Shown piece after piece: positions 1 to 64,000 of a stretch of 64,000 nt of DNA. Numbering within the stretch: the stretch's first letter is position 1; every line of letters begins with the position of its first letter. Below the pieces are notes generated by a model. It worked only from the letters and a program-made list of their open reading frames with translations, was not told the DNA's origin and did no database searches. The position numbers and the translations under genes were made by a program. Origin of the DNA: Acholoe squamosa (taxonomy: Eukaryota; Annelida; Polychaeta; Phyllodocida; Polynoidae); assembly GCA_949317995.1 (NCBI GenBank), contig OX439043.1, positions 186,001 to 250,000 of the forward strand. The letters run 5' to 3'.

Positions 1-10
1 GAAATTGCAG

Positions 11-964
11 ATGGTGGAATTAAAACACGAGATTGCACAACTGACTTCACCTTTTAAAGACTATCAGCTCGCTCTCTCTGTAGTTATGAACGTGGTGGAA
101 AACGAGTACAATAATTCCGACCTTAAAATTGTGTTTCATGCAATACCGCATATATATTCCCCGTCATCAGACAATCAAATTGTTTACAGTGTTGAAAGTG
201 TACAAAATGCACAGCTTAAAAAAAGGCTTAAAGATTTTATGAAAGAAAGAAAGGGCCCAGTCAAAAAAGAATTTATCTGCATTGAAAAGGCTTTAAATTT
301 TCAAACGTGTGGAAAATCCGTTCTCGACTGGAAAGTAGATGATCTAGAGGAGCTCGCCAAGTACCACCGGGCTGCGTTTTCTCTACGGGTAGGTTCACCT
401 CCAGTAAACGTTCAAGAACATGTCAAACAATGTTTACTAGAATCAAAAAATAGACATTTTTATCGCAGCGCTGTAGGTTTTGGTTTTCTAGAAAGAAACG
501 GCTTTGACATTAATTCCTACCTGTTTTTTTTAAATTCACTTCCTATAAAAAACTTTGACCACTCAATACAAAAATGCATTGTGGAAAACATGGTAGAACT
601 ACTCGAGAAAGTAAACTATTGGAACTTGCTTTCCATTTTACCTAAAATAGAGGACACCCTGAGAGATTGTGCCAGTGTAGCATGTAGTTTAGGACGGCAC
701 AGCGTAAATCTAAATCAGCCACTTTGGCCCCATATAACCACCCTAGTTATTAAAATTAACAACAATGGGGTATCTGACTGTTTTCAAAACCATGCAGATG
801 TTGAAGAATACCTAAAGGCGTATGATAACTTTTGCAAGCCTTCAGTTCGGTTATGGCCATATGAAGTTGTAAATTCATTAACAGACTATTTACATCGCTC
901 TGTTGAAGAGCTGGCTGGCCAAAAACTTTTACAAATATGGCAGAAAAATGTTTTTAAACCCTGA
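11..964 (+). CDS. Unknown herpesvirus protein, possibly 5'-partial
   Basis: The reading frame is open to the left edge of the window, so the true start may lie outside; the first ATG is at 11 and gives 317 residues. No signal peptide or membrane segment is visible. The protein is Lys/Asn-rich with scattered Cys and looks globular. It is followed after 33 bp by the next gene on the same strand. I do not recognise the family. The herpesvirus assignment comes only from the neighbourhood (polymerase and terminase in the same window). Confidence 0.6.
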   Translation: MVELKHEIAQLTSPFKDYQLALSVVMNVVENEYNNSDLKIVFHAIPHIYSPSSDNQIVYSVESVQNAQLKKRLKDFMKERKGPVKKEFICIEKALNFQTCGKSVLDWKVDDLEELAKYHRAAFSLRVGSPPVNVQEHVKQCLLESKNRHFYRSAVGFGFLERNGFDINSYLFFLNSLPIKNFDHSIQKCIVENMVELLEKVNYWNLLSILPKIEDTLRDCASVACSLGRHSVNLNQPLWPHITTLVIKINNNGVSDCFQNHADVEEYLKAYDNFCKPSVRLWPYEVVNSLTDYLHRSVEELAGQKLLQIWQKNVFKP

Positions 965-997
965 AAGGAAAGTCATGAAAAAATTAAACTTGCCGTT

Positions 998-2896
998 ATG
1001 AAGTATGAAAGTATAGTGTCACAATTAAGTGCTTTAGTGAATAAAAAGGCATTTGTACACGACCTGTATAAAGATGTAATTAAACTATGCCATCCTAAGG
1101 ACAGCAATGGTTTTCAAATGGACACTTGGTGGACAATCGCGGATAATGTTTTAAAAGATTTAAATCCAATTATGTTTTCGAAAATTACCGAATATAAAGA
1201 CAGAGACATTTTAATGGAGGAGATTTTAAAACATCAGTGGAAAGTGTCATTGTTTGATATGGATCCTTTTGAGAACCGTGTTAAACAATTGGCTTATTCC
1301 TTGCTTAAACACGTCTATGCAACGTCTTGTGCGGAGATATTTACTGAGGTGGAAAGTTTTTTAGCTAAACAAATTAGATCAATGAGAGATTATTGGCTTA
1401 AAGGTTTCAGAAAAATAGATAGAACGGTAGGTGGCTTTTTCGACGTTCAGTTTAAAACAGCAGACAACCAATGTTCAGTCATTACGGCTCAACATTTTAA
1501 TGTGCTTTCTACTGACATAACGCGTACTTTAACATACATTAGCAGAATATACGGTCATGAGGACCTGGAAAAAGACCTTTTTAATTGGATACTTGATGAT
1601 CGTGGCCGCTGGCTTTTGTTGGAAAATGTAAGTCAGAGTTTATTTGAAACTTTGCAGACCTTTAGCAGTAATGTTGTTTCAAATGAAGATGGAGTAAATG
1701 CATCTAGCTACTTTAATGCTGCAATAACTACGTTAATCTTTAATGTGCTAAACATACATACTGCATGCCACGAGGTACCCTTTAACGACATAAAATTATG
1801 TGCAATTAAGGTGTGTAATCTTCTCTGTATGTCACATCCCGTGTACGGCCGCATAGCTAGCAACATGTCTGGATTATCCATGCCATATGACAATAAAAAA
1901 AATGGTGTTGACCTTTATGAACGCTGTGGACTGTGCTCAGTGGAAACAAGTGTTAATCCGTGTAACGGGATGGTTCCCACAACGTATAATCAAAATATTC
2001 AAATGACTGAATTAATGATGGCATTTTTTAAAGAAGGCATAGAAATCGACTTTCTAAAATTTTGTTTTGAGGGACAAATGTGGAACGAAGGAAGTCCTCT
2101 TTATAACATGTGGGACTCATGGAGAATTAAATGGTTAAAAATGTGTCACAACATGGTTTTTGAATGCACTAATAAAAATAACCTAACATATTTTGTAAAA
2201 AACACAGAAGTGAAACATTCTTTCAGCTCCTGGGTAAACCATAGCATCCCCTTAGACACACGAGCTTTGTTTAAATTACAGCATTATGACCGACGTGTTA
2301 ATGTCAGGTTTTACCCACCCAAAGATGAGATTGAAAGTTTTACAAGTGATGAAGACCTAGACGATTTTGTTTATGATTCACTGGTAAATTACAGCTCAAT
2401 AGGCAGCACCACACCTACATTAGAAGAAGAAATACGTAACGCATTGGCTTTACACCCGCAGTATGAAACTGACGATTGTTACATGGAGGACAGTTATTTA
2501 CCAGTGTCAATTAATGATTTTTGTTGGACGGAGAGCACCTTTTCTCCTGTAAATTACAACCCCGTGGAAACTGAAAAAATACAAGTACCTTACCAGAACA
2601 CATCAAGTGGTGAAGATGACATTTCAACCCCTGATGGTGGTAATAGCCTCCTTGATGACAGCTCTTGCATTAGCAGCATTGGGGTTAACCCTGAATCTAA
2701 AACTTCATCTCCCACCATTGATTCCTTAACGGAAAAAATAAACAACTTAACAATACATGAAGGCAGTGAGCCAATGGATAAAAAACGCTCTGGCACATAC
2801 CTACTTGTGGTTAAAACCAAAGACTTTTTTAGACAGGGAGTTTCTTTAAAGCAACTTTCTAATGCTCTACCCTGGAGGGAATCATACTTAAATTAA
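998..2896 (+). CDS. Unknown 632-aa herpesvirus protein with acidic Ser-rich tail
   Basis: This is a long intact ORF starting at an ATG in an AT-rich leader. The first 440 residues look folded, with several Trp-rich helices and a Cys cluster around residues 308-322 (CGLCSVETSVNPC). Residues about 440-600 are acidic and Ser/Thr-rich, which is typical of a disordered tegument or regulatory tail. No signal peptide is seen. It lies head to tail between two other unknown genes. The downstream gene has its own TATA box, so the units are probably transcribed separately. Family unknown; a tegument or regulatory role is only a guess. Confidence 0.65.
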   Translation: MKYESIVSQLSALVNKKAFVHDLYKDVIKLCHPKDSNGFQMDTWWTIADNVLKDLNPIMFSKITEYKDRDILMEEILKHQWKVSLFDMDPFENRVKQLAYSLLKHVYATSCAEIFTEVESFLAKQIRSMRDYWLKGFRKIDRTVGGFFDVQFKTADNQCSVITAQHFNVLSTDITRTLTYISRIYGHEDLEKDLFNWILDDRGRWLLLENVSQSLFETLQTFSSNVVSNEDGVNASSYFNAAITTLIFNVLNIHTACHEVPFNDIKLCAIKVCNLLCMSHPVYGRIASNMSGLSMPYDNKKNGVDLYERCGLCSVETSVNPCNGMVPTTYNQNIQMTELMMAFFKEGIEIDFLKFCFEGQMWNEGSPLYNMWDSWRIKWLKMCHNMVFECTNKNNLTYFVKNTEVKHSFSSWVNHSIPLDTRALFKLQHYDRRVNVRFYPPKDEIESFTSDEDLDDFVYDSLVNYSSIGSTTPTLEEEIRNALALHPQYETDDCYMEDSYLPVSINDFCWTESTFSPVNYNPVETEKIQVPYQNTSSGEDDISTPDGGNSLLDDSSCISSIGVNPESKTSSPTIDSLTEKINNLTIHEGSEPMDKKRSGTYLLVVKTKDFFRQGVSLKQLSNALPWRESYLN

Positions 2897-3099
2897 ATAA
2901 CTCGTCTGTTACAGCTGTTAATTCTTTAATAATGAAGGTTATAAGACGTGTAGAATGTTGTATAAATACACATGACGCTGAGAAAAAGCTAAAATAAACA
3001 TACATGAAACAAAATGTGTTTTTACAGCTTAGTTTTTCAAATCATAAAAGAGGGGGTACGCAAAACAGGTGCAGTAGTGAATGTATGAGCGTCAGACAG

Positions 3100-3107
3100 T
3101 ATATAAG
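3100..3107 (+). promoter_or_regulatory. TATA box of the Cys-rich gene
   Basis: TATATAAG lies about 65 bp upstream of the ATG at 3173, in the 276-bp gap after the previous gene. The gap also holds AATAAA at about 2993 for the upstream gene. Confidence 0.6.
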
Positions 3108-3172
3108 TGGTATACATCGCACTATATTGTACAGATACTTGCTAGGCTAAAAGGAGTAAGGAACAAAACAAA

Positions 3173-4798
3173 ATGTTCAATATAACATCTACTTTAATAT
3201 CAGAGTTGTACAATGTGCGGTATCGTATAGCACAAGTTTGTGGGCCAGGACTACCTTTTTACTTCCCACAAGACAATCCTAAAAAAGATGTACCATATGC
3301 ATATGGATCCGAGGAATGGTTACGGGACTTTAAGACACATGAACTTGTTCAGGTATTTTCCTGGGTGGCTGAGGTGGTTAAATTACCACAGGACGGTAAC
3401 CTGTATGCAGAAAATCGGGATTGCGTTCATGTTTTACGTATTATTGCATACTTTTTTAGGTCTACATGGATTACACGAGTAGAAGCCCACACCTCCATCT
3501 TAAAACAGTGTGGAGAACAACTATATGCTACAATGCGTCAGGCAACGGGAGAGGTTATAAATGGTAAGGAAAGAAGCATTCTCATAAAAACCCAAAGAAA
3601 ACTGACGGAAATGGTTAAGGACAAAGCAAAAAACTCAAAAAGTGTGTATCGTGCTACTTTACTGAACAGAAAATATAGTTCTTTTAAGAGTATAAATAAC
3701 TCAGCTACCAGTGCTCGTATAACCAGGCAATGGACAGAGGGAACACAGAATTTTAAAGTTGAAATACAACCCGATATAAATTACATAAGACGACTAGCCG
3801 TTCACGAAAGAATTCTTTATAACTGTTTATTAATGACGGATGGTCAACTTTTGGCTTTTAATGAAATGCTCCGTCGAGCTGAAAAGGTTCACCCGGACCT
3901 GTTGCAATGCAATGATCACTTACAGTTGACTGAAAAGATTTTTAAAATGGGAAAGCGACGATTGTGTACTAAAATATTAGAAATTAACCCAAGACACTGT
4001 TTTTGTTTTTCAAAATGTGTTGGACCTTTGGGAGTTTCAGGGGCAGTAGAAAATAATGTGTGGCAAATGTTAAAAAGTTATTCCGGTATCATGGTGTGCA
4101 TGGCATGTCGCCTAGCAACAAACGTAGAAAATACAGCAGTGGATAGGCCCCGCCGCACTGTTTCAGACATCAATCCCACAATCGAATCTTGTTCTGTATG
4201 CGGGTCACCATTAAAGTATTTACCCTTATTAATTCAGGATTTTGCAGTGACAACCAAAGGTCAAATTCATATTAAATACTCTCATCGATTTTATACCACT
4301 AACAGTGTAAATGTGATGGCTGAAATTACAAATAACACTAAAACGGGTACAAGAGCAAGATATTGCGGAATGTGCTATGACGGGAAGCGAACTTGCACTA
4401 AAATGTTTACTGATGTTATGGAGTCTCACACCAAACGCCAGTTGGGTGTTTTAAAAAGTAACGACTCCGCGCCTACCACCCCGCCTTGTACGGACCTTAA
4501 GTTTTGGTTTCGATGTAACGATTGTAGAAAATGTGACGACGATTATGGTGCTCTATTTTCACTAGGTTTAACCTCCGGTGGAGCACAACCTACCTGCCTG
4601 CGGCGTTATTTTACAGATTTCACTTTTAAAAAAAAGAGAATGTGCAGGGGTTGTAAGATAGCCTCTTTTTGTTCACATTTAAACATCGCGTTATACAAGA
4701 GGTTAAACGGAAGCAATATCAGAGCCATAGCTAAAAGGGTGAAACGTCTTGGAACACTACAGCAGTGGTTAACAAAAAGTACATCGTGGACAGGTTAA
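3173..4798 (+). CDS. Cys-rich zinc-binding-type protein, possible UL32-like packaging protein
   Basis: Intact 541-aa ORF. The second half contains many CxxC pairs: CMAC, CSVCG, YCGMCYDGKRTC, CNDCRKC and CRGCKIASFC, plus an upstream CFCFSKC. This strongly suggests several structural zinc sites. No membrane segment or signal peptide is present. Herpesvirus UL32-family DNA packaging proteins are of similar length and are known for conserved CxxC pairs, so that family is a reasonable candidate. I see no residue-level proof, and it could be another zinc protein. The gene has its own TATA box and no downstream partner in the same unit. Confidence 0.6.
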   Translation: MFNITSTLISELYNVRYRIAQVCGPGLPFYFPQDNPKKDVPYAYGSEEWLRDFKTHELVQVFSWVAEVVKLPQDGNLYAENRDCVHVLRIIAYFFRSTWITRVEAHTSILKQCGEQLYATMRQATGEVINGKERSILIKTQRKLTEMVKDKAKNSKSVYRATLLNRKYSSFKSINNSATSARITRQWTEGTQNFKVEIQPDINYIRRLAVHERILYNCLLMTDGQLLAFNEMLRRAEKVHPDLLQCNDHLQLTEKIFKMGKRRLCTKILEINPRHCFCFSKCVGPLGVSGAVENNVWQMLKSYSGIMVCMACRLATNVENTAVDRPRRTVSDINPTIESCSVCGSPLKYLPLLIQDFAVTTKGQIHIKYSHRFYTTNSVNVMAEITNNTKTGTRARYCGMCYDGKRTCTKMFTDVMESHTKRQLGVLKSNDSAPTTPPCTDLKFWFRCNDCRKCDDDYGALFSLGLTSGGAQPTCLRRYFTDFTFKKKRMCRGCKIASFCSHLNIALYKRLNGSNIRAIAKRVKRLGTLQQWLTKSTSWTG

Positions 4799-4917
4799 AC
4801 TGTAGTAGAAAAGGTTACTGTATTACCTGCTCGACTATACGTATAAAGCTTTGTATTTTTAAAGTGGAAATTACCTAAAGCTCAATGAAGACATGAAACA
4901 CTACCCCCCACACACAG

Positions 4918-5002
4918 ACAAACCCGCCCACCCACAAACACACCCACGCCTGCTCACACACGCATACATACATTTTACATGTGTATAAAAGGAATGTACA
5001 TC
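4918..5002 (+). promoter_or_regulatory. CA/CCCA-rich promoter module with TATA, copy 1
   Basis: A CCCACC/CACACA-rich tract leads into a TATAAAAGGAATGTA core (TATA at about 4984). A near copy occupies 6410-6512, where the core reads TTTAAAAGGAATGTA. Both copies precede small plus-strand ORFs. The duplication suggests a shared promoter for a set of small, probably co-regulated virus genes. Confidence 0.6.
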
Positions 5003-5125
5003 CAGCAGTTATAACCACACAGAGCGGAGAATTTGCTTATAACCTCCCTTAGGTGATACACCTACCTTGGCGCACTAGGTTTAGTACCATACCAGCCCTT
5101 AAAAAACAAAGGACTGTACTATTCT

Positions 5126-5296
5126 ATGCTTCTCCAGAATAATTGTGGCATCAGCCCGGTGACCATAACAGCACTGGAAAACAGAACAGATATAATTATT
5201 GATGAACACCAGGAGGAGAGGACAAGGTTAAACATGCAGACTATTGCTAATTTTCTTAACCACCAGCCCTCCCCGGTGACTGTGGAAACATCCTAA
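5126..5296 (+). CDS. Small ORF of 56 aa behind promoter module
   Basis: ATG at 5126 opens 56 codons to TAA at 5294. It lies about 140 bp downstream of the TATA box of the promoter module. The composition is ordinary for a protein (many Thr, Glu, Ile, Asn), with no low-complexity stretch. There is no recognised domain. The ORF is short and could be the first exon of a spliced gene or a chance ORF; the promoter upstream is what makes it worth listing. Confidence 0.4.
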   Translation: MLLQNNCGISPVTITALENRTDIIIDEHQEERTRLNMQTIANFLNHQPSPVTVETS

Positions 5297-5436
5297 ACTG
5301 CCCACAGCCTAGACTGCCCCCAGTTCACCACCAGGGGATAACAATATGAGAGAGAATACAAAACTTTTCGGACAATTTGTTGGCCCTAAAAAGGGCCTTT
5401 GAGATGGAGGGTTTTTACACCCTGGGTTTCAGTCAA

Positions 5437-5922
5437 TCAGTCGGTGTCCCACAGAGCCTCGGGCTCAAAACTGACGGGATGGTAGGGGGGGCTCGGCCCA
5501 TACATGTGGCCGTGGTCATGATCCCATTCAACAAGCCGGGCCTCCATCGATTCCACTCCGTACTCAGCAGCCATAAATGGATCCCCAGACGAAGCAAAAT
5601 CGAAGAAGGAGACTGCCATCAGGTAGTCCCACAACACTTGCTCACGTGGCCCGAGGTTAGTGTCCATGGGCCAGGACCCAATATTAGTGAAGGCCTTAAC
5701 CAAGAGGGCCACAGTGGCCTGCCGACGTAGAACCGAACCCAGAAAGTAGCGGCAAGAGTACATGGCGACCAGCACATCACCATGGTCAACGATTTCTCTA
5801 TGATTCTTCACTATATAGCCATAGTGAAAAATCTGGTTGGCCTCCACACGGGCCCTAGCCGGACTTCCCACCACCATCACCTCTGACACAGGCAAGTCAA
5901 GGATAGCTTGATAGTGAGCCAT
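5437..5922 (-). CDS. Unknown 161-aa protein
   Basis: The frame is open from about 6060, but the first good start is the ATG at 5922, about 60 bp downstream of a minus-strand TATAAAAG box. The protein has a hydrophobic central part, several aromatic residues and an acidic, Pro-rich C-terminus (EWDHDHGH, SPPYHP). There is no signal peptide. The opposite strand shows only a weaker overlapping ORF. I do not recognise the family. Base composition is richer in GC than the neighbouring virus genes, which may mean a separate origin. Confidence 0.5.
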   Translation of the reverse strand: MAHYQAILDLPVSEVMVVGSPARARVEANQIFHYGYIVKNHREIVDHGDVLVAMYSCRYFLGSVLRRQATVALLVKAFTNIGSWPMDTNLGPREQVLWDYLMAVSFFDFASSGDPFMAAEYGVESMEARLVEWDHDHGHMYGPSPPYHPVSFEPEALWDTD

Positions 5923-5980
5923 GGTGTAGCAGCGAAGGTTTCCAGTAAGGAACTGATACTCCAATACCAGCCACTCCCTC

Positions 5981-5988
5981 CTTTTATA
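5981..5988 (-). promoter_or_regulatory. TATA box for the 161-aa gene
   Basis: On the minus strand the sequence reads TCTATAAAAGGAGGG, about 60 bp before the ATG at 5922. Confidence 0.5.
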
Positions 5989-6233
5989 GATCCACACACA
6001 CACACACCCCCCCACCCTAAAACTGTCCACTGATACCAAGCTAGGCACTGCCACAGACACATGCTAAAATCCGGCACCTCCACTGTCAATGAAATTATTA
6101 AAGTATTGAAAAATTCATTTAGAAAAAAAATGTATACACAGCCACGTGTTGATGAATAATATGAAAATCTATGGTATTTTCACAAAAATCAATAATTAAT
6201 GCGTGCATATATAAAAAAAGGATGTGATTGTAA

Positions 6234-6410
6234 AAGTTCCCCTCCCTCCCACTTGGAGTATGGGGGGGGGGGGGCAGCATCAGGGGTGCGTGCATATTTA
6301 TGAGGAAGTTTCAGTGATAGGAGGAGGGCACATTTTGTATCTGTTCCTGTGGGCAATGCTCTGTTTTAGGTTTTAGGGCCTTATAGGCTACTCCAGGGGA
6401 GGGTATAAAA
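6234..6410 (+). repeat. Duplicated promoter region, copy 1 (partner 49145-49316)
   Basis: About 175 bp from AGTTCCCCTCCC to GGGTATAAAA is repeated with high similarity at 49145-49316. Shared landmarks are CACTTGGAGTATGGGG, ATATTTATGAGG, AGTGATAGGAGGAGG, CTTATCTGTTCCTGTGG-type segments, GGCTACTCCAGGGGAGGG and a terminal TATAAAA. This copy runs directly into the second CA-rich module (6410-6512). The two copies lie 43 kb apart and drive different downstream genes, so this is a moved or duplicated promoter rather than a duplicated gene. Confidence 0.8.
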
Positions 6411-6512
6411 CAAACCCACCCACCCACATACACACCCACCCACCCACATACACACCCACACCTGCTCACACACACATACATATTACATGTCTTTAAAAGG
6501 AATGTAGATACC
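6410..6512 (+). promoter_or_regulatory. CA/CCCA-rich promoter module, copy 2
   Basis: Near copy of 4918-5002. It contains two CACCCACCCACATACACA runs, then TTACATGT and a TTTAAAAGGAATGTAG core. It is fused to the 3' end of the duplicated promoter at 6234-6410 and precedes the small ORF at 6605. Confidence 0.6.
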
Positions 6513-6604
6513 AAATGTTTATCACTTGCTGAACCAATCCTTTTATGTTAAAGTTTGTATAACAGTAATAAATTAGTGTATTACTTTAACACTGAAAACT
6601 GTAC

Positions 6605-6794
6605 AATGGTTGAACCAAAAACAGTTATGACTGAGGCATCAACTATATTATCGGCTGAAGACGGGAAAAAAATCACCAAAATTACACATACGTTATGTGG
6701 TAGGCTATTTGAAAAAAACAAACCTGCACGTTCTCAAAAAATGTGCCGCAGGCGACAGGAGAAACTTACCATGTTGGGAACGCGCTTTGAATAA
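6605..6794 (+). CDS. Small basic ORF of 62 aa
   Basis: First ATG in an open frame that begins at about 6555; it gives 62 residues with a basic, Cys-containing C-terminal half (KNKPARSQKMCRRRQEK). It lies about 90 bp after the duplicated promoter module. No family is recognised. It could be a whole small protein or the first exon of a longer spliced gene whose last exon is the open segment at 7129-7293. Confidence 0.35.
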
Positions 6795-7128
6795 AGTCCA
6801 GAGACCACGTGGGTAAGCAATAACTAAGGCGTGGTATAAACAAAAAGGGATGTTTGGAGGTACACAAAGAACTCATGGCGCCATGGTACTGGGACTTTAT
6901 CGACGTCACATGGGCTGAAAGCAATTAACCGGCTAATAAAATGACCTTAGACGACCTCTGTAATTGGAAAAAGAGATAAGAAGCGGGGACAGTGATAAAT
7001 AGAAGACAGCTGACGTCAGGTGTGGGAGCATTTCAGTTCTGTAAACATCTTGAAGGATGTAAGTCGGCGCGTCTTCCAAAGGACATTTATGAGTTTAAGG
7101 GGTTCCTTAAACGTCACTGGAACTTTGA

Positions 7129-7293
7129 CCTCTAATCACCTCATGGGGGATAGTGACGCCGGTAGTAATTGATGAGAAGCAGCTGGTGTTTAGAAGAAAC
7201 CCACAAACAAAGAAGCGTGTGAGAAGAGGGGAGCCTGGGCGCCTCTCAGAGAACATGCATGTAGACGATGGTGCTCCTGTGAACATCATGTGA
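7129..7293 (+). other. Possible 3' coding exon with poly(A) signal
   Basis: A frame open from 7129 to TGA at 7291 has protein-like composition. It includes a basic nuclear-localisation-like run (RRNPQTKKRVRRG) and an acidic end. There is no good ATG at its head, and AATAAA follows at 7302. This is what a last exon looks like, but I cannot fix its acceptor; AG sites at about 7154 and 7166 are possible. Confidence 0.3.
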
Positions 7294-7301
7294 AAACCCT
7301 G

Positions 7302-7307
7302 AATAAA
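7302..7307 (+). terminator. Poly(A) signal AATAAA
   Basis: GAATAAAATAAAG, nine bases after the TGA of the possible exon at 7129-7293. Confidence 0.5.
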
Positions 7308-7446
7308 ATAAAGATTTCTGTTCTAAAAAGGTTGAGACTCGTTTTTAGCATTACTGCATTGATTTTGGTTCTTGGGGTGGGCGTGGCTTTATAATTTATG
7401 CAGAATTAATTAAAAATGTGACGATCTATTTGACTTCTAAAGAAGA

Positions 7447-7870
7447 CCCTAACCCTAACCCTAACCCTAACCCTAACCCTAACCCTAACCCTAACCCTAA
7501 CCCTAACCCTAACCCTAACCCTAACCCTAACCCTAACCCTAACCCTAACCCTAACCCTAACCCTAACCCTAACCCTAACCCTAACCCTAACCCTAACCCT
7601 AACCCTAACCCTAACCCTAACCCTAACCCTAACCCTAACCCTAACCCTAACCCTAACCCTAACCCTAACCCTAACCCTAACCCTAACCCTAACCCTAACC
7701 CTAACCCTAACCCTAACCCTAACCCTAACCCTAACCCTAACCCTAACCCTAACCCTAACCCTAACCCTAACCCTAACCCTAACCCTAACCCTAACCCTAA
7801 CCCTAACCCTAACCCTAACCCTAACCCTAACCCTAACCCTAACCCTAACCCTAACCCTAACCCTAACCCT
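7447..7870 (+). repeat. Telomeric repeat array, (CCCTAA) x about 70
   Basis: Seventy consecutive perfect CCCTAA units plus a terminal CCCT, with no interruption visible. This is the complement of the TTAGGG telomere repeat of vertebrates and many other metazoans. Integrating herpesviruses of birds, mammals and fish carry such arrays. The array is flanked by non-repetitive virus-like sequence on both sides, so it is internal here, not a chromosome end. The long NP, VR and LG repeat ORFs read through it are artefacts. Confidence 0.98.
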
Positions 7871-7872
7871 AG

Positions 7873-8250
7873 GGCCAGTTTTTGATATTTCCTTTTTTTC
7901 ATGACAAGAACGCTGCTTTGGATATTGAACCAAAGGAGTGTTTTGATGCTAAGTCTATGCGTCATGTGAAAGTCCCTTTTATGTCTAGGGACAGTGCCGG
8001 AATTATTCAACTGCACAATCTGAAGCGTGATGACATATGTAACATACCAGCAACCGTGCTTCGAAATTACAGGTTTCGGTTTATGTTGGATATTGGAGAT
8101 GCTGGACTTTACAATGCTATTACCAACATAAGTAGGTCTCGTTTTTATGTTATTGATTTGGATGAAAAACGTGGAAAATGTAAAATTTACCCAACCCTAC
8201 TGAAAACGGGAAATTGCAGACCTTATTTCCTCTTCCATGAAAACAACTAA
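7873..8250 (+). pseudogene. Unknown gene cut at its 5' side by the telomeric array
   Basis: The frame opens immediately after the array (stop TAG at 7870) and runs 125 codons without an early ATG; the first Met is at about 7960. The protein looks globular with alternating hydrophobic and basic stretches. Its 3' end overlaps the start of another short ORF (8237-8407) in a different frame, so the gene may also be frameshifted there. Either the array replaced its 5' part, or a splice acceptor lies in the pyrimidine-rich stretch at about 7890-7910. Family unknown. Confidence 0.4.
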
Positions 8251-8407
8251 AAAACATGAGTTGCAGGCCATGTTATCCGTGGACTTTAATGTGTGTGGTT
8301 TGAGAGAAATTGCGTTGAACTGTGGATATGGTCAGTTCGATTATAAACTGTTCACTGAGAGATTGCAACTTATAAGAAACCTAATTTCAGGCAGGTTTGC
8401 TCATTAA
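8237..8407 (+). CDS. Short 56-aa ORF overlapping the truncated gene
   Basis: ATG at 8237 to TAA at 8405, overlapping the preceding ORF by 14 nt in another frame. Composition is protein-like (LREIALNCGYGQFDYKLF). It is most easily read as the frameshifted C-terminal part of the preceding gene. AATAAA signals follow at about 8507 and 8537. No family is recognised. Confidence 0.4.
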   Translation: MKTTKKHELQAMLSVDFNVCGLREIALNCGYGQFDYKLFTERLQLIRNLISGRFAH

Positions 8408-9128
8408 AGTACCGGAAATCTACCGATTACACTATGTTTTGAATTTACTTGTTATATAACACCGAAACAAAACACATGTAGTAGTAATGCCTATTTTAAA
8501 ATGTTCTTAATAAACATGATGTTAAGGTCATATGTAATAAACATGAATGGAAAAAGAACAGTTTTTTATTGTTTCTTCAAGGTTTATTTCATTGTAAATT
8601 GCTACATAAAAGTTCAGTACAAATCATATTCCATTTTAACCTAAACATGGCTTAAAACTAAAGACGGTTTTACACATAAGTCTACCATACAAAATAACAT
8701 ATTTTCTATCTGTTATACAATACCCTGTTTTAACACTAATTGGTTAATTCACTAAAGCTAAGGATAGGGTTCAACTATAGTTTCTAGTCATACGGTTACA
8801 TTGTTTATTTGTCTCCCTTAAAAAGGGTACTGTTACGGTGTATTGGTTGGCGGCATTAACATCTTGGAGACTTAGGGGCCAGTCCAGTGAAACGGTTGAT
8901 CAGCCAAGGGACAATTCCGCATTTCTGAAATTACAAAGGGAGAAAAATGACACAAGTGTTTTTCAGATCAATTCATTGAAGGACCGTAAAAAAAGCGAAA
9001 ACAAAAAAAAATATTTTTGTGTTACCTACGTAATACAGCAAACAGCGCTTATGTTTAATATCTCATTACTTAAATTTAATTTAAAATAAGTTAACAAACT
9101 TACCTCTCTTAAGATGAGATGCGATGTC
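8408..9128. other. Intergenic region with poly(A) signals on both strands
   Basis: This stretch holds plus-strand AATAAA signals for the genes on the left. It also has a minus-strand AATAAA (complement at about 8560) for the death-domain gene on the right. A weak ORF at 8838-9089 starts with GTG and is Lys/Asn-rich; I do not believe it. A minus-strand splice donor (GAG/GTAAGT, about 9100) sits just beyond the stop of the death-domain gene. Confidence 0.5.
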
Positions 9129-9808
9129 TCAATGACCCATTTCTTCAAGAGCTTCTACAAGTTCGTTTGCTTTGTTTTCAAGTTGCCACTTTACACCGTT
9201 TCTCCATTTAATTAAGACTTCCAATGTTTTATTTGTTTTGGGTGTTGCAGTTGATCCTTGAATACTGCTTAGTTTGTCCATGTCTATATTTAAGGATAGT
9301 CCTATTCGCTTCCAAATTTGAGGTATTTCGTCAGCGAGTTTCACAAAGTATCTACCCAATTTATATTTATCCGGTTCGTCTGGATTCACTGAAAAAAAGA
9401 CAATGAAATATCAGTCTCGGTTATTTGAATAAACATTCTTGATGCAAAAAGATATAATTTCAGGATCGAACAAATAAATAAAAGTTGTACAACATATAAA
9501 ATAACAGAAAAGGTATGACGCTTACCATTATGTTCTTTAAAGAAGGACTTAGTAAAGTCTATTAAATCGTTACGACGTTCATCTTGAAATGCCCTTTCCA
9601 AGTCACTCCAGCGATTTTCCTTGTCTCCTTTTTCCCACCATTCGTACAGCATTTTCCTAGCCCAATTATAAACTTGGTTGGTGTCTCCTTCGATGATAAG
9701 TAAATCCTCCCGGCTTATGTTTATGTAGACTCCTAATTTATACCAGTCAAACGGTATTTTTGCTGCAATAGAGCGAAGAGAGTCATCTTTAAAACAACAT
9801 GAATCCAT
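9129..9808 (-). CDS. Spliced double death-domain protein
   Basis: Two exons, 9808-9526 and 9388-9129, separated by a 137-nt intron. The donor reads G/GTAAGC; the acceptor is a T-run followed by CAG. Both are phase 1, and the joined length is 181 codons including the stop. Each exon encodes one death-fold unit. In exon 1 the pattern is IPFDWYKLGVYINIS...NWARKMLYEWWEKG. In exon 2 it is IPQIWKRIGLSLNID...VLIKWRNG. Both show the Trp-Lys-x-Leu/Ile-Gly and Leu-x-x-Trp spacing of death domains. Such domains mediate homotypic contacts in apoptosis and innate signalling. A host-derived decoy that blocks host death signalling is a fair inference, and the cell-like intron fits capture. A TATA box lies at 9846. 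Confidence 0.75.
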
Positions 9809-9843
9809 GCTTTTTGGTACACGGCTAACAGTAACAAAGAAAA

Positions 9844-9853
9844 GTATTTATAC
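9844..9853 (-). promoter_or_regulatory. TATA box of the death-domain gene
   Basis: GTATAAATAC on the minus strand, about 40 bp upstream of the ATG at 9808. Confidence 0.55.
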
Positions 9854-10068
9854 TTGTAATCAAGGGAACGTACATGGGTATAAAGTAAAACACTGTGTGG
9901 CTTCCAGCACTAATACATGTGCATATTTTAAGGGGCAGTGCTTCCCGGCTTTCTTCCTATTGGTTGGAAGTACCATTAGCCTGTGAAACTAGGGTGTTGG
10001 TGTAAGGGTAGGTTGGTGGGTGGGTGTGTGTAAATGACTTACTCCAACCAGACCATTCTGTGGCACCT

Positions 10069-10076
10069 TATAAAAG
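10069..10076 (+). promoter_or_regulatory. TATA box
   Basis: TATAAAAG lies 90 bp upstream of the ATG at 10165, in the divergent gap between this gene and the minus-strand death-domain gene. Confidence 0.6.
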
Positions 10077-10164
10077 CTAGAGCCCAGCACAGAGCACATC
10101 ATCTTCATGCAATTTCTCACACCCGGAATACCTGTTTTAAGAGAAGCGCATTTTGAGAAACACT

Positions 10165-10884
10165 ATGGATGCCAAAATGTTTTTCAAGAACCTGTTTGTT
10201 CATATCAAAAAAGAAGATCTTCGTAAGGAAGAATTTCTTGGGAAGTTACAGCAGTTCTGTAAAGAACGGGGCATTGAAAATGTTGCCCTTACATGCAGTG
10301 GAGGCTTACTGTTTCATAGTTCTAAAGTTGTACACCTTAAACACGGGATTAAAACCTTAAAGGAAACTCTCCAACTGAAGCACATGCCAACAATGATGCC
10401 TACTAAAGGATTACCTGCAGCATTTTTTGGCAATGAGTTTCCAAATGGACACATGAGCCAGTTTATGATGTACAAAGCTGGATCAATGTTTAACGACGAC
10501 AAAATTAACGTTTTGGTTTACCTTTATAACCAAAACAAAGACAACAAGGTGGAAAACCGGCGTAAAATAACAGATAACGTGTTCAACAAAACTCGCCCTT
10601 TGAACATCCTTAATAAAGGTGTTCTCAACATTCAACTAACCGTGGACAATGACAATACAATTCGAAAAAGAAGGGCCTTTTCACATCGATGGACCCGTTA
10701 CCCCAATGTCCCTGTGTTCAAGGCTAATCATTGGGAAAACAAAAATGGAAGGCGAAGAAGTGCAGAAAAGAGGCGAGCTTATAATCAACCATGTTTTACA
10801 GGAGCAGCAGGAAACAACATCAACAGTTTCCCCGTAATGCCATGCGTTCACGGTGGGGCAAAACAATGCAGTGCCATGCCTTAA
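10165..10884 (+). CDS. Unknown 239-aa protein with basic tail
   Basis: Start chosen at the first ATG (10165), behind a good TATA box; an in-frame TTG at 10153 is ignored. The first 170 residues look folded. The C-terminal 70 residues are strongly basic (RKRRAFSHRW, RRRSAEKRR), which suggests nucleic acid binding or nuclear import. There is no signal peptide or membrane segment. It is transcribed divergently from the death-domain gene. I do not recognise the family. Confidence 0.55.
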   Translation: MDAKMFFKNLFVHIKKEDLRKEEFLGKLQQFCKERGIENVALTCSGGLLFHSSKVVHLKHGIKTLKETLQLKHMPTMMPTKGLPAAFFGNEFPNGHMSQFMMYKAGSMFNDDKINVLVYLYNQNKDNKVENRRKITDNVFNKTRPLNILNKGVLNIQLTVDNDNTIRKRRAFSHRWTRYPNVPVFKANHWENKNGRRRSAEKRRAYNQPCFTGAAGNNINSFPVMPCVHGGAKQCSAMP

Positions 10885-11250
10885 TTATGTCGTTGTGTGA
10901 TTTATTATACCGAGACTGCCAAAATGGATTAAGTGAAAGAAGGGCAACGCACCGTGCATGGGAAAACATAAAAAAATCCTTCGTCCATTTTATGTTATAA
11001 TACTGAGGTGAAGGGAAGAGAAAACAAGAACACAGTTTTACATTTTTACATGTGAAGTTTTACTCTTACTGAAAGGATGCATTTTAGCTGTTTGTAGCTT
11101 TAAGTTTTTAGAAAAGGCATAAGATATACAATATGATGGCATGTGGGTTTTGTGTATTAGAGTGTAAAGTAGTGTTTAAAAAAATGTGTATCAATTTCAT
11201 CTAGTTAAAGTGGACATTTAGTCTTTTTGGATAAGTTTATGTAAACAGCA
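10885..11250 (+). other. Intergenic region without a clear gene
   Basis: AT-rich. A 69-codon ORF overlaps the end of the previous gene in another frame and has no support of its own. I see no RNA gene or repeat here. Confidence 0.5.
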
Positions 11251-11757
11251 ATGTCGGACACAGACAGTGTTATTTCTGACTTGGAGGAGAAGGAATGGGC
11301 ACACCGCATTAAGTGGGTGGATGAATGCATGTCGTTTAGTGAACTATATGACATTTTTGAATCTTATATTCGTGACCCAACGGCACAGGAAATAAAGGCC
11401 CTTCGTCTCATTGTGGAGTTTTGGAACAAGTTACTTACATACAACGCTAAACTAACCAGACAGTTTAGGTTTGATGTAAAGCACAATTCAAAAAGAAAAA
11501 TTACAACGAGGCTAATGTCTGAAAAAGATTACAGAAAAATTCTTAATCATTTACATTGTGAAGGTGTAAGCTTGCAACGCCCAGGCAAAAGATCTGGAAA
11601 ATTAATAAACAAATTAGCTGATATATGGTATGAAATCAATAAAATTAATGAAAATGAACTAAACAGAAAACTTCAATTTACATGTTTCATGGCTCCGCCG
11701 GGGTGTGAGTATCGTTTGTTGAATGGAAAGTTTGTTTCTAAGGCGCCTTATTCTTAA
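11251..11757 (+). CDS. Unknown 168-aa acidic-headed protein
   Basis: Intact ORF from an ATG. The N-terminus is acidic (SDTDSVISDLEEKE); the rest is helical and basic (SKRKITTRLMSEKDYRKIL). No signal peptide or membrane segment is seen. AATAAA follows at about 11888. It stands alone between two intergenic gaps on the same strand as its neighbours. I cannot assign a family; a small tegument or capsid-associated protein would fit its size but is not shown. Confidence 0.5.
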   Translation: MSDTDSVISDLEEKEWAHRIKWVDECMSFSELYDIFESYIRDPTAQEIKALRLIVEFWNKLLTYNAKLTRQFRFDVKHNSKRKITTRLMSEKDYRKILNHLHCEGVSLQRPGKRSGKLINKLADIWYEINKINENELNRKLQFTCFMAPPGCEYRLLNGKFVSKAPYS

Positions 11758-12202
11758 CTCTTCTGCTATTTTGTACTGCAAACCCTTGTGGGTATACAAA
11801 AAAATGTAGGTGTGTATGGTGTATGTCAAAGTATTTACCATGCTTATTTAACTGTAGTTAAGTGTACCATGTGAATACACATTAAGTAAATAAAAAAATT
11901 ACATGCATTTATCAGTTTTTTTCATTTTTTTTAATAATTGTTATATCATTGTAGATTTATTTGTGAATTTAGCATTCTTTTTATTACCATTAATTATGGC
12001 AGTTGAACAATAGTTAAGACCGTCATAATTATTTTACACCACAGGCGGAACTATAAAAATAGCTAAGTTAAACACGATATGTGTGTAGTTCAGGCTTTAC
12101 CGTTTTTTCTTTTTATAAAATGGTTTATGTTTAAGTAGTAAAAACTATCACAGTTAAACCTTATTAAAAAAACTGGCAATAAAGAAGCAACAAGCACAAC
12201 CC
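11758..12202 (+). other. Intergenic region with poly(A) signal and TATA-like box
   Basis: AT-rich. It contains AATAAA at about 11888 for the upstream gene and ACTATAAAAATAG at about 12050 as the likely TATA box of the membrane glycoprotein gene at 12203. No further gene is seen. Confidence 0.5.
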
Positions 12203-12793
12203 ATGTTTACAATTAATATTTCGATCATTCTCATGTTTTTGTGCATGGGCACACTACATGTTGTAAACTCAGAAAAGCTTATTTCATTAACTAAAGTTAA
12301 AAGTGATGATGCAGAGATATTAATATCTGGGTCTTTTATGCCATATGTTGGAGGCAGCATTACTGTCAACGGAACGGTTTCTATAAAAACAAGCTATGAA
12401 GTGGAATCGGTATACTGCGATGCATACTCTGACGTTTATATACAACAGCAGGAAGTTGGATGGAGAGAAAATGAAAATAACATCACTTATACTGTTGCAA
12501 TACCAGCAAATGCTGCAGTTTTAAACACCCTTTTCGGATCCAGAGGACTAAAATGCTCCACGTTAATTAACTCACATTTGTATCACTTTAGGATGTTTTT
12601 CGGTTCTAAAGGTGTGCAAGTCCTGTCGTACACTAAAGAAAACCCAGCATGGAAAATCTTTGAAACCATATCGCATGATGCACCCCATATTTTATGGGTG
12701 GCTGTTACAATTGTGTCGATTGCATTTTTTATTACTGTTGTAATTCCTACAGTTTTGTATATTAGACATCGAAGACAAAAAAGTAACAAATGA
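12203..12793 (+). CDS. Type I membrane glycoprotein, 196 aa
   Basis: The N-terminal 23 residues form a clear signal peptide (hydrophobic ISIILMFLCMGTLHVV, then Asn-Ser). A single hydrophobic segment at about residues 163-187 is followed by a short basic tail (RHRRQKSNK). The ectodomain has N-glycosylation sequons (NGT, NIT) and a few Cys residues. Size and topology fit a small virion envelope protein or an Ig-like immune modulator. I cannot assign a family. It is 33 bp upstream of the next ORF on the same strand. Confidence 0.7.
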   Translation: MFTINISIILMFLCMGTLHVVNSEKLISLTKVKSDDAEILISGSFMPYVGGSITVNGTVSIKTSYEVESVYCDAYSDVYIQQQEVGWRENENNITYTVAIPANAAVLNTLFGSRGLKCSTLINSHLYHFRMFFGSKGVQVLSYTKENPAWKIFETISHDAPHILWVAVTIVSIAFFITVVIPTVLYIRHRRQKSNK

Positions 12794-12826
12794 AAATGTG
12801 AGGTAATCACAATAAAGGGTTAAATA

Positions 12827-15358
12827 ATGGAAACACGAGCTTCTCATATTTTTTCACGGATGAGTCATGTTCCTTGCGCATTTAAACTGAAAGAGGTTTT
12901 CAAGAAAGGGCACAATGTGGTTACAACAGGTGTTAAAAAGTTTAATAATACAGCCAACAAAGAGGAAGATGTCAGCTTTACTAACAACAGAATAACAACT
13001 GATCAAAAACAACTACTGTCGTATGAAAGGACATGGCTTATTCATCCCTCTCCAGTGTCACAAGTGGCTTTAGACTTTGCCTTTCAGCTTCAGCCGACAG
13101 GATACAGTCCTTATTCCGTTGACTTATTTCAACACCTAACTGCTATAAGAAAGGCCTTTTCCCTTTTTATATTAGGGGATTTATTACTAACATTGGAAGG
13201 TGTTTTTCCGGGTGTATTAGCTGTGCCAAAGGAGGAAAAGCTTACTGAAAATTTTAACTTTGAAAATCTTGTAAAGGAACATGTAACAAAGGTGGTGTTG
13301 ATTTTGGACAAAACAAATTTTATTAACCGTGTAAATAAAATATCCTTTGATTTCCATCGAGCTGTCACCATTTATCTAACTTTGGGCGTCATACCTGTAT
13401 CGTTACCCAAAAACGAAACCCGTGTCATAGATTTTAACATATACAGTAAAAAGGAAAAAGTCGAATCATTCATAAACAATTACATTAAATCTATAGAAAC
13501 GATTATAAGTTTATACAAGGTTACGTCTCTTGAAACATTGCGTACAGATGTCATACTTACAAAAAGAGATGGTAAATATGCTTGCACTGACTACAGTGGT
13601 CGTCATTACATGCTGTGGACTTTTGATGCTACCGGGTCTATTAGCAACAGTGAGAATAGTGTACGCTCACCACTTATTGACATGATGCAGGACGAGTATC
13701 AGTTTAAATTTGCCAATGCCACACACAGGCTGCAAACTGTTGAAAAGATGACCAAAACTAGGGTTGTGGTGTCTTCATCGCTAACGGACGAGGCCGATGC
13801 TATCTTAAATGAAGTTCGAACTGGTTTAGCATCCTCCACTCACAATGAAATTGTTTCCGGTGTAAAAAAAGAGCACAGTAAAATAAAAGTGTATGATGCT
13901 AAATCAAAACTAATTCACGATTCCTTAATCACCCCCAATTCTGAATCCAGTTAAGCTAGTCAATTGGCAACACTGAAGCAAAAACACGCACTAGATGCAG
14001 CTTCTCAGAGAAGCACGGTTTTGGAACAGAGTTTACGTGAACATTACCACAGACCCGGGAATGAAAATGACAGCCCCTGCTCCTTTGATTCCTTTGTACA
14101 CACTTTAACACACGAAAAGGACATGTATATCAACAAGGGGACACTTCACGATGCAACACCGAATTCAGCTAAAAAGGATTCTGTAGATTATGCACGCATT
14201 GCTCAAAACAAACTAATGGGTAATCAATTAGCCAAAATCATATCGGAAAACAAAATCCTCGAAAGGGAAAAAAAACTACTACGAAGAGAGGTAACAAACA
14301 TGCAGGAAAATTTAATTAAATTAAATTACCATAATAAAATTGGAACAGCAGAAGTCGAACTCCTAAAACAAGAACTACAAGAAACAAGAAAGCAAAGAGA
14401 TGTTACACGCTCTAAGGTTAATGACTATAGTCAAATTGTAGAAGAACTTAAAAACAGCGTGTCTGAAATGTTAGACCAAACCAACGCCGGTGATGAAGAG
14501 CGCGGTAGACTTTTAAATCTGTTCATGAAAAAGGATTATACCCTAGACAGCAAATATGAAGAAGTAACTCGTGAACGAACCATCTTGGACTTGTTACAGT
14601 TGGTTATGGATAGTTTACCACGGGAGTACGAAAAGTATAAAAATGTGAAAATATCACAAAAAGATGCCTTAATGTATGAGCAAATGTTAAAAGAAAATGG
14701 TGTTTTTGTTATACCTCTGTTTACAAATGTACCGTCAAAAGAAGTTCTGGCATCTTTTAATTCATGGTTACCCTGTAAATGGATGTACGACAGGCCTTTA
14801 TTGGACGACATACTGACAAAATGTACTCCACAGCACAAAGATGCTGCTGGGAGACAAGCTGTGGTTAACACACCCGATCTGTATATACTGGACATAAATC
14901 CAACAACCCCAAAAGAAGTGGAAAAGGTCAAAAAGGCCATAGAAGCATCTAACAGTTTAACCATGTTAGACTCTGTGTTCGAGAGAAAATTTCTTAATGT
15001 GCAGTTTCCTGTACAAGGAAGCGTTGATTCATCAATAAATGCCCCGTTAAAAAACAAATGGCATCATGTGACCCATCAGCTGCTTCGGTTATCGGGAGAA
15101 AAATTCACAAAAAACGGACAGAGAGTTGGTGCAACGGTGTCTAGTGCATGCATTCAGTTCTACGTGGTGCCATTTGTTACTCAATACCTAGGAGAAAGGC
15201 CGTATGTTTCTAGAATAACCACCATGGTAGATTCTATTCTTGAAGATGTAACCTTAGACGATAACAACACAGCTTGTTATTCCCATCATGAGAAATTAAT
15301 TAGTGCATTTCTTAGTAAAAAATGGGTGCCAACAGATAACCAACCTAAAACAACATAA
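12827..15358 (+). pseudogene. Large coiled-coil protein gene split by an in-frame TAA
   Basis: Two ORFs in the same frame, 12827-13954 (375 aa) and 13964-15358. They are separated only by TAA at 13952, and the second has no ATG for more than 50 codons, so I read this as one interrupted gene of about 840 codons. The first half is globular. The second contains a long coiled coil (about 14230-14500, rich in Glu, Lys and Leu) and a folded C-terminus. A capsid-associated, tegument or portal-type structural role is possible but not shown by any motif. A second gene starting at Met 14122 is the alternative. Confidence 0.55.
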
Positions 15359-15479
15359 GTCGATATACAGGGTAATTACTTTGATGTTTATTTAAGACAT
15401 AAGCAAAATATGAAAAGCTTGCAATTATAGTCGATGAATTAATAAAATGTTAATGAAAAGAATCAACTTTCTGGTTTCT

Positions 15480-15806
15480 TTATAATATTATCGTGTCTTC
15501 ACTCGGATAAAGTTCTTCTACTATAAGAAGAGTTATTTCTATGTCGTAGGTTTCAAACTGGTGCCGGCTCACACTTGCGATTGTTTCACGAATTCTATTG
15601 ATCGCTTCCCGAAGTTCTTTTTCATACTTTATGCTGTCCGTTATAAGATTGCATGCAGTGTAGTTCAGTGGACATATTTTTCTGTTTTTTTCCATCACAA
15701 TTAGCCTAAACTTGAAAGGGTATGCGTCGTCCAAACACCCTAGCTTTTTTTTAATGCCCAATCGTTTAGCAATAGAAACTCTGTGAAGATGAAGAGCTGC
15801 CATAGC
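15480..15806 (-). pseudogene. 3' half of the herpesvirus gene interrupted by the Polinton
   Basis: Reading on the minus strand, this is the C-terminal part (about 107 codons plus stop) of a gene whose 5' half lies at 34064-34381. The two halves are in the same frame across the 6-bp duplicated target CATAGC, so one uninterrupted gene of about 212 codons existed before insertion. The fragment is helical and basic. Some frame continues into the Polinton terminal repeat and ends the apparent ORF at 15824, but that part is element sequence. Family unknown. Confidence 0.8.
15801..15806. repeat. Left target-site duplication CATAGC
   Basis: CATAGC here and again at 34064-34069, directly outside the two ends of the element. 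A 6-bp duplication is the known hallmark of Polinton integration. Confidence 0.9.
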
Positions 15807-16212
15807 AGTAGTATATACATGCAAACTGAGTGCAATGGATTAGCTACTAACTAGGTCATGACCTACTGGTAGACCGGAAGTGACCTAGTTTCAGCCAATC
15901 AGAGGGCTGGATTTGACAGGAAGTGACGTCATAAGGTCATGACCTAGTTTTTTCGACCAATCAGAGAGCTGGATTCCATTTGACCTAGTGACCTGACCTA
16001 GTTACATAAATTAAAAGAATTGCGCAATACCTAGAGCTGACCTACTTGCAAACCGGAAGTGACCTACTAACCTACTTGCAAAAACGTATGACCTACGTAT
16101 GAGGGTGCATTGCGCAATGCTTGTAAGAATTTACACAATGTTCTGATGCAATACTTTTATGGATTTACGCAATACTTATGACTCATGCATTAAAATAAAA
16201 CACAACTCATTT
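15807..16212 (+). repeat. Left terminal inverted repeat of the Polinton
   Basis: Matches the complement of about 33640-34063. The outer roughly 330 bp differ by only a few substitutions (for example GAGTGCAATGG against GAGCGCAATGG). The inner part, with ATTGCGCAAT-like and TTACGCAATAC motifs, has small indels. The high similarity suggests a fairly recent insertion or conversion between the repeats. Confidence 0.9.
15853..15961. promoter_or_regulatory. Regulatory cluster in left TIR: AGGTCATGACCT x2, CRE, CCAAT x2
   Basis: AGGTCATGACCT occurs at 15853-15864 and 15934-15945; TGACGTCA at 15924-15931; CCAAT at 15895-15899 and 15957-15961. Further TGACCT half-sites follow to about 16095. AGGTCA inverted repeats with no spacer are classic nuclear-receptor sites and TGACGTCA is the CREB/ATF site. 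All are present in mirror image in the right TIR, which suggests the TIR acts as an enhancer/promoter like an LTR. Confidence 0.55.
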
Positions 16213-16432
16213 ATTTCACATAACAGATTATATTTTTTTATTAGACACAATATTTACAGATGAAGACAGATTTTCCATTTCCGGGGCGTGCACATATACT
16301 ACAAAAACATTTGTTGTGTGTGAATTTACTTGCTTGATACCAGCTTTGGCCAGTGAGACTAGTTTTCCATGTGTTGTGGAAACAATAACTGTTAAGTTTG
16401 GCTATGTTAGATATAGCATGCTCGAACAAAGC

Positions 16433-17113
16433 CTAGGCCAGGAAGTAAGTTTGACTGTTTTTGGGTCCAGGTAAAAGACCAGATAAAAAACCATCCTTAA
16501 AGTTTACCTCAAAGGAGAAATGATTTTTCACTCCAGGTATACTTAAGGCATGAAGTTCCAGAGAGACCTGCAGACATGTGAAACAAATAGTTTTAGCAAT
16601 AGCAGATACTTCCAGTTTACAATTACACTGACAAAACACTCCTACTATGGGATTACATTCTAACTCTTGGAGAGTAAGAGCAAACTTTCTTACACTTCCT
16701 AAAGTGTACCTTGTGTAGTGTCTTGGGCAGCCAGGTTCAGTGTGCAATTGATATACTCCTATACACCAATCATGCATTATCAAGTTAACTTTTTTCACTC
16801 GACAATAGTACATACAGTTTCTGTAGGCGTCCCAAAAAGCTGAAGAGAAATATTTGTACATTTTAACACTAGTTATACAGTGGTCAACAGTGTCTGGTTC
16901 AGCTCCTCTAAAATAACCAATGTTTTCTGCAGGTATTATTTCCCAAAAGAAATTCTCTGAACATCCACATGCTACAGAACTTATATCATTGTCAGGTGTT
17001 ATAGAAGAAGCTTGATTATATGAAGCAACACTTTGTAAAACTGGACGCATGTAATAGTCATAAGGTGGAGTTTCTGTGGTTTGCTCCACAAGCATAGCTT
17101 CTAAACTTTCCAT
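16433..17113 (-). CDS. Polinton Cys-rich accessory protein, ORF ends at TAG with open continuation
   Basis: ATG at 17113; 226 residues to TAG at 16433-16435. The same frame then stays open for another 63 codons, to about 16241, and that tail ends in a zinc-site-like pattern (CFCSICARPGNGKSVFICKYC). The main ORF also has CQCNCKL and CFTC pairs. One gene with a premature TAG, or stop-codon readthrough, explains this better than chance. It is the leftmost gene of the element, read towards the left TIR, with AATAAA on the minus strand at about 16210. No family is recognised. Confidence 0.6.
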   Translation of the reverse strand: MESLEAMLVEQTTETPPYDYYMRPVLQSVASYNQASSITPDNDISSVACGCSENFFWEIIPAENIGYFRGAEPDTVDHCITSVKMYKYFSSAFWDAYRNCMYYCRVKKVNLIMHDWCIGVYQLHTEPGCPRHYTRYTLGSVRKFALTLQELECNPIVGVFCQCNCKLEVSAIAKTICFTCLQVSLELHALSIPGVKNHFSFEVNFKDGFLSGLLPGPKNSQTYFLA

Positions 17114-17384
17114 GTTAAAATGGTTGCTTAAATCTAACCAGATACTAATAATCTGGTGAACGTGACGCTATGAGTTAAGAAATCTGGTACCACTTTTTTT
17201 CTGTTCCAACTTAATTTCTTCAGCGCCGGATTTTTTATTTTTTGTCGTGAACATGTACAGCGTTCACTTTTGTGAAAAGTTTTTTTTTTATTTTTGGGTG
17301 ATACAGTTCACTTTTCTTACTTTTTATTAGTTTTTTTTCATGATACAGTACACATTTTTTTTACCTTTGTTTTTTATTTGAAAA

Positions 17385-17705
17385 ATGTTCATTTGAACAA
17401 AAAATATTTTCCAGTTTAACACTGTTTTCTATGGAAAAAAATGTTCATTTGAACAAATGTTCGTTTGAACAATTGTTCAAATGAACATTTTCCATTTTAA
17501 CACTGTTTTCTATGGGGAAAAATGTTCATTTGAACAAATGTTCGTTTGAACAATTGTTCAAATGAACATTTTCCATTTTAACACTGTTTTCTATGGGGAA
17601 AAATGTTCATTTGAACAAATGTTCGTTTGAACAATTTTTCAAATGAACATTTTCCATTTTAACACTGTTTTCTATGAAGGAAATTTGTTCATTTGAACAA
17701 TTTGT
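17385..17705. repeat. 81-bp tandem repeats with GTTCAAATGAAC-type palindromes
   Basis: Three full 81-bp units start at about 17441, 17522 and 17603, with partial units on each side. Each unit holds ATGTTCATTTGAAC and its complement around an AACAATTGTTC centre, then the spacer TTTTAACACTGTTTTCTATG. The array lies between the 3' end of polB and the 5' end of the Cys-rich gene, so it may be a promoter/enhancer of the latter or a replication element. Confidence 0.85.
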
Positions 17706-17769
17706 TTAAAATTTTTTTCTTTCAACGAAATGTACAACTGGAAGTGAAACTAGAAAAAGAAACCATTTT

Positions 17770-20700
17770 TTATATAGAAAGGGGTAGGGTGCTTACACCG
17801 TCTTCACATACTTGTCTCTTTATGTACTGATAGGTTAGACCTTGTTTCCTTTGAGAGTAAGTCGTAATGCTGTGGTTAACTACTTTAAATCCTTTGTTGA
17901 CTACCGTGACAACATTTTCACTGTCCAGTACTTCTTTGTACTTGTCAGTGGTCAGGGGGTTTTGTTTTTGAATTACACCTTTGCAACTCATTTTAACGGG
18001 CACATTTACTCCTGTGCCTATGTAACATTTGGAGTTCAAGGCAGTCATTTCGTCACCTTCCCACTCCACTTTGAATAACCCGGGGGTTCTCTTGTCAAAC
18101 GCCAGACGGCTCTTACAACATGGTTGAGGCAGCCACAGCTCACCCAATACTTTGGTCTGAACATAGGTCTCTCTGTGGTGACTGTTGTCACATGATTCAG
18201 AGGGCAACCATTTGTGACGTTCTCTGAAGAAAGCTTCACGTTTTTCAGGAATAATTACGTCTTCTATTTTCTCTGCACTTAAAGCAAAGTAAAAACTGTC
18301 AGTGTCCATTTCACACATTTCAAAATCTTTCTCGTCTATGTATTCAAGGAGAAAGTCGTAATAGAAAGCCAACATTTTAAGTTTGGCATATTGGTATACC
18401 ATGAACCCTATTTGAACTGGGAGATCGTAGGTGATGGAGGTGGGCAAACAGGACAGTTCTACCGTGTTGTCACTTATGTCTTGCACATCTTGCACTGACC
18501 AGTGCATGGCCAAACGTCTTGCCTTAGAGGGGTGAAGATACTTTGTTTGAACAAAGTTTTGTTTGTTGCATATGGTTTTTCCGTATGAACCATTTCCCAA
18601 AAGTTTGTACAGATCTGACAAAATCTTACAGTCTATATTTTCGTCGCCCTTCCTCCTAGCTTTGGTTACTTCGTCCATGAAGGGTAAAAAAGTCTGTTCT
18701 GGAGTGTATTCTACGAGAAGGTGTACTGTCGTAACTACCAAACCTTTCTCCAGGTACCACTTCAAGAGAGGAGTTCCCAACAAAATTCCCTCTGCGTGGT
18801 AGCTGCCTATAAGTTGGCGTTGCGGTTGTTTTAGCTTACCTGCTGCTTCCAGGTAACGTTTCATATGTTCACCTACGTCTTTTTTTCCTACTAAACAGTT
18901 TTTGAAAATAGGTGTCATTTCACTGAATTTTTCTTTCAGGTATTCAGGTGTTTCTATGTCTACCTGGATAAGTCCAAAAGTTGTTCCTTTAGAAACCCCT
19001 CTCAGTATTTCATCCTGACTTTTTCTGCCTTGGCACAACGGTCTTTTAATTTCCCATTCACTTTTTGTTTCTCTGCACAAGTTTTCAGTTTTTTCTTTCA
19101 ACCACATACACTCATACTTTTCCTCTACTTGGTAACCTAACGACTGAAGATATAGGGTAGTCAAAATGGTATTTTGGTTTTTTTCTTCTAACCATGCCTT
19201 TCCATTGGGGTCTCTCAAAACTGATTTAGTGAGGTGACATATGTGACCATGCCAGTAGCACCCGTGAAACTGGTATACTTTTTTTGAAGCTGGATTATAA
19301 CCGTCCACTTTTATTTTCCTTGAACCCAATACTACTTCCCCGTAGTTGTATTGGTGTAATATCTTGACTTTGTCTGTCACAGTTTTGTATCGCAACCATT
19401 CTGTGGCTGAGTAGCTAATTTGTTGACTGCAAACAGCTTGAAAATCGTTTTCTTTCCTGCGCACCACATAATAACCTGTGCAGTGCTCTTCACCCATGCA
19501 CTTGAGGTACAAGCTGTTAGCATCTACCCCTACTATGTGTCTGCATACTTTGCTTTGTGACCCGTATTTTTTTTGTCTTATTCTTGTTTCTCCACTTTTG
19601 TGATGTCTGTGAAAAATAATAGAGGGACCCCCTACTAAGTTGCGTCTGAGCAAGGAGTGAACATCCTTTTCTTTCTCACCAAAAAGAATGTAAGGAGTGG
19701 CATTAGGTGCAGTGTTGTTGAAAAGAAACTTCAAGGTTAAACCTGGCAAAGTTAAACCGTCTTTGAACATGTCTACCCCACGATCTATAAAAAATTTTGT
19801 GTGCTCGTTTATGGCTAAAACAAAGGGTTTAACATCCAGGTTGTTGTAATATATCAAGTAGTCCTTCATAGTTTTCATTTTGTTTTCTTTCCAGACCTTT
19901 TTACATTCAAGATAATCTTCTTTGCTTATTCCACCACCCGACAAAGAACTGTAGAAGCAGTGGCGTGGAGGAAGAGCTTTGTTGTTCAGTTTTCTTATGT
20001 TGTCCATCCACTCGTAGGGAAAAAAACCTTTTTCAGCTTTCCCTTTTAGAAAGGCTTTCAGGTAGTTTGCGTAGGAATAACCTGGTGCCAAATAGTTAAA
20101 CATGTCAAGGAAAAGAAGATGGTCTGTGTACACTGCTATGTACTTGTTGCATTTTTTTATGGTTTTCATTTCTGTTTTGTCTGTGTCTATAAAAAAAGAA
20201 TGAAATTCCTTTTTTATCAAATTATTGTCATACTTTCCAGAGTTGAAACCTAAAACAGGGACTCTTTCTATGTAGGTAAGAAGTTTTTCCTTCACTTCAA
20301 GAGCATGGGAGATTTTTTTTTGGGGATTTTTTTTGTTCTTTGCTGGAAAAACTTTGCTAGCTTTATGTTCTAGTTCCTTTTGTTTTTCTTCTAGAGAGTC
20401 TAGTTCGTCTAAAACATCTCTAAAATTCTCTTTCACCTGTTCTCCTATCAACTGCCCCAAGTTGTTTATGTGTTCCAACACATTTTTAACCAAAGGATCG
20501 TCGTCCCTGTTGGAATTTCTGACAAAACACACTGGTTCTGTATGCCCAGGAAAATCAGAAGCTACACTGGCAGAAAGGGGTATGTGAGTTTTTTCTATCA
20601 CAGTGTTAGCATTTTCTGGGGACGAATTTTCAGGTTGGACGAAATAGCTTTCAAAGTCAAAAACAATTTTATAGGGGTATATTTTTTTCTCAGGTGAACA

Positions 20701-21912
20701 AACTATTCCCAGTTCCTCTAAAACTTGAAAAACTGTTTTGGATGGATTGTATGCTCCACCTTTGTACCTGAAGCTGACTTTGGTGCAATCTTTTTTCACC
20801 CCATTGTGTTGTTTCAAAAGGAAGCTACGAGTGAAAACTTTATGACACTTTTCACAGGGGTACATTTTACCATACAGTCCCATGTTAGTTATTAAACTTA
20901 CATGGTTTCTGTGTAAGTTCAAGTTCATGATTTTTTTGGATGAACACATGTTTGACCTTATAATTTTAGGTCGCCCCTTTCTTTTACCAAAAGAGGGAAG
21001 GTAAAAGATTCTTATGTTAACTTCAAACATTTTTTCTAACCTGTCTAAATCTCTTATGTTAACACCCTCAAAAGTCTCCTTGTTCACCCCTGGATAGGCT
21101 TCAAGGAAAAGCTCTTGAGTTTTTTCTAAAGATTCATACAGGAAGAAAGACAGACATCTAAAGAAACACAAGTTGTCCTTGTACGCCCTTTTGGTTTTAG
21201 GGTCTCTGTGAAAGTGTTGCATTCCTCTTTGTCTTAAACCTGGTGGAACAGTTTTCATTTTACCTAAAAGATATTCTCCTCCCGTAGCCCTTATCAGTGT
21301 GATGTTGGCGTTCACGTTGCCTATTACACTCCATTTAGTAGAGGGTCTTTGAGTGTCTTCTTTAATGTTGTTTTCTATTAAATCTAAACACTCTGCAAAG
21401 TCTTTGTCGTCCCTTATAAAAATGTAAGGGTCTCTATGACTTTCACTGTCATAGAACAAAGACGAGTTGTTGGCAGAAGCATGAAAGTACATGACTTTCT
21501 CTTCTTCTTCTTCCTCCTTAGAGGAAGACAACAACCTTCCAAAAGAGACAGCCACTTTGTAAGCCATAACTTGATTTCTATGAATAGAGGTAAGCGCCTC
21601 TATTACCTGTTTGGCTCCCAAGTCTTTGTTGAAACTTGTCATTCTGACGTTGAAAATGGACTGAAGCTTACCAAGCACAGCCAAACCTGAAGCTATGGAC
21701 TTGAAGTTGTCACGGTAACTGCTTTTATGCAAAGAATTTTTTTCTATTTCTTTTGGAAGTTCTAAGCTGTCGGAAAAAGTTTCTCTTCTACAAGAATCTG
21801 AGTTACATAAAGTTTTTCCACTGTTTTCTACAGTAACCAAACGTGGAGGTCTAGGGGTGTTACACATTGGACAGTTGACGGTGTAAAGTTGTTTTACCTT
21901 TTTGGGCGGCAT
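17770..21912 (-). CDS. polB: Protein-primed family B DNA polymerase (Polinton PolB)
   Basis: Start chosen at ATG 21912 (MPPKKVK), since the upstream frame has no ATG; 1380 residues. In order: an N-terminal CxxC zinc-type pair; a segment near residue 250 (NLCFFRCLSFF) resembling the OTU-like cysteine protease region seen in some Polinton polymerases; a C2H2 finger at about 353-370; ExoI FDFES near 419; ExoII GFNSGKYDNN near 556; motif A DANSLYL near 796; motif B GNGSYGK near 1107; motif C MDTDS near 1202. The catalytic Asp residues are present, so the enzyme looks competent. It replicates the element by protein priming at the TIR ends. Transcribed leftwards. Confidence 0.95.
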   Translation of the reverse strand: MPPKKVKQLYTVNCPMCNTPRPPRLVTVENSGKTLCNSDSCRRETFSDSLELPKEIEKNSLHKSSYRDNFKSIASGLAVLGKLQSIFNVRMTSFNKDLGAKQVIEALTSIHRNQVMAYKVAVSFGRLLSSSKEEEEEEKVMYFHASANNSSLFYDSESHRDPYIFIRDDKDFAECLDLIENNIKEDTQRPSTKWSVIGNVNANITLIRATGGEYLLGKMKTVPPGLRQRGMQHFHRDPKTKRAYKDNLCFFRCLSFFLYESLEKTQELFLEAYPGVNKETFEGVNIRDLDRLEKMFEVNIRIFYLPSFGKRKGRPKIIRSNMCSSKKIMNLNLHRNHVSLITNMGLYGKMYPCEKCHKVFTRSFLLKQHNGVKKDCTKVSFRYKGGAYNPSKTVFQVLEELGIVCSPEKKIYPYKIVFDFESYFVQPENSSPENANTVIEKTHIPLSASVASDFPGHTEPVCFVRNSNRDDDPLVKNVLEHINNLGQLIGEQVKENFRDVLDELDSLEEKQKELEHKASKVFPAKNKKNPQKKISHALEVKEKLLTYIERVPVLGFNSGKYDNNLIKKEFHSFFIDTDKTEMKTIKKCNKYIAVYTDHLLFLDMFNYLAPGYSYANYLKAFLKGKAEKGFFPYEWMDNIRKLNNKALPPRHCFYSSLSGGGISKEDYLECKKVWKENKMKTMKDYLIYYNNLDVKPFVLAINEHTKFFIDRGVDMFKDGLTLPGLTLKFLFNNTAPNATPYILFGEKEKDVHSLLRRNLVGGPSIIFHRHHKSGETRIRQKKYGSQSKVCRHIVGVDANSLYLKCMGEEHCTGYYVVRRKENDFQAVCSQQISYSATEWLRYKTVTDKVKILHQYNYGEVVLGSRKIKVDGYNPASKKVYQFHGCYWHGHICHLTKSVLRDPNGKAWLEEKNQNTILTTLYLQSLGYQVEEKYECMWLKEKTENLCRETKSEWEIKRPLCQGRKSQDEILRGVSKGTTFGLIQVDIETPEYLKEKFSEMTPIFKNCLVGKKDVGEHMKRYLEAAGKLKQPQRQLIGSYHAEGILLGTPLLKWYLEKGLVVTTVHLLVEYTPEQTFLPFMDEVTKARRKGDENIDCKILSDLYKLLGNGSYGKTICNKQNFVQTKYLHPSKARRLAMHWSVQDVQDISDNTVELSCLPTSITYDLPVQIGFMVYQYAKLKMLAFYYDFLLEYIDEKDFEMCEMDTDSFYFALSAEKIEDVIIPEKREAFFRERHKWLPSESCDNSHHRETYVQTKVLGELWLPQPCCKSRLAFDKRTPGLFKVEWEGDEMTALNSKCYIGTGVNVPVKMSCKGVIQKQNPLTTDKYKEVLDSENVVTVVNKGFKVVNHSITTYSQRKQGLTYQYIKRQVCEDGVSTLPLSI

Positions 21913-22144
21913 TTTTTTTTTTAAGGTTTCTTTTTCTTGTTTCACTTTATGTTCTATATACAAACTTATAACTAAAACCTAACCTAAGTATACATGGAGT
22001 ACATATGGAACTTAAACCTACGCTGGGCTATGTTGACTAAAAACGGCGTACATCTAAATCTAACTACAAATTAGCTGATATACATGATAATGTAAAAGCA
22101 CTGAACAAGGAGCTGTTGACCAGACACTATACAAAGTTGACCAC

Positions 22145-23548
22145 TTACCCAGAGTAGAAATCGGTCGTTTCGTCTAGGAAGGGACCAACTCGTGATTTTA
22201 TGTCCTCCAGAATGAAGGGGGACACAGTGTGTCCGCAGTGTGTGGCTGAGGGGGGCATTCTGAAGCTGGAAGACACCGAGGCATTCATTTCCTCCACGTA
22301 GCTGGTTGTTCCTATGTGAACTTTAGGAGTTCCCTTGTACAAGTTTACCAGGACCATAGCCCGGCCTCCACTGGGGTCGGTGCAGTCTTGGTTCAAGGAC
22401 AACAAAAGATTATCCACCTTCCTCTCTCCAAGGGCAGCTAGGCGGTGTAACTCCTTGTACTTTCCTAGGATGCACTCTATCTGGTCCACTAAGTTCCTGA
22501 ATTCACGCGCCTCTAGGTTCAAGCACCGCTCGTAAGGTTTGTCCAGGTAGGTTCTCAAGCATACTCCCCTGATGCTAGGTTCCCTGTATATTTCTATGCA
22601 GGCGTTGTTATCCCCTTCCGGATAAAAAACTTGGTTGGGGGCAGGTGACTTTTCTTGGAAACCAAATCGAGCAGGCCACTTTTTTACCACCAAAGGCACT
22701 GACCTAAAGCCCACAAGCTTGCTGGAAGAACTGGGGGCAGTGCCCTCCCCAAACTTTTGCCTGTGTGACTTGTCTTTAGGAGAAGGAACACCTGGGACAG
22801 AACCAATTGGCTCGGCACCATAGGATGAAGTCGCTGAGGAAACTGAAGCAGGGGTAGAGACAGGGGTTTTCTTGTGGTAGGCGCGCTTCTGTCTTTTTTT
22901 CTTAGGCTCCCCTTCTCTCTCACTGGAACAGTTTCTTTTTTCCGGCGGGCTTTTAAGAAGCAGCTCCTCTACCGGAACCGGGAGAGAGTACAGAGGAGAA
23001 GGGCCGGTTAAATCTATAACCTCTCCCTGCGAATACCCCCCGCGGTGAGCAGGTGAAGGTGTCCCTTGTGTTAAGTCCACCACTTCTATGGGTTTAACTG
23101 CCGGTGATGAGGTTGTAAGGTCTATAACCTTTATTGGACTGACCTGGGGAGAAGGTTCCTCCGGAGTCACGGGTGAGTAAGAGGCGGACGTAGGTGCTTC
23201 AGTGGGGGGTTGGTAGTTCAAAGGTGCCGGGGGATTGATGTATTCCCTGATGTCAAAATCGCCGTCGCCAGCTTCCTGAGGAGAGCGATCCCGGACGCGA
23301 TCCAGGAAATCAGTGATTTCGCCATGAAGAGCTGCAAGAGCGGCTTCCTGTTCTCCTGCATCAGGCACTTCAGTTGGAAGCCGAGCAGGAGTTGCAGGTG
23401 TTTTATCAGGTGAGGCTGGAGAGGTAGGAGGAGGGGCGATGCCCGACGTCTTTTCCTCTGTCTGTTTAGAAGTAGTAAAAGTTAGTGGAGCCAGTTTTTT
23501 AGCTCCTCCTCTCCTGACGCTAAGTCCCGTCTTCATGCGACCAGGCAT
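22145..23548 (-). CDS. Disordered protein with three SUMO-interaction-type motifs
   Basis: Start taken at ATG 23548 (467 aa). Residues 1-230 are Pro/Ser/Thr-rich and disordered. They contain three closely spaced V-(I/V)-D-L-T motifs near residues 141, 156 and 177, which match SUMO-interaction motifs. A basic KKKRQKR near 217 looks like a nuclear localisation signal. The last 180 residues look folded and Cys-containing. The stop codon TAA is inside GGGTAAGTGG, a consensus splice donor, so a spliced form with another C-terminus is possible. The gene lies upstream of polB on the same strand. A role in handling host SUMO/PML-type nuclear defence is an inference. Confidence 0.65.
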   Translation of the reverse strand: MPGRMKTGLSVRRGGAKKLAPLTFTTSKQTEEKTSGIAPPPTSPASPDKTPATPARLPTEVPDAGEQEAALAALHGEITDFLDRVRDRSPQEAGDGDFDIREYINPPAPLNYQPPTEAPTSASYSPVTPEEPSPQVSPIKVIDLTTSSPAVKPIEVVDLTQGTPSPAHRGGYSQGEVIDLTGPSPLYSLPVPVEELLLKSPPEKRNCSSEREGEPKKKRQKRAYHKKTPVSTPASVSSATSSYGAEPIGSVPGVPSPKDKSHRQKFGEGTAPSSSSKLVGFRSVPLVVKKWPARFGFQEKSPAPNQVFYPEGDNNACIEIYREPSIRGVCLRTYLDKPYERCLNLEAREFRNLVDQIECILGKYKELHRLAALGERKVDNLLLSLNQDCTDPSGGRAMVLVNLYKGTPKVHIGTTSYVEEMNASVSSSFRMPPSATHCGHTVSPFILEDIKSRVGPFLDETTDFYSG

Positions 23549-23945
23549 TGTTCTCCTTGAAGATGAAAGGGTGGCAGGGCTGGAAGATGCAGGAGCAGGA
23601 CGGCGAACAGCAGACAAACGTCAGAAAAGGTTTGATGAAGATCGAGCAGCTCAAGTCTACTTTATAGTAACTATCCTGATACGATGCTGGGACGTTCCCT
23701 TGTCGTTCAGATAACGTACAACCACGTCCATGAGTCGTAGATAACCGTGCTTTTCCATTCATAGTATGTTTTACACTTAGCCAGTGTTGTTTTGGAAAAA
23801 AGTAAAAAGCTTAACTCAAATAAAAAACGTGATAACGTTCAGTCAACGTTCAGGGTGAGGCTTGTAAAACGAGTCTTGTTGTTACCATTCTGTAATTAAC
23901 GCAGACCATTCGTCATTTATCAGAACTAGCTTCTCTCAAGCAGAC
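23549..23945. promoter_or_regulatory. Divergent promoter region of the Polinton
   Basis: About 400 bp between the leftward SIM-motif gene and the rightward gene at 23946. No gene is seen in it. Gene direction in the element switches here, so it should hold both promoters. Confidence 0.5.
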
Positions 23946-24602
23946 ATGGCTAACTTTTGTCCTTTGCCTTTGTCTTTGACCGTAGGTCACAAAAGGCGTC
24001 AGGAGGTGTTTATTTCAGACATCAGGAGGGGCGTAGAAGAAGGTAAGGTGTGGGCTGTGTGGAAATTCTGTCCTGAAAATTTGAACAGGGATCTTTACAT
24101 CCCTCCTAACTGTAACTTCAAACAATGCTTTCTGCACAACCAAACCACTGCATTGGTTCCTGGTGGATCCTCTGTGAAAAAACTTATCTCAGAAAATGGG
24201 GAAAGTTTTTTTTCAGGTGTTCTTTTGGGACATGGTGCCATGGTACACTTGATGTCTAGACATTCCATTTCCTCTGGAAGTTCAAAGAAATTCATTTCAG
24301 ACAGACAAAAACCCTTTTTTCTAAGGGATCAACCTTCGGGGGGAGGGCCTGGTAATTCAGTTTTCATCGATTCTACTATGGTGAAGGCTTTAATTAAAGC
24401 CACTTTACTTCACCCAGACAAAATTACACACTCTTTAGGTTCAAAAATTTTCTATGAAAGAGGTTTCAGGACAGAAATTGGACACAATTACCATGGATGC
24501 TGTCATGTTGTGAGAGTTATAACTGAAATAACTACCTCCCATGAAAAAGGTCAGCTGAAGGTGGTAACAGCCTACCCCGTATCTAATTTTTGGTCCTCCT
24601 AA
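23946..24602 (+). CDS. Polinton accessory protein of 218 aa, family unknown
   Basis: Intact ORF from ATG 23946, with AATAAA overlapping its stop. The C-terminal third has a pattern of a conserved His-Val pair, an acidic strand and a Lys-Val-Val-Thr-Ala-Tyr-Pro strand. That faintly recalls small RNase-fold domains (barnase/EndoU/RelE-like group), but I cannot show a catalytic set. No signal peptide. It is the first rightward gene of the element and sits outside the conserved structural block, so an accessory host-interaction role is likely. Confidence 0.5.
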   Translation: MANFCPLPLSLTVGHKRRQEVFISDIRRGVEEGKVWAVWKFCPENLNRDLYIPPNCNFKQCFLHNQTTALVPGGSSVKKLISENGESFFSGVLLGHGAMVHLMSRHSISSGSSKKFISDRQKPFFLRDQPSGGGPGNSVFIDSTMVKALIKATLLHPDKITHSLGSKIFYERGFRTEIGHNYHGCCHVVRVITEITTSHEKGQLKVVTAYPVSNFWSS

Positions 24603-24837
24603 TAAAACTGAACAAAAATAAACGATGATCCTCCGGGTAAGGCCCCTGGGCCAAACCCACCCTTCCACATGTTTTCCCCTCTTTTCAGAACGCTCAGGCA
24701 CTGACCCTGACGTTTGTTTCGTCCTTGAGCAATAAATCATTTCAGGAAAGTGCGATAAGGAAAGACTGACAGGTTTCCTATAAAGGTTAAACGGGGACTA
24801 AACCATCGTTATTTGACACGACAACCTTCGACCTACT

Positions 24838-25461
24838 ATGTCGCGTTACTCCCTGCAGCGTGTATTAGAACAACGTCACCCCGACGACACTCAAGTTCTG
24901 ACATACGTGAGGGAAAGAAATGAAATTATATGTTGCTCTTCGATTTGTTTCAGGTACGTGTGCAAATACTTCAAAGAATGTGTTCTTCACCGGAAAAAAT
25001 TATACACAGTTTTTTCTTCAGTGCAATCAAGTTTTACATCCAAAGACAGAAAAACCTTGAGGAAAATGGTTTTGAGTCATAACTTGTCGAAATTTTCAGC
25101 GGTGGAAACCTTGGGTTATGCCCTGAAGCATGGAAGAAAGGGAAAGGGCCCACTGAAAAACCCCTTCCATTTGGAAGCATTGAAAGCGGCAGAAGAGCAT
25201 CACGCCAAAGAAAATCCCCGCCTACTTAACCAGCGTCTTCATTTCTTCATGTCTATTTTGGAACTACTAGCTGAGTGCTTAGAAACCAAAACTTTGTTTT
25301 CCTCCTGCCCCATATTTCACATCCCATCATCGTCCCTGGATCGTTTCAGTGTAGAGGAGAAAGAAAAAGTTTGGTTTTATCTGGCTATGTGGTGCACCCA
25401 GCTTATCTCCCTTACTCACTGTTTTCACCACAATCAGCTCGCTTTACACTCAACGTCATAA
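24838..25461 (+). CDS. Polinton accessory protein of 207 aa, family unknown
   Basis: ATG at 24838 and 207 residues, helical, with many His and Cys in the second half (FHIPSSSLDRF, WCTQLISLTHCFHHNQ). There is no transmembrane segment that I trust and no signal peptide. It sits between two other accessory genes and before the death-domain gene, the region where adintoviruses keep anti-host genes (for example Bcl-2-like proteins in some relatives). I cannot match it to Bcl-2 motifs by eye. Confidence 0.5.
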   Translation: MSRYSLQRVLEQRHPDDTQVLTYVRERNEIICCSSICFRYVCKYFKECVLHRKKLYTVFSSVQSSFTSKDRKTLRKMVLSHNLSKFSAVETLGYALKHGRKGKGPLKNPFHLEALKAAEEHHAKENPRLLNQRLHFFMSILELLAECLETKTLFSSCPIFHIPSSSLDRFSVEEKEKVWFYLAMWCTQLISLTHCFHHNQLALHSTS

Positions 25462-25544
25462 CAAATTAAAAGAACGAAGAACGATGTAACATGCTTACCT
25501 AAACAGGGGGAAGGGAATGGGAGAGATATATAGAATAGGATAGA

Positions 25545-25805
25545 ATAGGGTAGGATAATATAGGGTAGGGTAGGGTAGGGTAGGGTAGGGTAGGGTAGGA
25601 AAGGGTGGGGTTGGGTTTAAAAAACTATGGGGTGGGGGGGGGTGGGGGCACCCCTCAAGTATGGGGGGTTTTGGGCTTGTTGGCCCGGGCTGGCCGCCCA
25701 AAATAACCCACCTAACCCACCCACCCACCCACCTAAACCACCTACCCACCTACCCACCTACCCTACCCTTCCCTACCCTACCCTACCCTACCCTACCCTA
25801 TATAA
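25545..25805. repeat. Inverted (TAGGG)n / (CCCTA)n repeats
   Basis: About eight TAGGG pentamers at 25555-25600 are mirrored by CCCTA pentamers at 25758-25800, with CCCACC runs and a G-run between. The arms could form a long hairpin. The right arm ends in TATATAAG, the likely TATA box of the death-domain gene at 25894. The pentamer differs from the true hexameric telomere repeat at 7447. Confidence 0.8.
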
Positions 25806-25893
25806 GTCAACTGTATGCTTTCTAGCCTGTCATAACCTACCTGCCTTCCTACCTGCCTACCTTACTTGCTCAACGCCTTTTATTTTGGACGCT

Positions 25894-26523
25894 ATGGAGT
25901 TTCACCTTTCGGACGAGTTGTTATTCAAGGTCAGTGAAAAAATATCTGAAAAAGACTACCCTCGATTAGGGGTTTACTTAGGACTCAGACTAAGTTTAAT
26001 GGATTACATGGAGAAAATACCGTCTCTTCGTTCTATGGGGAGAGAAATGCTTATTTCATGGAGCAGAAAGAACGTGCGTTGCAAGTGGATGGTATTGAGA
26101 CATGCATTAAGTGACATAGGTCGTTACGATCTAACTGATTATTGTAGATGGTACATGGGATATTACAACGTAGTGGACCATTGTGAAATTCCTCCAGAAC
26201 AGTGGAAAGTTGATACTTTGTTCGTCAACCTGGCAGACAAGTTCGAAATGCTTGACTGGAGGAAACTGGGAACTCAACTTGGATTGAGCGACCACGAGCT
26301 TAACCTGATATCCACCCCTGTTCCAGGGAAAAAAGGTGTCACAAATCCTGTATTCGAAGTTCTGATGGTTTGGAAATATAGAGAAATATCTCATCCAAGC
26401 TGCCTAATAGCCAGTCTATACAACATGGGACTTTCTGATGTAGCTCTTTACGTGGAAGGTTTGAACAAGGGTTCTACTGGTTTAAAAGAGGACGAGGTTG
26501 CTCCTTTGGTCACTTTGGTTTAA
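25894..26523 (+). CDS. Polinton double death-domain protein
   Basis: Start set at ATG 25894, just behind a TATATAAG box; the upstream ORF extension is low-complexity promoter DNA. 209 residues with two death-fold units: the first at about 1-80 (SEKDYPRLGVYLGL...MLISWSRK), the second at about 105-190 (EMLDWRKLGTQLGLSDHELNLI...VLMVWKYRE). Both show the W/Y-x-x-L-G and L-x-x-W signature spacing. Unlike the herpesvirus gene at 9129, it has no intron. It probably interferes with host apoptosis or innate signalling by homotypic contacts. It ends 13 bp before the packaging ATPase gene. Confidence 0.75.
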   Translation: MEFHLSDELLFKVSEKISEKDYPRLGVYLGLRLSLMDYMEKIPSLRSMGREMLISWSRKNVRCKWMVLRHALSDIGRYDLTDYCRWYMGYYNVVDHCEIPPEQWKVDTLFVNLADKFEMLDWRKLGTQLGLSDHELNLISTPVPGKKGVTNPVFEVLMVWKYREISHPSCLIASLYNMGLSDVALYVEGLNKGSTGLKEDEVAPLVTLV

Positions 26524-26536
26524 GATATCGTCCAAC

Positions 26537-27226
26537 ATGGATCACAAGGAAAAGGAGATCATTTTTGACCCACGTCTACAAAGCCCCTTCACAATGATCA
26601 TAGCTGGACCTACTTCTTGTGGGAAAAGTCAACTTGTTTTCAAGTTGATTAAAGGTGTAGACGAGCTTGTTACTCCAAAAATACACGACATATACTACTG
26701 CTACAGTCAATGGCAAGATGGATTCGACGAAATGGCGAAGTTGGGGGTTAAGTTTAACAAAGGTCTTCTTTCAGAAGACTTTTTGTTCGAGGATGAAAGA
26801 GACGTGACTAAACATGGACTGGTCGTAATAGACGCTCTCATGGATCCCGAGTACGTTTCCACCATAATGAAACTTTTCACTGTGGGCTCTCACCATCGCA
26901 GTTTAAGTGTAATTTTTGTTACTCAAAACTTGTTTTTCAACAATCCTGCCTTCAGAACCTTGAGCTTAAATGCACACTACCTAGTTGTTTTTAAAAACCC
27001 TAGAGACATGAGTCAGATAGGGCACATAAGCAAACAGGCCTTTCCAGGACAGAAATCCTTTTTGACGGAGGTATATAACTCAGAAACCAAAGAGAAACAT
27101 TCATACATCCTATTGGACTTTAAGCAGAGCACACCTAACGAGCTTAGGGTAAGAAACAGCATAACAACTCCTTGGAACACCTTGGTTTTCATTCCTCAAG
27201 CTTCAGCTTCGAAAAGAAAAAGATAG
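26537..27226 (+). CDS. DNA packaging ATPase, FtsK/HerA type
   Basis: ATG at 26537; 229 residues. Walker A is GPTSCGKS at residues 24-31. A hydrophobic strand ending in Asp (LVVIDALMD, about residues 95-103) is the Walker B candidate, followed by a TQN sensor-like segment (VIFVTQNLFF). Size and motif order fit the genome-packaging ATPase of Polintons and adenovirus-like viruses, which drives DNA into the capsid. It is the first gene of the compact structural block and nearly touches the next gene (2 bp). Confidence 0.9.
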   Translation: MDHKEKEIIFDPRLQSPFTMIIAGPTSCGKSQLVFKLIKGVDELVTPKIHDIYYCYSQWQDGFDEMAKLGVKFNKGLLSEDFLFEDERDVTKHGLVVIDALMDPEYVSTIMKLFTVGSHHRSLSVIFVTQNLFFNNPAFRTLSLNAHYLVVFKNPRDMSQIGHISKQAFPGQKSFLTEVYNSETKEKHSYILLDFKQSTPNELRVRNSITTPWNTLVFIPQASASKRKR

Positions 27227-27227
27227 A

Positions 27228-27593
27228 ATGGTGACCAAAAGATCTCCTTCTGGAGGAAAATTTAAAACAATTAGGAAACATTACCACTTGTTGAAACACA
27301 TATCCAAGTGTTCCTCGGCAGAGTGTTCCCACATTATCAAAGGTCTCAGCGATGAGGTCATTAGGTTGATGAGTCAAATTTGCGTCAACGTAATGAACAA
27401 AAACCTGTTGCGTAACGAGTCCGACGCAGTCAAACGTTTATCACCCTACAAGAAAGAACTCAAGTCAGTCACAAGGCACAAGGCTACCGTTAAGCAGAAG
27501 AGGAAAACCTTTGAGCAAAAGGGTGGGTTTTTGGGAACCATTTTGGGCCTCGCCTTACCCCTGATAACAGGTCTCATAGGAGCACGTCGATAA
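27228..27593 (+). CDS. Small basic Polinton protein with hydrophobic C-terminus
   Basis: 121 residues. A basic helical body is followed by Gly-Gly and a hydrophobic helix near the end (FLGTILGLALPLITGLIG, then ARR). Small genes of this build next to the packaging ATPase and integrase are common in animal Polintons. The function is not established; a membrane-active or core minor virion protein is plausible. It begins 2 bp after the ATPase gene and ends 7 bp before the next one, typical of this compact block. Confidence 0.7.
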   Translation: MVTKRSPSGGKFKTIRKHYHLLKHISKCSSAECSHIIKGLSDEVIRLMSQICVNVMNKNLLRNESDAVKRLSPYKKELKSVTRHKATVKQKRKTFEQKGGFLGTILGLALPLITGLIGARR

Positions 27594-27599
27594 AAAATC

Positions 27600-28559
27600 A
27601 TGTCTTATTCAAGGATGGCCCTCGTAAGGGCGGATCTTGTTCCCCGAGAAAAAAAACCTTCTTTTGTTAGTCCTTCCTCTCCTCCCCAGCCTGGACCTAG
27701 TGTTCAAGACCAGTACTACAGCACTCAACTTTTAAGAGAAGGTTTAACTCCTGATTCCAGCCTGGTTCAAGTCCTGAACCACCTTCAAAGTAAAGCACAT
27801 GAGGTGCTTAACTCTCCTAACCTCAAACTGAAGGAAAAGTTAAGGCAGTACAATCAACTTATGATAAAGTCGGGAATTTTAACTAAAAAAGCCAAGGCCT
27901 TAGGACAACGTAGGGAAGGTCCCTATCCTGGTCGAGCAGTAGGACAAGGCCCTGCAGGAGCAGCAGCAGCAGCAGCAGCTGGGGGTGTAAACAATTCTTT
28001 AGAAGACACCGACGACGGCGACGACGATGATGACCACACTTTCACAGAGACTAGAGACGATCCACCACTTCCTGACGATTCAGACGGAGACAGTGTAGAC
28101 GAGTTCAAAGGGGAGGAAGGCTTTAAACCTCGTGCAAGAGACAACACAGAGGGTATGGACGCCGACATAAAAGAAAGAATACCTGCAAGTTACAGAACGA
28201 CTGCTAAAAATCTCTACAGAGAATTATCTCGTCACGGAAGTCAAATTTTGAATTGGAACAGAGACGGAGAAATATATGTCAACGGGGAACGTGTGCCTGG
28301 AACTGACATAACAGATTTGTTAGCTTTTGCTGCCCGACCAAAGTCTTTGAAAAAGGACCAACCTAAAGGAAGTCAGGTTTTCATGAGAGCAGTTAAAAGG
28401 CTGAACCCCACCTTAAAATTTGTCAAAAACAAGTCGGCTTTTGCAGGGCACAGTCCTTCCTTTGCTGCCAGTCCCTTGAAAAGAGCTTCCCCTATCAAGA
28501 AGAGGAAAGTAAGTCAAAAAGGAACTGGACGTAAGTTTATATGGCGCACAAGGCTTTGA
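27600..28559 (+). CDS. Polinton protein with Asp-rich linker and conserved C-terminal domain
   Basis: 319 residues. The N-terminal helical part is followed by an Ala run and an acidic linker (DTDDGDDDDD, about residues 135-150). A folded domain follows at about 195-290 (IPASYRTTAKNLYRELS, INGDGEIYVNGE-like strand) and then a basic tail (KRASPIKKRKVSQKG). This domain occurs next to Polinton integrases in many animal genomes, but its role is unknown to me. It overlaps the integrase start by 19 bp in another frame, which suggests translational coupling or alternative transcripts. Confidence 0.7.
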   Translation: MSYSRMALVRADLVPREKKPSFVSPSSPPQPGPSVQDQYYSTQLLREGLTPDSSLVQVLNHLQSKAHEVLNSPNLKLKEKLRQYNQLMIKSGILTKKAKALGQRREGPYPGRAVGQGPAGAAAAAAAGGVNNSLEDTDDGDDDDDHTFTETRDDPPLPDDSDGDSVDEFKGEEGFKPRARDNTEGMDADIKERIPASYRTTAKNLYRELSRHGSQILNWNRDGEIYVNGERVPGTDITDLLAFAARPKSLKKDQPKGSQVFMRAVKRLNPTLKFVKNKSAFAGHSPSFAASPLKRASPIKKRKVSQKGTGRKFIWRTRL

Positions 28560-29620
28560 AAAAAGATGTCCTCAGGTTTTACACAGATCCTAAACAACCT
28601 GGAAGTTTCACCAGCGTATCTAAACTTCAACGTCATCACTTCAAGAAAACAAAGAAAAAAAACATAGAACAAGCTTTGGAAGATGTAGACGCTTACACCA
28701 GACACAAACCTTACAAGAGAAGATTTCCAAGAAGAAAAACACAAACATGGGGGATAGACAAACAGTGGCAACTTGACCTCATAGACATGCGAGAATTTTC
28801 AAAGGAAAACAAAGGATACCAGTACATTCTAGCGGGAATAGATGTTTTTTCAAGGTATGGTTTTGGACAACCTGTGAAAAGTAAGAGAGCTGATGACGTG
28901 ACAGAGGCTTTCAAAAAAATGAGCAAAGAAAGAAAACCTCAACAAATTCAAACTGACAAGGGCAAAGAGTTTGTCAACAAAATTTTCAAAAAACACTGTG
29001 AAGATCAAAAAATCAATTTTTTCACAGGAGAGAACGACGACGTGAAGTGTGCCTTAGCCGAAAGATTCAACTCTACTTTACAAGGAAAAATGTGGAGATG
29101 TTTCTCTCATTTCAATAACTACAAATGGGTTGACTTGCTGCCCGACTTGGTTAAGTCCTACAATTTGACTTACCACAAAACCTTAGGAGCTGCCCCTTCA
29201 GACATAAATAAAGACAACTCTGAAGTCTTGTTCTACAGGTTGTACGATCAACCTCAAAAGAAAAAAGTTCCTGTCCTTCAGTTGAAGAGAAAAAATCAAG
29301 TGCGAATGTTGAAAACAAAGAAAACATTTAACAGAGGGTACGAACCTAACTGGACTGAGGAAATATACACAGTCGACAACATTTCGCCCAAAGGGTACCA
29401 CCTGAAAGATCTCCTTGGAGAAGAGATAAAAGGAAGCTTCTACGAACCTGAAGTTCAGAAGGTGCAAGTCCGTCACGGAAGACGCTACAACATAGAAAAA
29501 ATAGTAAAATACAGAGGAAAAGGCAAGAAAAGAGAAGCCTTGATCAAGTGGAAGGGTTATGGAGACAAGTTTAACTCTTGGGAACCTGTCAAGAACATAA
29601 ACAAATGGCGTTTACCTTAA
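28541..29620 (+). CDS. Retroviral-type integrase with C-terminal chromodomain
   Basis: 359 residues. The rve catalytic core shows D79 (QLDLIDM), D139 (QTDKGKEF) and E174 (LAERFNSTLQ), a DDE triad with spacing near 35. A chromodomain lies at about 313-355 (YNIEKIVKYRGKG...ALIKWKGYGDKFNSWEP). All catalytic residues are present. It inserts the element with 6-bp staggered cuts, matching the CATAGC duplication seen at both ends. The chromodomain usually guides integration to histone marks, which is notable given the target here is a herpesvirus gene. Overlaps neighbours on both sides. Confidence 0.95.
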   Translation: MAHKALKKDVLRFYTDPKQPGSFTSVSKLQRHHFKKTKKKNIEQALEDVDAYTRHKPYKRRFPRRKTQTWGIDKQWQLDLIDMREFSKENKGYQYILAGIDVFSRYGFGQPVKSKRADDVTEAFKKMSKERKPQQIQTDKGKEFVNKIFKKHCEDQKINFFTGENDDVKCALAERFNSTLQGKMWRCFSHFNNYKWVDLLPDLVKSYNLTYHKTLGAAPSDINKDNSEVLFYRLYDQPQKKKVPVLQLKRKNQVRMLKTKKTFNRGYEPNWTEEIYTVDNISPKGYHLKDLLGEEIKGSFYEPEVQKVQVRHGRRYNIEKIVKYRGKGKKREALIKWKGYGDKFNSWEPVKNINKWRLP

Positions 29621-30942
29621 CTTTACCTAGTAACTCATCTATGAACGTTTTTCCTGACAACACTTTAACTAGTTACAATACAATTTTGGCAGAATACATT
29701 AACTCTCCTACTCAGTTAGAGTGTGCTCTTCAAGAAATAACCTGTCCTACCACGTGGTACAACGTTAAAGAAGAACCCATTCTCTTGGTACAGGGAGAAA
29801 ACGACCTGACAAACAACCTCCGCTCTGTAGTAGCTTTATTGAACAAACGCAGAAGAGAATTTTTTCCTCTGGAAAAACCAGGAGCCCATAGTGTCTTCAG
29901 TAGAGCTTCAAGCTCTACATCAAATTTATCAGCCCAATCTGCTTTGAAGAGAGGAGTAAAAATAACAAAAAACCTACGTCATGTCAACCCTGTGGGATCG
30001 ACTGAAACCATTCCTCCTGCTGGTCCTGCAAGTGAAAGTCCACCAACTCCTGCTGCTGCGACTGAGACGCCATCTGGAGGATTCACTTCTAACCAACCCA
30101 CGCCAGAGAAGGAGGAAAAGGAAGAGGAGGAGGTTGAGGGGGAGCGTGACACGGCAGGCAGAGAGAAAAGGGAAATATCGTCGGCTGTGGCTGAAGTGAT
30201 GTCTATGGACGACAGGGAAAAAAGGTCTCTTTCTTTTTTTGAAGAAAAGGCCGTCTTCACAGACTCTGCTAATGTTTCTCCGCTCTCTCCCAGTCAGTTA
30301 CAGGCTGTGAAAATAAGTACACGCTTCAAGGAAATTAGCAGATACCTGTCTAAGTATTACTTCAAGGAAGGTAGTATCTACAATATGTTTGCCTTAGAAG
30401 GTGTGAACCTGGAAAGCAACTCAGAGTTGATAGGATACTTGAACAGGACCATAAATAAACTACAGAGCATGTTGGTGAGAAAACTAAGAAACTACAGGAA
30501 AAACAACAAAGCCACCGTGTTTCACTACAACAAATACACAATGAAAAGTGTAGTTTCCTTGCCTCCTGGTGTGGTCATGCAACTCCCAGAAAACTTAGGG
30601 AAACAATTAGGTTTTGACGGAAGTGTTTTCCTAAGTGGAAAAACACAAAGCCCCTACGTGGTAGACCTTCAGTTCAAAAGTCGATGTGCTTTCGTGTACT
30701 CTGACATAGTCAAGCACAGTCTTGTGGGTGATTCTAAAGCACCCCTTCTGAGGCAAATCAACATAAATCGCTACAACGGTGACATGCAGACCATAAGTTT
30801 CCAGAACTTGATATATCTGCCAGTCACTAAAACCACCTTCAGACAGATAGGGATATACTTAAGAGACAAGACTGGGGAACCTATACCATTTGAAAGCGGA
30901 TCAGTGTCGGTGGTACTTGCCTTCAGACCTCTTCAAGGATAG
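29605..30942 (+). CDS. Minor capsid (penton-type) protein
   Basis: Start at ATG 29605, inside the last 16 bp of the integrase gene; 445 residues. The N-terminal part reads as beta strands (MAFTLTLPSNSSMNVFPDNTLTSYNTILAEYI). A disordered, Glu/Pro-rich insert spans about 120-215, then strands resume to the C-terminus (TISFQNLIYLPV, VSVVLAFRPL). Position between integrase and the pVI/pX-like gene, and the strand-rich ends, fit the single-jelly-roll penton-type protein of Polintons. The assignment is by position and character rather than an exact motif. Confidence 0.75.
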   Translation: MAFTLTLPSNSSMNVFPDNTLTSYNTILAEYINSPTQLECALQEITCPTTWYNVKEEPILLVQGENDLTNNLRSVVALLNKRRREFFPLEKPGAHSVFSRASSSTSNLSAQSALKRGVKITKNLRHVNPVGSTETIPPAGPASESPPTPAAATETPSGGFTSNQPTPEKEEKEEEEVEGERDTAGREKREISSAVAEVMSMDDREKRSLSFFEEKAVFTDSANVSPLSPSQLQAVKISTRFKEISRYLSKYYFKEGSIYNMFALEGVNLESNSELIGYLNRTINKLQSMLVRKLRNYRKNNKATVFHYNKYTMKSVVSLPPGVVMQLPENLGKQLGFDGSVFLSGKTQSPYVVDLQFKSRCAFVYSDIVKHSLVGDSKAPLLRQININRYNGDMQTISFQNLIYLPVTKTTFRQIGIYLRDKTGEPIPFESGSVSVVLAFRPLQG

Positions 30943-30954
30943 GAGTATATTACC

Positions 30955-31425
30955 ATGCTTCACTACTATGGAACACCTCCATACCTGGCCCCTAGGGGTC
31001 AGTACGCTGAATACTACAGAAAATCACAGTTTGGGAACGGTGCTTTACCAGCGTACGGTGGCAGGGGCAGACAAAGAGGGCACGGACTTGGTTCGTTAAT
31101 AGGTGGTTTACTGAGAGGAGCTGTTCCCCTCTTAAGTAAAATAGGACGCTCGGCTGCCAAATCTGCAGGCAAAGCCTTGCTTTCTACAGGAGCTGGAGTC
31201 TTGTCCGACGTGGTAACAGGAAAAGGCTTCAAGAAAAGTCTAGTTAGGAGAAGTAAAGCTACAGGGAAGAACTTACTCAAAAGGGCTGCTTCTTCTGCTC
31301 AAGGATACATAAAAGGTACATCTGAACCTCCTCCAGTCAAACGACGAGCAACCGGCAAGCGCGGAGGACGTAAGGGGCAACGCGGCAGAGGCAGAGGACA
31401 AGCTAGAGGAAGGACCTTGTTCTAG
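30955..31425 (+). CDS. pVI/pX-like basic core protein
   Basis: 156 residues. A Gly-rich amphipathic segment (GLGSLIGGLLRGAVPLLSKIG, about residues 45-65) is followed by Ala/Lys helices. The tail is extremely Arg/Gly-rich (RGGRKGQRGRGRGQARGR). This matches the build of adenovirus minor core proteins (pVI/pX) and their Polinton counterparts, which are membrane-active and DNA-binding and are cut by the viral protease. It lies 2 bp upstream of the major capsid gene. Confidence 0.75.
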   Translation: MLHYYGTPPYLAPRGQYAEYYRKSQFGNGALPAYGGRGRQRGHGLGSLIGGLLRGAVPLLSKIGRSAAKSAGKALLSTGAGVLSDVVTGKGFKKSLVRRSKATGKNLLKRAASSAQGYIKGTSEPPPVKRRATGKRGGRKGQRGRGRGQARGRTLF

Positions 31426-31427
31426 TC

Positions 31428-32744
31428 ATGAGTCTCCTTCATCCCAAGGGTCAGGTATGTGCAGTAGGTGAACTAGACCTACACGCCTTGCCTGTCACTC
31501 AAAAGGACATATTAAAATGTCAAAAAATAACCAAAACTACCAACAATGCCCTGACTCCACACACTGAATCATTTGACTTCACCTTCGAACCAAGCAACCT
31601 GTACACAGACCTCTCAGAAACTGAGCTGTACATGGAACTGGAAGCCGTGGCGGCAGACGGAACAACTCACCTTGCCGTAGGCATAGAAGCTGCTCCAGTC
31701 AACAACTTGGCACACGCTCTCTTTGCTTCCTGCCAGTTGCTGATAAATGGGGAGAAAGTCACCGGCAACAATGAAGACTATGGTCTCAAGGCCTACATTT
31801 TGGACACAATTTGTTGCAACAAAGAAGACAAAGAGACTCGGTTGAAAGGGTGTCAAAAGTACATGAAAGACACCTGTGGTCACATGGAAGCCAGAGCGGG
31901 CGAAAATGCTGGATGGACGGCACGGAGAGCAGAGTTCAGTGCCCGCAACAAGCATGCCTTGGTAATGAAGCCGCACCTGGATTTAATTAAACAGTGCAAG
32001 GTGCTGCCTCCGAACTGTGAAATCAAGTTCATATTCGAAAAAAATCAGCCCAATTACTACATGATGCAAGCAGCCGATCAAAACTACTGGGTCAAAATCA
32101 CCAAAGCTGAAATGACACTTCTCCAAAAATGTGTCGACGACGAGGTGGTGAAAACTCACGTCAGCAGTGTCAGGAATCCACATTGGGGCCCTTTCAACTA
32201 TCACATAGCCAGGTGTAAAGTAACTAAACACACTTTGGACGGTGGCTCACAAGACTACAGTTGGACTCAACCTGACACTACTCAGATCCCCACCAGGATA
32301 GTCTTGTGTATGATAAAGGAAACAGCAGCTGCTGGGACTAAGACAGAAAATCCTTTCAACTGCAGGCATTTCAACGTGAAGGAAATATGCGTGAGATATG
32401 ACGATCAAAAGTTTGAGTTGAAGACCGACTTCGAAACAGGCAACTGCATCAGAGCCTACAGTCAAATGTTCATAGACAGTGGGCTGTCGGCTTTGGGGCA
32501 AGACTGTGGCATAACTTTGGAAGATTTCAAAGATGGATATTCCTTCTTTGTTTTCGACCTCACCCCAGACAGAGCACCTGAAGACAGTCGTATAAATCTC
32601 ATCAAGCAAGGAAAGCTGGGCATTTCCCTTAGGTTTGCCGCCCCGACTACTCACGCCATATCTGCCGTCTTGTGTTCCTTCTACGACAACAACATCCAAC
32701 TAACGGCTGACTGTCTTCCTGTCACAGACTACCACATGAACTGA
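31428..32744 (+). CDS. Major capsid protein (double jelly-roll, hexon type)
   Basis: 438 residues, intact. Strand-rich sequence throughout, with typical Polinton features: an N-terminal strand run (ESFDFTFEPSNLYTDLSETELYMEL), an INGEKV turn, and a GLKAYILDTI segment. It is placed between the pVI/pX-like gene and the protease. Length and order match the hexon-like major capsid proteins of Polintons. Its integrity argues that the element could still build particles, alone or during herpesvirus infection. Confidence 0.85.
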   Translation: MSLLHPKGQVCAVGELDLHALPVTQKDILKCQKITKTTNNALTPHTESFDFTFEPSNLYTDLSETELYMELEAVAADGTTHLAVGIEAAPVNNLAHALFASCQLLINGEKVTGNNEDYGLKAYILDTICCNKEDKETRLKGCQKYMKDTCGHMEARAGENAGWTARRAEFSARNKHALVMKPHLDLIKQCKVLPPNCEIKFIFEKNQPNYYMMQAADQNYWVKITKAEMTLLQKCVDDEVVKTHVSSVRNPHWGPFNYHIARCKVTKHTLDGGSQDYSWTQPDTTQIPTRIVLCMIKETAAAGTKTENPFNCRHFNVKEICVRYDDQKFELKTDFETGNCIRAYSQMFIDSGLSALGQDCGITLEDFKDGYSFFVFDLTPDRAPEDSRINLIKQGKLGISLRFAAPTTHAISAVLCSFYDNNIQLTADCLPVTDYHMN

Positions 32745-32751
32745 GAAAAAA

Positions 32752-33216
32752 ATGAGAACTTCAGACATAACAGGTGCACTGGGAAACCATCCACACACAA
32801 GACGTTTCTACCTGGGAACTTTTGCCAGTAATCAATGTCCTAAAAAACCAATTCCCTCTACATGTTTCGTCAGTAACACAGATCCAAGCTCTAAACCTGG
32901 TCAGCACTGGGTGGCATTTTACGTTTCTCATAACGGGAATGTATTCTACTTTGATCCCTATGGCTTACCTCCGTTTACTATATATCACCAGAGGTTCATG
33001 CAAAAGTCGTCAGATGGTCACGGGTCATTCAGCAGAAAACAAGTGCAAAACTTTTACGCTAAAACGTGTGGAGCCCACTGCATTAACTTCCTCATAGAAA
33101 CATGTCGGACCAAGGATCCACACCACACTGTGAAAAGGTTTTCTCAGGTCCCCTTCAACTTAATGGACAAAATAGTCAGGCCCTTCCTGAGAAAAAGAGA
33201 GAAGAAGAGGCAATGA
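32752..33216 (+). CDS. Adenain-like maturation cysteine protease
   Basis: 154 residues. His52 (GQHWVAFY), Asp68 (FYFDPYG) and Cys110 (CGAHC) form the catalytic triad in the order of adenovirus protease; Gln near 99 (KQVQNF) may supply the oxyanion hole. The length is that of a minimal adenain. It would process capsid and core precursors during maturation. It is 7 bp downstream of the major capsid gene, and its end is overlapped by the last gene of the element. Confidence 0.92.
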   Translation: MRTSDITGALGNHPHTRRFYLGTFASNQCPKKPIPSTCFVSNTDPSSKPGQHWVAFYVSHNGNVFYFDPYGLPPFTIYHQRFMQKSSDGHGSFSRKQVQNFYAKTCGAHCINFLIETCRTKDPHHTVKRFSQVPFNLMDKIVRPFLRKREKKRQ

Positions 33217-33527
33217 ATTTCGAGATGAGTCCAGAAGAAGTAGCAGTCAAAGCAGACGTGAGCAATCTTTTGGTGAAAGGAAAAGTTAAACGTGAACTGG
33301 ACGTGATAGACGGGCTTCAGAGCACGGCGGAAGTTATAGACAAGATTCTCATCATCATGGCCGAGTTAATGGACAAAGTGGTAGCCCTGGAGGAGAACGA
33401 CATAGGAAGAAAGGCCTTGAAGGATTTAATGGAGAGAATGCGGGCCTTAGAGGACCGTAGTCAAAGTCCTACTCCAGCCAAGACCGGGTGCAGTTGGTAC
33501 TGCAACAAGAATTCATTTTCCATATAA
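33102..33527 (+). CDS. Small helical Polinton protein, last gene of the element
   Basis: ATG at 33102 lies within the protease gene in another frame; a second Met at 33213 just before the protease stop is an alternative start. The C-terminal 90 residues are helical and heptad-like (VIDKILIIMAELMDKVVALEENDIGRKALKDLMERMRALEDR). It probably forms a coiled coil. The function is unknown. AATAAA at 33606 ends the rightward transcripts just before the right TIR. Confidence 0.6.
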   Translation: MSDQGSTPHCEKVFSGPLQLNGQNSQALPEKKREEEAMNFEMSPEEVAVKADVSNLLVKGKVKRELDVIDGLQSTAEVIDKILIIMAELMDKVVALEENDIGRKALKDLMERMRALEDRSQSPTPAKTGCSWYCNKNSFSI

Positions 33528-33605
33528 TATCCATGTACTCTGCTTGCAAAGCATATCTGATTATAATGATTCATACCTAACATGTACTCTGATAGGAAGA
33601 AAAAA

Positions 33606-33611
33606 AATAAA
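33606..33611 (+). terminator. Poly(A) signal of the rightward Polinton transcripts
   Basis: AATAAA in an A-rich run about 80 bp after the last gene and just inside the right TIR. Confidence 0.6.
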
Positions 33612-33639
33612 AAGATTGAATTTAAAAAAACGAGTTGTG

Positions 33640-34063
33640 TCTTTGTTGCATTTAATCTCATATCAAAATAGTGAGTCATAAGTATTGCGTAAATTCATAG
33701 GAACATTGCATCAGAAATTGAGTCATGGTTATTGTGTAAATTCTTACAAGCATTGCGCAATGCACCCTCATACGTAGGTCATACGTTTTTGCAAGTAGGT
33801 TAGTAGGTCACTTCCGGTTTGTAAGTAGGTCAGCTCTAGGTATTGCACAATTCTTTTAATTTATGCATCTAGGCCAGGTCACTAGGTCAAATGGAATCCA
33901 GCTCTCTGATTGGTCGAAAAAACTAGGTCATGACCTTATGACGTCACTTCCTGTCAAATCCAGCCCTCTGATTGGCTGAAACTAGGTCACTTCCGGTCTA
34001 CCAGTAGGTCATGACCTAGTTAGTAGCTAATCCATTGCGCTCAGTTTGCATGTATATACTACT
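33640..34063 (-). repeat. Right terminal inverted repeat of the Polinton
   Basis: Complement of 15807-16212. It contains the same cluster in mirror order: AGGTCATGACCT at 33925-33936 and 34006-34017, and TGACGTCA at 33939-33946. The ends read GTATATACTACT, then CATAGC of the target duplication. Confidence 0.9.
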
Positions 34064-34381
34064 CATAGCCCATGCGGGATCTTTAGGTAGGGCCACTACA
34101 TGGTCTTGGGTAAATTTAAATTGATTAATGCGCATAAAAAGGTTATCATCATCCAAATTGGGCAAGTTAACATCAATTCTAGCACAACTCCGTATTTTAT
34201 TGATATTTTTCCATGTGTCCTTAGTTATATTTACTGAACGTAGAGGGTTTTGGGAATCATCATAAAATCCCCTAATACCTTGAATATGTGCACGATCTCG
34301 CCACTCCTCGGCTGGCATGGGAAGAGGAAAAGGACTGTACTGTCCCGTCTTTCTTTTAGCAGAACTTTTTACAACAAACAT
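34064..34381 (-). pseudogene. 5' half of the herpesvirus gene interrupted by the Polinton
   Basis: The minus-strand ATG at 34381 opens 106 codons up to the CATAGC target duplication (34064-34069). The frame agrees exactly with the other half at 15480-15806. After the duplication the frame runs into the TIR and stops at 34016. The N-terminus is basic (KSSAKRK), followed by a Trp-containing helical region. There is no signal peptide. It is divergent from the terminase gene, whose ATG is 110 bp away. Family unknown. Confidence 0.8.
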
Positions 34382-34490
34382 TTTTATTTTTTTGTCTTCA
34401 TTATCTCAAGCCGTCTTGTTTTTTTCCTATTAGGACGGTGGTGTGTTTACTTTTTTTTCACAATTTTACAGAATGTAAACGGAAAGAATC

Positions 34491-35456
34491 ATGCATAAGT
34501 TTCCCAAGTTTTCAGTCTTACCGGATTATATTTTTGTGAAATACAATTTTGGAACAGGGCTCGGCTATCATGTCCAGTCCCCTTCAAGTAAGGCTCTGCT
34601 ATCTCGTCTTTCAACCTTTATGTCAGACACCTCCGTACTTAAAAATACAGTTGTACCCATACCAATACCCCCAAAAGACAAAGAAAACACAAGTGTAACT
34701 TTAAATTTGGAGTATGTTAATAGTTTAATGCAACAATATGACACCCAATCGCATTCTGTTACAAACATCAACCGCCATGATATGTATGACATTGACCAAT
34801 TTCTTACATCGGTTGAACTTACTTTAAACCCTTTTTGCTATAAAACTGTGGTGTCTACGGCCAATGGTGGAAGACATAAAAGTAAGTTTCAAAGACTACC
34901 ATTTCAACAGTTCATGATGCTGGACTTGATTTTTACCATGATAAACAGAAGCGGGTTATCAGAATATCAGCATCAAATTTTCATGCACTTAAAAAATTAC
35001 TTGGGTTACAGTTGACTGACTTGGACTAAGGCAAACATACTACAAGAGCTTTTTGCTGCCCGCATTGTAGCACACAACATACGAAGGCGTATGGGTAAAT
35101 CTGTTGCAGTGTATGCTGAACTTGCAAGATGTTTAGCATTTTTTCCAAAGGCTGGAATAAAAGCTTTATATACAGTTCACATGGCCCATTCTGCTGAACA
35201 GTGCTACACAGCTGTGTCACAAGTGATATATTCTTTTGTAGATCTTTTCAATTCCACACAAAGGTTGAAGTACACAGAAAAAAGACTAGCCAGAGGGGGA
35301 AGTGTTGACATTAATAATTTTTACTATGTTGCCAAGCCACATACTAACCGAGCTACAAAAACCATCGCAGTTTCATTTTCCAAGTACAATCATGAAAACA
35401 ATTGCACGGAAATAACTGAAAATACACTTTTATGCAAAGCATATACACAACGTGAT
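34491..35456 (+). pseudogene. Terminase large subunit, exon 1 (ATPase N-terminal part), broken
   Basis: Open from ATG 34491 except for an in-frame TGA at 35013-35015. The same frame continues as LTWTKANILQELFAARIVAHNI into the Walker A RRRMGKS (about 35082-35102), then a terminase-like ATPase strand order. Exon 1 ends at 35456 before GTAAGT, at phase 0. Terminase large subunit is the motor that packs herpesvirus DNA into the capsid. With the TGA the protein would be cut before its ATPase, so this copy is probably not functional as it stands. Confidence 0.8.
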
Positions 35457-35539
35457 GTAAGTATCAATTTTGTTTTGTTTTAAATGTAATTACAGCGGTA
35501 CCTTAACACAAAGTAGAGTAAACATCTTCACAATAGTAG

Positions 35540-36715
35540 TTAACAATGAAACACCTGTGGACAGGCAACCTTGAGCACATTTTCAACATATTGTTTTGTC
35601 ATGCGTGTTGTTTTAGCCTTATATAAGGACTTTTCCTTCATGTACATGTTCTTTGTTGCAACCCATATGTCATTGATTGTGGCTTCCTGGGACAACCGAA
35701 CTCCATCCGTAAGGAAGTCATTCAATTGTTTTATTTTCCTTTGTCCGTGAAACTCTTCTATAAGCTCTGCAGGCAGTGGTCTATGTTTTATGTCACTTTT
35801 ACTTAATGCAGCATAATATAAGCTTATTGTGCTCTTACCAAACTGGCCCCTTCGGGTGTGCTTATCTACAGCCCACTCAGGCATATCGTTTAACTGATTA
35901 TTACTCATTACAGTCCAGTCCCACTCGTACAGTGCACTAACGGAAATGTCTGTCTCGCTTATATTGCGCCCTCTTCCTCTCCCGTGCATTAACCACTTTC
36001 GAACAACGGCACAAAATAATACTAACCTAAGTTCTACATTTGGAACAGCGGCTAAACATATTAGAGCTTCTAGTGAATGCATCATGTGCTTGTCGTTTTC
36101 CATATCCAACAATACAGTTAACGCAAGCTGGCACAAGTTAGGTTTAGTCTTCCTGCCTGTCTTAATCGGGCAATGATAGTTAATTGGGCCAGAGCGCTTT
36201 TCATGATTAATTGCAATCGTGAGTAGTTTTGCACCTAGCATCATTGCTTTTTCCTCTTTTCCTATGTTGTCCCATCCGGTGCGCAGTAATGTGAGTGCTA
36301 TGCCGATATCTACACACCCCTTAAGAGGTTTAATTCCCCATTGTGTTTCCTTTAGATCTGCATCCGCTTGTGAAGGGATGTACACATCTTTTAACAGGTC
36401 GTATTCATTGCACATTATATATACCGGCATGCATGCAACATAGCGAGAAGGCTTTATCCTGTCAATGAGAAGTTCTATAAACAGTTGAGGTTTTTTCAAC
36501 ACGTTACCGGCTTCCCGTAATGCGGTGGCCGATGCTAATCCGTGATCTTCTAGCAAATATGTAACAAAATGTTTTTCTTTCAATGTAGCGCCAAGTTCCA
36601 TTACAGCCTTCATGGCATAGCTCTTATTTTTCCGCCGGATAGACTTTTGTAGCAGAGATTTTAGTTCATCCACTGCAATACAGCGTCTGGTTAAATGATG
36701 TTTCCAAGGTGCCAT
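35540..36715 (-). CDS. Unknown 391-aa herpesvirus protein nested in the terminase intron
   Basis: Start at ATG 36715 (MAPWKHH). The ORF is intact, helical and Leu-rich, with a few Cys. No membrane segment or zinc pattern is seen. It lies on the opposite strand inside the 4.06-kb terminase intron. That echoes the known herpesvirus arrangement in which UL16 and UL17 lie antisense within the UL15 intron, so a capsid-associated or tegument packaging role is possible. Sequence alone does not show which. Confidence 0.6.
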   Translation of the reverse strand: MAPWKHHLTRRCIAVDELKSLLQKSIRRKNKSYAMKAVMELGATLKEKHFVTYLLEDHGLASATALREAGNVLKKPQLFIELLIDRIKPSRYVACMPVYIMCNEYDLLKDVYIPSQADADLKETQWGIKPLKGCVDIGIALTLLRTGWDNIGKEEKAMMLGAKLLTIAINHEKRSGPINYHCPIKTGRKTKPNLCQLALTVLLDMENDKHMMHSLEALICLAAVPNVELRLVLFCAVVRKWLMHGRGRGRNISETDISVSALYEWDWTVMSNNQLNDMPEWAVDKHTRRGQFGKSTISLYYAALSKSDIKHRPLPAELIEEFHGQRKIKQLNDFLTDGVRLSQEATINDIWVATKNMYMKEKSLYKAKTTRMTKQYVENVLKVACPQVFHC

Positions 36716-37003
36716 AGTTACACTTGCTGTAGAACACACATGCTCGCTCTACTGTTATAGTAGTAGCCACACACACCCCCTCCCCCTCTTTTCCATCTTA
36801 TTGGCCCACGCACTCCATTAACCAATCAGCGACAAGAAAATTGAAATTAAAATGCCACACGGCAATAACACGTGCATGTTGCTGTTTATTCCTCCAACGT
36901 ATTGTAATACAGAAGAATCTGTTTTAATTTTTATTCTCACGCTAGGTTTAATGAACTGTAGATTTAAATATAAGGTTGTATCTTTGTACACGCTTGTCAG
37001 CAC

Positions 37004-39412
37004 ATGACGGGAATTATGGCGCTAAGCAACTGTGTTACTAAAGCCTGCACTTTTGTTAAAGCAAATACCTTTAGTCAACTTAAAAACAAAAGTCTTAGAG
37101 CAACCTACCATCTGCTTCCTGTAAGGGACTTGTATTATTGTCCTACACACTTTGCTGTTCATCTTTGCAGGGATTCATCAGAGTATGGTGGTTGTGTCGT
37201 TAACACCCACAACGAGTGTCAAATTACAAGCCGCAAAATGAAAACTTTAGATAAAATAGGCACCCAAACACCGTGTGTGCCAACCAATATTCAAAACCAA
37301 AATGAAAACTATGAAGTTCAATATGTAAAAGAGGTTATTGCTTCAAAGTACACTAAATATAATTTTCGGAAAATATTAGAAACGGTATGGCAGCAAAACA
37401 AATATGCATCGAACCAAAACGGCTTAACAGCATACTGCAAAGACTGTATGAATTGTTTATGGCATTTAAAAAGCGAGAAGAAAAAAAGAATAAAATTGAC
37501 ATATCTGTCTGTCTAAGGAATTGTGATGTAAGGATGGAATATTTAAAATCCGTTCTGGAAGACCAAATTTGTGGAACGAATCACTTTCTTAACAGTGAAC
37601 CAGGAGCTGATTTTAGGCACAGTGCATCGATCTTAATTTGCCCAGATTTAATATATAAACAGAGTAAATTGATGCCTTATTCATTTGATTTTGACGAAAC
37701 CAGTGTTACCTCCAGGTATAATAAGTTGGTTACAAAAACAGAAAAAAGTAACCATGGAAGTAGTAAAAATAAGCAACGTTATGGTGGATCTACAGGGCCA
37801 TATCCAACAGACCATGCTTTTTGTGCTCGGGGAAAAATTCGACCCGAAAAACGAACACCTGTTTGTTCGGGTAGGAGAAGAAAGTGTACTAAATGAATGT
37901 GGAACTGTGTCATCCAGCACATTTTATCCAGAATGACGTGTTGTTTGGATTTCTATTTTGCAACGTTTTGCTCTTCCCGTGCGTCTTAATTCTAGAAAAG
38001 CTACAACGTTTATTGAAATAGCAGACCCTGCAATCAACATAAGCTGCATGTATTGCACCTGCCATGGGGAGTATGTCAATCCTTACTTTCCGCACAAGTC
38101 TAAGGAAACTGTCGTGGAAATTGACTACCGATGTACAACTACTAAGGAAGGCAACAAAAAGAGCCAACAAGAAAGTGAAAATGACATGGGTCCAGCAGAG
38201 GTTACTAATGGAGAACTAAAAGATATGAACGACCAAGAATTTATATTCATCTCCAACATTTTGGGTCTTTCTGATGAAAGCAACAAAAAACCTGATGTTT
38301 TTCCATGGTCTAACTCTCCATGCAATATACAGGTGCTAAGTAAAAAACAGCAAAGCAGTTTTGTTCCCGAAGACGATGCACTAAAAATGGAATTAGAATA
38401 TCAATGCAATCAACCCATATATGCGGGAAAAAAAGACGCCCTTTTAATATCTGGCGTCTTTTGGCTTAATTTTACCCACTGGGAAAAATGTAATGAAAGC
38501 CTTATTAAAGCACCGTTAAGAAACTCCATTTTCCCCGTCTATGCTTCTGCAGTCATGCCTTGTTTGTTACGTGAATTGCACATGCTTTTTGTTAGTGAGC
38601 TGGAATCCAGTTGTTCTTTTAACGTAGCTCTTCCAGGCGACATACCAAATCGGGTTTTGTATCCTAGAATTCCGGCTTGCACGTCTGAAACTTTGCAAAA
38701 TGTCTATCAATCAGTTAAGGGGGAAATATTGTGTGCTCTGGCTATGGTTTTTAAGGATGTCTGCTTTCCTAACATGAAAGTAGAATTTACAGACTACAAA
38801 GACGTTGCAAGACTTTTTACCTTTCACGATTTATATGCCTTAGATGTAGCTGACATTTTGGGAAACCCGTTGTCTCCATGGTTAAATGACTTTTTTTGTA
38901 AAAGATGGGGTATGACTGAATACATTGCTTACAGACGTTTGCTATGTCAATTTTTACCTGATTACAAGGGTGTGTCGCATGATCAGGACAGTAACACGTC
39001 TTGGTGCAAATTCATTGTACGCGAGGGTGTTATAGCCGGCATAGAACATGGTAACGGACAAACCAAAGGGGAACTGGAATACGATACACGTCCATTACAA
39101 ACACTTAGAAAAAAAATGGCAAAGGTGGATCACCTCCTAATGTTAAAATCTGTACAATGTACCAAAGAGGAAGAAGAAAAAATGGCAGATTGTCTTGACG
39201 GCATGATCCATAACTCATTAGGCGATTCACCAGCATTTACATGCTATGTAAACACCAATTCCGGACACATCTATGTTTCCCATCCACTTTTTCCACAAGG
39301 TCATGGTATAGTTTTTGCCCCACCTGAACCAAGTTTTAAGGAACTTAATATGCTTTTTAATCACGGATTTCCAGCTATGGAATCCCTTTACAACTACTGT
39401 GTCAGTAAATAA
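37004..39412 (+). pseudogene. Unknown ~800-codon gene in the terminase intron, broken
   Basis: Consecutive ORFs 37004-37516, 37387-37896, 37685-37936 and 37958-39412 read as one gene with two frameshifts (about 37.4-37.5 and 37.7-37.9 kb) and an in-frame TGA at 37934-37936. The last ORF (484 aa) lacks an ATG at its head. The N-terminal part has Cys/His clusters (DLYYCPTHFAVHLC, CKDCMNC); the C-terminal part is globular. It lies on the same strand as terminase, entirely within its intron. Promoter-like TATAAGG is at about 36969. No family is recognised; it may be a capsid- or packaging-related gene by position. Confidence 0.6.
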
Positions 39413-39519
39413 TAAAAGAAACTTAAAATTAAAGGTTTCTTTGTCTAATTTATAACAACTTTTTAAAAAAACAAAAAGAGGTAGTAAATCATTCTTTAAT
39501 GTATTTTTTTTCTTTACAG

Positions 39520-41043
39520 ATTCTCCGTGGAAACATACATAATTTTATATTTGTCGATGAAAGCTGTTTTGTAAAGCCCGCTGCGTATGGAGAGGTAATT
39601 CCCATGTTGCTAACAGACCATGGCCACATGGTTCTTACAAGTTCACTAAAGCTGGACAAGATACGAGAAGTTACATAGACATTCAATCTCTACGAATGGC
39701 AGAAATACTGGTTAATAACATAGTTCACGTGTGTCCTAATCATGTTCTTTCTATGTTGGAGAAAAGGTTACCGCTGATGAGTTGTTTATGTAATATATTT
39801 CTTCAACCTCATCATATTACAGCTGACTCTGGATACAGGCGTATTTTGGATACTTTTTCAACCACTGCTGGAGGTCATACTGAAGACGACTCTAGTGAAT
39901 TTAAAACAGCATTACTGAGCGAATTAGGTATTTTAACACCCTATAACACATTGGAAGACTCCCGCGATGCCACAAGAAAACATCTTGCTACAAAAAAAGG
40001 CAGAGATAGGTTTTGTTCAAATCTCATAGACGTTTCACAGTATGTTGTTCGAAAGAAAACTGAATTTGCATTTAAAAATATTGTCGTCGTGTACATCGAT
40101 CCAACTCCTACAGATGTTGGCCGATCTTTGCATGCGATGTGTTTTGTATGCATGGCAGAAAAAAAAACTGCATCCTCTCAGGACAGCATTCCATCACTTT
40201 TATCGTTAGAAGAGACTGTAAACTATTATGTTTTGCTAGCTGCCGAGGAATTTGCTACAGACGATATATGTTCAGACGGTGATGGACTTACTGCACTGTC
40301 TTCTGCTTTCATTACCACTGTACACGTTTTAACCTTACTGTATGATGCCTATTTCACAGATTATATCGTGGCAATTGAGGCCAACAGAATGCAAGTAGAT
40401 TTGTTTTGATCGAAATGTTATGAACTGTACGATAAATACCCTATTCTTCATGAAAATGGCATAAAGATTTTAAGTACAACAATACTTTTACCCAAGTCCA
40501 GAAAAAAGGTAACTAAAGTTCCTAAAATTTCTAACAGCCACCGCTTCAGCCCCTACGATGCTAGCTCATACGAGTTAGATTTATTGTGTGAAGAAAACCA
40601 GTTACGTAATTTCACTGTAAATGATTACCGCATAGGATATGTACTAAACTCTAGTAAGGTGGAAAGAATATACAATTTTTTTTTCGTTACTCTACAACCC
40701 CATGTCAGGAAATGCCAGTTCTGTTGTTTGCTGCAAAGAACTGTGGGGACACACCATTATGTGCAAAAGTGACTCTGCCCCTTACTACATTTAAAAAAAA
40801 CTGGATCTTTTGGAAATTCGCCCCATTGTAAATCACACCACGGGTGAAATAAAGTATAAAATATCAGGGAAAGGCCGAAATGAGTCAGGTGATTTTATTC
40901 AAGACGATTTAGCTATAGCTGTTGTGTTGAGTGTTAGCTTGGCTCAAGACATATTTACCAAAAAATATAGCGGCGACTTTGTTGATTTAAAAAACGGCAA
41001 GGGGTTGATTCATCACTATCAACTAGATGGGTATGATGGTTAG
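39520..41043 (+). pseudogene. Terminase large subunit, exon 2 (Walker B and nuclease), broken
   Basis: Acceptor TTTTCTTTACAG ends at 39519, phase 0, matching exon 1. Walker B FIFVDES is near 39541-39560. After a frameshift near 39650 the frame of 39696-40409 carries the RNase H-like nuclease start (VVVYIDPTPTDVG, about 40080-40110) and an Ile-Glu-Ala-Asn segment. An in-frame TGA follows at 40407-40409, then at least one more frameshift (40.69-40.80 kb). The final motif SGKGRNESGDFIQDDLAIAVV lies at about 40870-40930. The whole domain order is that of the herpesvirus terminase, but the copy is disabled. Confidence 0.85.
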
Positions 41044-41168
41044 TAATGCCATTTTTAACTGTTAAAAGCCCATTAAAATATACAACAGAAACCATTTTTC
41101 ATCTCTGTCATTTCATTAAAAAGGTACAAAGCACAGACCCTGTAAATGTCATGAAAATGTTAAGTGTT

Positions 41169-42052
41169 ATGTGCCCCAACCACCGCACATAATTGTCCTG
41201 GGCAACCTTTTTGATAAGCAATCATGGAAATAAGCCAATTATGAATTGTAGTCCTCATACTAAACCGTAATATATTAACTGCCCCAAATTACCCTCTTTT
41301 TAATTCCGTGAGTATATGTTCTACAAAATAGAATAAAAAGACTAAGGCACAAAAGTTACACTGTTTTATTAAGTATATTTTGCCATGTTATAAGGATGAT
41401 AGCGGTGTACTAAAACATAATTTAGTTGACTATAAATAAGGCGGCCCTTTAGTTACCATGGTCACTGCACCCACTGACCTTTTACCACTGTTACCATAGC
41501 AACAGCATTTTTACCCCCCACGCAGCCCCTCCCCCTCTTGCAAACATGAATTGGGGGTCTTCCCACTGTAGTGTTGGCGTTTGCTTTTTGCGTTTGCGGC
41601 TAGTAATTTATACGGGGTATATATATATAAAAGGGATTTTATAAATTATCGAGCGCAAACGCAAACGCAAACGCAAACGCCAACACTACAGTGGGAAGAC
41701 CCCCAATTCATGTTTGCAAGAGGGGGAGGGGCAGCGTGGGGGGTAAAGATAAATGCTATTTTACAATTGAAACGGGTGTAACCCCCTCCCACCCTTTTTT
41801 TATATAAATTGTGTTTTCTTCACTTTTTACTATCAGTTGTTATCATGCAATTGTAAAGAACAGTTGATTATTGTTTTTGGAAAACATAACCAAGCCATGA
41901 CACAGGCTCCCAACCACCGCACATAACTGTCCTGGGCAACCTTTTTGATTAGCGATCATGGAAATAAGCCAATTATGAATTGTAGTCCTCATACTAAGCC
42001 GTAATATATTAACTGCCCCAAATCACCCTCTTTTTAATTCCGTGAGTGTCGA
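41169..42052. other. Candidate herpesvirus replication origin: direct repeats around a palindrome
   Basis: Direct repeats of about 140 bp at 41169-41312 and 41909-42052 (starting CCAACCACCGCACATAA) flank a large palindrome. Its arms of about 90 bp are at 41509-41598 and 41654-41747. They carry GCGTTTGC / GCAAACGC boxes (five CAAACG units on the right). The centre is AT-rich (GTATATATATATAAAAGG). Palindromic boxes around an AT-rich spacer resemble herpesvirus lytic origins. No gene lies here, and it sits between two convergent genes. Confidence 0.6.
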
Positions 42053-42534
42053 AAGGTGCTACTGCTACGATGAGTTCAAAACAAATAAGTATTGTACATT
42101 TTTTTTAAAAAAGCAGGTATAAACAGTTTTTTTTTAAATTTTTGACCCCGAATAACATAAATACCCCAAAAACTATTACTTTCTTTCAGCGCAGTGTTTA
42201 AGATTGTACTTTGCATACATTTTTATCAACAGACAGCATATTAATACCGGTTCATTAGTTTATTTCACAATAAGAATAAAGAAAGTATACTGGTGTATTG
42301 TAACATAATAAATAACGGTAATGGTAACATGATAGATAACGGTAATGGTAACATGAAAACAAAATTCAAGTTCGAAAGAACAGACAATAACTTCACGGAC
42401 TTAAGGTTTAGATTTAACAAAATATAACTGCTTATTTCCATGATTCTCTTAACCAGTATTCTTTTTCCCAGGTCCTTATTTATTGCATGATTGATTTTTT
42501 TTCTGGTTTTATATTTAACAAAAACAATTAAAAA

Positions 42535-43035
42535 TCAGTAAGGCTTGACGTATACATCAGGAGCACGCTCGTAAGTTATACCTTTGAAAAGGTCTTTATA
42601 ACCTTCTGGTATTGTTGCTTTGTCTGCTTGTTTTTTTTCTATGGTGAATTTTCCGCTGAAATATCTGTCCCTGTCAAGCGAGCTGTAATTGTTGTCTCTT
42701 TGGTTTACAGCGTCATAAAGTTCTGCCAGCAATTTAAGCACATCCTCTCCTGTTTTTGGGTCGTTTAATTTAGTGCTTGACATCAGCATTTTAAGAGAAG
42801 ACAGACCATCGTAATGTATAAATGAAGAACCGAGGGAGTATGTGTCCCTAAACAGAACCAGCACTTCATAGTCCTGTGGTGCAAGTGGTTCGCCGTGTAC
42901 AGTTATAAGAAGTAGGTCATCCTCACGCATGTGCTTTAGCCCTATCTTTCGTCCTACTTTCCAGTCTATAGGCTGATCTAGTCCTCCGGTGTAGCTCGAA
43001 CACCTCACATGCTTTGGGACGACTATAACCGACAT
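42535..43035 (-). CDS. Unknown 166-aa herpesvirus protein
   Basis: Intact ORF from ATG 43035, with minus-strand AATAAA at about 42478. The sequence is balanced and looks folded (DDLLLITVHGEPLAPQDYEVLVLFRDTY). There is no signal peptide, membrane segment or Cys cluster. It is divergent from the large glycoprotein gene, with only 119 bp between the two starts, so they may share a promoter. I do not recognise the family. Confidence 0.55.
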   Translation of the reverse strand: MSVIVVPKHVRCSSYTGGLDQPIDWKVGRKIGLKHMREDDLLLITVHGEPLAPQDYEVLVLFRDTYSLGSSFIHYDGLSSLKMLMSSTKLNDPKTGEDVLKLLAELYDAVNQRDNNYSSLDRDRYFSGKFTIEKKQADKATIPEGYKDLFKGITYERAPDVYVKPY

Positions 43036-43154
43036 ACCGGCTTTCTGTTTAGTAGAAAAAAGATTGCCAACACTGAAACACGCTGTGTTATAATCAGGGA
43101 ATCAGCTGTATATTCCTTCCATCTAACGTCATCCTTTTGCTGGAGTAGAAGAAA

Positions 43155-44480
43155 ATGAATTACAAAATCAAAGTCGTTTTAGTACAACTTATAACACTGT
43201 GGATAACCACAGTGAAAGGAACTGTGACAAACAATCGTGGCTACACGGTGGAATGGACTCGTTCCATCAACTATGACTACAATAGTGTGGAAATGTTGTG
43301 CCGCGCAGTTATACCATATGAAAATCCTCTGGAAAATTACCGTCTACCGGAACCTCCTCAGCATATGGTTGTAAACATTGGTAAAACTACAGGCGATTTT
43401 TTATACATCTTATCTGTTGCTACTCAAGCCTTGGATGAAGAAGCGTGTAGCCGCACCCTTACAATCAGAGTGGTGAACAGAGAAAGAAGTCGCCGAGATG
43501 TGCAGGAAGAAAAGCGAATTCGAGAAAGATACAAGGTAGCCTTTGTATATGACGAAGAGGTAACAGGAGGGCCATCTCGTGGTGTAAAAGTGAAAGTGTC
43601 TCCGGTTGAAGACGGTGACCTCCATCCGTGGACATGTAAGGCAATATTTAGTTGGCGCTCTTTAAGTGCACAACCGTTGGTCATGTCTATATTGCCCGAA
43701 TGGAATATTTTGCCACGTGAAAGATATCCTGCTTTAGAAGTTATTCCCCCTGTTTCCAACGAGGCCATGAAGATAGCTTGTGTCATTCCCGGATACATGC
43801 CTCTCGTTAACCCTCTTCTCAGTAATAACAACACAGCCAACCTAAGGCTGCCGCAGTTGAAAGTGAGTTTGACACGCATAAACAATAAGAAAATAACAGG
43901 ATATGCCTCCAGAGACATATACGGGCGGTTTTCCGACACAACATTTGATGTTTTAAGTTTAGGACAACCTGGAGTGGATTGCACAGAGAACCAAAAGCAG
44001 GTTCCAGTGATACATTGTCTCGGTGAAGACCCCAAAGCAATTACAAAGCACACTGTACGACCACATCTGGATTTTTCCTCTAGATGTAATTCGGCTGCTT
44101 ATGTGATTTGTGAAACTACACTTTATTTTTATGGAAGGTATATCACCAACACCACCTCTTCTGTGTGGAAAACCTCTAGCATGTTGGAAAATTATTCTTT
44201 TCTCAAAAATTCCACGTCACCCTTTCTAACGATGGATTTCAATAAACATCATGTTGTTGTACAGCTGCCTTCAAACAAGGGCATTGTCCCGCTAAGGCTT
44301 CATGCAAATGGAGTTCAAAGACAAATATTACTTAACTCCAACGTCACGCTGAACCATTTGGTGGATTATGTTACCTATCTCATGCCGGACGAGGGAATAA
44401 CATCTTCCTTCTACACAGCAGTTCTACATAATCTTGTTAAACACCCTTTTCTTAAGGGAAAAAAACAGCACCTCTCATGA
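43155..44480 (+). CDS. Large envelope glycoprotein, N-terminal ORF (possible gB-like)
   Basis: 441 residues with an N-terminal signal peptide (about 1-22, VVLVQLITLWITTVKG). A furin-type site RSRR lies near residue 112, and many N-glycosylation sequons and Cys residues follow. The ORF ends with TGA overlapping the ATG of the next ORF (ATGA). An A-run just before the end (GGGAAAAAAAC, about 44457-44466) can act as a -1 slippery site that leads exactly into the next ORF. The two ORFs together make one type I glycoprotein of about 1,250 residues. Its place and build suit a fusion or attachment glycoprotein; gB is only a candidate. Confidence 0.6.
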   Translation: MNYKIKVVLVQLITLWITTVKGTVTNNRGYTVEWTRSINYDYNSVEMLCRAVIPYENPLENYRLPEPPQHMVVNIGKTTGDFLYILSVATQALDEEACSRTLTIRVVNRERSRRDVQEEKRIRERYKVAFVYDEEVTGGPSRGVKVKVSPVEDGDLHPWTCKAIFSWRSLSAQPLVMSILPEWNILPRERYPALEVIPPVSNEAMKIACVIPGYMPLVNPLLSNNNTANLRLPQLKVSLTRINNKKITGYASRDIYGRFSDTTFDVLSLGQPGVDCTENQKQVPVIHCLGEDPKAITKHTVRPHLDFSSRCNSAAYVICETTLYFYGRYITNTTSSVWKTSSMLENYSFLKNSTSPFLTMDFNKHHVVVQLPSNKGIVPLRLHANGVQRQILLNSNVTLNHLVDYVTYLMPDEGITSSFYTAVLHNLVKHPFLKGKKQHLS

Positions 44481-46924
44481 ACGCAAAAAATGCCACCTCT
44501 GTTGAGCTCACGTGTGACATGAACGGACCAAGCATTGTTCTTTTCATAGCCAGCGGGTCGTGTGCTTTTGAGGGAGGAACTAAAAATGACACATGGAACC
44601 AAACGGAACAAGAACAAAACTTTACTGCCGATCGACCACCATGGTGTGGTAAAGAGAACGGGTCATACAAAGTTCAAACTATGAGATTGGAGGCTGGAGA
44701 AAAAGTAATTGTCACTAAACGAGAAAAACCGGAAAACAGGTATTTGGACAATGAAATGTCATGTATGTGGCAGCAGTATTATTGTTTCACGGGTGTCAGA
44801 AGCAACGTCCTAGAGAGTGTTACACTGCTTGAACCCTATTTTCAACATGAAAGATACAGGATTAAACCTTATTACGGGGGAAGATTTAGAATTGGAGGCA
44901 AACTGGTTTCACCATGGAACGTTATTTCTCCAAGTATGTGTCCTTATGGTGAGGGGTGGTCTCACACGGGTCCTGTTTTAATACCCGGGCGAATTAAAGT
45001 CGTTCCCGTGGATACAAATGCCATTAGAGAAAGAATTACGTCTAAGTTAAATGAAGCTGATGCAACCTTAACAATGCGACGTATACAAGAGAGGGCAGCA
45101 CTGTCCCAACTAAAGACGTTTTGTGCCTGCCGACAGCGTATGAACTTGTGCTCCACACCTTCTCTTCCAAACAGTGTGGGGTATGCCTTTGTTGATCCTA
45201 AAACTTCTAAACTAAACGATGTGTTTATCTGCAATGCTATGGGTAGAAACTCTACATCAAGAACCTACAAATCACTGGTAGTCGATCACGTGTGTGGAGG
45301 TCCGAGGTTAAATATGAATGCCGCTACCTTAAATATGCTGCCTCCGGTTAAACCGGTGTTAAGTCCGAACGTTGTTCACAAAGGAAATGGTCTCATGTAC
45401 TACAGAATATCTTGTGTGAACATTAAGAAAAAATGCATAGACCATCGTGTTGTGGGTGGGATCCGCGTAACATTTACATCTTCACAAGTAGCTGCAGCCT
45501 CTTTGATAAAACTCAACAATGAAACTCGTTGGACTAGGTACTCAAAGAGAGGAACCCAAACATACATTGGAAACGGTATGGTACACATTGAAAGAAACCC
45601 TGAATATATTTTTCAACCGGACGACGTGAAGCTAGAATTTCTCGTAAGCAGCTCCCTCGTTGACAAATTTAATAACGTCGATTGCGGTTATCTCTTTTTA
45701 CCTGAGGTGAGCAAAAAATTAAATGTAACTTTAAAAGTGGAGAGAACATGCACAAACCTGGACTATAGGGTAAGAAACACGCCACACCTCGTCAAAGGAA
45801 ACCTAAAAGCTCTCTCCTGCACAGTAAACTATGAGAGTGCCAGGGAGAAAAATTGTAATACACCTAAATTGTTACTGAGCATGTATAGAAACGGAGAAAA
45901 AGATTCACCCTTGTCTACCCTAACATGTTTGCCATCGGCTAACTCAGACATTCTTGTAGGCATGCAACCCGTAAGATACTCGGAAGGTGGGGAAAAGCCT
46001 ATGAGGTTTCCAGGCATAGGAGTAACTCGAGCATATTGCACCTACCATGAAAAGTCATCACAACTAACAGCCACAATGTTGTTTTACAACCACTTTAATT
46101 GGACTGACTATAAAATTTCTTGTGGAGCCTACAGCTTGTTTAATGAAACAGTTCTAGCCACTGAAAAAAAGGTAAAGTCTCAAGATGCATATCTAGGACA
46201 TTCTTCTTGCATCCGTCCTCCAGGAATATTTCAACCCATAGCATGTGTAGTAAGTGAAATGTACTCGAGTAATAGTTCATTGGTTTCTTGTTCCGTACCT
46301 TATTGGGTGTCCGATGGCGGTACTTGTATCGATGAAACTTCATACAGATCTACTAAAGTTCTATTGTTGGCAAATGCCGTATCTGGTTCAGGCCACATAA
46401 ATACACAGGTGATTGCAGTGCTAAATGCCGCAGGAAGGTGCAGTGTATCCTCAGGAAACATGTGTCGTGTTGGTAACAGGACAGATGAAGGGGAAACCTT
46501 AATGGAAGTCGAAAAGAACGATTACATCTTCGATAGCATAGCTGGAGATCCCGGTGCAAAAATGTTTGTTTCCTGCGTGATGCATGGGACATCATCCGTA
46601 AGTCGAAGGATTAGGCTAACGGAAGGGTTAAATCGGTTTGTTTCTTCCATGAGCAGGCCACCTACTTTCAGCACCCGTGTTCATACCACAACAACAGTCA
46701 AAGATGTAACTACAACTACGGGTCTACTATCAGGTACTCCAGTTAACACTACCGCCATTTACATCGGGGTGTCTTTTGGTGTTTTCATTCTGCTTGTTTC
46801 GCTTACTATAGCAGTGGCTGTATTTGTTCATAAAAGACAGGGATCAAATGCTGTTCAAGTGTCAAAAAGTGCATCTTATAGTAAAAATTACAAACACGTA
46901 AGGTTTAAAAATCTTTTAAGTTAG
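44477..46924 (+). CDS. Large envelope glycoprotein, C-terminal ORF with TM anchor
   Basis: 815 residues. The ectodomain is Cys-rich with many sequons. A Thr-rich stalk lies at about 735-755. A membrane segment at about 757-783 (IYIGVSFGVFILLVSLTIAVAVFV) is followed by a basic tail. There is no signal peptide of its own, so it needs the upstream ORF for secretion: by -1 frameshifting, or because a single indel split one gene. A long helix followed by a Cys-rich segment (about residues 185-250) loosely recalls the central helix region of class III fusion proteins. AATAAA follows at about 47046. Confidence 0.6.
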   Translation: MNAKNATSVELTCDMNGPSIVLFIASGSCAFEGGTKNDTWNQTEQEQNFTADRPPWCGKENGSYKVQTMRLEAGEKVIVTKREKPENRYLDNEMSCMWQQYYCFTGVRSNVLESVTLLEPYFQHERYRIKPYYGGRFRIGGKLVSPWNVISPSMCPYGEGWSHTGPVLIPGRIKVVPVDTNAIRERITSKLNEADATLTMRRIQERAALSQLKTFCACRQRMNLCSTPSLPNSVGYAFVDPKTSKLNDVFICNAMGRNSTSRTYKSLVVDHVCGGPRLNMNAATLNMLPPVKPVLSPNVVHKGNGLMYYRISCVNIKKKCIDHRVVGGIRVTFTSSQVAAASLIKLNNETRWTRYSKRGTQTYIGNGMVHIERNPEYIFQPDDVKLEFLVSSSLVDKFNNVDCGYLFLPEVSKKLNVTLKVERTCTNLDYRVRNTPHLVKGNLKALSCTVNYESAREKNCNTPKLLLSMYRNGEKDSPLSTLTCLPSANSDILVGMQPVRYSEGGEKPMRFPGIGVTRAYCTYHEKSSQLTATMLFYNHFNWTDYKISCGAYSLFNETVLATEKKVKSQDAYLGHSSCIRPPGIFQPIACVVSEMYSSNSSLVSCSVPYWVSDGGTCIDETSYRSTKVLLLANAVSGSGHINTQVIAVLNAAGRCSVSSGNMCRVGNRTDEGETLMEVEKNDYIFDSIAGDPGAKMFVSCVMHGTSSVSRRIRLTEGLNRFVSSMSRPPTFSTRVHTTTTVKDVTTTTGLLSGTPVNTTAIYIGVSFGVFILLVSLTIAVAVFVHKRQGSNAVQVSKSASYSKNYKHVRFKNLLS

Positions 46925-46938
46925 GCATTTGTGTAGCC

Positions 46939-46940
46939 TA

Positions 46941-47000
<60 letters not shown>
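46939..47000. repeat. (TA)n microsatellite
   Basis: About 30 TA units with one CA interruption, just after the glycoprotein stop codon. Confidence 0.95.
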
Positions 47001-47001
<1 letters not shown>

Positions 47002-47099
47002 TCATACCCTGTGCCACCTATGTACATTTCTGCAATTGATTTTTAAATAAACACCTGTAAAATAAACGTTTCTTTAAGTTCATTTCTTTCTTATGCCAT

Positions 47100-48700
47100 T
47101 TTCATATTCATGGTGAGAACTACATAACAAGATTTTATAAACCAATGTGTTAGTGCACACACACTCGAGGGACGGGAAAGAGGACAAAAGTACCCTGTTG
47201 AGTTTACCAGGAAAACCTGATATTTACCATCGAAATAGCCCACCACACAATAGCAACACACTATGTGTAAAAAGTTCTAGTAAATTTTATAAAAGGTTCC
47301 GGGAAGTTCCATGTACTTAATAAACTTTCACTGAAACCATACCAAAGTAGTGTTAGGCTGCCTAGTTTATTTTCTTCACAAATTACTGCACAATAAAGTT
47401 ACCATCGGGTAGCGACACACCTTATACATAAAGTGTGTCGCTACCCGATGGTAAATTGGCCTGTTTTCCCAGATATTTGACCTACTTTCCATAGGGACCA
47501 ATGTTAAAGCTCTCTCAAAAAAAGCATTATACTATATGTAGTAGAAATGATGTAGAACAGTGTGTGGTATATCGCATATTCAACGTGTTAAGCTACTTGA
47601 AGTAAGATAATGCTGGTTGCCATGGTTATTAAGTTACACCATTTATATACCTGAGGTTATATTCACGGCGAGAACTACATTACACAATTTCATAGGTCAA
47701 TGCGTCGGTACACAAACACGCATGTGAGGGGACGGGAAAGTGGAGATATATTCCCTGTTGAGTTTTTAAAGTAACACGATGGTGGTTGGCATGGTTTTTA
47801 AGCTACGCCATTTATATACCTGAGGTCATATTCACGGCGAGAACTACATGATTTCATAAATCAATGCGTCGGTACACACACACATTCGAGGGGACGGGAA
47901 AGTGGAGATATATTCCCTGTTGAGTTTTTAAAGTAACATGACGGTGGTTGGCATGGTTATTAAGCTACACCATTTATATACCTGAGGTCATATTCATGGT
48001 GAGAACTACACAATTTCATAGATCAATGTGGAGGTGCCTAAATTACGTTGCACATACTCAACTGCTCAAAGTGAAATAATGTTGGTTGCCATGGTTATTA
48101 AGTTACACCATTTTTATACCTGAGGTCATATTTACGGCGAGAACTACACAATTTCATAGATCAATGTGGAGGTGCCTAAATCACGTTATTAATTTATGCA
48201 ATTTCTATACCTAAGGTCACATTCACGGCGAAAACTACATGATTTCATAAATCAATGCATCAGTGCACACACACGCAAGGGACAGGAAAGAGGAGAAACA
48301 TACCCTGTTGAGTTTACCAGGAAAACATGATATTTACCATAGAAATAGCCCACCACACAATAGCAACACACTATGTGTAGAAGGTTTTGCTAAATCTTAT
48401 AAAAGGTTCCGGAGATTTCCGTGTGCGAGAACTACACAATTTCATAGATCAATGTGGAGGTGCCTAAATCACGTTGCATATACTCAGCTGCTCAAAGTGA
48501 AATAATGTTGGTTGCCATGCTTATTAATTTATGCAATTTCTATACCTGAGGTCACATTCATGGCGAGAACTACATGATTTCATAAATCAATGCGTCAGTG
48601 CACACACACGCAAGGGACAGGAAAGAGGAGAAACATACCCTATTGAGTTTACCAGGAAAACATCATATTTACCATAGAAACAGCCCACCACACAATAGCA
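47100..48700. repeat. Imperfect dispersed and tandem repeats, non-coding tract
   Basis: Segments such as GGTTGCCATGGTTATTAAG, ATACCTGAGGTCA, CACGGCGAGAACTACA and CCAGGAAAAC recur about every 150-180 bp. The longer block CGGGAAAG...CCTGTTGAGTTTACCAGG... near 47170 returns near 48280 and 48610. No long ORF fits the repeats. The tract could be an intron, a latency-type transcript or a regulatory/origin region. Confidence 0.8.
47399..47454. repeat. Perfect 22-bp inverted repeat (hairpin), 12-nt loop
   Basis: Arms 47399-47420 and 47433-47454 are exact complements. Each contains CCATCGGGTAGCGACACAC or its complement. The stem is far more GC-rich than the surroundings. It sits next to AATAAA at about 47392. 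It could be a structured RNA, a miRNA-type precursor or a protein-binding palindrome. Confidence 0.9.
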
Positions 48701-48704
48701 ATTA

Positions 48705-48773
48705 GATCAAGATACATGCTTTAGTGATGAAAACACTGACGAGCTAGAGTTATGTGACAGTGACATTAATTAG
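48705..48773 (+). other. Possible acidic last exon with poly(A) signals
   Basis: After AATTAG (possible acceptor) the frame reads as a dense acidic peptide (DQDTCFSDENTDELELCDSDIN) and ends in TAG at 48771. AATAAA follows at about 48810 and 48825. The composition is unlike random AT-rich DNA. If real, the repeat tract upstream would be its intron. Confidence 0.3.
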
Positions 48774-49144
48774 CACACTATTGTAAAAGGAGAAATAACA
48801 ATAAACCGTTATGCAATAAATACCAAGAACATGCGTTTTACCTTTATTTTCTTACTTTGCTACATATACTGAGTTTAGGGTAGATTTTATGGGTGGTGTT
48901 AAATTGGCACATAAACAGCAATACTAATGTAGATGATAATTAAAACCCCGACAATACATATTTGGGGTGGTTAAAACTGTAAATGAAGACCTAAATAGGA
49001 CCTAACATGGGTTATAAATGAAATCATGTATTTTATTTTCACTTACATGAAAGGGTGAATGTAACTATAAAACTAGTGTGCAAGCTAAGGCTATAGCAGT
49101 GACTGTTCTATAGCCCTTACCAGGTCCCTGTTTCCCTAAACCTT

Positions 49145-49316
49145 TAGTTCCCCTCCCTCCCACTTGGAGTATGGGGGAGCCAGCATAAGGGGTGCATGAA
49201 TATTTATGAGGGAGTCCCAGTGATAGGAGGAGGACACATCCCTTATCTGTTCCTGTGGACAGCACTCTCTTTTAGGTCTTAGGGCCTTACAGGCTACTCC
49301 AGGGGAGGGTATAAAA
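49145..49316 (+). promoter_or_regulatory. Duplicated promoter, copy 2, with TATA box
   Basis: Partner of 6234-6410. It ends in GGGTATAAAAAGG (TATA at 49310), 45 bp upstream of the ATG of the spliced gene at 49361. Conserved blocks between the copies mark likely factor-binding sites. Confidence 0.75.
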
Positions 49317-49360
49317 AGGGTGGTATGTAGGGGAGATGCACCATTTGCTTACTGTATGAA

Positions 49361-50255
49361 ATGGATTGCATACAGAAAGCTGACTACATGGGAGTGGAGG
49401 AATTTTTAAGGAAACACATTACCATACCACTGATAATTCACACGGTGGAGGGGGACAAGGAACCCCAGTTTACTAAACCTACCAAGAACGATACTGTCTT
49501 GTCATATCAAAGACACATTTTAGGATTAAACGAGGGAGAGATACACCTTACGGTGTATAAGCCCAGGACCCAGCACGTGAACACTGACCATCAAAGTAAG
49601 CCATTTTGTGAGAACTGTGCTCTCGTGTCATATTTTTTTGATTACATTGACTTTTTGAGGAGCTGTATGTGATTAACCAATGAGGTGGACAGACTTTAAC
49701 GTGCAATTTGAAAAAAAGTGTTTTATTGGTCAACAACCCTAAAATTGCTACTTTGGTTTTGCAATTAACCTATTTTGTCTTTTTTTGGTTCAATTAGTTG
49801 CTGTACATAACCCGAACTATGATGAACTTAGCGACGGCAAAGACAGTAACACACCCACTTTAAAAGTCCTTCCTACAGGTACTAGGCTTTTCTTCACTAC
49901 ATTTTTGTTGTGTTTAAAGGCAGACACGTAATTAAAGTGGATGTATGCCATTTAATAGTGGCAAAGTGCATTATGAATGGAATACAAAACAACTGAAATA
50001 GCAGCAGTGGTTAATGTCTAATGTTTGTCTATTTTATTTGCTTTTACCAGTGACACTGCATGACGAGCAGTTTGACTTCAGCACGTTGGAGCAAATGGCA
50101 ATGGATATGGCTTCTGAAGGTAATTAGCCTTTATACTATGCTGACTAATTGTAATTATGGTGAAATGCCTGCCTTTTAATTTAATGGTGGGATGCTTTAG
50201 CAAGTAGTTTACTGACACTGCTGCACCAGTTGGCATACGTGTAAAGTGCTATTAA
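49361..50255 (+). CDS. Multi-exon gene with phase-1 mini-exons, family unknown
   Basis: Exon 1 is 49361-49595, before GTAAGC. Exon 2 is 49798-49878 (between AATTAG and GTACTA). Exon 3 is 50051-50119 (between TTTTACCAG and GTAATT). One possible last exon is 50230-50255, ending in TAA. Every junction is phase 1 and the joined frame stays open, giving 136 residues. Exon 3 could instead splice to an acceptor at 56380, also in phase 1, continuing into the Pro-rich exons at 56381-57264 beyond the Harbinger insertion. The promoter with TATA lies just upstream. No domain is recognised; exon 2 and 3 peptides are acidic. Confidence 0.55.
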
Positions 50256-50261
50256 CTTGCA

Positions 50262-50771
50262 ATGGCGGATATAAGGAAAGCTCAGTTAACAGACACGGAC
50301 ATATATGTTGCAAAATTCACTGAATGGATAAATGGACTTGCACAGTATAGTAACGAGGGAAATGGAAATTACCTACATCGGACAGTAGTGTTTACATTTG
50401 TATTAATGGAGTCGCGAGTGTTGGACAACGGGATTTTTAACCAGTGTCGTACATTACTAGATAACATATTATGCAATGTTTCTACGGTGGATGAGCCAAA
50501 TAACAGCTTGCAGTTAGGTAATGAGACCGAAAAAATGCTCGGTGTGCTAAAACAATTTGTTTCTCAGGTAGACATGTGGCCGTTTGCTGATTTTTATTAT
50601 TTAGACTCTGTAAAACTTGTCAATGCTGCTAGAAGGATCTTGTCTAGGTATGACCTTAGAAATAATCACATGCGGCTACAGAGGATGTGTAGAAAATCAA
50701 TACAGACAGCTTTATGGAATCACCTGAAACCTGACTGGACTGGCACTAGTTATAAGCGGGTATTCCACTGA
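50262..50771 (+). CDS. Unknown 169-aa protein ending at the Harbinger insertion
   Basis: Intact ORF from ATG 50262 and helical in character. Its TGA stop (50769-50771) abuts the left end of the Harbinger element, so the natural end may have been changed by the insertion. The short distance after the spliced gene (7 bp from its possible last stop) suggests an alternative product of the same transcription unit. No signal peptide or known motif. Confidence 0.5.
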   Translation: MADIRKAQLTDTDIYVAKFTEWINGLAQYSNEGNGNYLHRTVVFTFVLMESRVLDNGIFNQCRTLLDNILCNVSTVDEPNNSLQLGNETEKMLGVLKQFVSQVDMWPFADFYYLDSVKLVNAARRILSRYDLRNNHMRLQRMCRKSIQTALWNHLKPDWTGTSYKRVFH

Positions 50772-51148
50772 AGCCGATAGTTGTCCGATTTTATCATCGG
50801 GTTGCATCGGGGATGCATCGGGCAGCATCGGGAACTATCGGCCAGCTATCGGGCACTGTCGGGCTTCTGTCGGGCAAGAATCGGGCTTAAATCGTCTTCG
50901 GTGGAAGACCTATTTTTTTTTCATCGGGAACCATCGGAGATGTATCTCCGACGGTCCCCGACAGTGCCCGACAGTGCCCGACAGTACCCGATTTTTTCTA
51001 ACTGATTAGAAAAAATTGGGTACCTGTCGGGTTACTTCGCTGTCGGGCCGACAGAAATAGTTCACTTTTCTCTCACTTGGGGTACCGCTGTCGGGCTGCT
51101 TGTCACGTGCAAGTCATGTGACCTTCGCTTTGGCCGTAAACAAACAAG

Positions 51149-53327
51149 ATGTCGGGTAGAGCAGGTTCGAGGCGTCGGGGAAGGGGAGGAAACAAGGGTT
51201 TCAAACCCCCTAGAAGTAAAAAAGACAGTTCAGACGTAGTCATAGAGACGCAGGAAGAACCCAAGGCTCCTGCGAAACGTTTCTCTGCAAGAGGTAAGGC
51301 CCGATTGCCCGAGTTGACACCAGATGAGTTGGGAGAAGCTCGCACGGCCATGTCTAAAAAAAATACCGGTACACATACTACTACCAAAAACCTGCCTGTT
51401 GTGGACGAAGATTCAGATGAAATTGACATTACAGAGGACACTGCACTAGACCTAAGTGTACAGGAACCATTTTTATCTTCCACTCCTGTGTCTCGTGACA
51501 AGTTGGAGGAGTCCACCTGTGCCCGTACTTCAGGTCCTCTGCCTCGTCTCCTTAGCAAGAAGGGTACCAAGCGTAACCTGCTGCCCGACATGGAAAAGGG
51601 GGAGGGGTCAGTCAGCCCTCCACCTTCTCCTCGTTCTCCGACGCCACCTCCTCCAAAGAAGCAGAAAAAGGTCGTACAAGAAAAAACCCAAGACAGTTCC
51701 TGTTCATCAGGACCTCCTGCAAAGAAGGCCTGTATTAAATCCCCTCCATACACCCTTTCTGGTAGGAGCGAGCAGGTCCAAGACGACAGTGAAGAAGAAG
51801 GTCAAGGTCAGGGAGACGATGGTGAGGAGGGTGAAGAAGCAGACATCCACGACAGTCAGGCTGTAGTCACCCCAAAAAAAACTATAGGAGAAATTAAGAA
51901 GAAACATTCCGTAGGAGCTGGCAGCGGGAGGCAGTTCTTCAAGGATCCAGAAGTTCTGGAGCGATTGTGTGAGCTGTGGCAGCAGTGCACCCACCTTTAT
52001 GACAAGAGCCACTCCTTGTATAAGGACCCCACTGCAAAATGGACAGCTCTAGCTAAGATCTCGGATGAACTCAACATTCCAGGTAAAAATCATTTCAGTA
52101 TTTTCTTCTGTTGTCTTTGCTACCTGAGTATAATATAGTAGTTAAAATATTTATTCTATCTTTTAATGTTTTTAGTAAGAGACTCTTATATGAATGTATT
52201 TTTTTTAATACAGTCTTTTTATCTTTTGTTACTGATATTAAAAAAAAACCTTTTCTTTCAGCTTACTTCATTAACATCCGTATGACGTCTTTGAGATCGG
52301 ACTACCAGAAAATCGTGTCTGGAAAAATTAAATCGGGGTCATCTGCTGAAGAAGGGAAGCTCCCCTACATAAAAGCCCTCATAAAACGGCTGTGTGGGTT
52401 CTTAGATCCATGGTGTAAGAAATTGGAGAGTGACACCAATTATCCACAGAAAAAGGTAATCATTGAATATTTCTGTCTGTCTAAAAAGTTGACCCAGATT
52501 CCATCCCGATTTGTATGTAATTACTATAATTTTAAGTTGACCGTTTCTGCTCCTAATTTTACCTGATATTTAACAACACACCTGGCTGAAAATTTCTTTC
52601 TGTTTTATTTGATACTCAACCATTTATTTCACTGCAGGAGGTCGTACGGCCCAAACACCTGGAGGAACCATCCGAGGAGGCCGATGAGATGGTGATTGAG
52701 GTGAACGACGATGAGGAAGACGACACTGTCAAGGACGTGGACTACAATCCTGAAGCAGAGTCTGGAGATGAGATCGTCGACGACTCCATCGCCAGTAGGA
52801 CAAGATTTTCTCCCCACAGAAAGAAAACTTCTGCAGGTGGGTCTGCAAAATCAGATGCAGCTCCTCCGACTTCTCTTGATAAGGGCAAGGGGTCTGGTAA
52901 AACTTCTAAGAAAGGTGCTGTTCCTTCTACCAGTGGTGAAAAACGTAAGACTATTAACTACAATATTCCAAAGAAAAATGTGGTTACTGAAGCTGCCAAG
53001 GCAGAATACCTGGAGAAGAGAGAGCCACAACACCTTAAACCTGGAGAAAAGAAACAGAAGACAGTCTCAGAGATACTCCAGTCTAGAGAAAAGTTTTATG
53101 AGTCATACGGGGAATCTTTGAACGATCTTGTGACCTTAGTGGGCAACAGAACCCAGGCTCAGGCCCATCCTCCCCCCCCTGAGAAGGAGGTTTCTCCTGA
53201 CACACAGTGGTGCAAGATGTTAGAGGTGGAGATGGCACGCATGACCCAAAAGGTCAAGGACAAATTTAAGGTCCATGTTTATCTGACAGCCGTGCAGGCT
53301 GTGAACGGGGAATGGGACGGACAGTAA
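51149..53327 (+). CDS. Harbinger MADF-type DNA-binding protein, three exons
   Basis: Exons 51149-52082, 52262-52455 and 52638-53327, with GT-AG introns and consistent phases (1, then 0). Exon 1 encodes a long disordered Ser/Pro/acidic region and the start of a MADF-like domain (LERLCELWQQCTHLYDKSHSLYKD...KWTALAKISDELNI). Exon 2 completes it (IRMTSLRSDYQKI). Exon 3 is acidic, then basic, ending in a helical part. In PIF/Harbinger elements this second protein binds the transposon ends and brings the transposase into the nucleus. Confidence 0.8.
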
Positions 53328-54079
53328 GGGCACCTAGTGCTAGAGATAATTGTTCTGATCATAAAACTGTCGGAGACGCGGCCGATTATTATTTATTTGT
53401 GTTTTCTAGTCTGTCTTTTCATATGATAAAAACTTTCTGGTTGGATTAAAGAATAAATAATTTTTTTTTTTAAACAAGAAAGTTAAGATATTTTATTTGC
53501 AAGACATCGTGCATATGTCGTGTTGCCGTAGCAGCAGACACAATTGTAGTAACATGATTTCATATATCAACATCGACATGTAAAGATCTCATGATATATC
53601 AAAATGGACCTGTAAAGATCTCAATACTGTCAAGTACTCCAGGATATATCTAGATGCTGACATAACACATATCAGGTGTTTTTATATTTCATATAGATTT
53701 AGGTATGTATACTCAAGGTAAAAAACTTGCCTCATCTGATGCATCACTTATCAGGTGAAATCGTGCCTTTATCAGATACAATATATCACATGATAGTTCA
53801 TGTACGATAATGTTGCGCCCGATTCACACAGGTTATTCAATTTCTATGTACAATCCGACTTCATGCATGTAACAGCATGACACCTCAGACAGTGCCATAT
53901 ACATATTGTATCAGACAAAAGGGATGTGAAGATAACAGTTCTAGTTCAGATTTGTCAATAAAAAAAAATAATTTGTTATAACATCTTGTGGTTGTGGTAC
54001 ATAAAAATATTCAATAATATGTTCTCTTGGTCATAGTACGTCCGACATTTCCTTTCAGAAGACACATGCTGTACAGGCT
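53328..54079. other. Convergent 3' region inside the Harbinger element
   Basis: AT-rich, with AATAAA at about 53451 for the plus gene and TTTATT complements for the minus gene. A GATATATC/CATATATC-rich stretch lies at 53560-53790. I see no gene here. Confidence 0.5.
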
Positions 54080-56024
54080 TCACTCACTGTCCTCGTCCGG
54101 GACATCATCTGGACCAGCCTCCCTGGCAGCTTCTCTCTCAAACAGATACCCATACCTTTTCCGCAGGTATCGGTCCTGCCATGGGACCCGGCCGGCTCTG
54201 GACGAAAACCATTCACACAGGCTATGGCGCATGGTCTTGGCATCCTGAGGCATGTTTCTAGGTGCCGCCGCCCTGTCTAGACCTTCCAGGCCCCCTTCCT
54301 CTCTCCACTCTCCTGGGTGAAGCTCGTGTTCCCTGTCTTCATAATCTACAGCCCCATGAGGTATATACTCAGACGGGGATCGGGTGCGTAGAAAATTGTG
54401 AAGGGCAAGGGAGGCCATGACTAGGATCTTGACTCCTTTGGGTTCCATGTCCTGTTGCCTCAGGAAGAGGCGAAATCTGGTCACCCAGATGCCGAAGGAA
54501 TTCTCAACACACCTACGACCCCTGGACATCCTGTAGTTGTATGCTACCTTTTTCATCCCTTGGTCCTTGACGGCGTAAGGCTTCATCAGATGGGTAGAAA
54601 GCCCGAAAGCATCGTCGCCGATCATGAAATAGGGCAAAAGGTCCCTCATTCCTTTGATCCCAGAGGCTGGAGGAATCTGAAGGGGGTTAGTGGGGTCACT
54701 CATATCTCTGTGCATGGGACCTTCCTTCCAGATCCTGGAATCTCCAGCCTTCCCCTCAGAGCCCACGTCCACGTAAAGGAACCTGTACTGAGCGTCCACG
54801 ACGGCCATCAGCATGATGCTGTAAAACTTCTTATAGTTGAAGTAAGTGGCCCCGCTCTTCTTTGGCTTCTTGATCCTTATGTGCTTACCATCTACAGATC
54901 CTATGCAGTGGGGCACCTGCCAGGAACTGGCATAGCCGTCGGCTATCTCAAGCCATTCCTCCGTCGTGCTAGGTACCTGCATGAAAAATATTTTAAAAAA
55001 ATCTTAGATCTTTTCATCTTGGATGGGCAAGACAATATGTTTTTTTTTTTTTATTGTAAAATGATAAGAACTTTATATAGACAAGCAGGAGCATAACCAA
55101 AAAGTTTCCTCGAGGTCTTTATTTTATAACAAAGAAATAATTATTTTTTTTATTTACCTTCATGTACTCTTCTCTCAACACAGCCGTCAAAGCTATGCAC
55201 GTGTCGCGGATAATAGGGTACACCGTAGACCCGCCCACCAGATGGCCATGGTGGAGTGTCTGGCTGCTGTCGCCTGCCAAAAAAAAAAAAAATTAGTGTT
55301 TTTGAAGCACATATTAAATCATATAAACATGACTTTTATTTTTTTTCCGGCTTTAATAAAATTAAAAGGGAGAGGTTCATTTGAACCTTACCAACCTTGA
55401 ATAAAACATGCTCTGTCTCAGATAATACACATATATATCAAGTTACCTAAGGCAAGGTATCGGAGGGTTATGTCCAACCTCTCGTCTGGCTTCACAGAGG
55501 GCCTGAAGTTGGTGTCGCTCCGATAAATCAGTGGGGTGACCTTGGCGAGCAGCTCGTGGTACAAGTCGGGCCCCATCCGCAAAGTATGCTTGAATTCAGC
55601 GTCCTCTCCCATCTGAAAAAAAGAGAAAAGCTAAATTAACAGAACAAGAGCCATTGTCCCCCCCCCCTGCCATGCAGGGGCTGTCCATAAAGAAAAGGAT
55701 AATAACCCGTCTACTGGACAGTTTATCACCGATTTGTGCTCAAGATGAATACCATCTGGACCCCCCCCCTCCTTCCCACTGTCTGCCTCCGACATTACCT
55801 TGTATGGATGGGCCCTTATTATACAAGATACTTACAGCTATCAGATCACGATGGAGCTTGGTGAAGGTGTTCCTTTGCCTCTCATCTGTCCTGTCCTTCA
55901 GGTAGGGTGCAGCATGGTACCTGTGCTTCCTTTTCACCCCTTGGATAACATCGATGTCTCCCTCCTCTAGAGCTAAAATACCGATAGTGGCGTTCGCGAG
56001 CAGCACGATCTCCTCGACCTCCAT
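54080..56024 (-). CDS. Harbinger DDE transposase (nuclease), four exons
   Basis: Exons 56024-55836, 55612-55447, 55273-55158 and 54976-54080, all with GT-AG borders. The joined length is 456 codons including the stop, with no internal stop. The DDE_4-type core shows D in GSVDGKHI, D in GDDAF and E in CVENSFG, in the right order and in exon 4. A helical N-terminal region (HTH-type) comes before. All catalytic residues are present, so the transposase may be active. Antisense to and convergent with the MADF gene. Confidence 0.88.
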
Positions 56025-56380
56025 CTTGTTCTTGAAAGTAGGTCATCGCCGATCACGTGATCAGTGGAAGAGCTGGCCTAGATATCGGCGACGAAAGTCG
56101 GACACCTGTCGGAGACTGTATCCGACAGTATGCCAGTTTGGTGGAAGAGCAGAAATCGGGTAGGGGTGGGGTAACCGATTGTGGAACTTTGGACTGTCGG
56201 CCAGTTATCGGGCGGACTTTTTTGTCGGACCGACAACAGGCCGACGAACTAAAAAGAGCCAATCGGGCCTCTGTCGGCCCGACAAAAACCAGGAAAATCA
56301 TCGGCTTTAGGGTTATAGGGTGTACAATACTAGTTGTATTAAGGCACGTGACAATGCTTATAAGCTACCTCTTCCTCAAG

Positions 56381-57264
56381 GCCTTATTCACTTTATAACG
56401 ACTTTTGACAATTATCACCCCCTCCATTGCATTTTGGAGGAAATTTGCAGGGCGGGAGTGTTTGCTGTTATAGAAACTCCAAAACAGCAGTCACATAATC
56501 ATGCCTGGAACCCGTTTATTGCAAAAATGTCAAATCCAAGAACGTTAAGGTGTTCCCGAGAAGCGGTAGAGCAAACAGAGAAGTCCTTGTGTTATTTTGC
56601 TGAACTTTTTAAACACATCCTTCAGAAAAGGTTGCGTCGAAATGGCTTAAACGATGATTCGAAATCTGTAAATATTTTCTCACTTTGGAGCGCATGGGAT
56701 GATAAGGTTCAAAAAGGTAATCAAGAATGTTGGGAAAGTGTACAAAAGCCAAGTGACCCTTAATCTTGACTAAAAGTTGTCTACTATTAACAGAAAGATG
56801 TTTTTGTGTTGAATTTAATATGTTTAGGATTTTAATTAATTGTGTTTTTCTTGTTCTATTTTTCATCAGAAACACGCACTGGGTTACCTGGGCAAATACC
56901 TGCAGCAATTTCTGCAGCGATCCCTGCTCCCATCCCTGCACCAAACCCCATATTTACCCCTGTGCCCATTCCTGCATCAAGACCTGCAGAAATACCATCA
57001 CCGATACCCACAGCTTTACCAGTATCTACACCTGAAAAAATGGTTGTATCGACGCCTGTTGTAAACACTAAATATAAGACAGAGATATGGGATGCGTTAA
57101 CGGATTATACAGCACAAGCTGTAGATGAAGTAGAAAAGACAAATTTCTATTCTCCCAACTTTTTTGATGTATATTTAGACGATATACAGTACGTATCAAC
57201 AGAGGTAGACAGGGTCAATAACCTTCCTGAGTTTTCAGTAGATGACGTTATTCTCAACCTATAA
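56381..57264 (+). CDS. Herpesvirus exons downstream of Harbinger, with Pro-rich repeat region
   Basis: Exon D is 56381-56716, before GTAATC; exon E is 56870-57264, after TTTTTCATCAG. Both junctions are phase 1 and the frame is open through. There is no ATG upstream in frame before codon 56529, so the 5' part must be elsewhere; exons 1-3 of the gene at 49361 fit in phase. Exon E has about ten repeats of P-A/I-P type (IPAAISAAIPAPIPAP...) followed by an acidic C-terminus. AATAAA is at about 57523. No family is known. Confidence 0.5.
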
Positions 57265-57669
57265 CTTTGTGTGTATATGTTTTGTTTGTTTGTGTACATA
57301 TGTAAAGAAGATTGCTGTAAATATTTAGCGCTTTCATGTAACCGATAGTCGTGCCGTATCTTTCCACGAGTGAAAGCTAAACTAGTTCACCTATTATTCA
57401 CCAGGGGGAAACACAATAGATTATGTGACTGTACTCCATGTTTAAACCACAATCCTAGTGGTTTTATCAGAGGTTAAATAGTGTAAACTAGTGGAATTTG
57501 TTTGTTCTTTCTGTGTTGTTATTAAATAAAAAGGGCCTCTCGATATTTGGAGGGGCGAAAAAGTATGTATGGTGCGTCAGTTATGTTTCTATGCCAGAAT
57601 ATAGGAAAATGATACTCATATAACCTATTTAGATGCTGCATATTTTATACACTTTTATTTTTGAACAAG

Positions 57670-58803
57670 TTAAGATAGTAAACTGTCGGTTTTTAAATAT
57701 TTGGTTATGGAAGGTGCATTTGATGTTTTAACACGTTTTCTAAACAATTTGCGACTGGTTTCGATATAATTGATTGGAGCTTCATTTAGGTTTCTTTGCT
57801 TAACCTTACATCCGTTGTTCAAATCGATAAATTGAACTACATGCTTAACTTCATCAGAGAAAGTTATGACATTGGTGTCCCCATTAAAAACCCCATTAAA
57901 AACAACAACCTTTCTCACGTTCACCTCCCTGCTCACAATGCGCTCCGATGCGTCTTTCAAGGATTTAACAGTTACTGAAAATGGGGGCAAACTCCACATC
58001 CATTTACATACATGACGTTTGTCATCACGCAATATCTCACAAATGTCTACTAGTGACACAGTTTCAGTACACGATTCTCTGAGAGAAATAGTTTTAGTGT
58101 CCACCACATTGTTTACAGACACCCAACTTTCAATTGAAAATGTTTCTAATACTTCCAAAAATGTTCTCACCGGTAGGCGAAAAGCAAACACATTTTTTGA
58201 ATTTGGAACGTATGAATCCTGATTAACCAAATACACCTTTTTATCAGCCTTTTGGTATGAGGGGAGAAGAAAGGGAGTTGCACGTGTTTGACTTGCATAT
58301 TCCTTCATGTCTAACAAATAGAAAGAGTTTTCTTGCATTTCTTTAAGACAGTGAATGTTGGACTGCTTAAAGGAAGACATGTCCGGACCAAACAAGCGAT
58401 AATTCTCTTTTTTTACAAGTTTCCGGTGAAATTGAAACCTCACTCGGTCCTTTGACCAACCCAATGAGATGTAATGAAGGCATTTGTTAAACAAATCATT
58501 AACATACAGCTCCCATAGATCACAACCAGTGCCTGTGTTTTCCCAAGAGTGATCTTCATTTAGCTGACTTAGGCGTGATACAGACATTTCGGGAGAAAAC
58601 ATACATGTTGGCGGAAAAGGATCTGGATTGCAATTTAAAGGGTCGGAAATGAAATCCCGCAGCCTTTCAGCCAATTCGTCAACCATCGGGGACTTAAGAG
58701 TAGAAGGTATAGGAACCGGAATGAAATGATAGTCTTTTTCCTTGCGGTCTATTTCATATGCTTTGTCATAAACCTCCATGTACTCTTTTAAATGCTCGGC
58801 CAT
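57670..58803 (-). CDS. Unknown 377-aa herpesvirus protein behind the polymerase
   Basis: The ATG at 58803 directly follows the TAG of the polymerase gene (58804-58806), so the two are tightly coupled. The ORF is intact, moderately basic at its end (SRKLFRKRVKTSNAPSITKYLK) and mainly alpha/beta in character. There is no signal peptide, zinc motif or membrane segment. Minus-strand AATAAA is at about 57653. The tail motif S-x-x-K-Y-L-K loosely recalls PCNA-type binding tails, which would fit a replication partner, but I would not rely on it. Confidence 0.55.
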   Translation of the reverse strand: MAEHLKEYMEVYDKAYEIDRKEKDYHFIPVPIPSTLKSPMVDELAERLRDFISDPLNCNPDPFPPTCMFSPEMSVSRLSQLNEDHSWENTGTGCDLWELYVNDLFNKCLHYISLGWSKDRVRFQFHRKLVKKENYRLFGPDMSSFKQSNIHCLKEMQENSFYLLDMKEYASQTRATPFLLPSYQKADKKVYLVNQDSYVPNSKNVFAFRLPVRTFLEVLETFSIESWVSVNNVVDTKTISLRESCTETVSLVDICEILRDDKRHVCKWMWSLPPFSVTVKSLKDASERIVSREVNVRKVVVFNGVFNGDTNVITFSDEVKHVVQFIDLNNGCKVKQRNLNEAPINYIETSRKLFRKRVKTSNAPSITKYLKTDSLLS

Positions 58804-61800
58804 CTACCGCTGTTCTTCTGTGGGACAGTACTTTACTTTCGGTTGTACTCGCCACTCTTTTGGCATTGCTGTGACGCAGAGCTTAGAAGTTTCCATTTCC
58901 GCCAGTGCTAATCTGGTTGCCTTGGCTACCTTTGACTTTTCATGTTTTTCATGGTATTCCAGACTGTGAGATAAGCGGTGGCGCTTTGTTAGGCGTGATT
59001 TTTGGGCCTTACATTGAGGAGCAGAGAGAAAGGTATCGAGTATGGTAAGTAAGCCTGCCGTTACCTGAACTGATGAATTCCTGCAAACTTCCATGTACAT
59101 TGGAGCATTGTGTTTTTCTACTCCCAAGTATTTACACGAGTCTATTGCTCTTTTAGTGGCGATAGTTTTAGGTCCGGAGCCATCCATGTCACCTACTCTT
59201 TCCATGCTAATTAACCAGTCGAGCGGGATGTAACAGGTTCCCGACATTTGGCGTTGGTCTTCTTTCCTTTTTATTCCTGCAATCTCTTTTCTGGCCCTCT
59301 CTGCTACTATGCAGTTCATGTTCTTTTCATCGATTTCATTACACAGTTCTTGTATTTTTCTGTTTTGTATGTCTTGGTGATGAATTTCCCAGGAAACAAA
59401 ATCGTGCATGTGTCTTATGAAGCTGAGAAACCCCTCGAAATCTTTACGAAGTAGCAGTTTTATGGACACGAACTGGGAAGCAGTTTTAACAAGTGTAGTG
59501 TCTGACTTTTTCCCCGTCATCCCAGAACGGTGCATTTTAATTTTGTATTCAGGGGTTATCGTGTTACCAACGTAGTTTTTCTTTCTGATGTTAATTATGG
59601 AGGGAAAAACTTTTTCCAATTCTAAAAGACAAGGTTCGGGGTACAAGGCCTCCGTGTTATGCTGTGTGTTTCCAAAGTTTACTTCATTTGTAAACTCTGT
59701 AGCCAAAGAAAACATTTTGTCTATTATATCGTGTACAGTCGTTTTGCTCGGGTTCATGTGGAAGTATTTTGCCATGGCAGCAAATGTTGTGCAATCCTCG
59801 GGATTGGAAATTAACTGTAAAAATACAGAGTCGGTATCTCCATTCATGACAGCCATTCCCTTTGACGCAGCCAACTGCACCAGTTGTCGCGATTGAGATC
59901 GACCTGTGTTTGTAATTGCATCACCCATTATTGAATCTATTCTCATACTGGCGCCGTACATAGAGTTAATTATGACCTTCACGACAAGTTGGTATATCTC
60001 GTATATTTGACAGTTTAACCAGTCACCTTTGTTTTTGCTGATATCTCGAAGAGACTTGTAAGTATTACGAGCTGTACTCATATCCCGGGAACAAATGTTT
60101 AAAATCGATTTGTAATAAGATTCTCGTACAAAATATGCGTCATATTCAACTATTTCATATTTTAAATCCGCGTGGCATTTCATAGGATCTCCTTTACCAT
60201 TTACGCCAGCATCACATTTTTTGTTGATTCTATCACAAGCATGGGTCACGACAGGACGTGCATTTTGAAGTTTTACTACAATGTAGTCATCTTTTTTTAA
60301 CCCCAAGCGCACAATGTCTTCCCTTTCGATCATGGATGTCATGCACAAATTATACCCGGCCATTATTGCCGGGTACTGTCCCTTAAAGTCTAGTGTAACA
60401 CACGGGGTAAAAAACACCCCAAATACATCTGGTACTGTTGACCCGCCGGGCGGTCTTAGCTGCTTATAATCCGAGTGTTTCCACACGTGGTCAACTATCC
60501 ACAACATTTGGTCTTCCCTGTGATTAGTTGTGTCGGGCGTAAGTAAATTGTCACAGTAACCTAGTTTGTTTACCACGGAAATCAGTCTCCTTAAACATTT
60601 GTTGAGATAGGTTTCCCTTTCAGACAAACCGATGATTCCACTTAGCGTTGAATAAAAAGTATTTAATTTCTTTACCACGATTAGTTGCCATGTTAATATA
60701 GCGTCGATCATAGCGTAGGCAGCAAGCTTAACATTATCTCCGCTTAACCACGTCTTGTACATGTTGTCATATTGAACCTCAACATCATGAAACTTACCCA
60801 CCCCCAAGTATTTTTGTGCAGCGGTTTCTAGCTTGCAACACCGTCCATTATCTGCTACAAATTTCATAACGTCCACTAAGGTTACCTGATTCATGAGGAT
60901 GGATTGTATTTTTCGTGCAGAGCTTAAATATTTGCCCTGAGAGGTTGCACGACGTTGGGGGTTTATGCTAGCATGGTTTCTAATTGTATTGTCGTCTTCG
61001 TCCTCGCTCTCTTCATTTTTGTCACTTTTACTTTCAGACCCCTCCTCACATGGAAAAGAAAAGGTTGAATTTTTCACTTTCTTAAGACAATGTGTTCCGC
61101 TTAACCTTTCCCTCGCCTGATGAATCCTCGAAGCCCATACATCATGACCAAATGTTTTGTGTTTGTGTTTTCTTGTAGGTGGGTCATACCTTATGTAACC
61201 TTGATCCCATTTGTAAGAAAAACTATAAGGTAGCATGCATCGACGCTGCTTCTCATTTTCATTTTCACCATGGTCCAACAGTTTTTTTGACGGTTTGTAC
61301 TTGTCTTGTCTTTTGGTTATAAAAGGCAAGTCAAAACAATGACCGTTGAAATATCCTATGGAAGAACAACGTAGCTCGCACACGTAATTATTAAACTGTG
61401 TTCAAAGTTGTTCCTCGGACGCTACCATACACACGTCGTAAGCTTCGCACAACTCTTTTTCTGTCTCTTTTACAACACTACCCAATAACTTTTTAATGAG
61501 AAAAGTAACATCTTGCCGGAAAGAATTCATGCTTGTGCCGATGTATTCATCCTCTGTTCTACCGGGCGGCAAACAATAAAACTGTTTATAAGACACGGTA
61601 GAAGAGCTGGAGTGATCAAACAAAACAGTGGATATTATTATGATACTGTCATCCTTAAAGTTGTGTGGCTGATAGTCGGTTTCAATGTCTAACACTAGCC
61701 ACCTTTTAGCTTCAGATATTTGAACAGTTAAAGGTTTTAAGTAGTTTTCTCGTTCCTCTACATTTTTTGACAGTACATTTTTTTCCAGTACAATTTTAAT

Positions 61801-62916
61801 GCAGCTTTAACTCAATGTGGAGAGTTTCATAAAAAACCAATTCCACAGCCTCGCTCAATGATATATTGCCAATCAAGCATGCCTCGTCTTTTTTGTATCC
61901 CCCCTTGTCTTTAACATGGCTTTTTAATGCTAGATATTCTTCTCTGTATCCACCGTCTATATTAACAACGTTGTCCTGTGACGTGTTTTGATGACTTTTT
62001 AGTACCCATGAAAAAATGTTATGAAGAAAAGCCTTTTTAAACTCATACCATGTCCACGTTAAAGCTGAAAAGGCACAAAATGATTTCTTTGCTTTGGAAA
62101 TATGTTTGCAAATAACTTTTTTTGTTGGAACAGATGCATATTCTGTTACAATAGGGTACAAGTACCGGTCCATTATTTCATCATAAAACTTGCTTCGCTC
62201 ATTGACAGACTGGTATGGAAAGTTAATATTCTCCATGTTATCAAAAATAATGTCATTATGATGTACATAGGCTTCATAGTAATTACACATGTTTTTTACC
62301 ATAATGGGCTGTGCAGTTCGAAGACGCCCGACGATTTGAGCACGTTTTGCATTAAACCATCTAGTTTGTGGAGTCAAAGCCTCATCATGCATTGTTGTGA
62401 TGTCGATACAGTGCATTTCGGGTGCAGTTATTAGTTTTAGAGTTTCCTTTATTTTTCTTACACTAACATTGTTGCTTGTGTATAATTTCAACATCAACGT
62501 AGGACCTTTACAAGCTCCCTTACAGGGTGGCTTATACACGAGTTTCATGTCCTTTATCTCCAGTAATTCTAGGCTATGAAATTTTCTGAGCATTGCCTGT
62601 CTTTCTGTGGTGTATAACCATTTTTTGGGTCGAGACGTCTTAAACATTAGATACATGGCTTTACGAACTCCATAAACACGTAGGAAACATTGTTTTCCCG
62701 TATCATCAGCAAAATCATGACATTGAGGACGATGGGTTGTATAAAATTTTTGGGGCTCGTTGAGAGATGTCCGTCCAGCTTGCAGCATTTATCACCCACC
62801 TCTGAAGGCATGTCATGCTCTTTTAAATTGCGGTCCGAATAATGATTTGTGTACGTCCACCATTTGTTTTGAAAATCAAGCATGGTTGTATTGTCACTCC
62901 TGCTTTTTACCTCCAT
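58804..62916 (-). pseudogene. Herpesvirus DNA polymerase catalytic subunit, broken
   Basis: One family B polymerase gene in four pieces. The N-terminal part starts at ATG 62916 and shifts frame near 62760 into the ORF 62788-61796. A second shift near 61790 leads to ExoI (DIE, about 61681). An in-frame TGA follows at 61402-61404, just before ExoII (YFNGHCFDLPF, about 61340). The 859-aa remainder holds motif A DFKGQYPAIM (about 60360-60392), motif B NSMYGAS (about 59960) and motif C GDTDS (about 59835). Palm residues are intact but the exonuclease half is disrupted. A TGG-type or CGA-type codon changed to TGA would explain the stop. Confidence 0.88.
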
Positions 62917-63317
62917 TTTTACTCCTTAAACAAACACTACTTTAACAGTTTTAAGGTAAAAACAAATGTGAACTGTATCCCTCTTAAATTGTGTTCTGGT
63001 TCTTCGAGTCAATCTCCAAACATTTATAGGCTTCTACTAAGACTGTACCTTCACTCTCCACCGCAACCAATTCATGAGTGAATGTCTGTTTTCTATATGT
63101 GTGAGTTTTAACACCCTGAATCGGTTGTCTGGTACAGAGTTAGTATGTTGTTTACCATGAACACTGGTACCCGTTTTCACATAGAAAAAAATACATATTA
63201 CATGTATTGTAACAAAGAACAGTTCTGTCTATATATGCAGTAGGTAGGAGGAGGCGTACCTTACTTTTGCTTTGCACATTTTTGACATTTTGTTAAAAAC
63301 AAAACAGATAAGCGATC
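62917..63317. promoter_or_regulatory. Divergent promoter region between polymerase and the last gene
   Basis: About 400 bp without a gene. TATATA at 63230-63235, about 85 bp before the ATG at 63318, is the likely TATA box for the rightward gene. The leftward side must hold the polymerase promoter. Confidence 0.5.
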
Positions 63318-64000
63318 ATGGCAGTTTCTGTACCAATGGGAAGTCCCTATATGACACACCAAAGCGGACTTAACTTAAAATTTCTACCGAGAAAAGGCAA
63401 TTCGGCTTCCCATTTACTTCAACGCTGTTTGGCACAAAAAATAGTTAATTACTTTAAAACTGATTCCATGGGTAATTACAAGGCGATATTAAAAGCTAAA
63501 GATGTATGCAACGACATCGTGTCCGTGTTTTTAGGCGACGACCGATCAATTATATCTTCTTCACTAGGTCAAGCCTTTAACCTATCGATGATGCATAACC
63601 TACATGTTAATAGGTTATATGATCAACTGGAAGTAATGACAACAAACCCTGCACCAGTTTCATGCAAAACAACAAGACCGGATATTGCTTCTATCTCGAA
63701 CGTGACTATGTGCAAACAGACAGATCGGCAAGAGTGAACATTCCAGCAGCTACAGTGGACGCTGTTGAAAGACTGAGGTCAAAATATGCTACTTTTGATG
63801 TTGTTGGTGGATCAGAAAGCGAAGCTGTTAAAAATTATGAAATGATGAAACAACAAACAGAAAGTGAAGCACGGTGTTATCTCCAGGAACTTGAAGAAAC
63901 AATAAAACCACCCATGTTTGCATTAAAAAGTTCACATGAAAAGGGAGTCATTGACCAAGCAGTCGTTACCTTATTGGAAACATCAATTCCATACTCTTTG
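63318..64000 (+). pseudogene. Start of a large herpesvirus structural-type gene, frameshifted, 3'-partial
   Basis: ATG at 63318 opens 139 codons. Near 63680 the better frame changes, and a second open frame then runs to the window end (from about 63680 to 64000: SARVNIPAATVDAVERLRSKYATFDVV). The two parts read as one protein with a single frameshift. It is divergent from the polymerase. Size so far and lack of a signal peptide would fit a capsid or tegument protein; the major capsid protein is one candidate I cannot prove from this fragment. Confidence 0.5.

What the first reader, a model, noticed from the sequence alone, without database searches (positions are those of the whole stretch)
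15801..34069. A complete Polinton/adintovirus integrated inside a herpesvirus gene
The 18,257-bp element has AG ends, TIRs and a perfect CATAGC 6-bp duplication. The herpesvirus gene on both sides is in the same frame across that duplication, so the pre-insertion gene can be inferred with base precision. The element keeps capsid, protease, ATPase, PolB and integrase genes open. One virus-like transposon is thus riding in another virus. If it happened in an infectious herpesvirus, the herpesvirus could carry Polintons between hosts, and the Polinton could be packaged with it or interfere with it.
Basis: partly seen in the sequence, partly recalled or inferred. Interest (0 to 1): 0.97.

Follow-up and report, generated by a model that had tools for sequence, protein, structure and literature searches.

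The report
Virus-like transposon inside chromosome-end herpesvirus
A very young virus-like transposon (Polinton) has jumped into one old, decaying copy of a herpesvirus that sits, in about two dozen other copies, near the chromosome ends of an animal genome; the jump is well supported, but it hit chromosomal DNA rather than a travelling virus, and the herpesvirus at the chromosome ends is the greater surprise.

Summary
An 18,257-bp Polinton (15807-34063; TIRs, (AGT)2 ends, open MCP, integrase and PolB frames) lies in a herpesvirus gene, flanked by CATAGC. The host genome (G000, 1.48 Gb) holds 25 other copies of this viral region, and 25 of 25 have the uninterrupted site with one CATAGC; 23 of 25 keep the gene open over 213-215 codons. 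The target is an endogenous, distally truncated copy with a broken polymerase and a broken neighbouring gene and an older PIF/Harbinger insertion. The Polinton has 0 private changes in 2402 bases against two sisters; the viral flank has 27 in 3427: the Polinton came late. It belongs to a family with 40 near-identical copies among 40 scored. The larger finding is the herpesvirus: 23 of 23 copies on large contigs lie within 285 kb of an end with one polarity, and in 16 of 16 sampled copies one viral end runs straight into (CCCTAA)n. This looks like HHV-6-type telomeric integration, repeated in series, on about 22 of 36 ends. Host and viral family unidentified.

The parts
15807..34063 (+). Polinton/Maverick element, 18,257 bp
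   Evidence: TIRs and TSD; empty site in 25 of 25 other copies
15801..15806 (.). left target-site duplication CATAGC
   Evidence: single copy in 25 of 25 empty sites
34064..34069 (.). right target-site duplication CATAGC
15807..16139 (+). left TIR, starts AGTAGT; further 45-nt repeat at 16141-16185
33731..34063 (-). right TIR; further 45-nt repeat at 33672-33716
17770..21963 (-). PolB candidate (1397 codons): exonuclease and polymerase motifs read by eye, motif names recalled; weak Vsr-endonuclease-like stretch near residues 893-970
   Evidence: no DNA_pol_B Pfam hit
26498..27226 (+). packaging ATPase candidate
   Evidence: weak, below cut-off: Adeno_IVa2 E 0.0056, AAA_14 E 0.0058
28541..29620 (+). 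retrovirus-like integrase with chromodomain
   Evidence: PF00665 E 1.3e-10, PF00385 E 9.2e-9, both over cut-off
29578..30942 (+). minor capsid protein candidate, by gene order only
   Evidence: order int-mcp-PW-MCP-pro of PMC8097293 section 7; no Pfam hit
30955..31425 (+). PW-like protein, by gene order only
31428..32744 (+). double-jelly-roll major capsid protein
   Evidence: 60 homologues; AF2 pLDDT 85.6; Foldseek PBCV-1 MCP E 4.7e-15, mavirus MCP E 8.5e-15; one viral match is filed as adintovirus penton, E 3.2e-16
32752..33216 (+). adenovirus-type cysteine protease candidate
   Evidence: PF00770 E 6.4e-4, 19.9 bits against cut-off 21.3
25627..26523 (+). accessory gene with Death domain
   Evidence: PF00531 E 5.6e-13
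34064..34381 (-). first half of the interrupted herpesvirus gene (function unknown)
   Evidence: whole 215-codon frame in L020, open over 213-215 codons in 23 of 25 copies
15480..15806 (-). second half of the interrupted herpesvirus gene
34491..35483 (+). viral gene next to the site, broken in the window copy (174 + 130 codons); at least 362 codons open in 20 of 25 other copies
35540..36715 (-). next viral gene, 391 codons, still open in the window copy
39696..40409 (+). herpesvirus terminase (DNA_pack_C) piece
   Evidence: PF02499 E 0.0012, below cut-off; 46% identical to P0067, which passes PF02499 and matches HSV-1 terminase subunit 3, E 2.7e-4
58804..62788 (-). herpesvirus DNA polymerase, broken in the window copy
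   Evidence: PF00136 E 2.2e-23; 70% to P0001; 2 stops in the matched stretch of the window copy, 20 of 35 matched stretches genome-wide full length without stop
7446..7871 (.). perfect telomere array (CCCTAA)n, 426 bp, between two viral copies
1..7445 (.). proximal end of the neighbouring, more distal viral copy C9a; viral terminus at about 7445
   Evidence: 6500-7440 found at the equivalent end of other copies, 1-6499 by continuity; 16 of 16 sampled copies continue into CCCTAA
50800..55200 (.). second host transposon (PIF/Harbinger-like) in the same viral copy; outer borders not mapped
   Evidence: PF13359 E 2.3e-22; dispersed in host, nearest listed 98%, no listed match in another viral copy, 34 of 723 candidates scored

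Best explanation
A host-genome Polinton, part of a recent burst, used its integrase to insert (6-bp staggered cut at CATAGC, by comparison with the family) into a 213-215-codon gene of a herpesvirus copy that was already part of the chromosome. That copy (C9b) is one of 26 found with the marker, 23 of them placed near chromosome ends. C9b had been cut off at its distal side and joined to a telomere array, beyond which lies another viral copy (C9a) of the recent burst; it has broken genes and a PIF/Harbinger insertion. Shown: insertion, empty sites, multicopy Polinton, truncation, telomere-array junctions, relative divergence. Inferred: integrase action, order of capping and re-integration, herpesvirus family, host.
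For: 25 of 25 other copies have the empty site. 23 of 23 copies on large contigs are within 285 kb of an end, with one polarity. Window copy stops against CCCTAA where 18 of 18 sampled copies (of 24 others listed) continue. Viral terminus runs into CCCTAA in 16 of 16 sampled copies. Polymerase and neighbouring gene broken; Harbinger insertion not listed in any other viral copy. Polinton: 0 private changes in 2402 bases against its two best listed sisters, against 27 in 3427 for its target; at a shared rate about 19 would be expected, P(at most 1) = 1.2e-7. Forty of 40 scored host copies are near-identical, and none of the other 39 is at a viral place; 2 of 2 sisters with 6-bp TSDs.
Against: No reads were seen, so misassembly is excluded only by the TSD and empty-site logic. 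Part of the 27 private viral changes may have arisen in a replicating virus before integration, which weakens the clock but not the truncation, breakage and Harbinger evidence. Decay is moderate: the 391-codon gene is still open in the window copy, and some other copies are broken too (neighbouring gene in 5 of 25, interrupted gene in 2 of 25).
Confidence: 0.93

Rival explanations
1. The Polinton entered an infectious herpesvirus genome, which later integrated and carried it into the chromosome.
For: The window copy lies about 2% away from the 24 other copies that differ by 0.279% among themselves, so it need not share their history.
Against: 25 of 25 other copies are empty; the Polinton is near-identical to host copies with 0 private changes in 2402 bases while its carrier has decayed.
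Confidence: 0.04
2. One or both junctions are an assembly artefact.
For: The element is repeated many times almost unchanged, which is where assemblies fail.
Against: Perfect TSD, and both flanks match the empty sites to the base in 25 of 25 copies; the right flank carries 27 changes seen in no other copy. A chance join would not make a 6-bp duplication.
Confidence: 0.03
3. On the herpesvirus copies (a separate question): they spread by exchange between chromosome ends after few integrations, rather than by repeated viral integration.
For: 24 copies differ by 0.279% on average, and some are identical over 3.4 kb.
Against: In the 7 of 16 sampled arrays whose inner exit was read, the following sequences differ by eye, one being another viral copy; copies in series with telomere arrays between them fit repeated integration.
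Confidence: 0.45

Closest known systems
Vertebrate Mavericks/Polintons (PMC8097293, passages and section 7 read)
   Same: (AGT)2//(ACT)2 ends, 6-bp TSD, 18.3 kb, TIR 333 nt, int-mcp-PW-MCP-pro order (two of these by position only), open frames
   Different: The modules point away from each other (the paper reports this for cane toad); Death-domain accessory gene; nested in a herpesvirus copy; host not identified
[quoted passage not shown] described in passages of PMC12031113)
   Same: Viral end joined to host-type TTAGGG repeats near chromosome ends
   Different: Here 26 copies with the marker in one assembly, on most chromosomes, some in series, part of them decayed; no infectious form known
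AciHV-3 in lake sturgeon (PMC12031113, passages)
   Same: Integrated herpesvirus with TTAGGG terminal arrays; telomeric location proposed
   Different: There the location was argued from rDNA; here 23 of 23 copies on large contigs map near assembled ends
BelcheriHV-1 and the amphioxus-associated herpesvirus (PMC12373286 and PMC2994540, passages)
   Same: Herpesvirus integrated in an animal genome
   Different: [quoted passage not shown] no telomeric placement in the passages read
Teratorn (PMC5601938, PMC5822658, PMC10175614, passages)
   Same: Multicopy endogenous herpesvirus associated with a DNA transposon
   Different: Teratorn is fused to piggyBac and moves by it; here the Polinton interrupts one copy only, and copies sit at telomere arrays

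Membership tests
[quoted passage not shown]
   sisters
Polinton/Maverick | retrovirus-like integrase | tested here: met
   PF00665 over cut-off
Polinton/Maverick | protein-primed DNA polymerase B | tested here: inconclusive
   order of motifs read by eye in the translation, motif names recalled; no Pfam PolB hit
Polinton/Maverick | double-jelly-roll major capsid protein | tested here: met
   AF2 and Foldseek
Polinton/Maverick | packaging ATPase and cysteine protease | tested here: inconclusive
   hits below cut-offs
Polinton/Maverick | minor capsid protein | not tested
   assigned by gene order only
Herpesvirales | herpesvirus terminase | tested here: met
   via P0067: PF02499 over cut-off and HSV-1 terminase E 2.7e-4; the window protein alone is below cut-off (PDB E about 1)
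Herpesvirales | family B DNA polymerase of herpesvirus type | tested here: inconclusive
   PolB certain; PDB matches rank DNA polymerase delta above herpesvirus polymerases
Herpesvirales | HK97-type major capsid protein, triplex, protease | not tested
   not identified in the window
Malacoherpesviridae or Alloherpesviridae | nearest relatives among named viruses | tested here: inconclusive
   only unnamed homologues; two IMG/VR scans found no relative
HHV-6-like telomeric integration | viral terminus joined to telomere repeats in telomeric orientation | tested here: met
   16 of 16 sampled, of 35 other places listed; the C18 array is degenerate and C9b's has five full repeats
HHV-6-like telomeric integration | other viral end continuing into the terminal telomere | tested here: inconclusive
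   5 of 8 fetched contig-end pieces are telomere arrays, but the distal viral terminus was not read; the C12 right contig ends inside the virus

The most novel reading that the evidence does not exclude
A herpesvirus lineage has become a telomere-resident genomic element of an animal, perhaps an invertebrate: it enters telomeres through its repeat-bearing end, adds itself in series onto truncated older copies, occupies about 22 of 36 chromosome ends with many open polymerase genes, and decaying copies serve as landing ground for a recent Polinton burst.
Probability: 0.45. Interest if true: 0.87.

Novelty: new variant of a known kind. Interest (0 to 1): 0.62.

Why it matters
The nested insertion itself is an ordinary transposition into an endogenous virus, but it shows that this viral copy is an old chromosomal resident. 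The setting matters more: assembled chromosome ends show many copies of a herpesvirus joined to telomere repeats, some in series. If read data confirm it, this gives a natural record of how telomeric herpesvirus integration, truncation and re-integration play out over time, a question known so far mainly from HHV-6 and Marek's disease virus (recalled). The Polinton family, with 40 nearly identical copies among 40 scored, looks like an ongoing invasion that can be tested for polymorphism.

Tried and rejected
Rejected: Polinton carried by an infectious virus (see rivals). Rejected: array 7446-7871 as an internal part of the virus, because 18 of 18 sampled copies lack it at the 7880 side. Host identity: Egg_lysin, molluscan haemocyanin and MHC class I families gave 0 matches, but no control genome rang, so these negatives are weak; about 18 large contigs and TTAGGG ends do not name a host. 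My working guess of a gastropod host and a malacoherpesvirus, which is in my notes, stays unproven and the haemocyanin result speaks mildly against the gastropod. IMG/VR scans for the viral polymerase and Polinton MCP found no relatives. Pfam and PDB gave no identity for the interrupted gene. The apparent xxTAGC preference among Polinton flanks is biased, because the query contained the TSD. In one search the C18 copy came out 9.4% from the window, but BLAST puts it at 96% identity over 1931 bp, so that alignment, and its place in the tree, may be poor.

Papers: passages of PMC10175614, PMC5601938, PMC5822658, PMC11071296, PMC12373286, PMC12031113, PMC2994540 and PMC8097293 (the last also section 7); others only as search listings. 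Doi 10.3389/fmars.2023.1159754 is not held. No report of a Polinton inside a herpesvirus copy was seen in the listings, nor of telomere-integrated invertebrate herpesviruses; that covers one open-access library and those search terms only.
Full report
1. The observation. The element spans 15807-34063 (18,257 bp). Its inverted repeats are 333 nt at 98%, with 6 mismatches, starting AGTAGT and ending ACTACT. CATAGC flanks it on both sides. The flanking gene pieces, 34381 to 34064 and 15806 to 15480 on the minus strand, are open and in the same frame over the duplication.

2. The empty site. The window lies at G000:C9:186001-250000 in a 1.48-Gb genome. The left flank occurs at 26 places (27 rows: 25 full length and one copy split in two rows), the right flank at 26 (26 rows, one cut by a contig end); one of the 26 is the window. 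In 25 of 25 other copies the two flanks meet with exactly one CATAGC, compared over 24 bases on each side, and in 9 of 9 copies compared over kilobases both flanks are collinear. The gene is open over 215 codons in 22 and 213 in 1 of the 25; 2 are broken.

3. The Polinton. Integrase and chromodomain exceed Pfam cut-offs; ATPase and protease hits lie below them. The 438-aa protein is a double-jelly-roll MCP (model pLDDT 85.6; PBCV-1 E 4.7e-15 and mavirus E 8.5e-15; TM-scores mostly 0.5-0.6). PolB shows the expected order of motifs (read by eye, motif names recalled) but no Pfam PolB hit. The order int, 454-aa, 156-aa, MCP, protease equals int-mcp-PW-MCP-pro in PMC8097293 section 7. Of 885 candidates for a 2402-bp piece 40 were scored, and 40 of 40, the window included, are listed at 100% rounded identity, dispersed over the host. 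Two sisters are 18,407 and 18,423 bp, each with a perfect 6-bp TSD.

4. The herpesvirus. The terminase piece at 39696-40409 is below the PF02499 cut-off itself but 46% identical to P0067, which passes PF02499 and matches HSV-1 terminase subunit 3. The polymerase is a family B enzyme with three homologues found, and its PDB matches rank polymerase delta above herpesvirus polymerases. Viral family unresolved; the interrupted gene has no identity.

5. Chromosome ends. Of 26 copies, 23 lie on large contigs; 23 of 23 are within 285 kb of an end and share one polarity; the other three are on small contigs (C21, C38, C40). The terminal segment (window 6500-7440) has 36 near-full-length matches among 40 rows. 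By my count from that table 32 are on large contigs, all within about 345 kb of an end, covering 22 of 36 ends if C1-C18 are the chromosomes (lengths of 17 of these 18 were printed, 53.9 to 127 Mb); 2 of the 32, both near the left end of C3, have the opposite polarity. The four weaker rows include an interior place, C17:49.28 Mb. Of 8 contig-end pieces fetched, 5 are TTAGGG/CCCTAA arrays, 2 are not, and 1 (C12 right) ends inside the virus.

6. Junctions. In 16 of 16 sampled copies (of 35 other places) the viral segment ends at the same base and continues as CCCTAA; the C18 array is degenerate and that of C9b has only five full repeats. Seven of the 16 inner exits were read, and by eye they lead into different sequences. 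In the window, 1-7445 is the proximal end of copy C9a (6500-7440 searched, the rest by continuity), 7446-7871 is a perfect array, and copy C9b starts at about 7876, where 18 of 18 sampled copies, of 24 others listed, instead continue in a shared sequence without an array. A second such case is on C7: the first 350 bases after the array (L087) lie inside other viral stretches. The simplest reading is truncation, telomere capping, then integration of the next virus into that telomere (inferred).

7. Ages. In 3.4 kb right of the insertion, 24 copies differ by 0.279% on average (0 to 1.092%); the window copy differs by 1.9-2.4% from them. Of 63 window differences against 23 copies, 36 are shared with C18 or C8R, leaving 27 in 3427. 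The Polinton differs from its two best listed sisters at 1 and 2 of 2402 positions, none private to the window copy. At one rate about 19 private changes would be expected, P(at most 1) = 1.2e-7; viral-era changes could inflate the 27. The PIF/Harbinger element is 98.3% identical to its best listed relative over the 2410 columns compared, about half of the query, with 27 mismatches; 34 of 723 candidates had been scored. Order: viral copy and Harbinger older, Polinton new. The left TIR is 1 mismatch from the TIR of L003 and the right TIR 2 from L004, so left-right differences look mostly like family variants.

8. Decay. The matched polymerase stretch of the window copy holds 2 stops, whereas 20 of 35 matched stretches are full length without stops (34 of 45 candidates scored). 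The gene next to the site is broken in the window copy but at least 362 codons long in 20 of 25 others; the following 391-codon gene is still open in the window copy.

9. Verdict. A recent host Polinton hit an older endogenous herpesvirus copy. Transport of Polintons by a herpesvirus is not excluded in principle, but nothing here points to it. What deserves follow-up is the telomere-resident herpesvirus.

Noticed in passing
window 7446-7871: Perfect 426-bp (CCCTAA)n array between two viral copies; the viral terminus joins telomere repeats in 16 of 16 sampled copies.
   Followed up: yes
window 28541-30942 and host genome: Polinton burst: 40 of 40 scored host copies at 100% rounded identity over 2402 bp, 885 candidates.
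   Followed up: partly
window 50800-55200: PIF/Harbinger-like host transposon with MADF and DDE genes in the same viral copy; borders and TSD not mapped.
   Followed up: partly
window 25627-26523: Polinton accessory gene with a Death domain, possibly acting on host cell death or innate signalling (inference).
   Followed up: no
window 17770-21963: The PolB candidate carries a Vsr-endonuclease-like stretch (residues about 893-970; PHROG E 3.8e-4, PDB E 0.002).
   Followed up: no
window 5356-5402: Rfam Histone3 3' UTR stem-loop on the minus strand, just over the cut-off (34.3 against 34 bits), in the terminal part of viral copy C9a; no histone gene recognised beside it.
   Followed up: no
window 25536-25800: Inverted TAGGG/CCTAC-type simple repeats around the start of the Death-domain gene in the Polinton; unlike the TTAGGG telomere unit.
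   Followed up: no
left end of contig C3 of the host genome: Five copies of the viral terminal segment, two in opposite polarity: a rearranged end.
   Followed up: no
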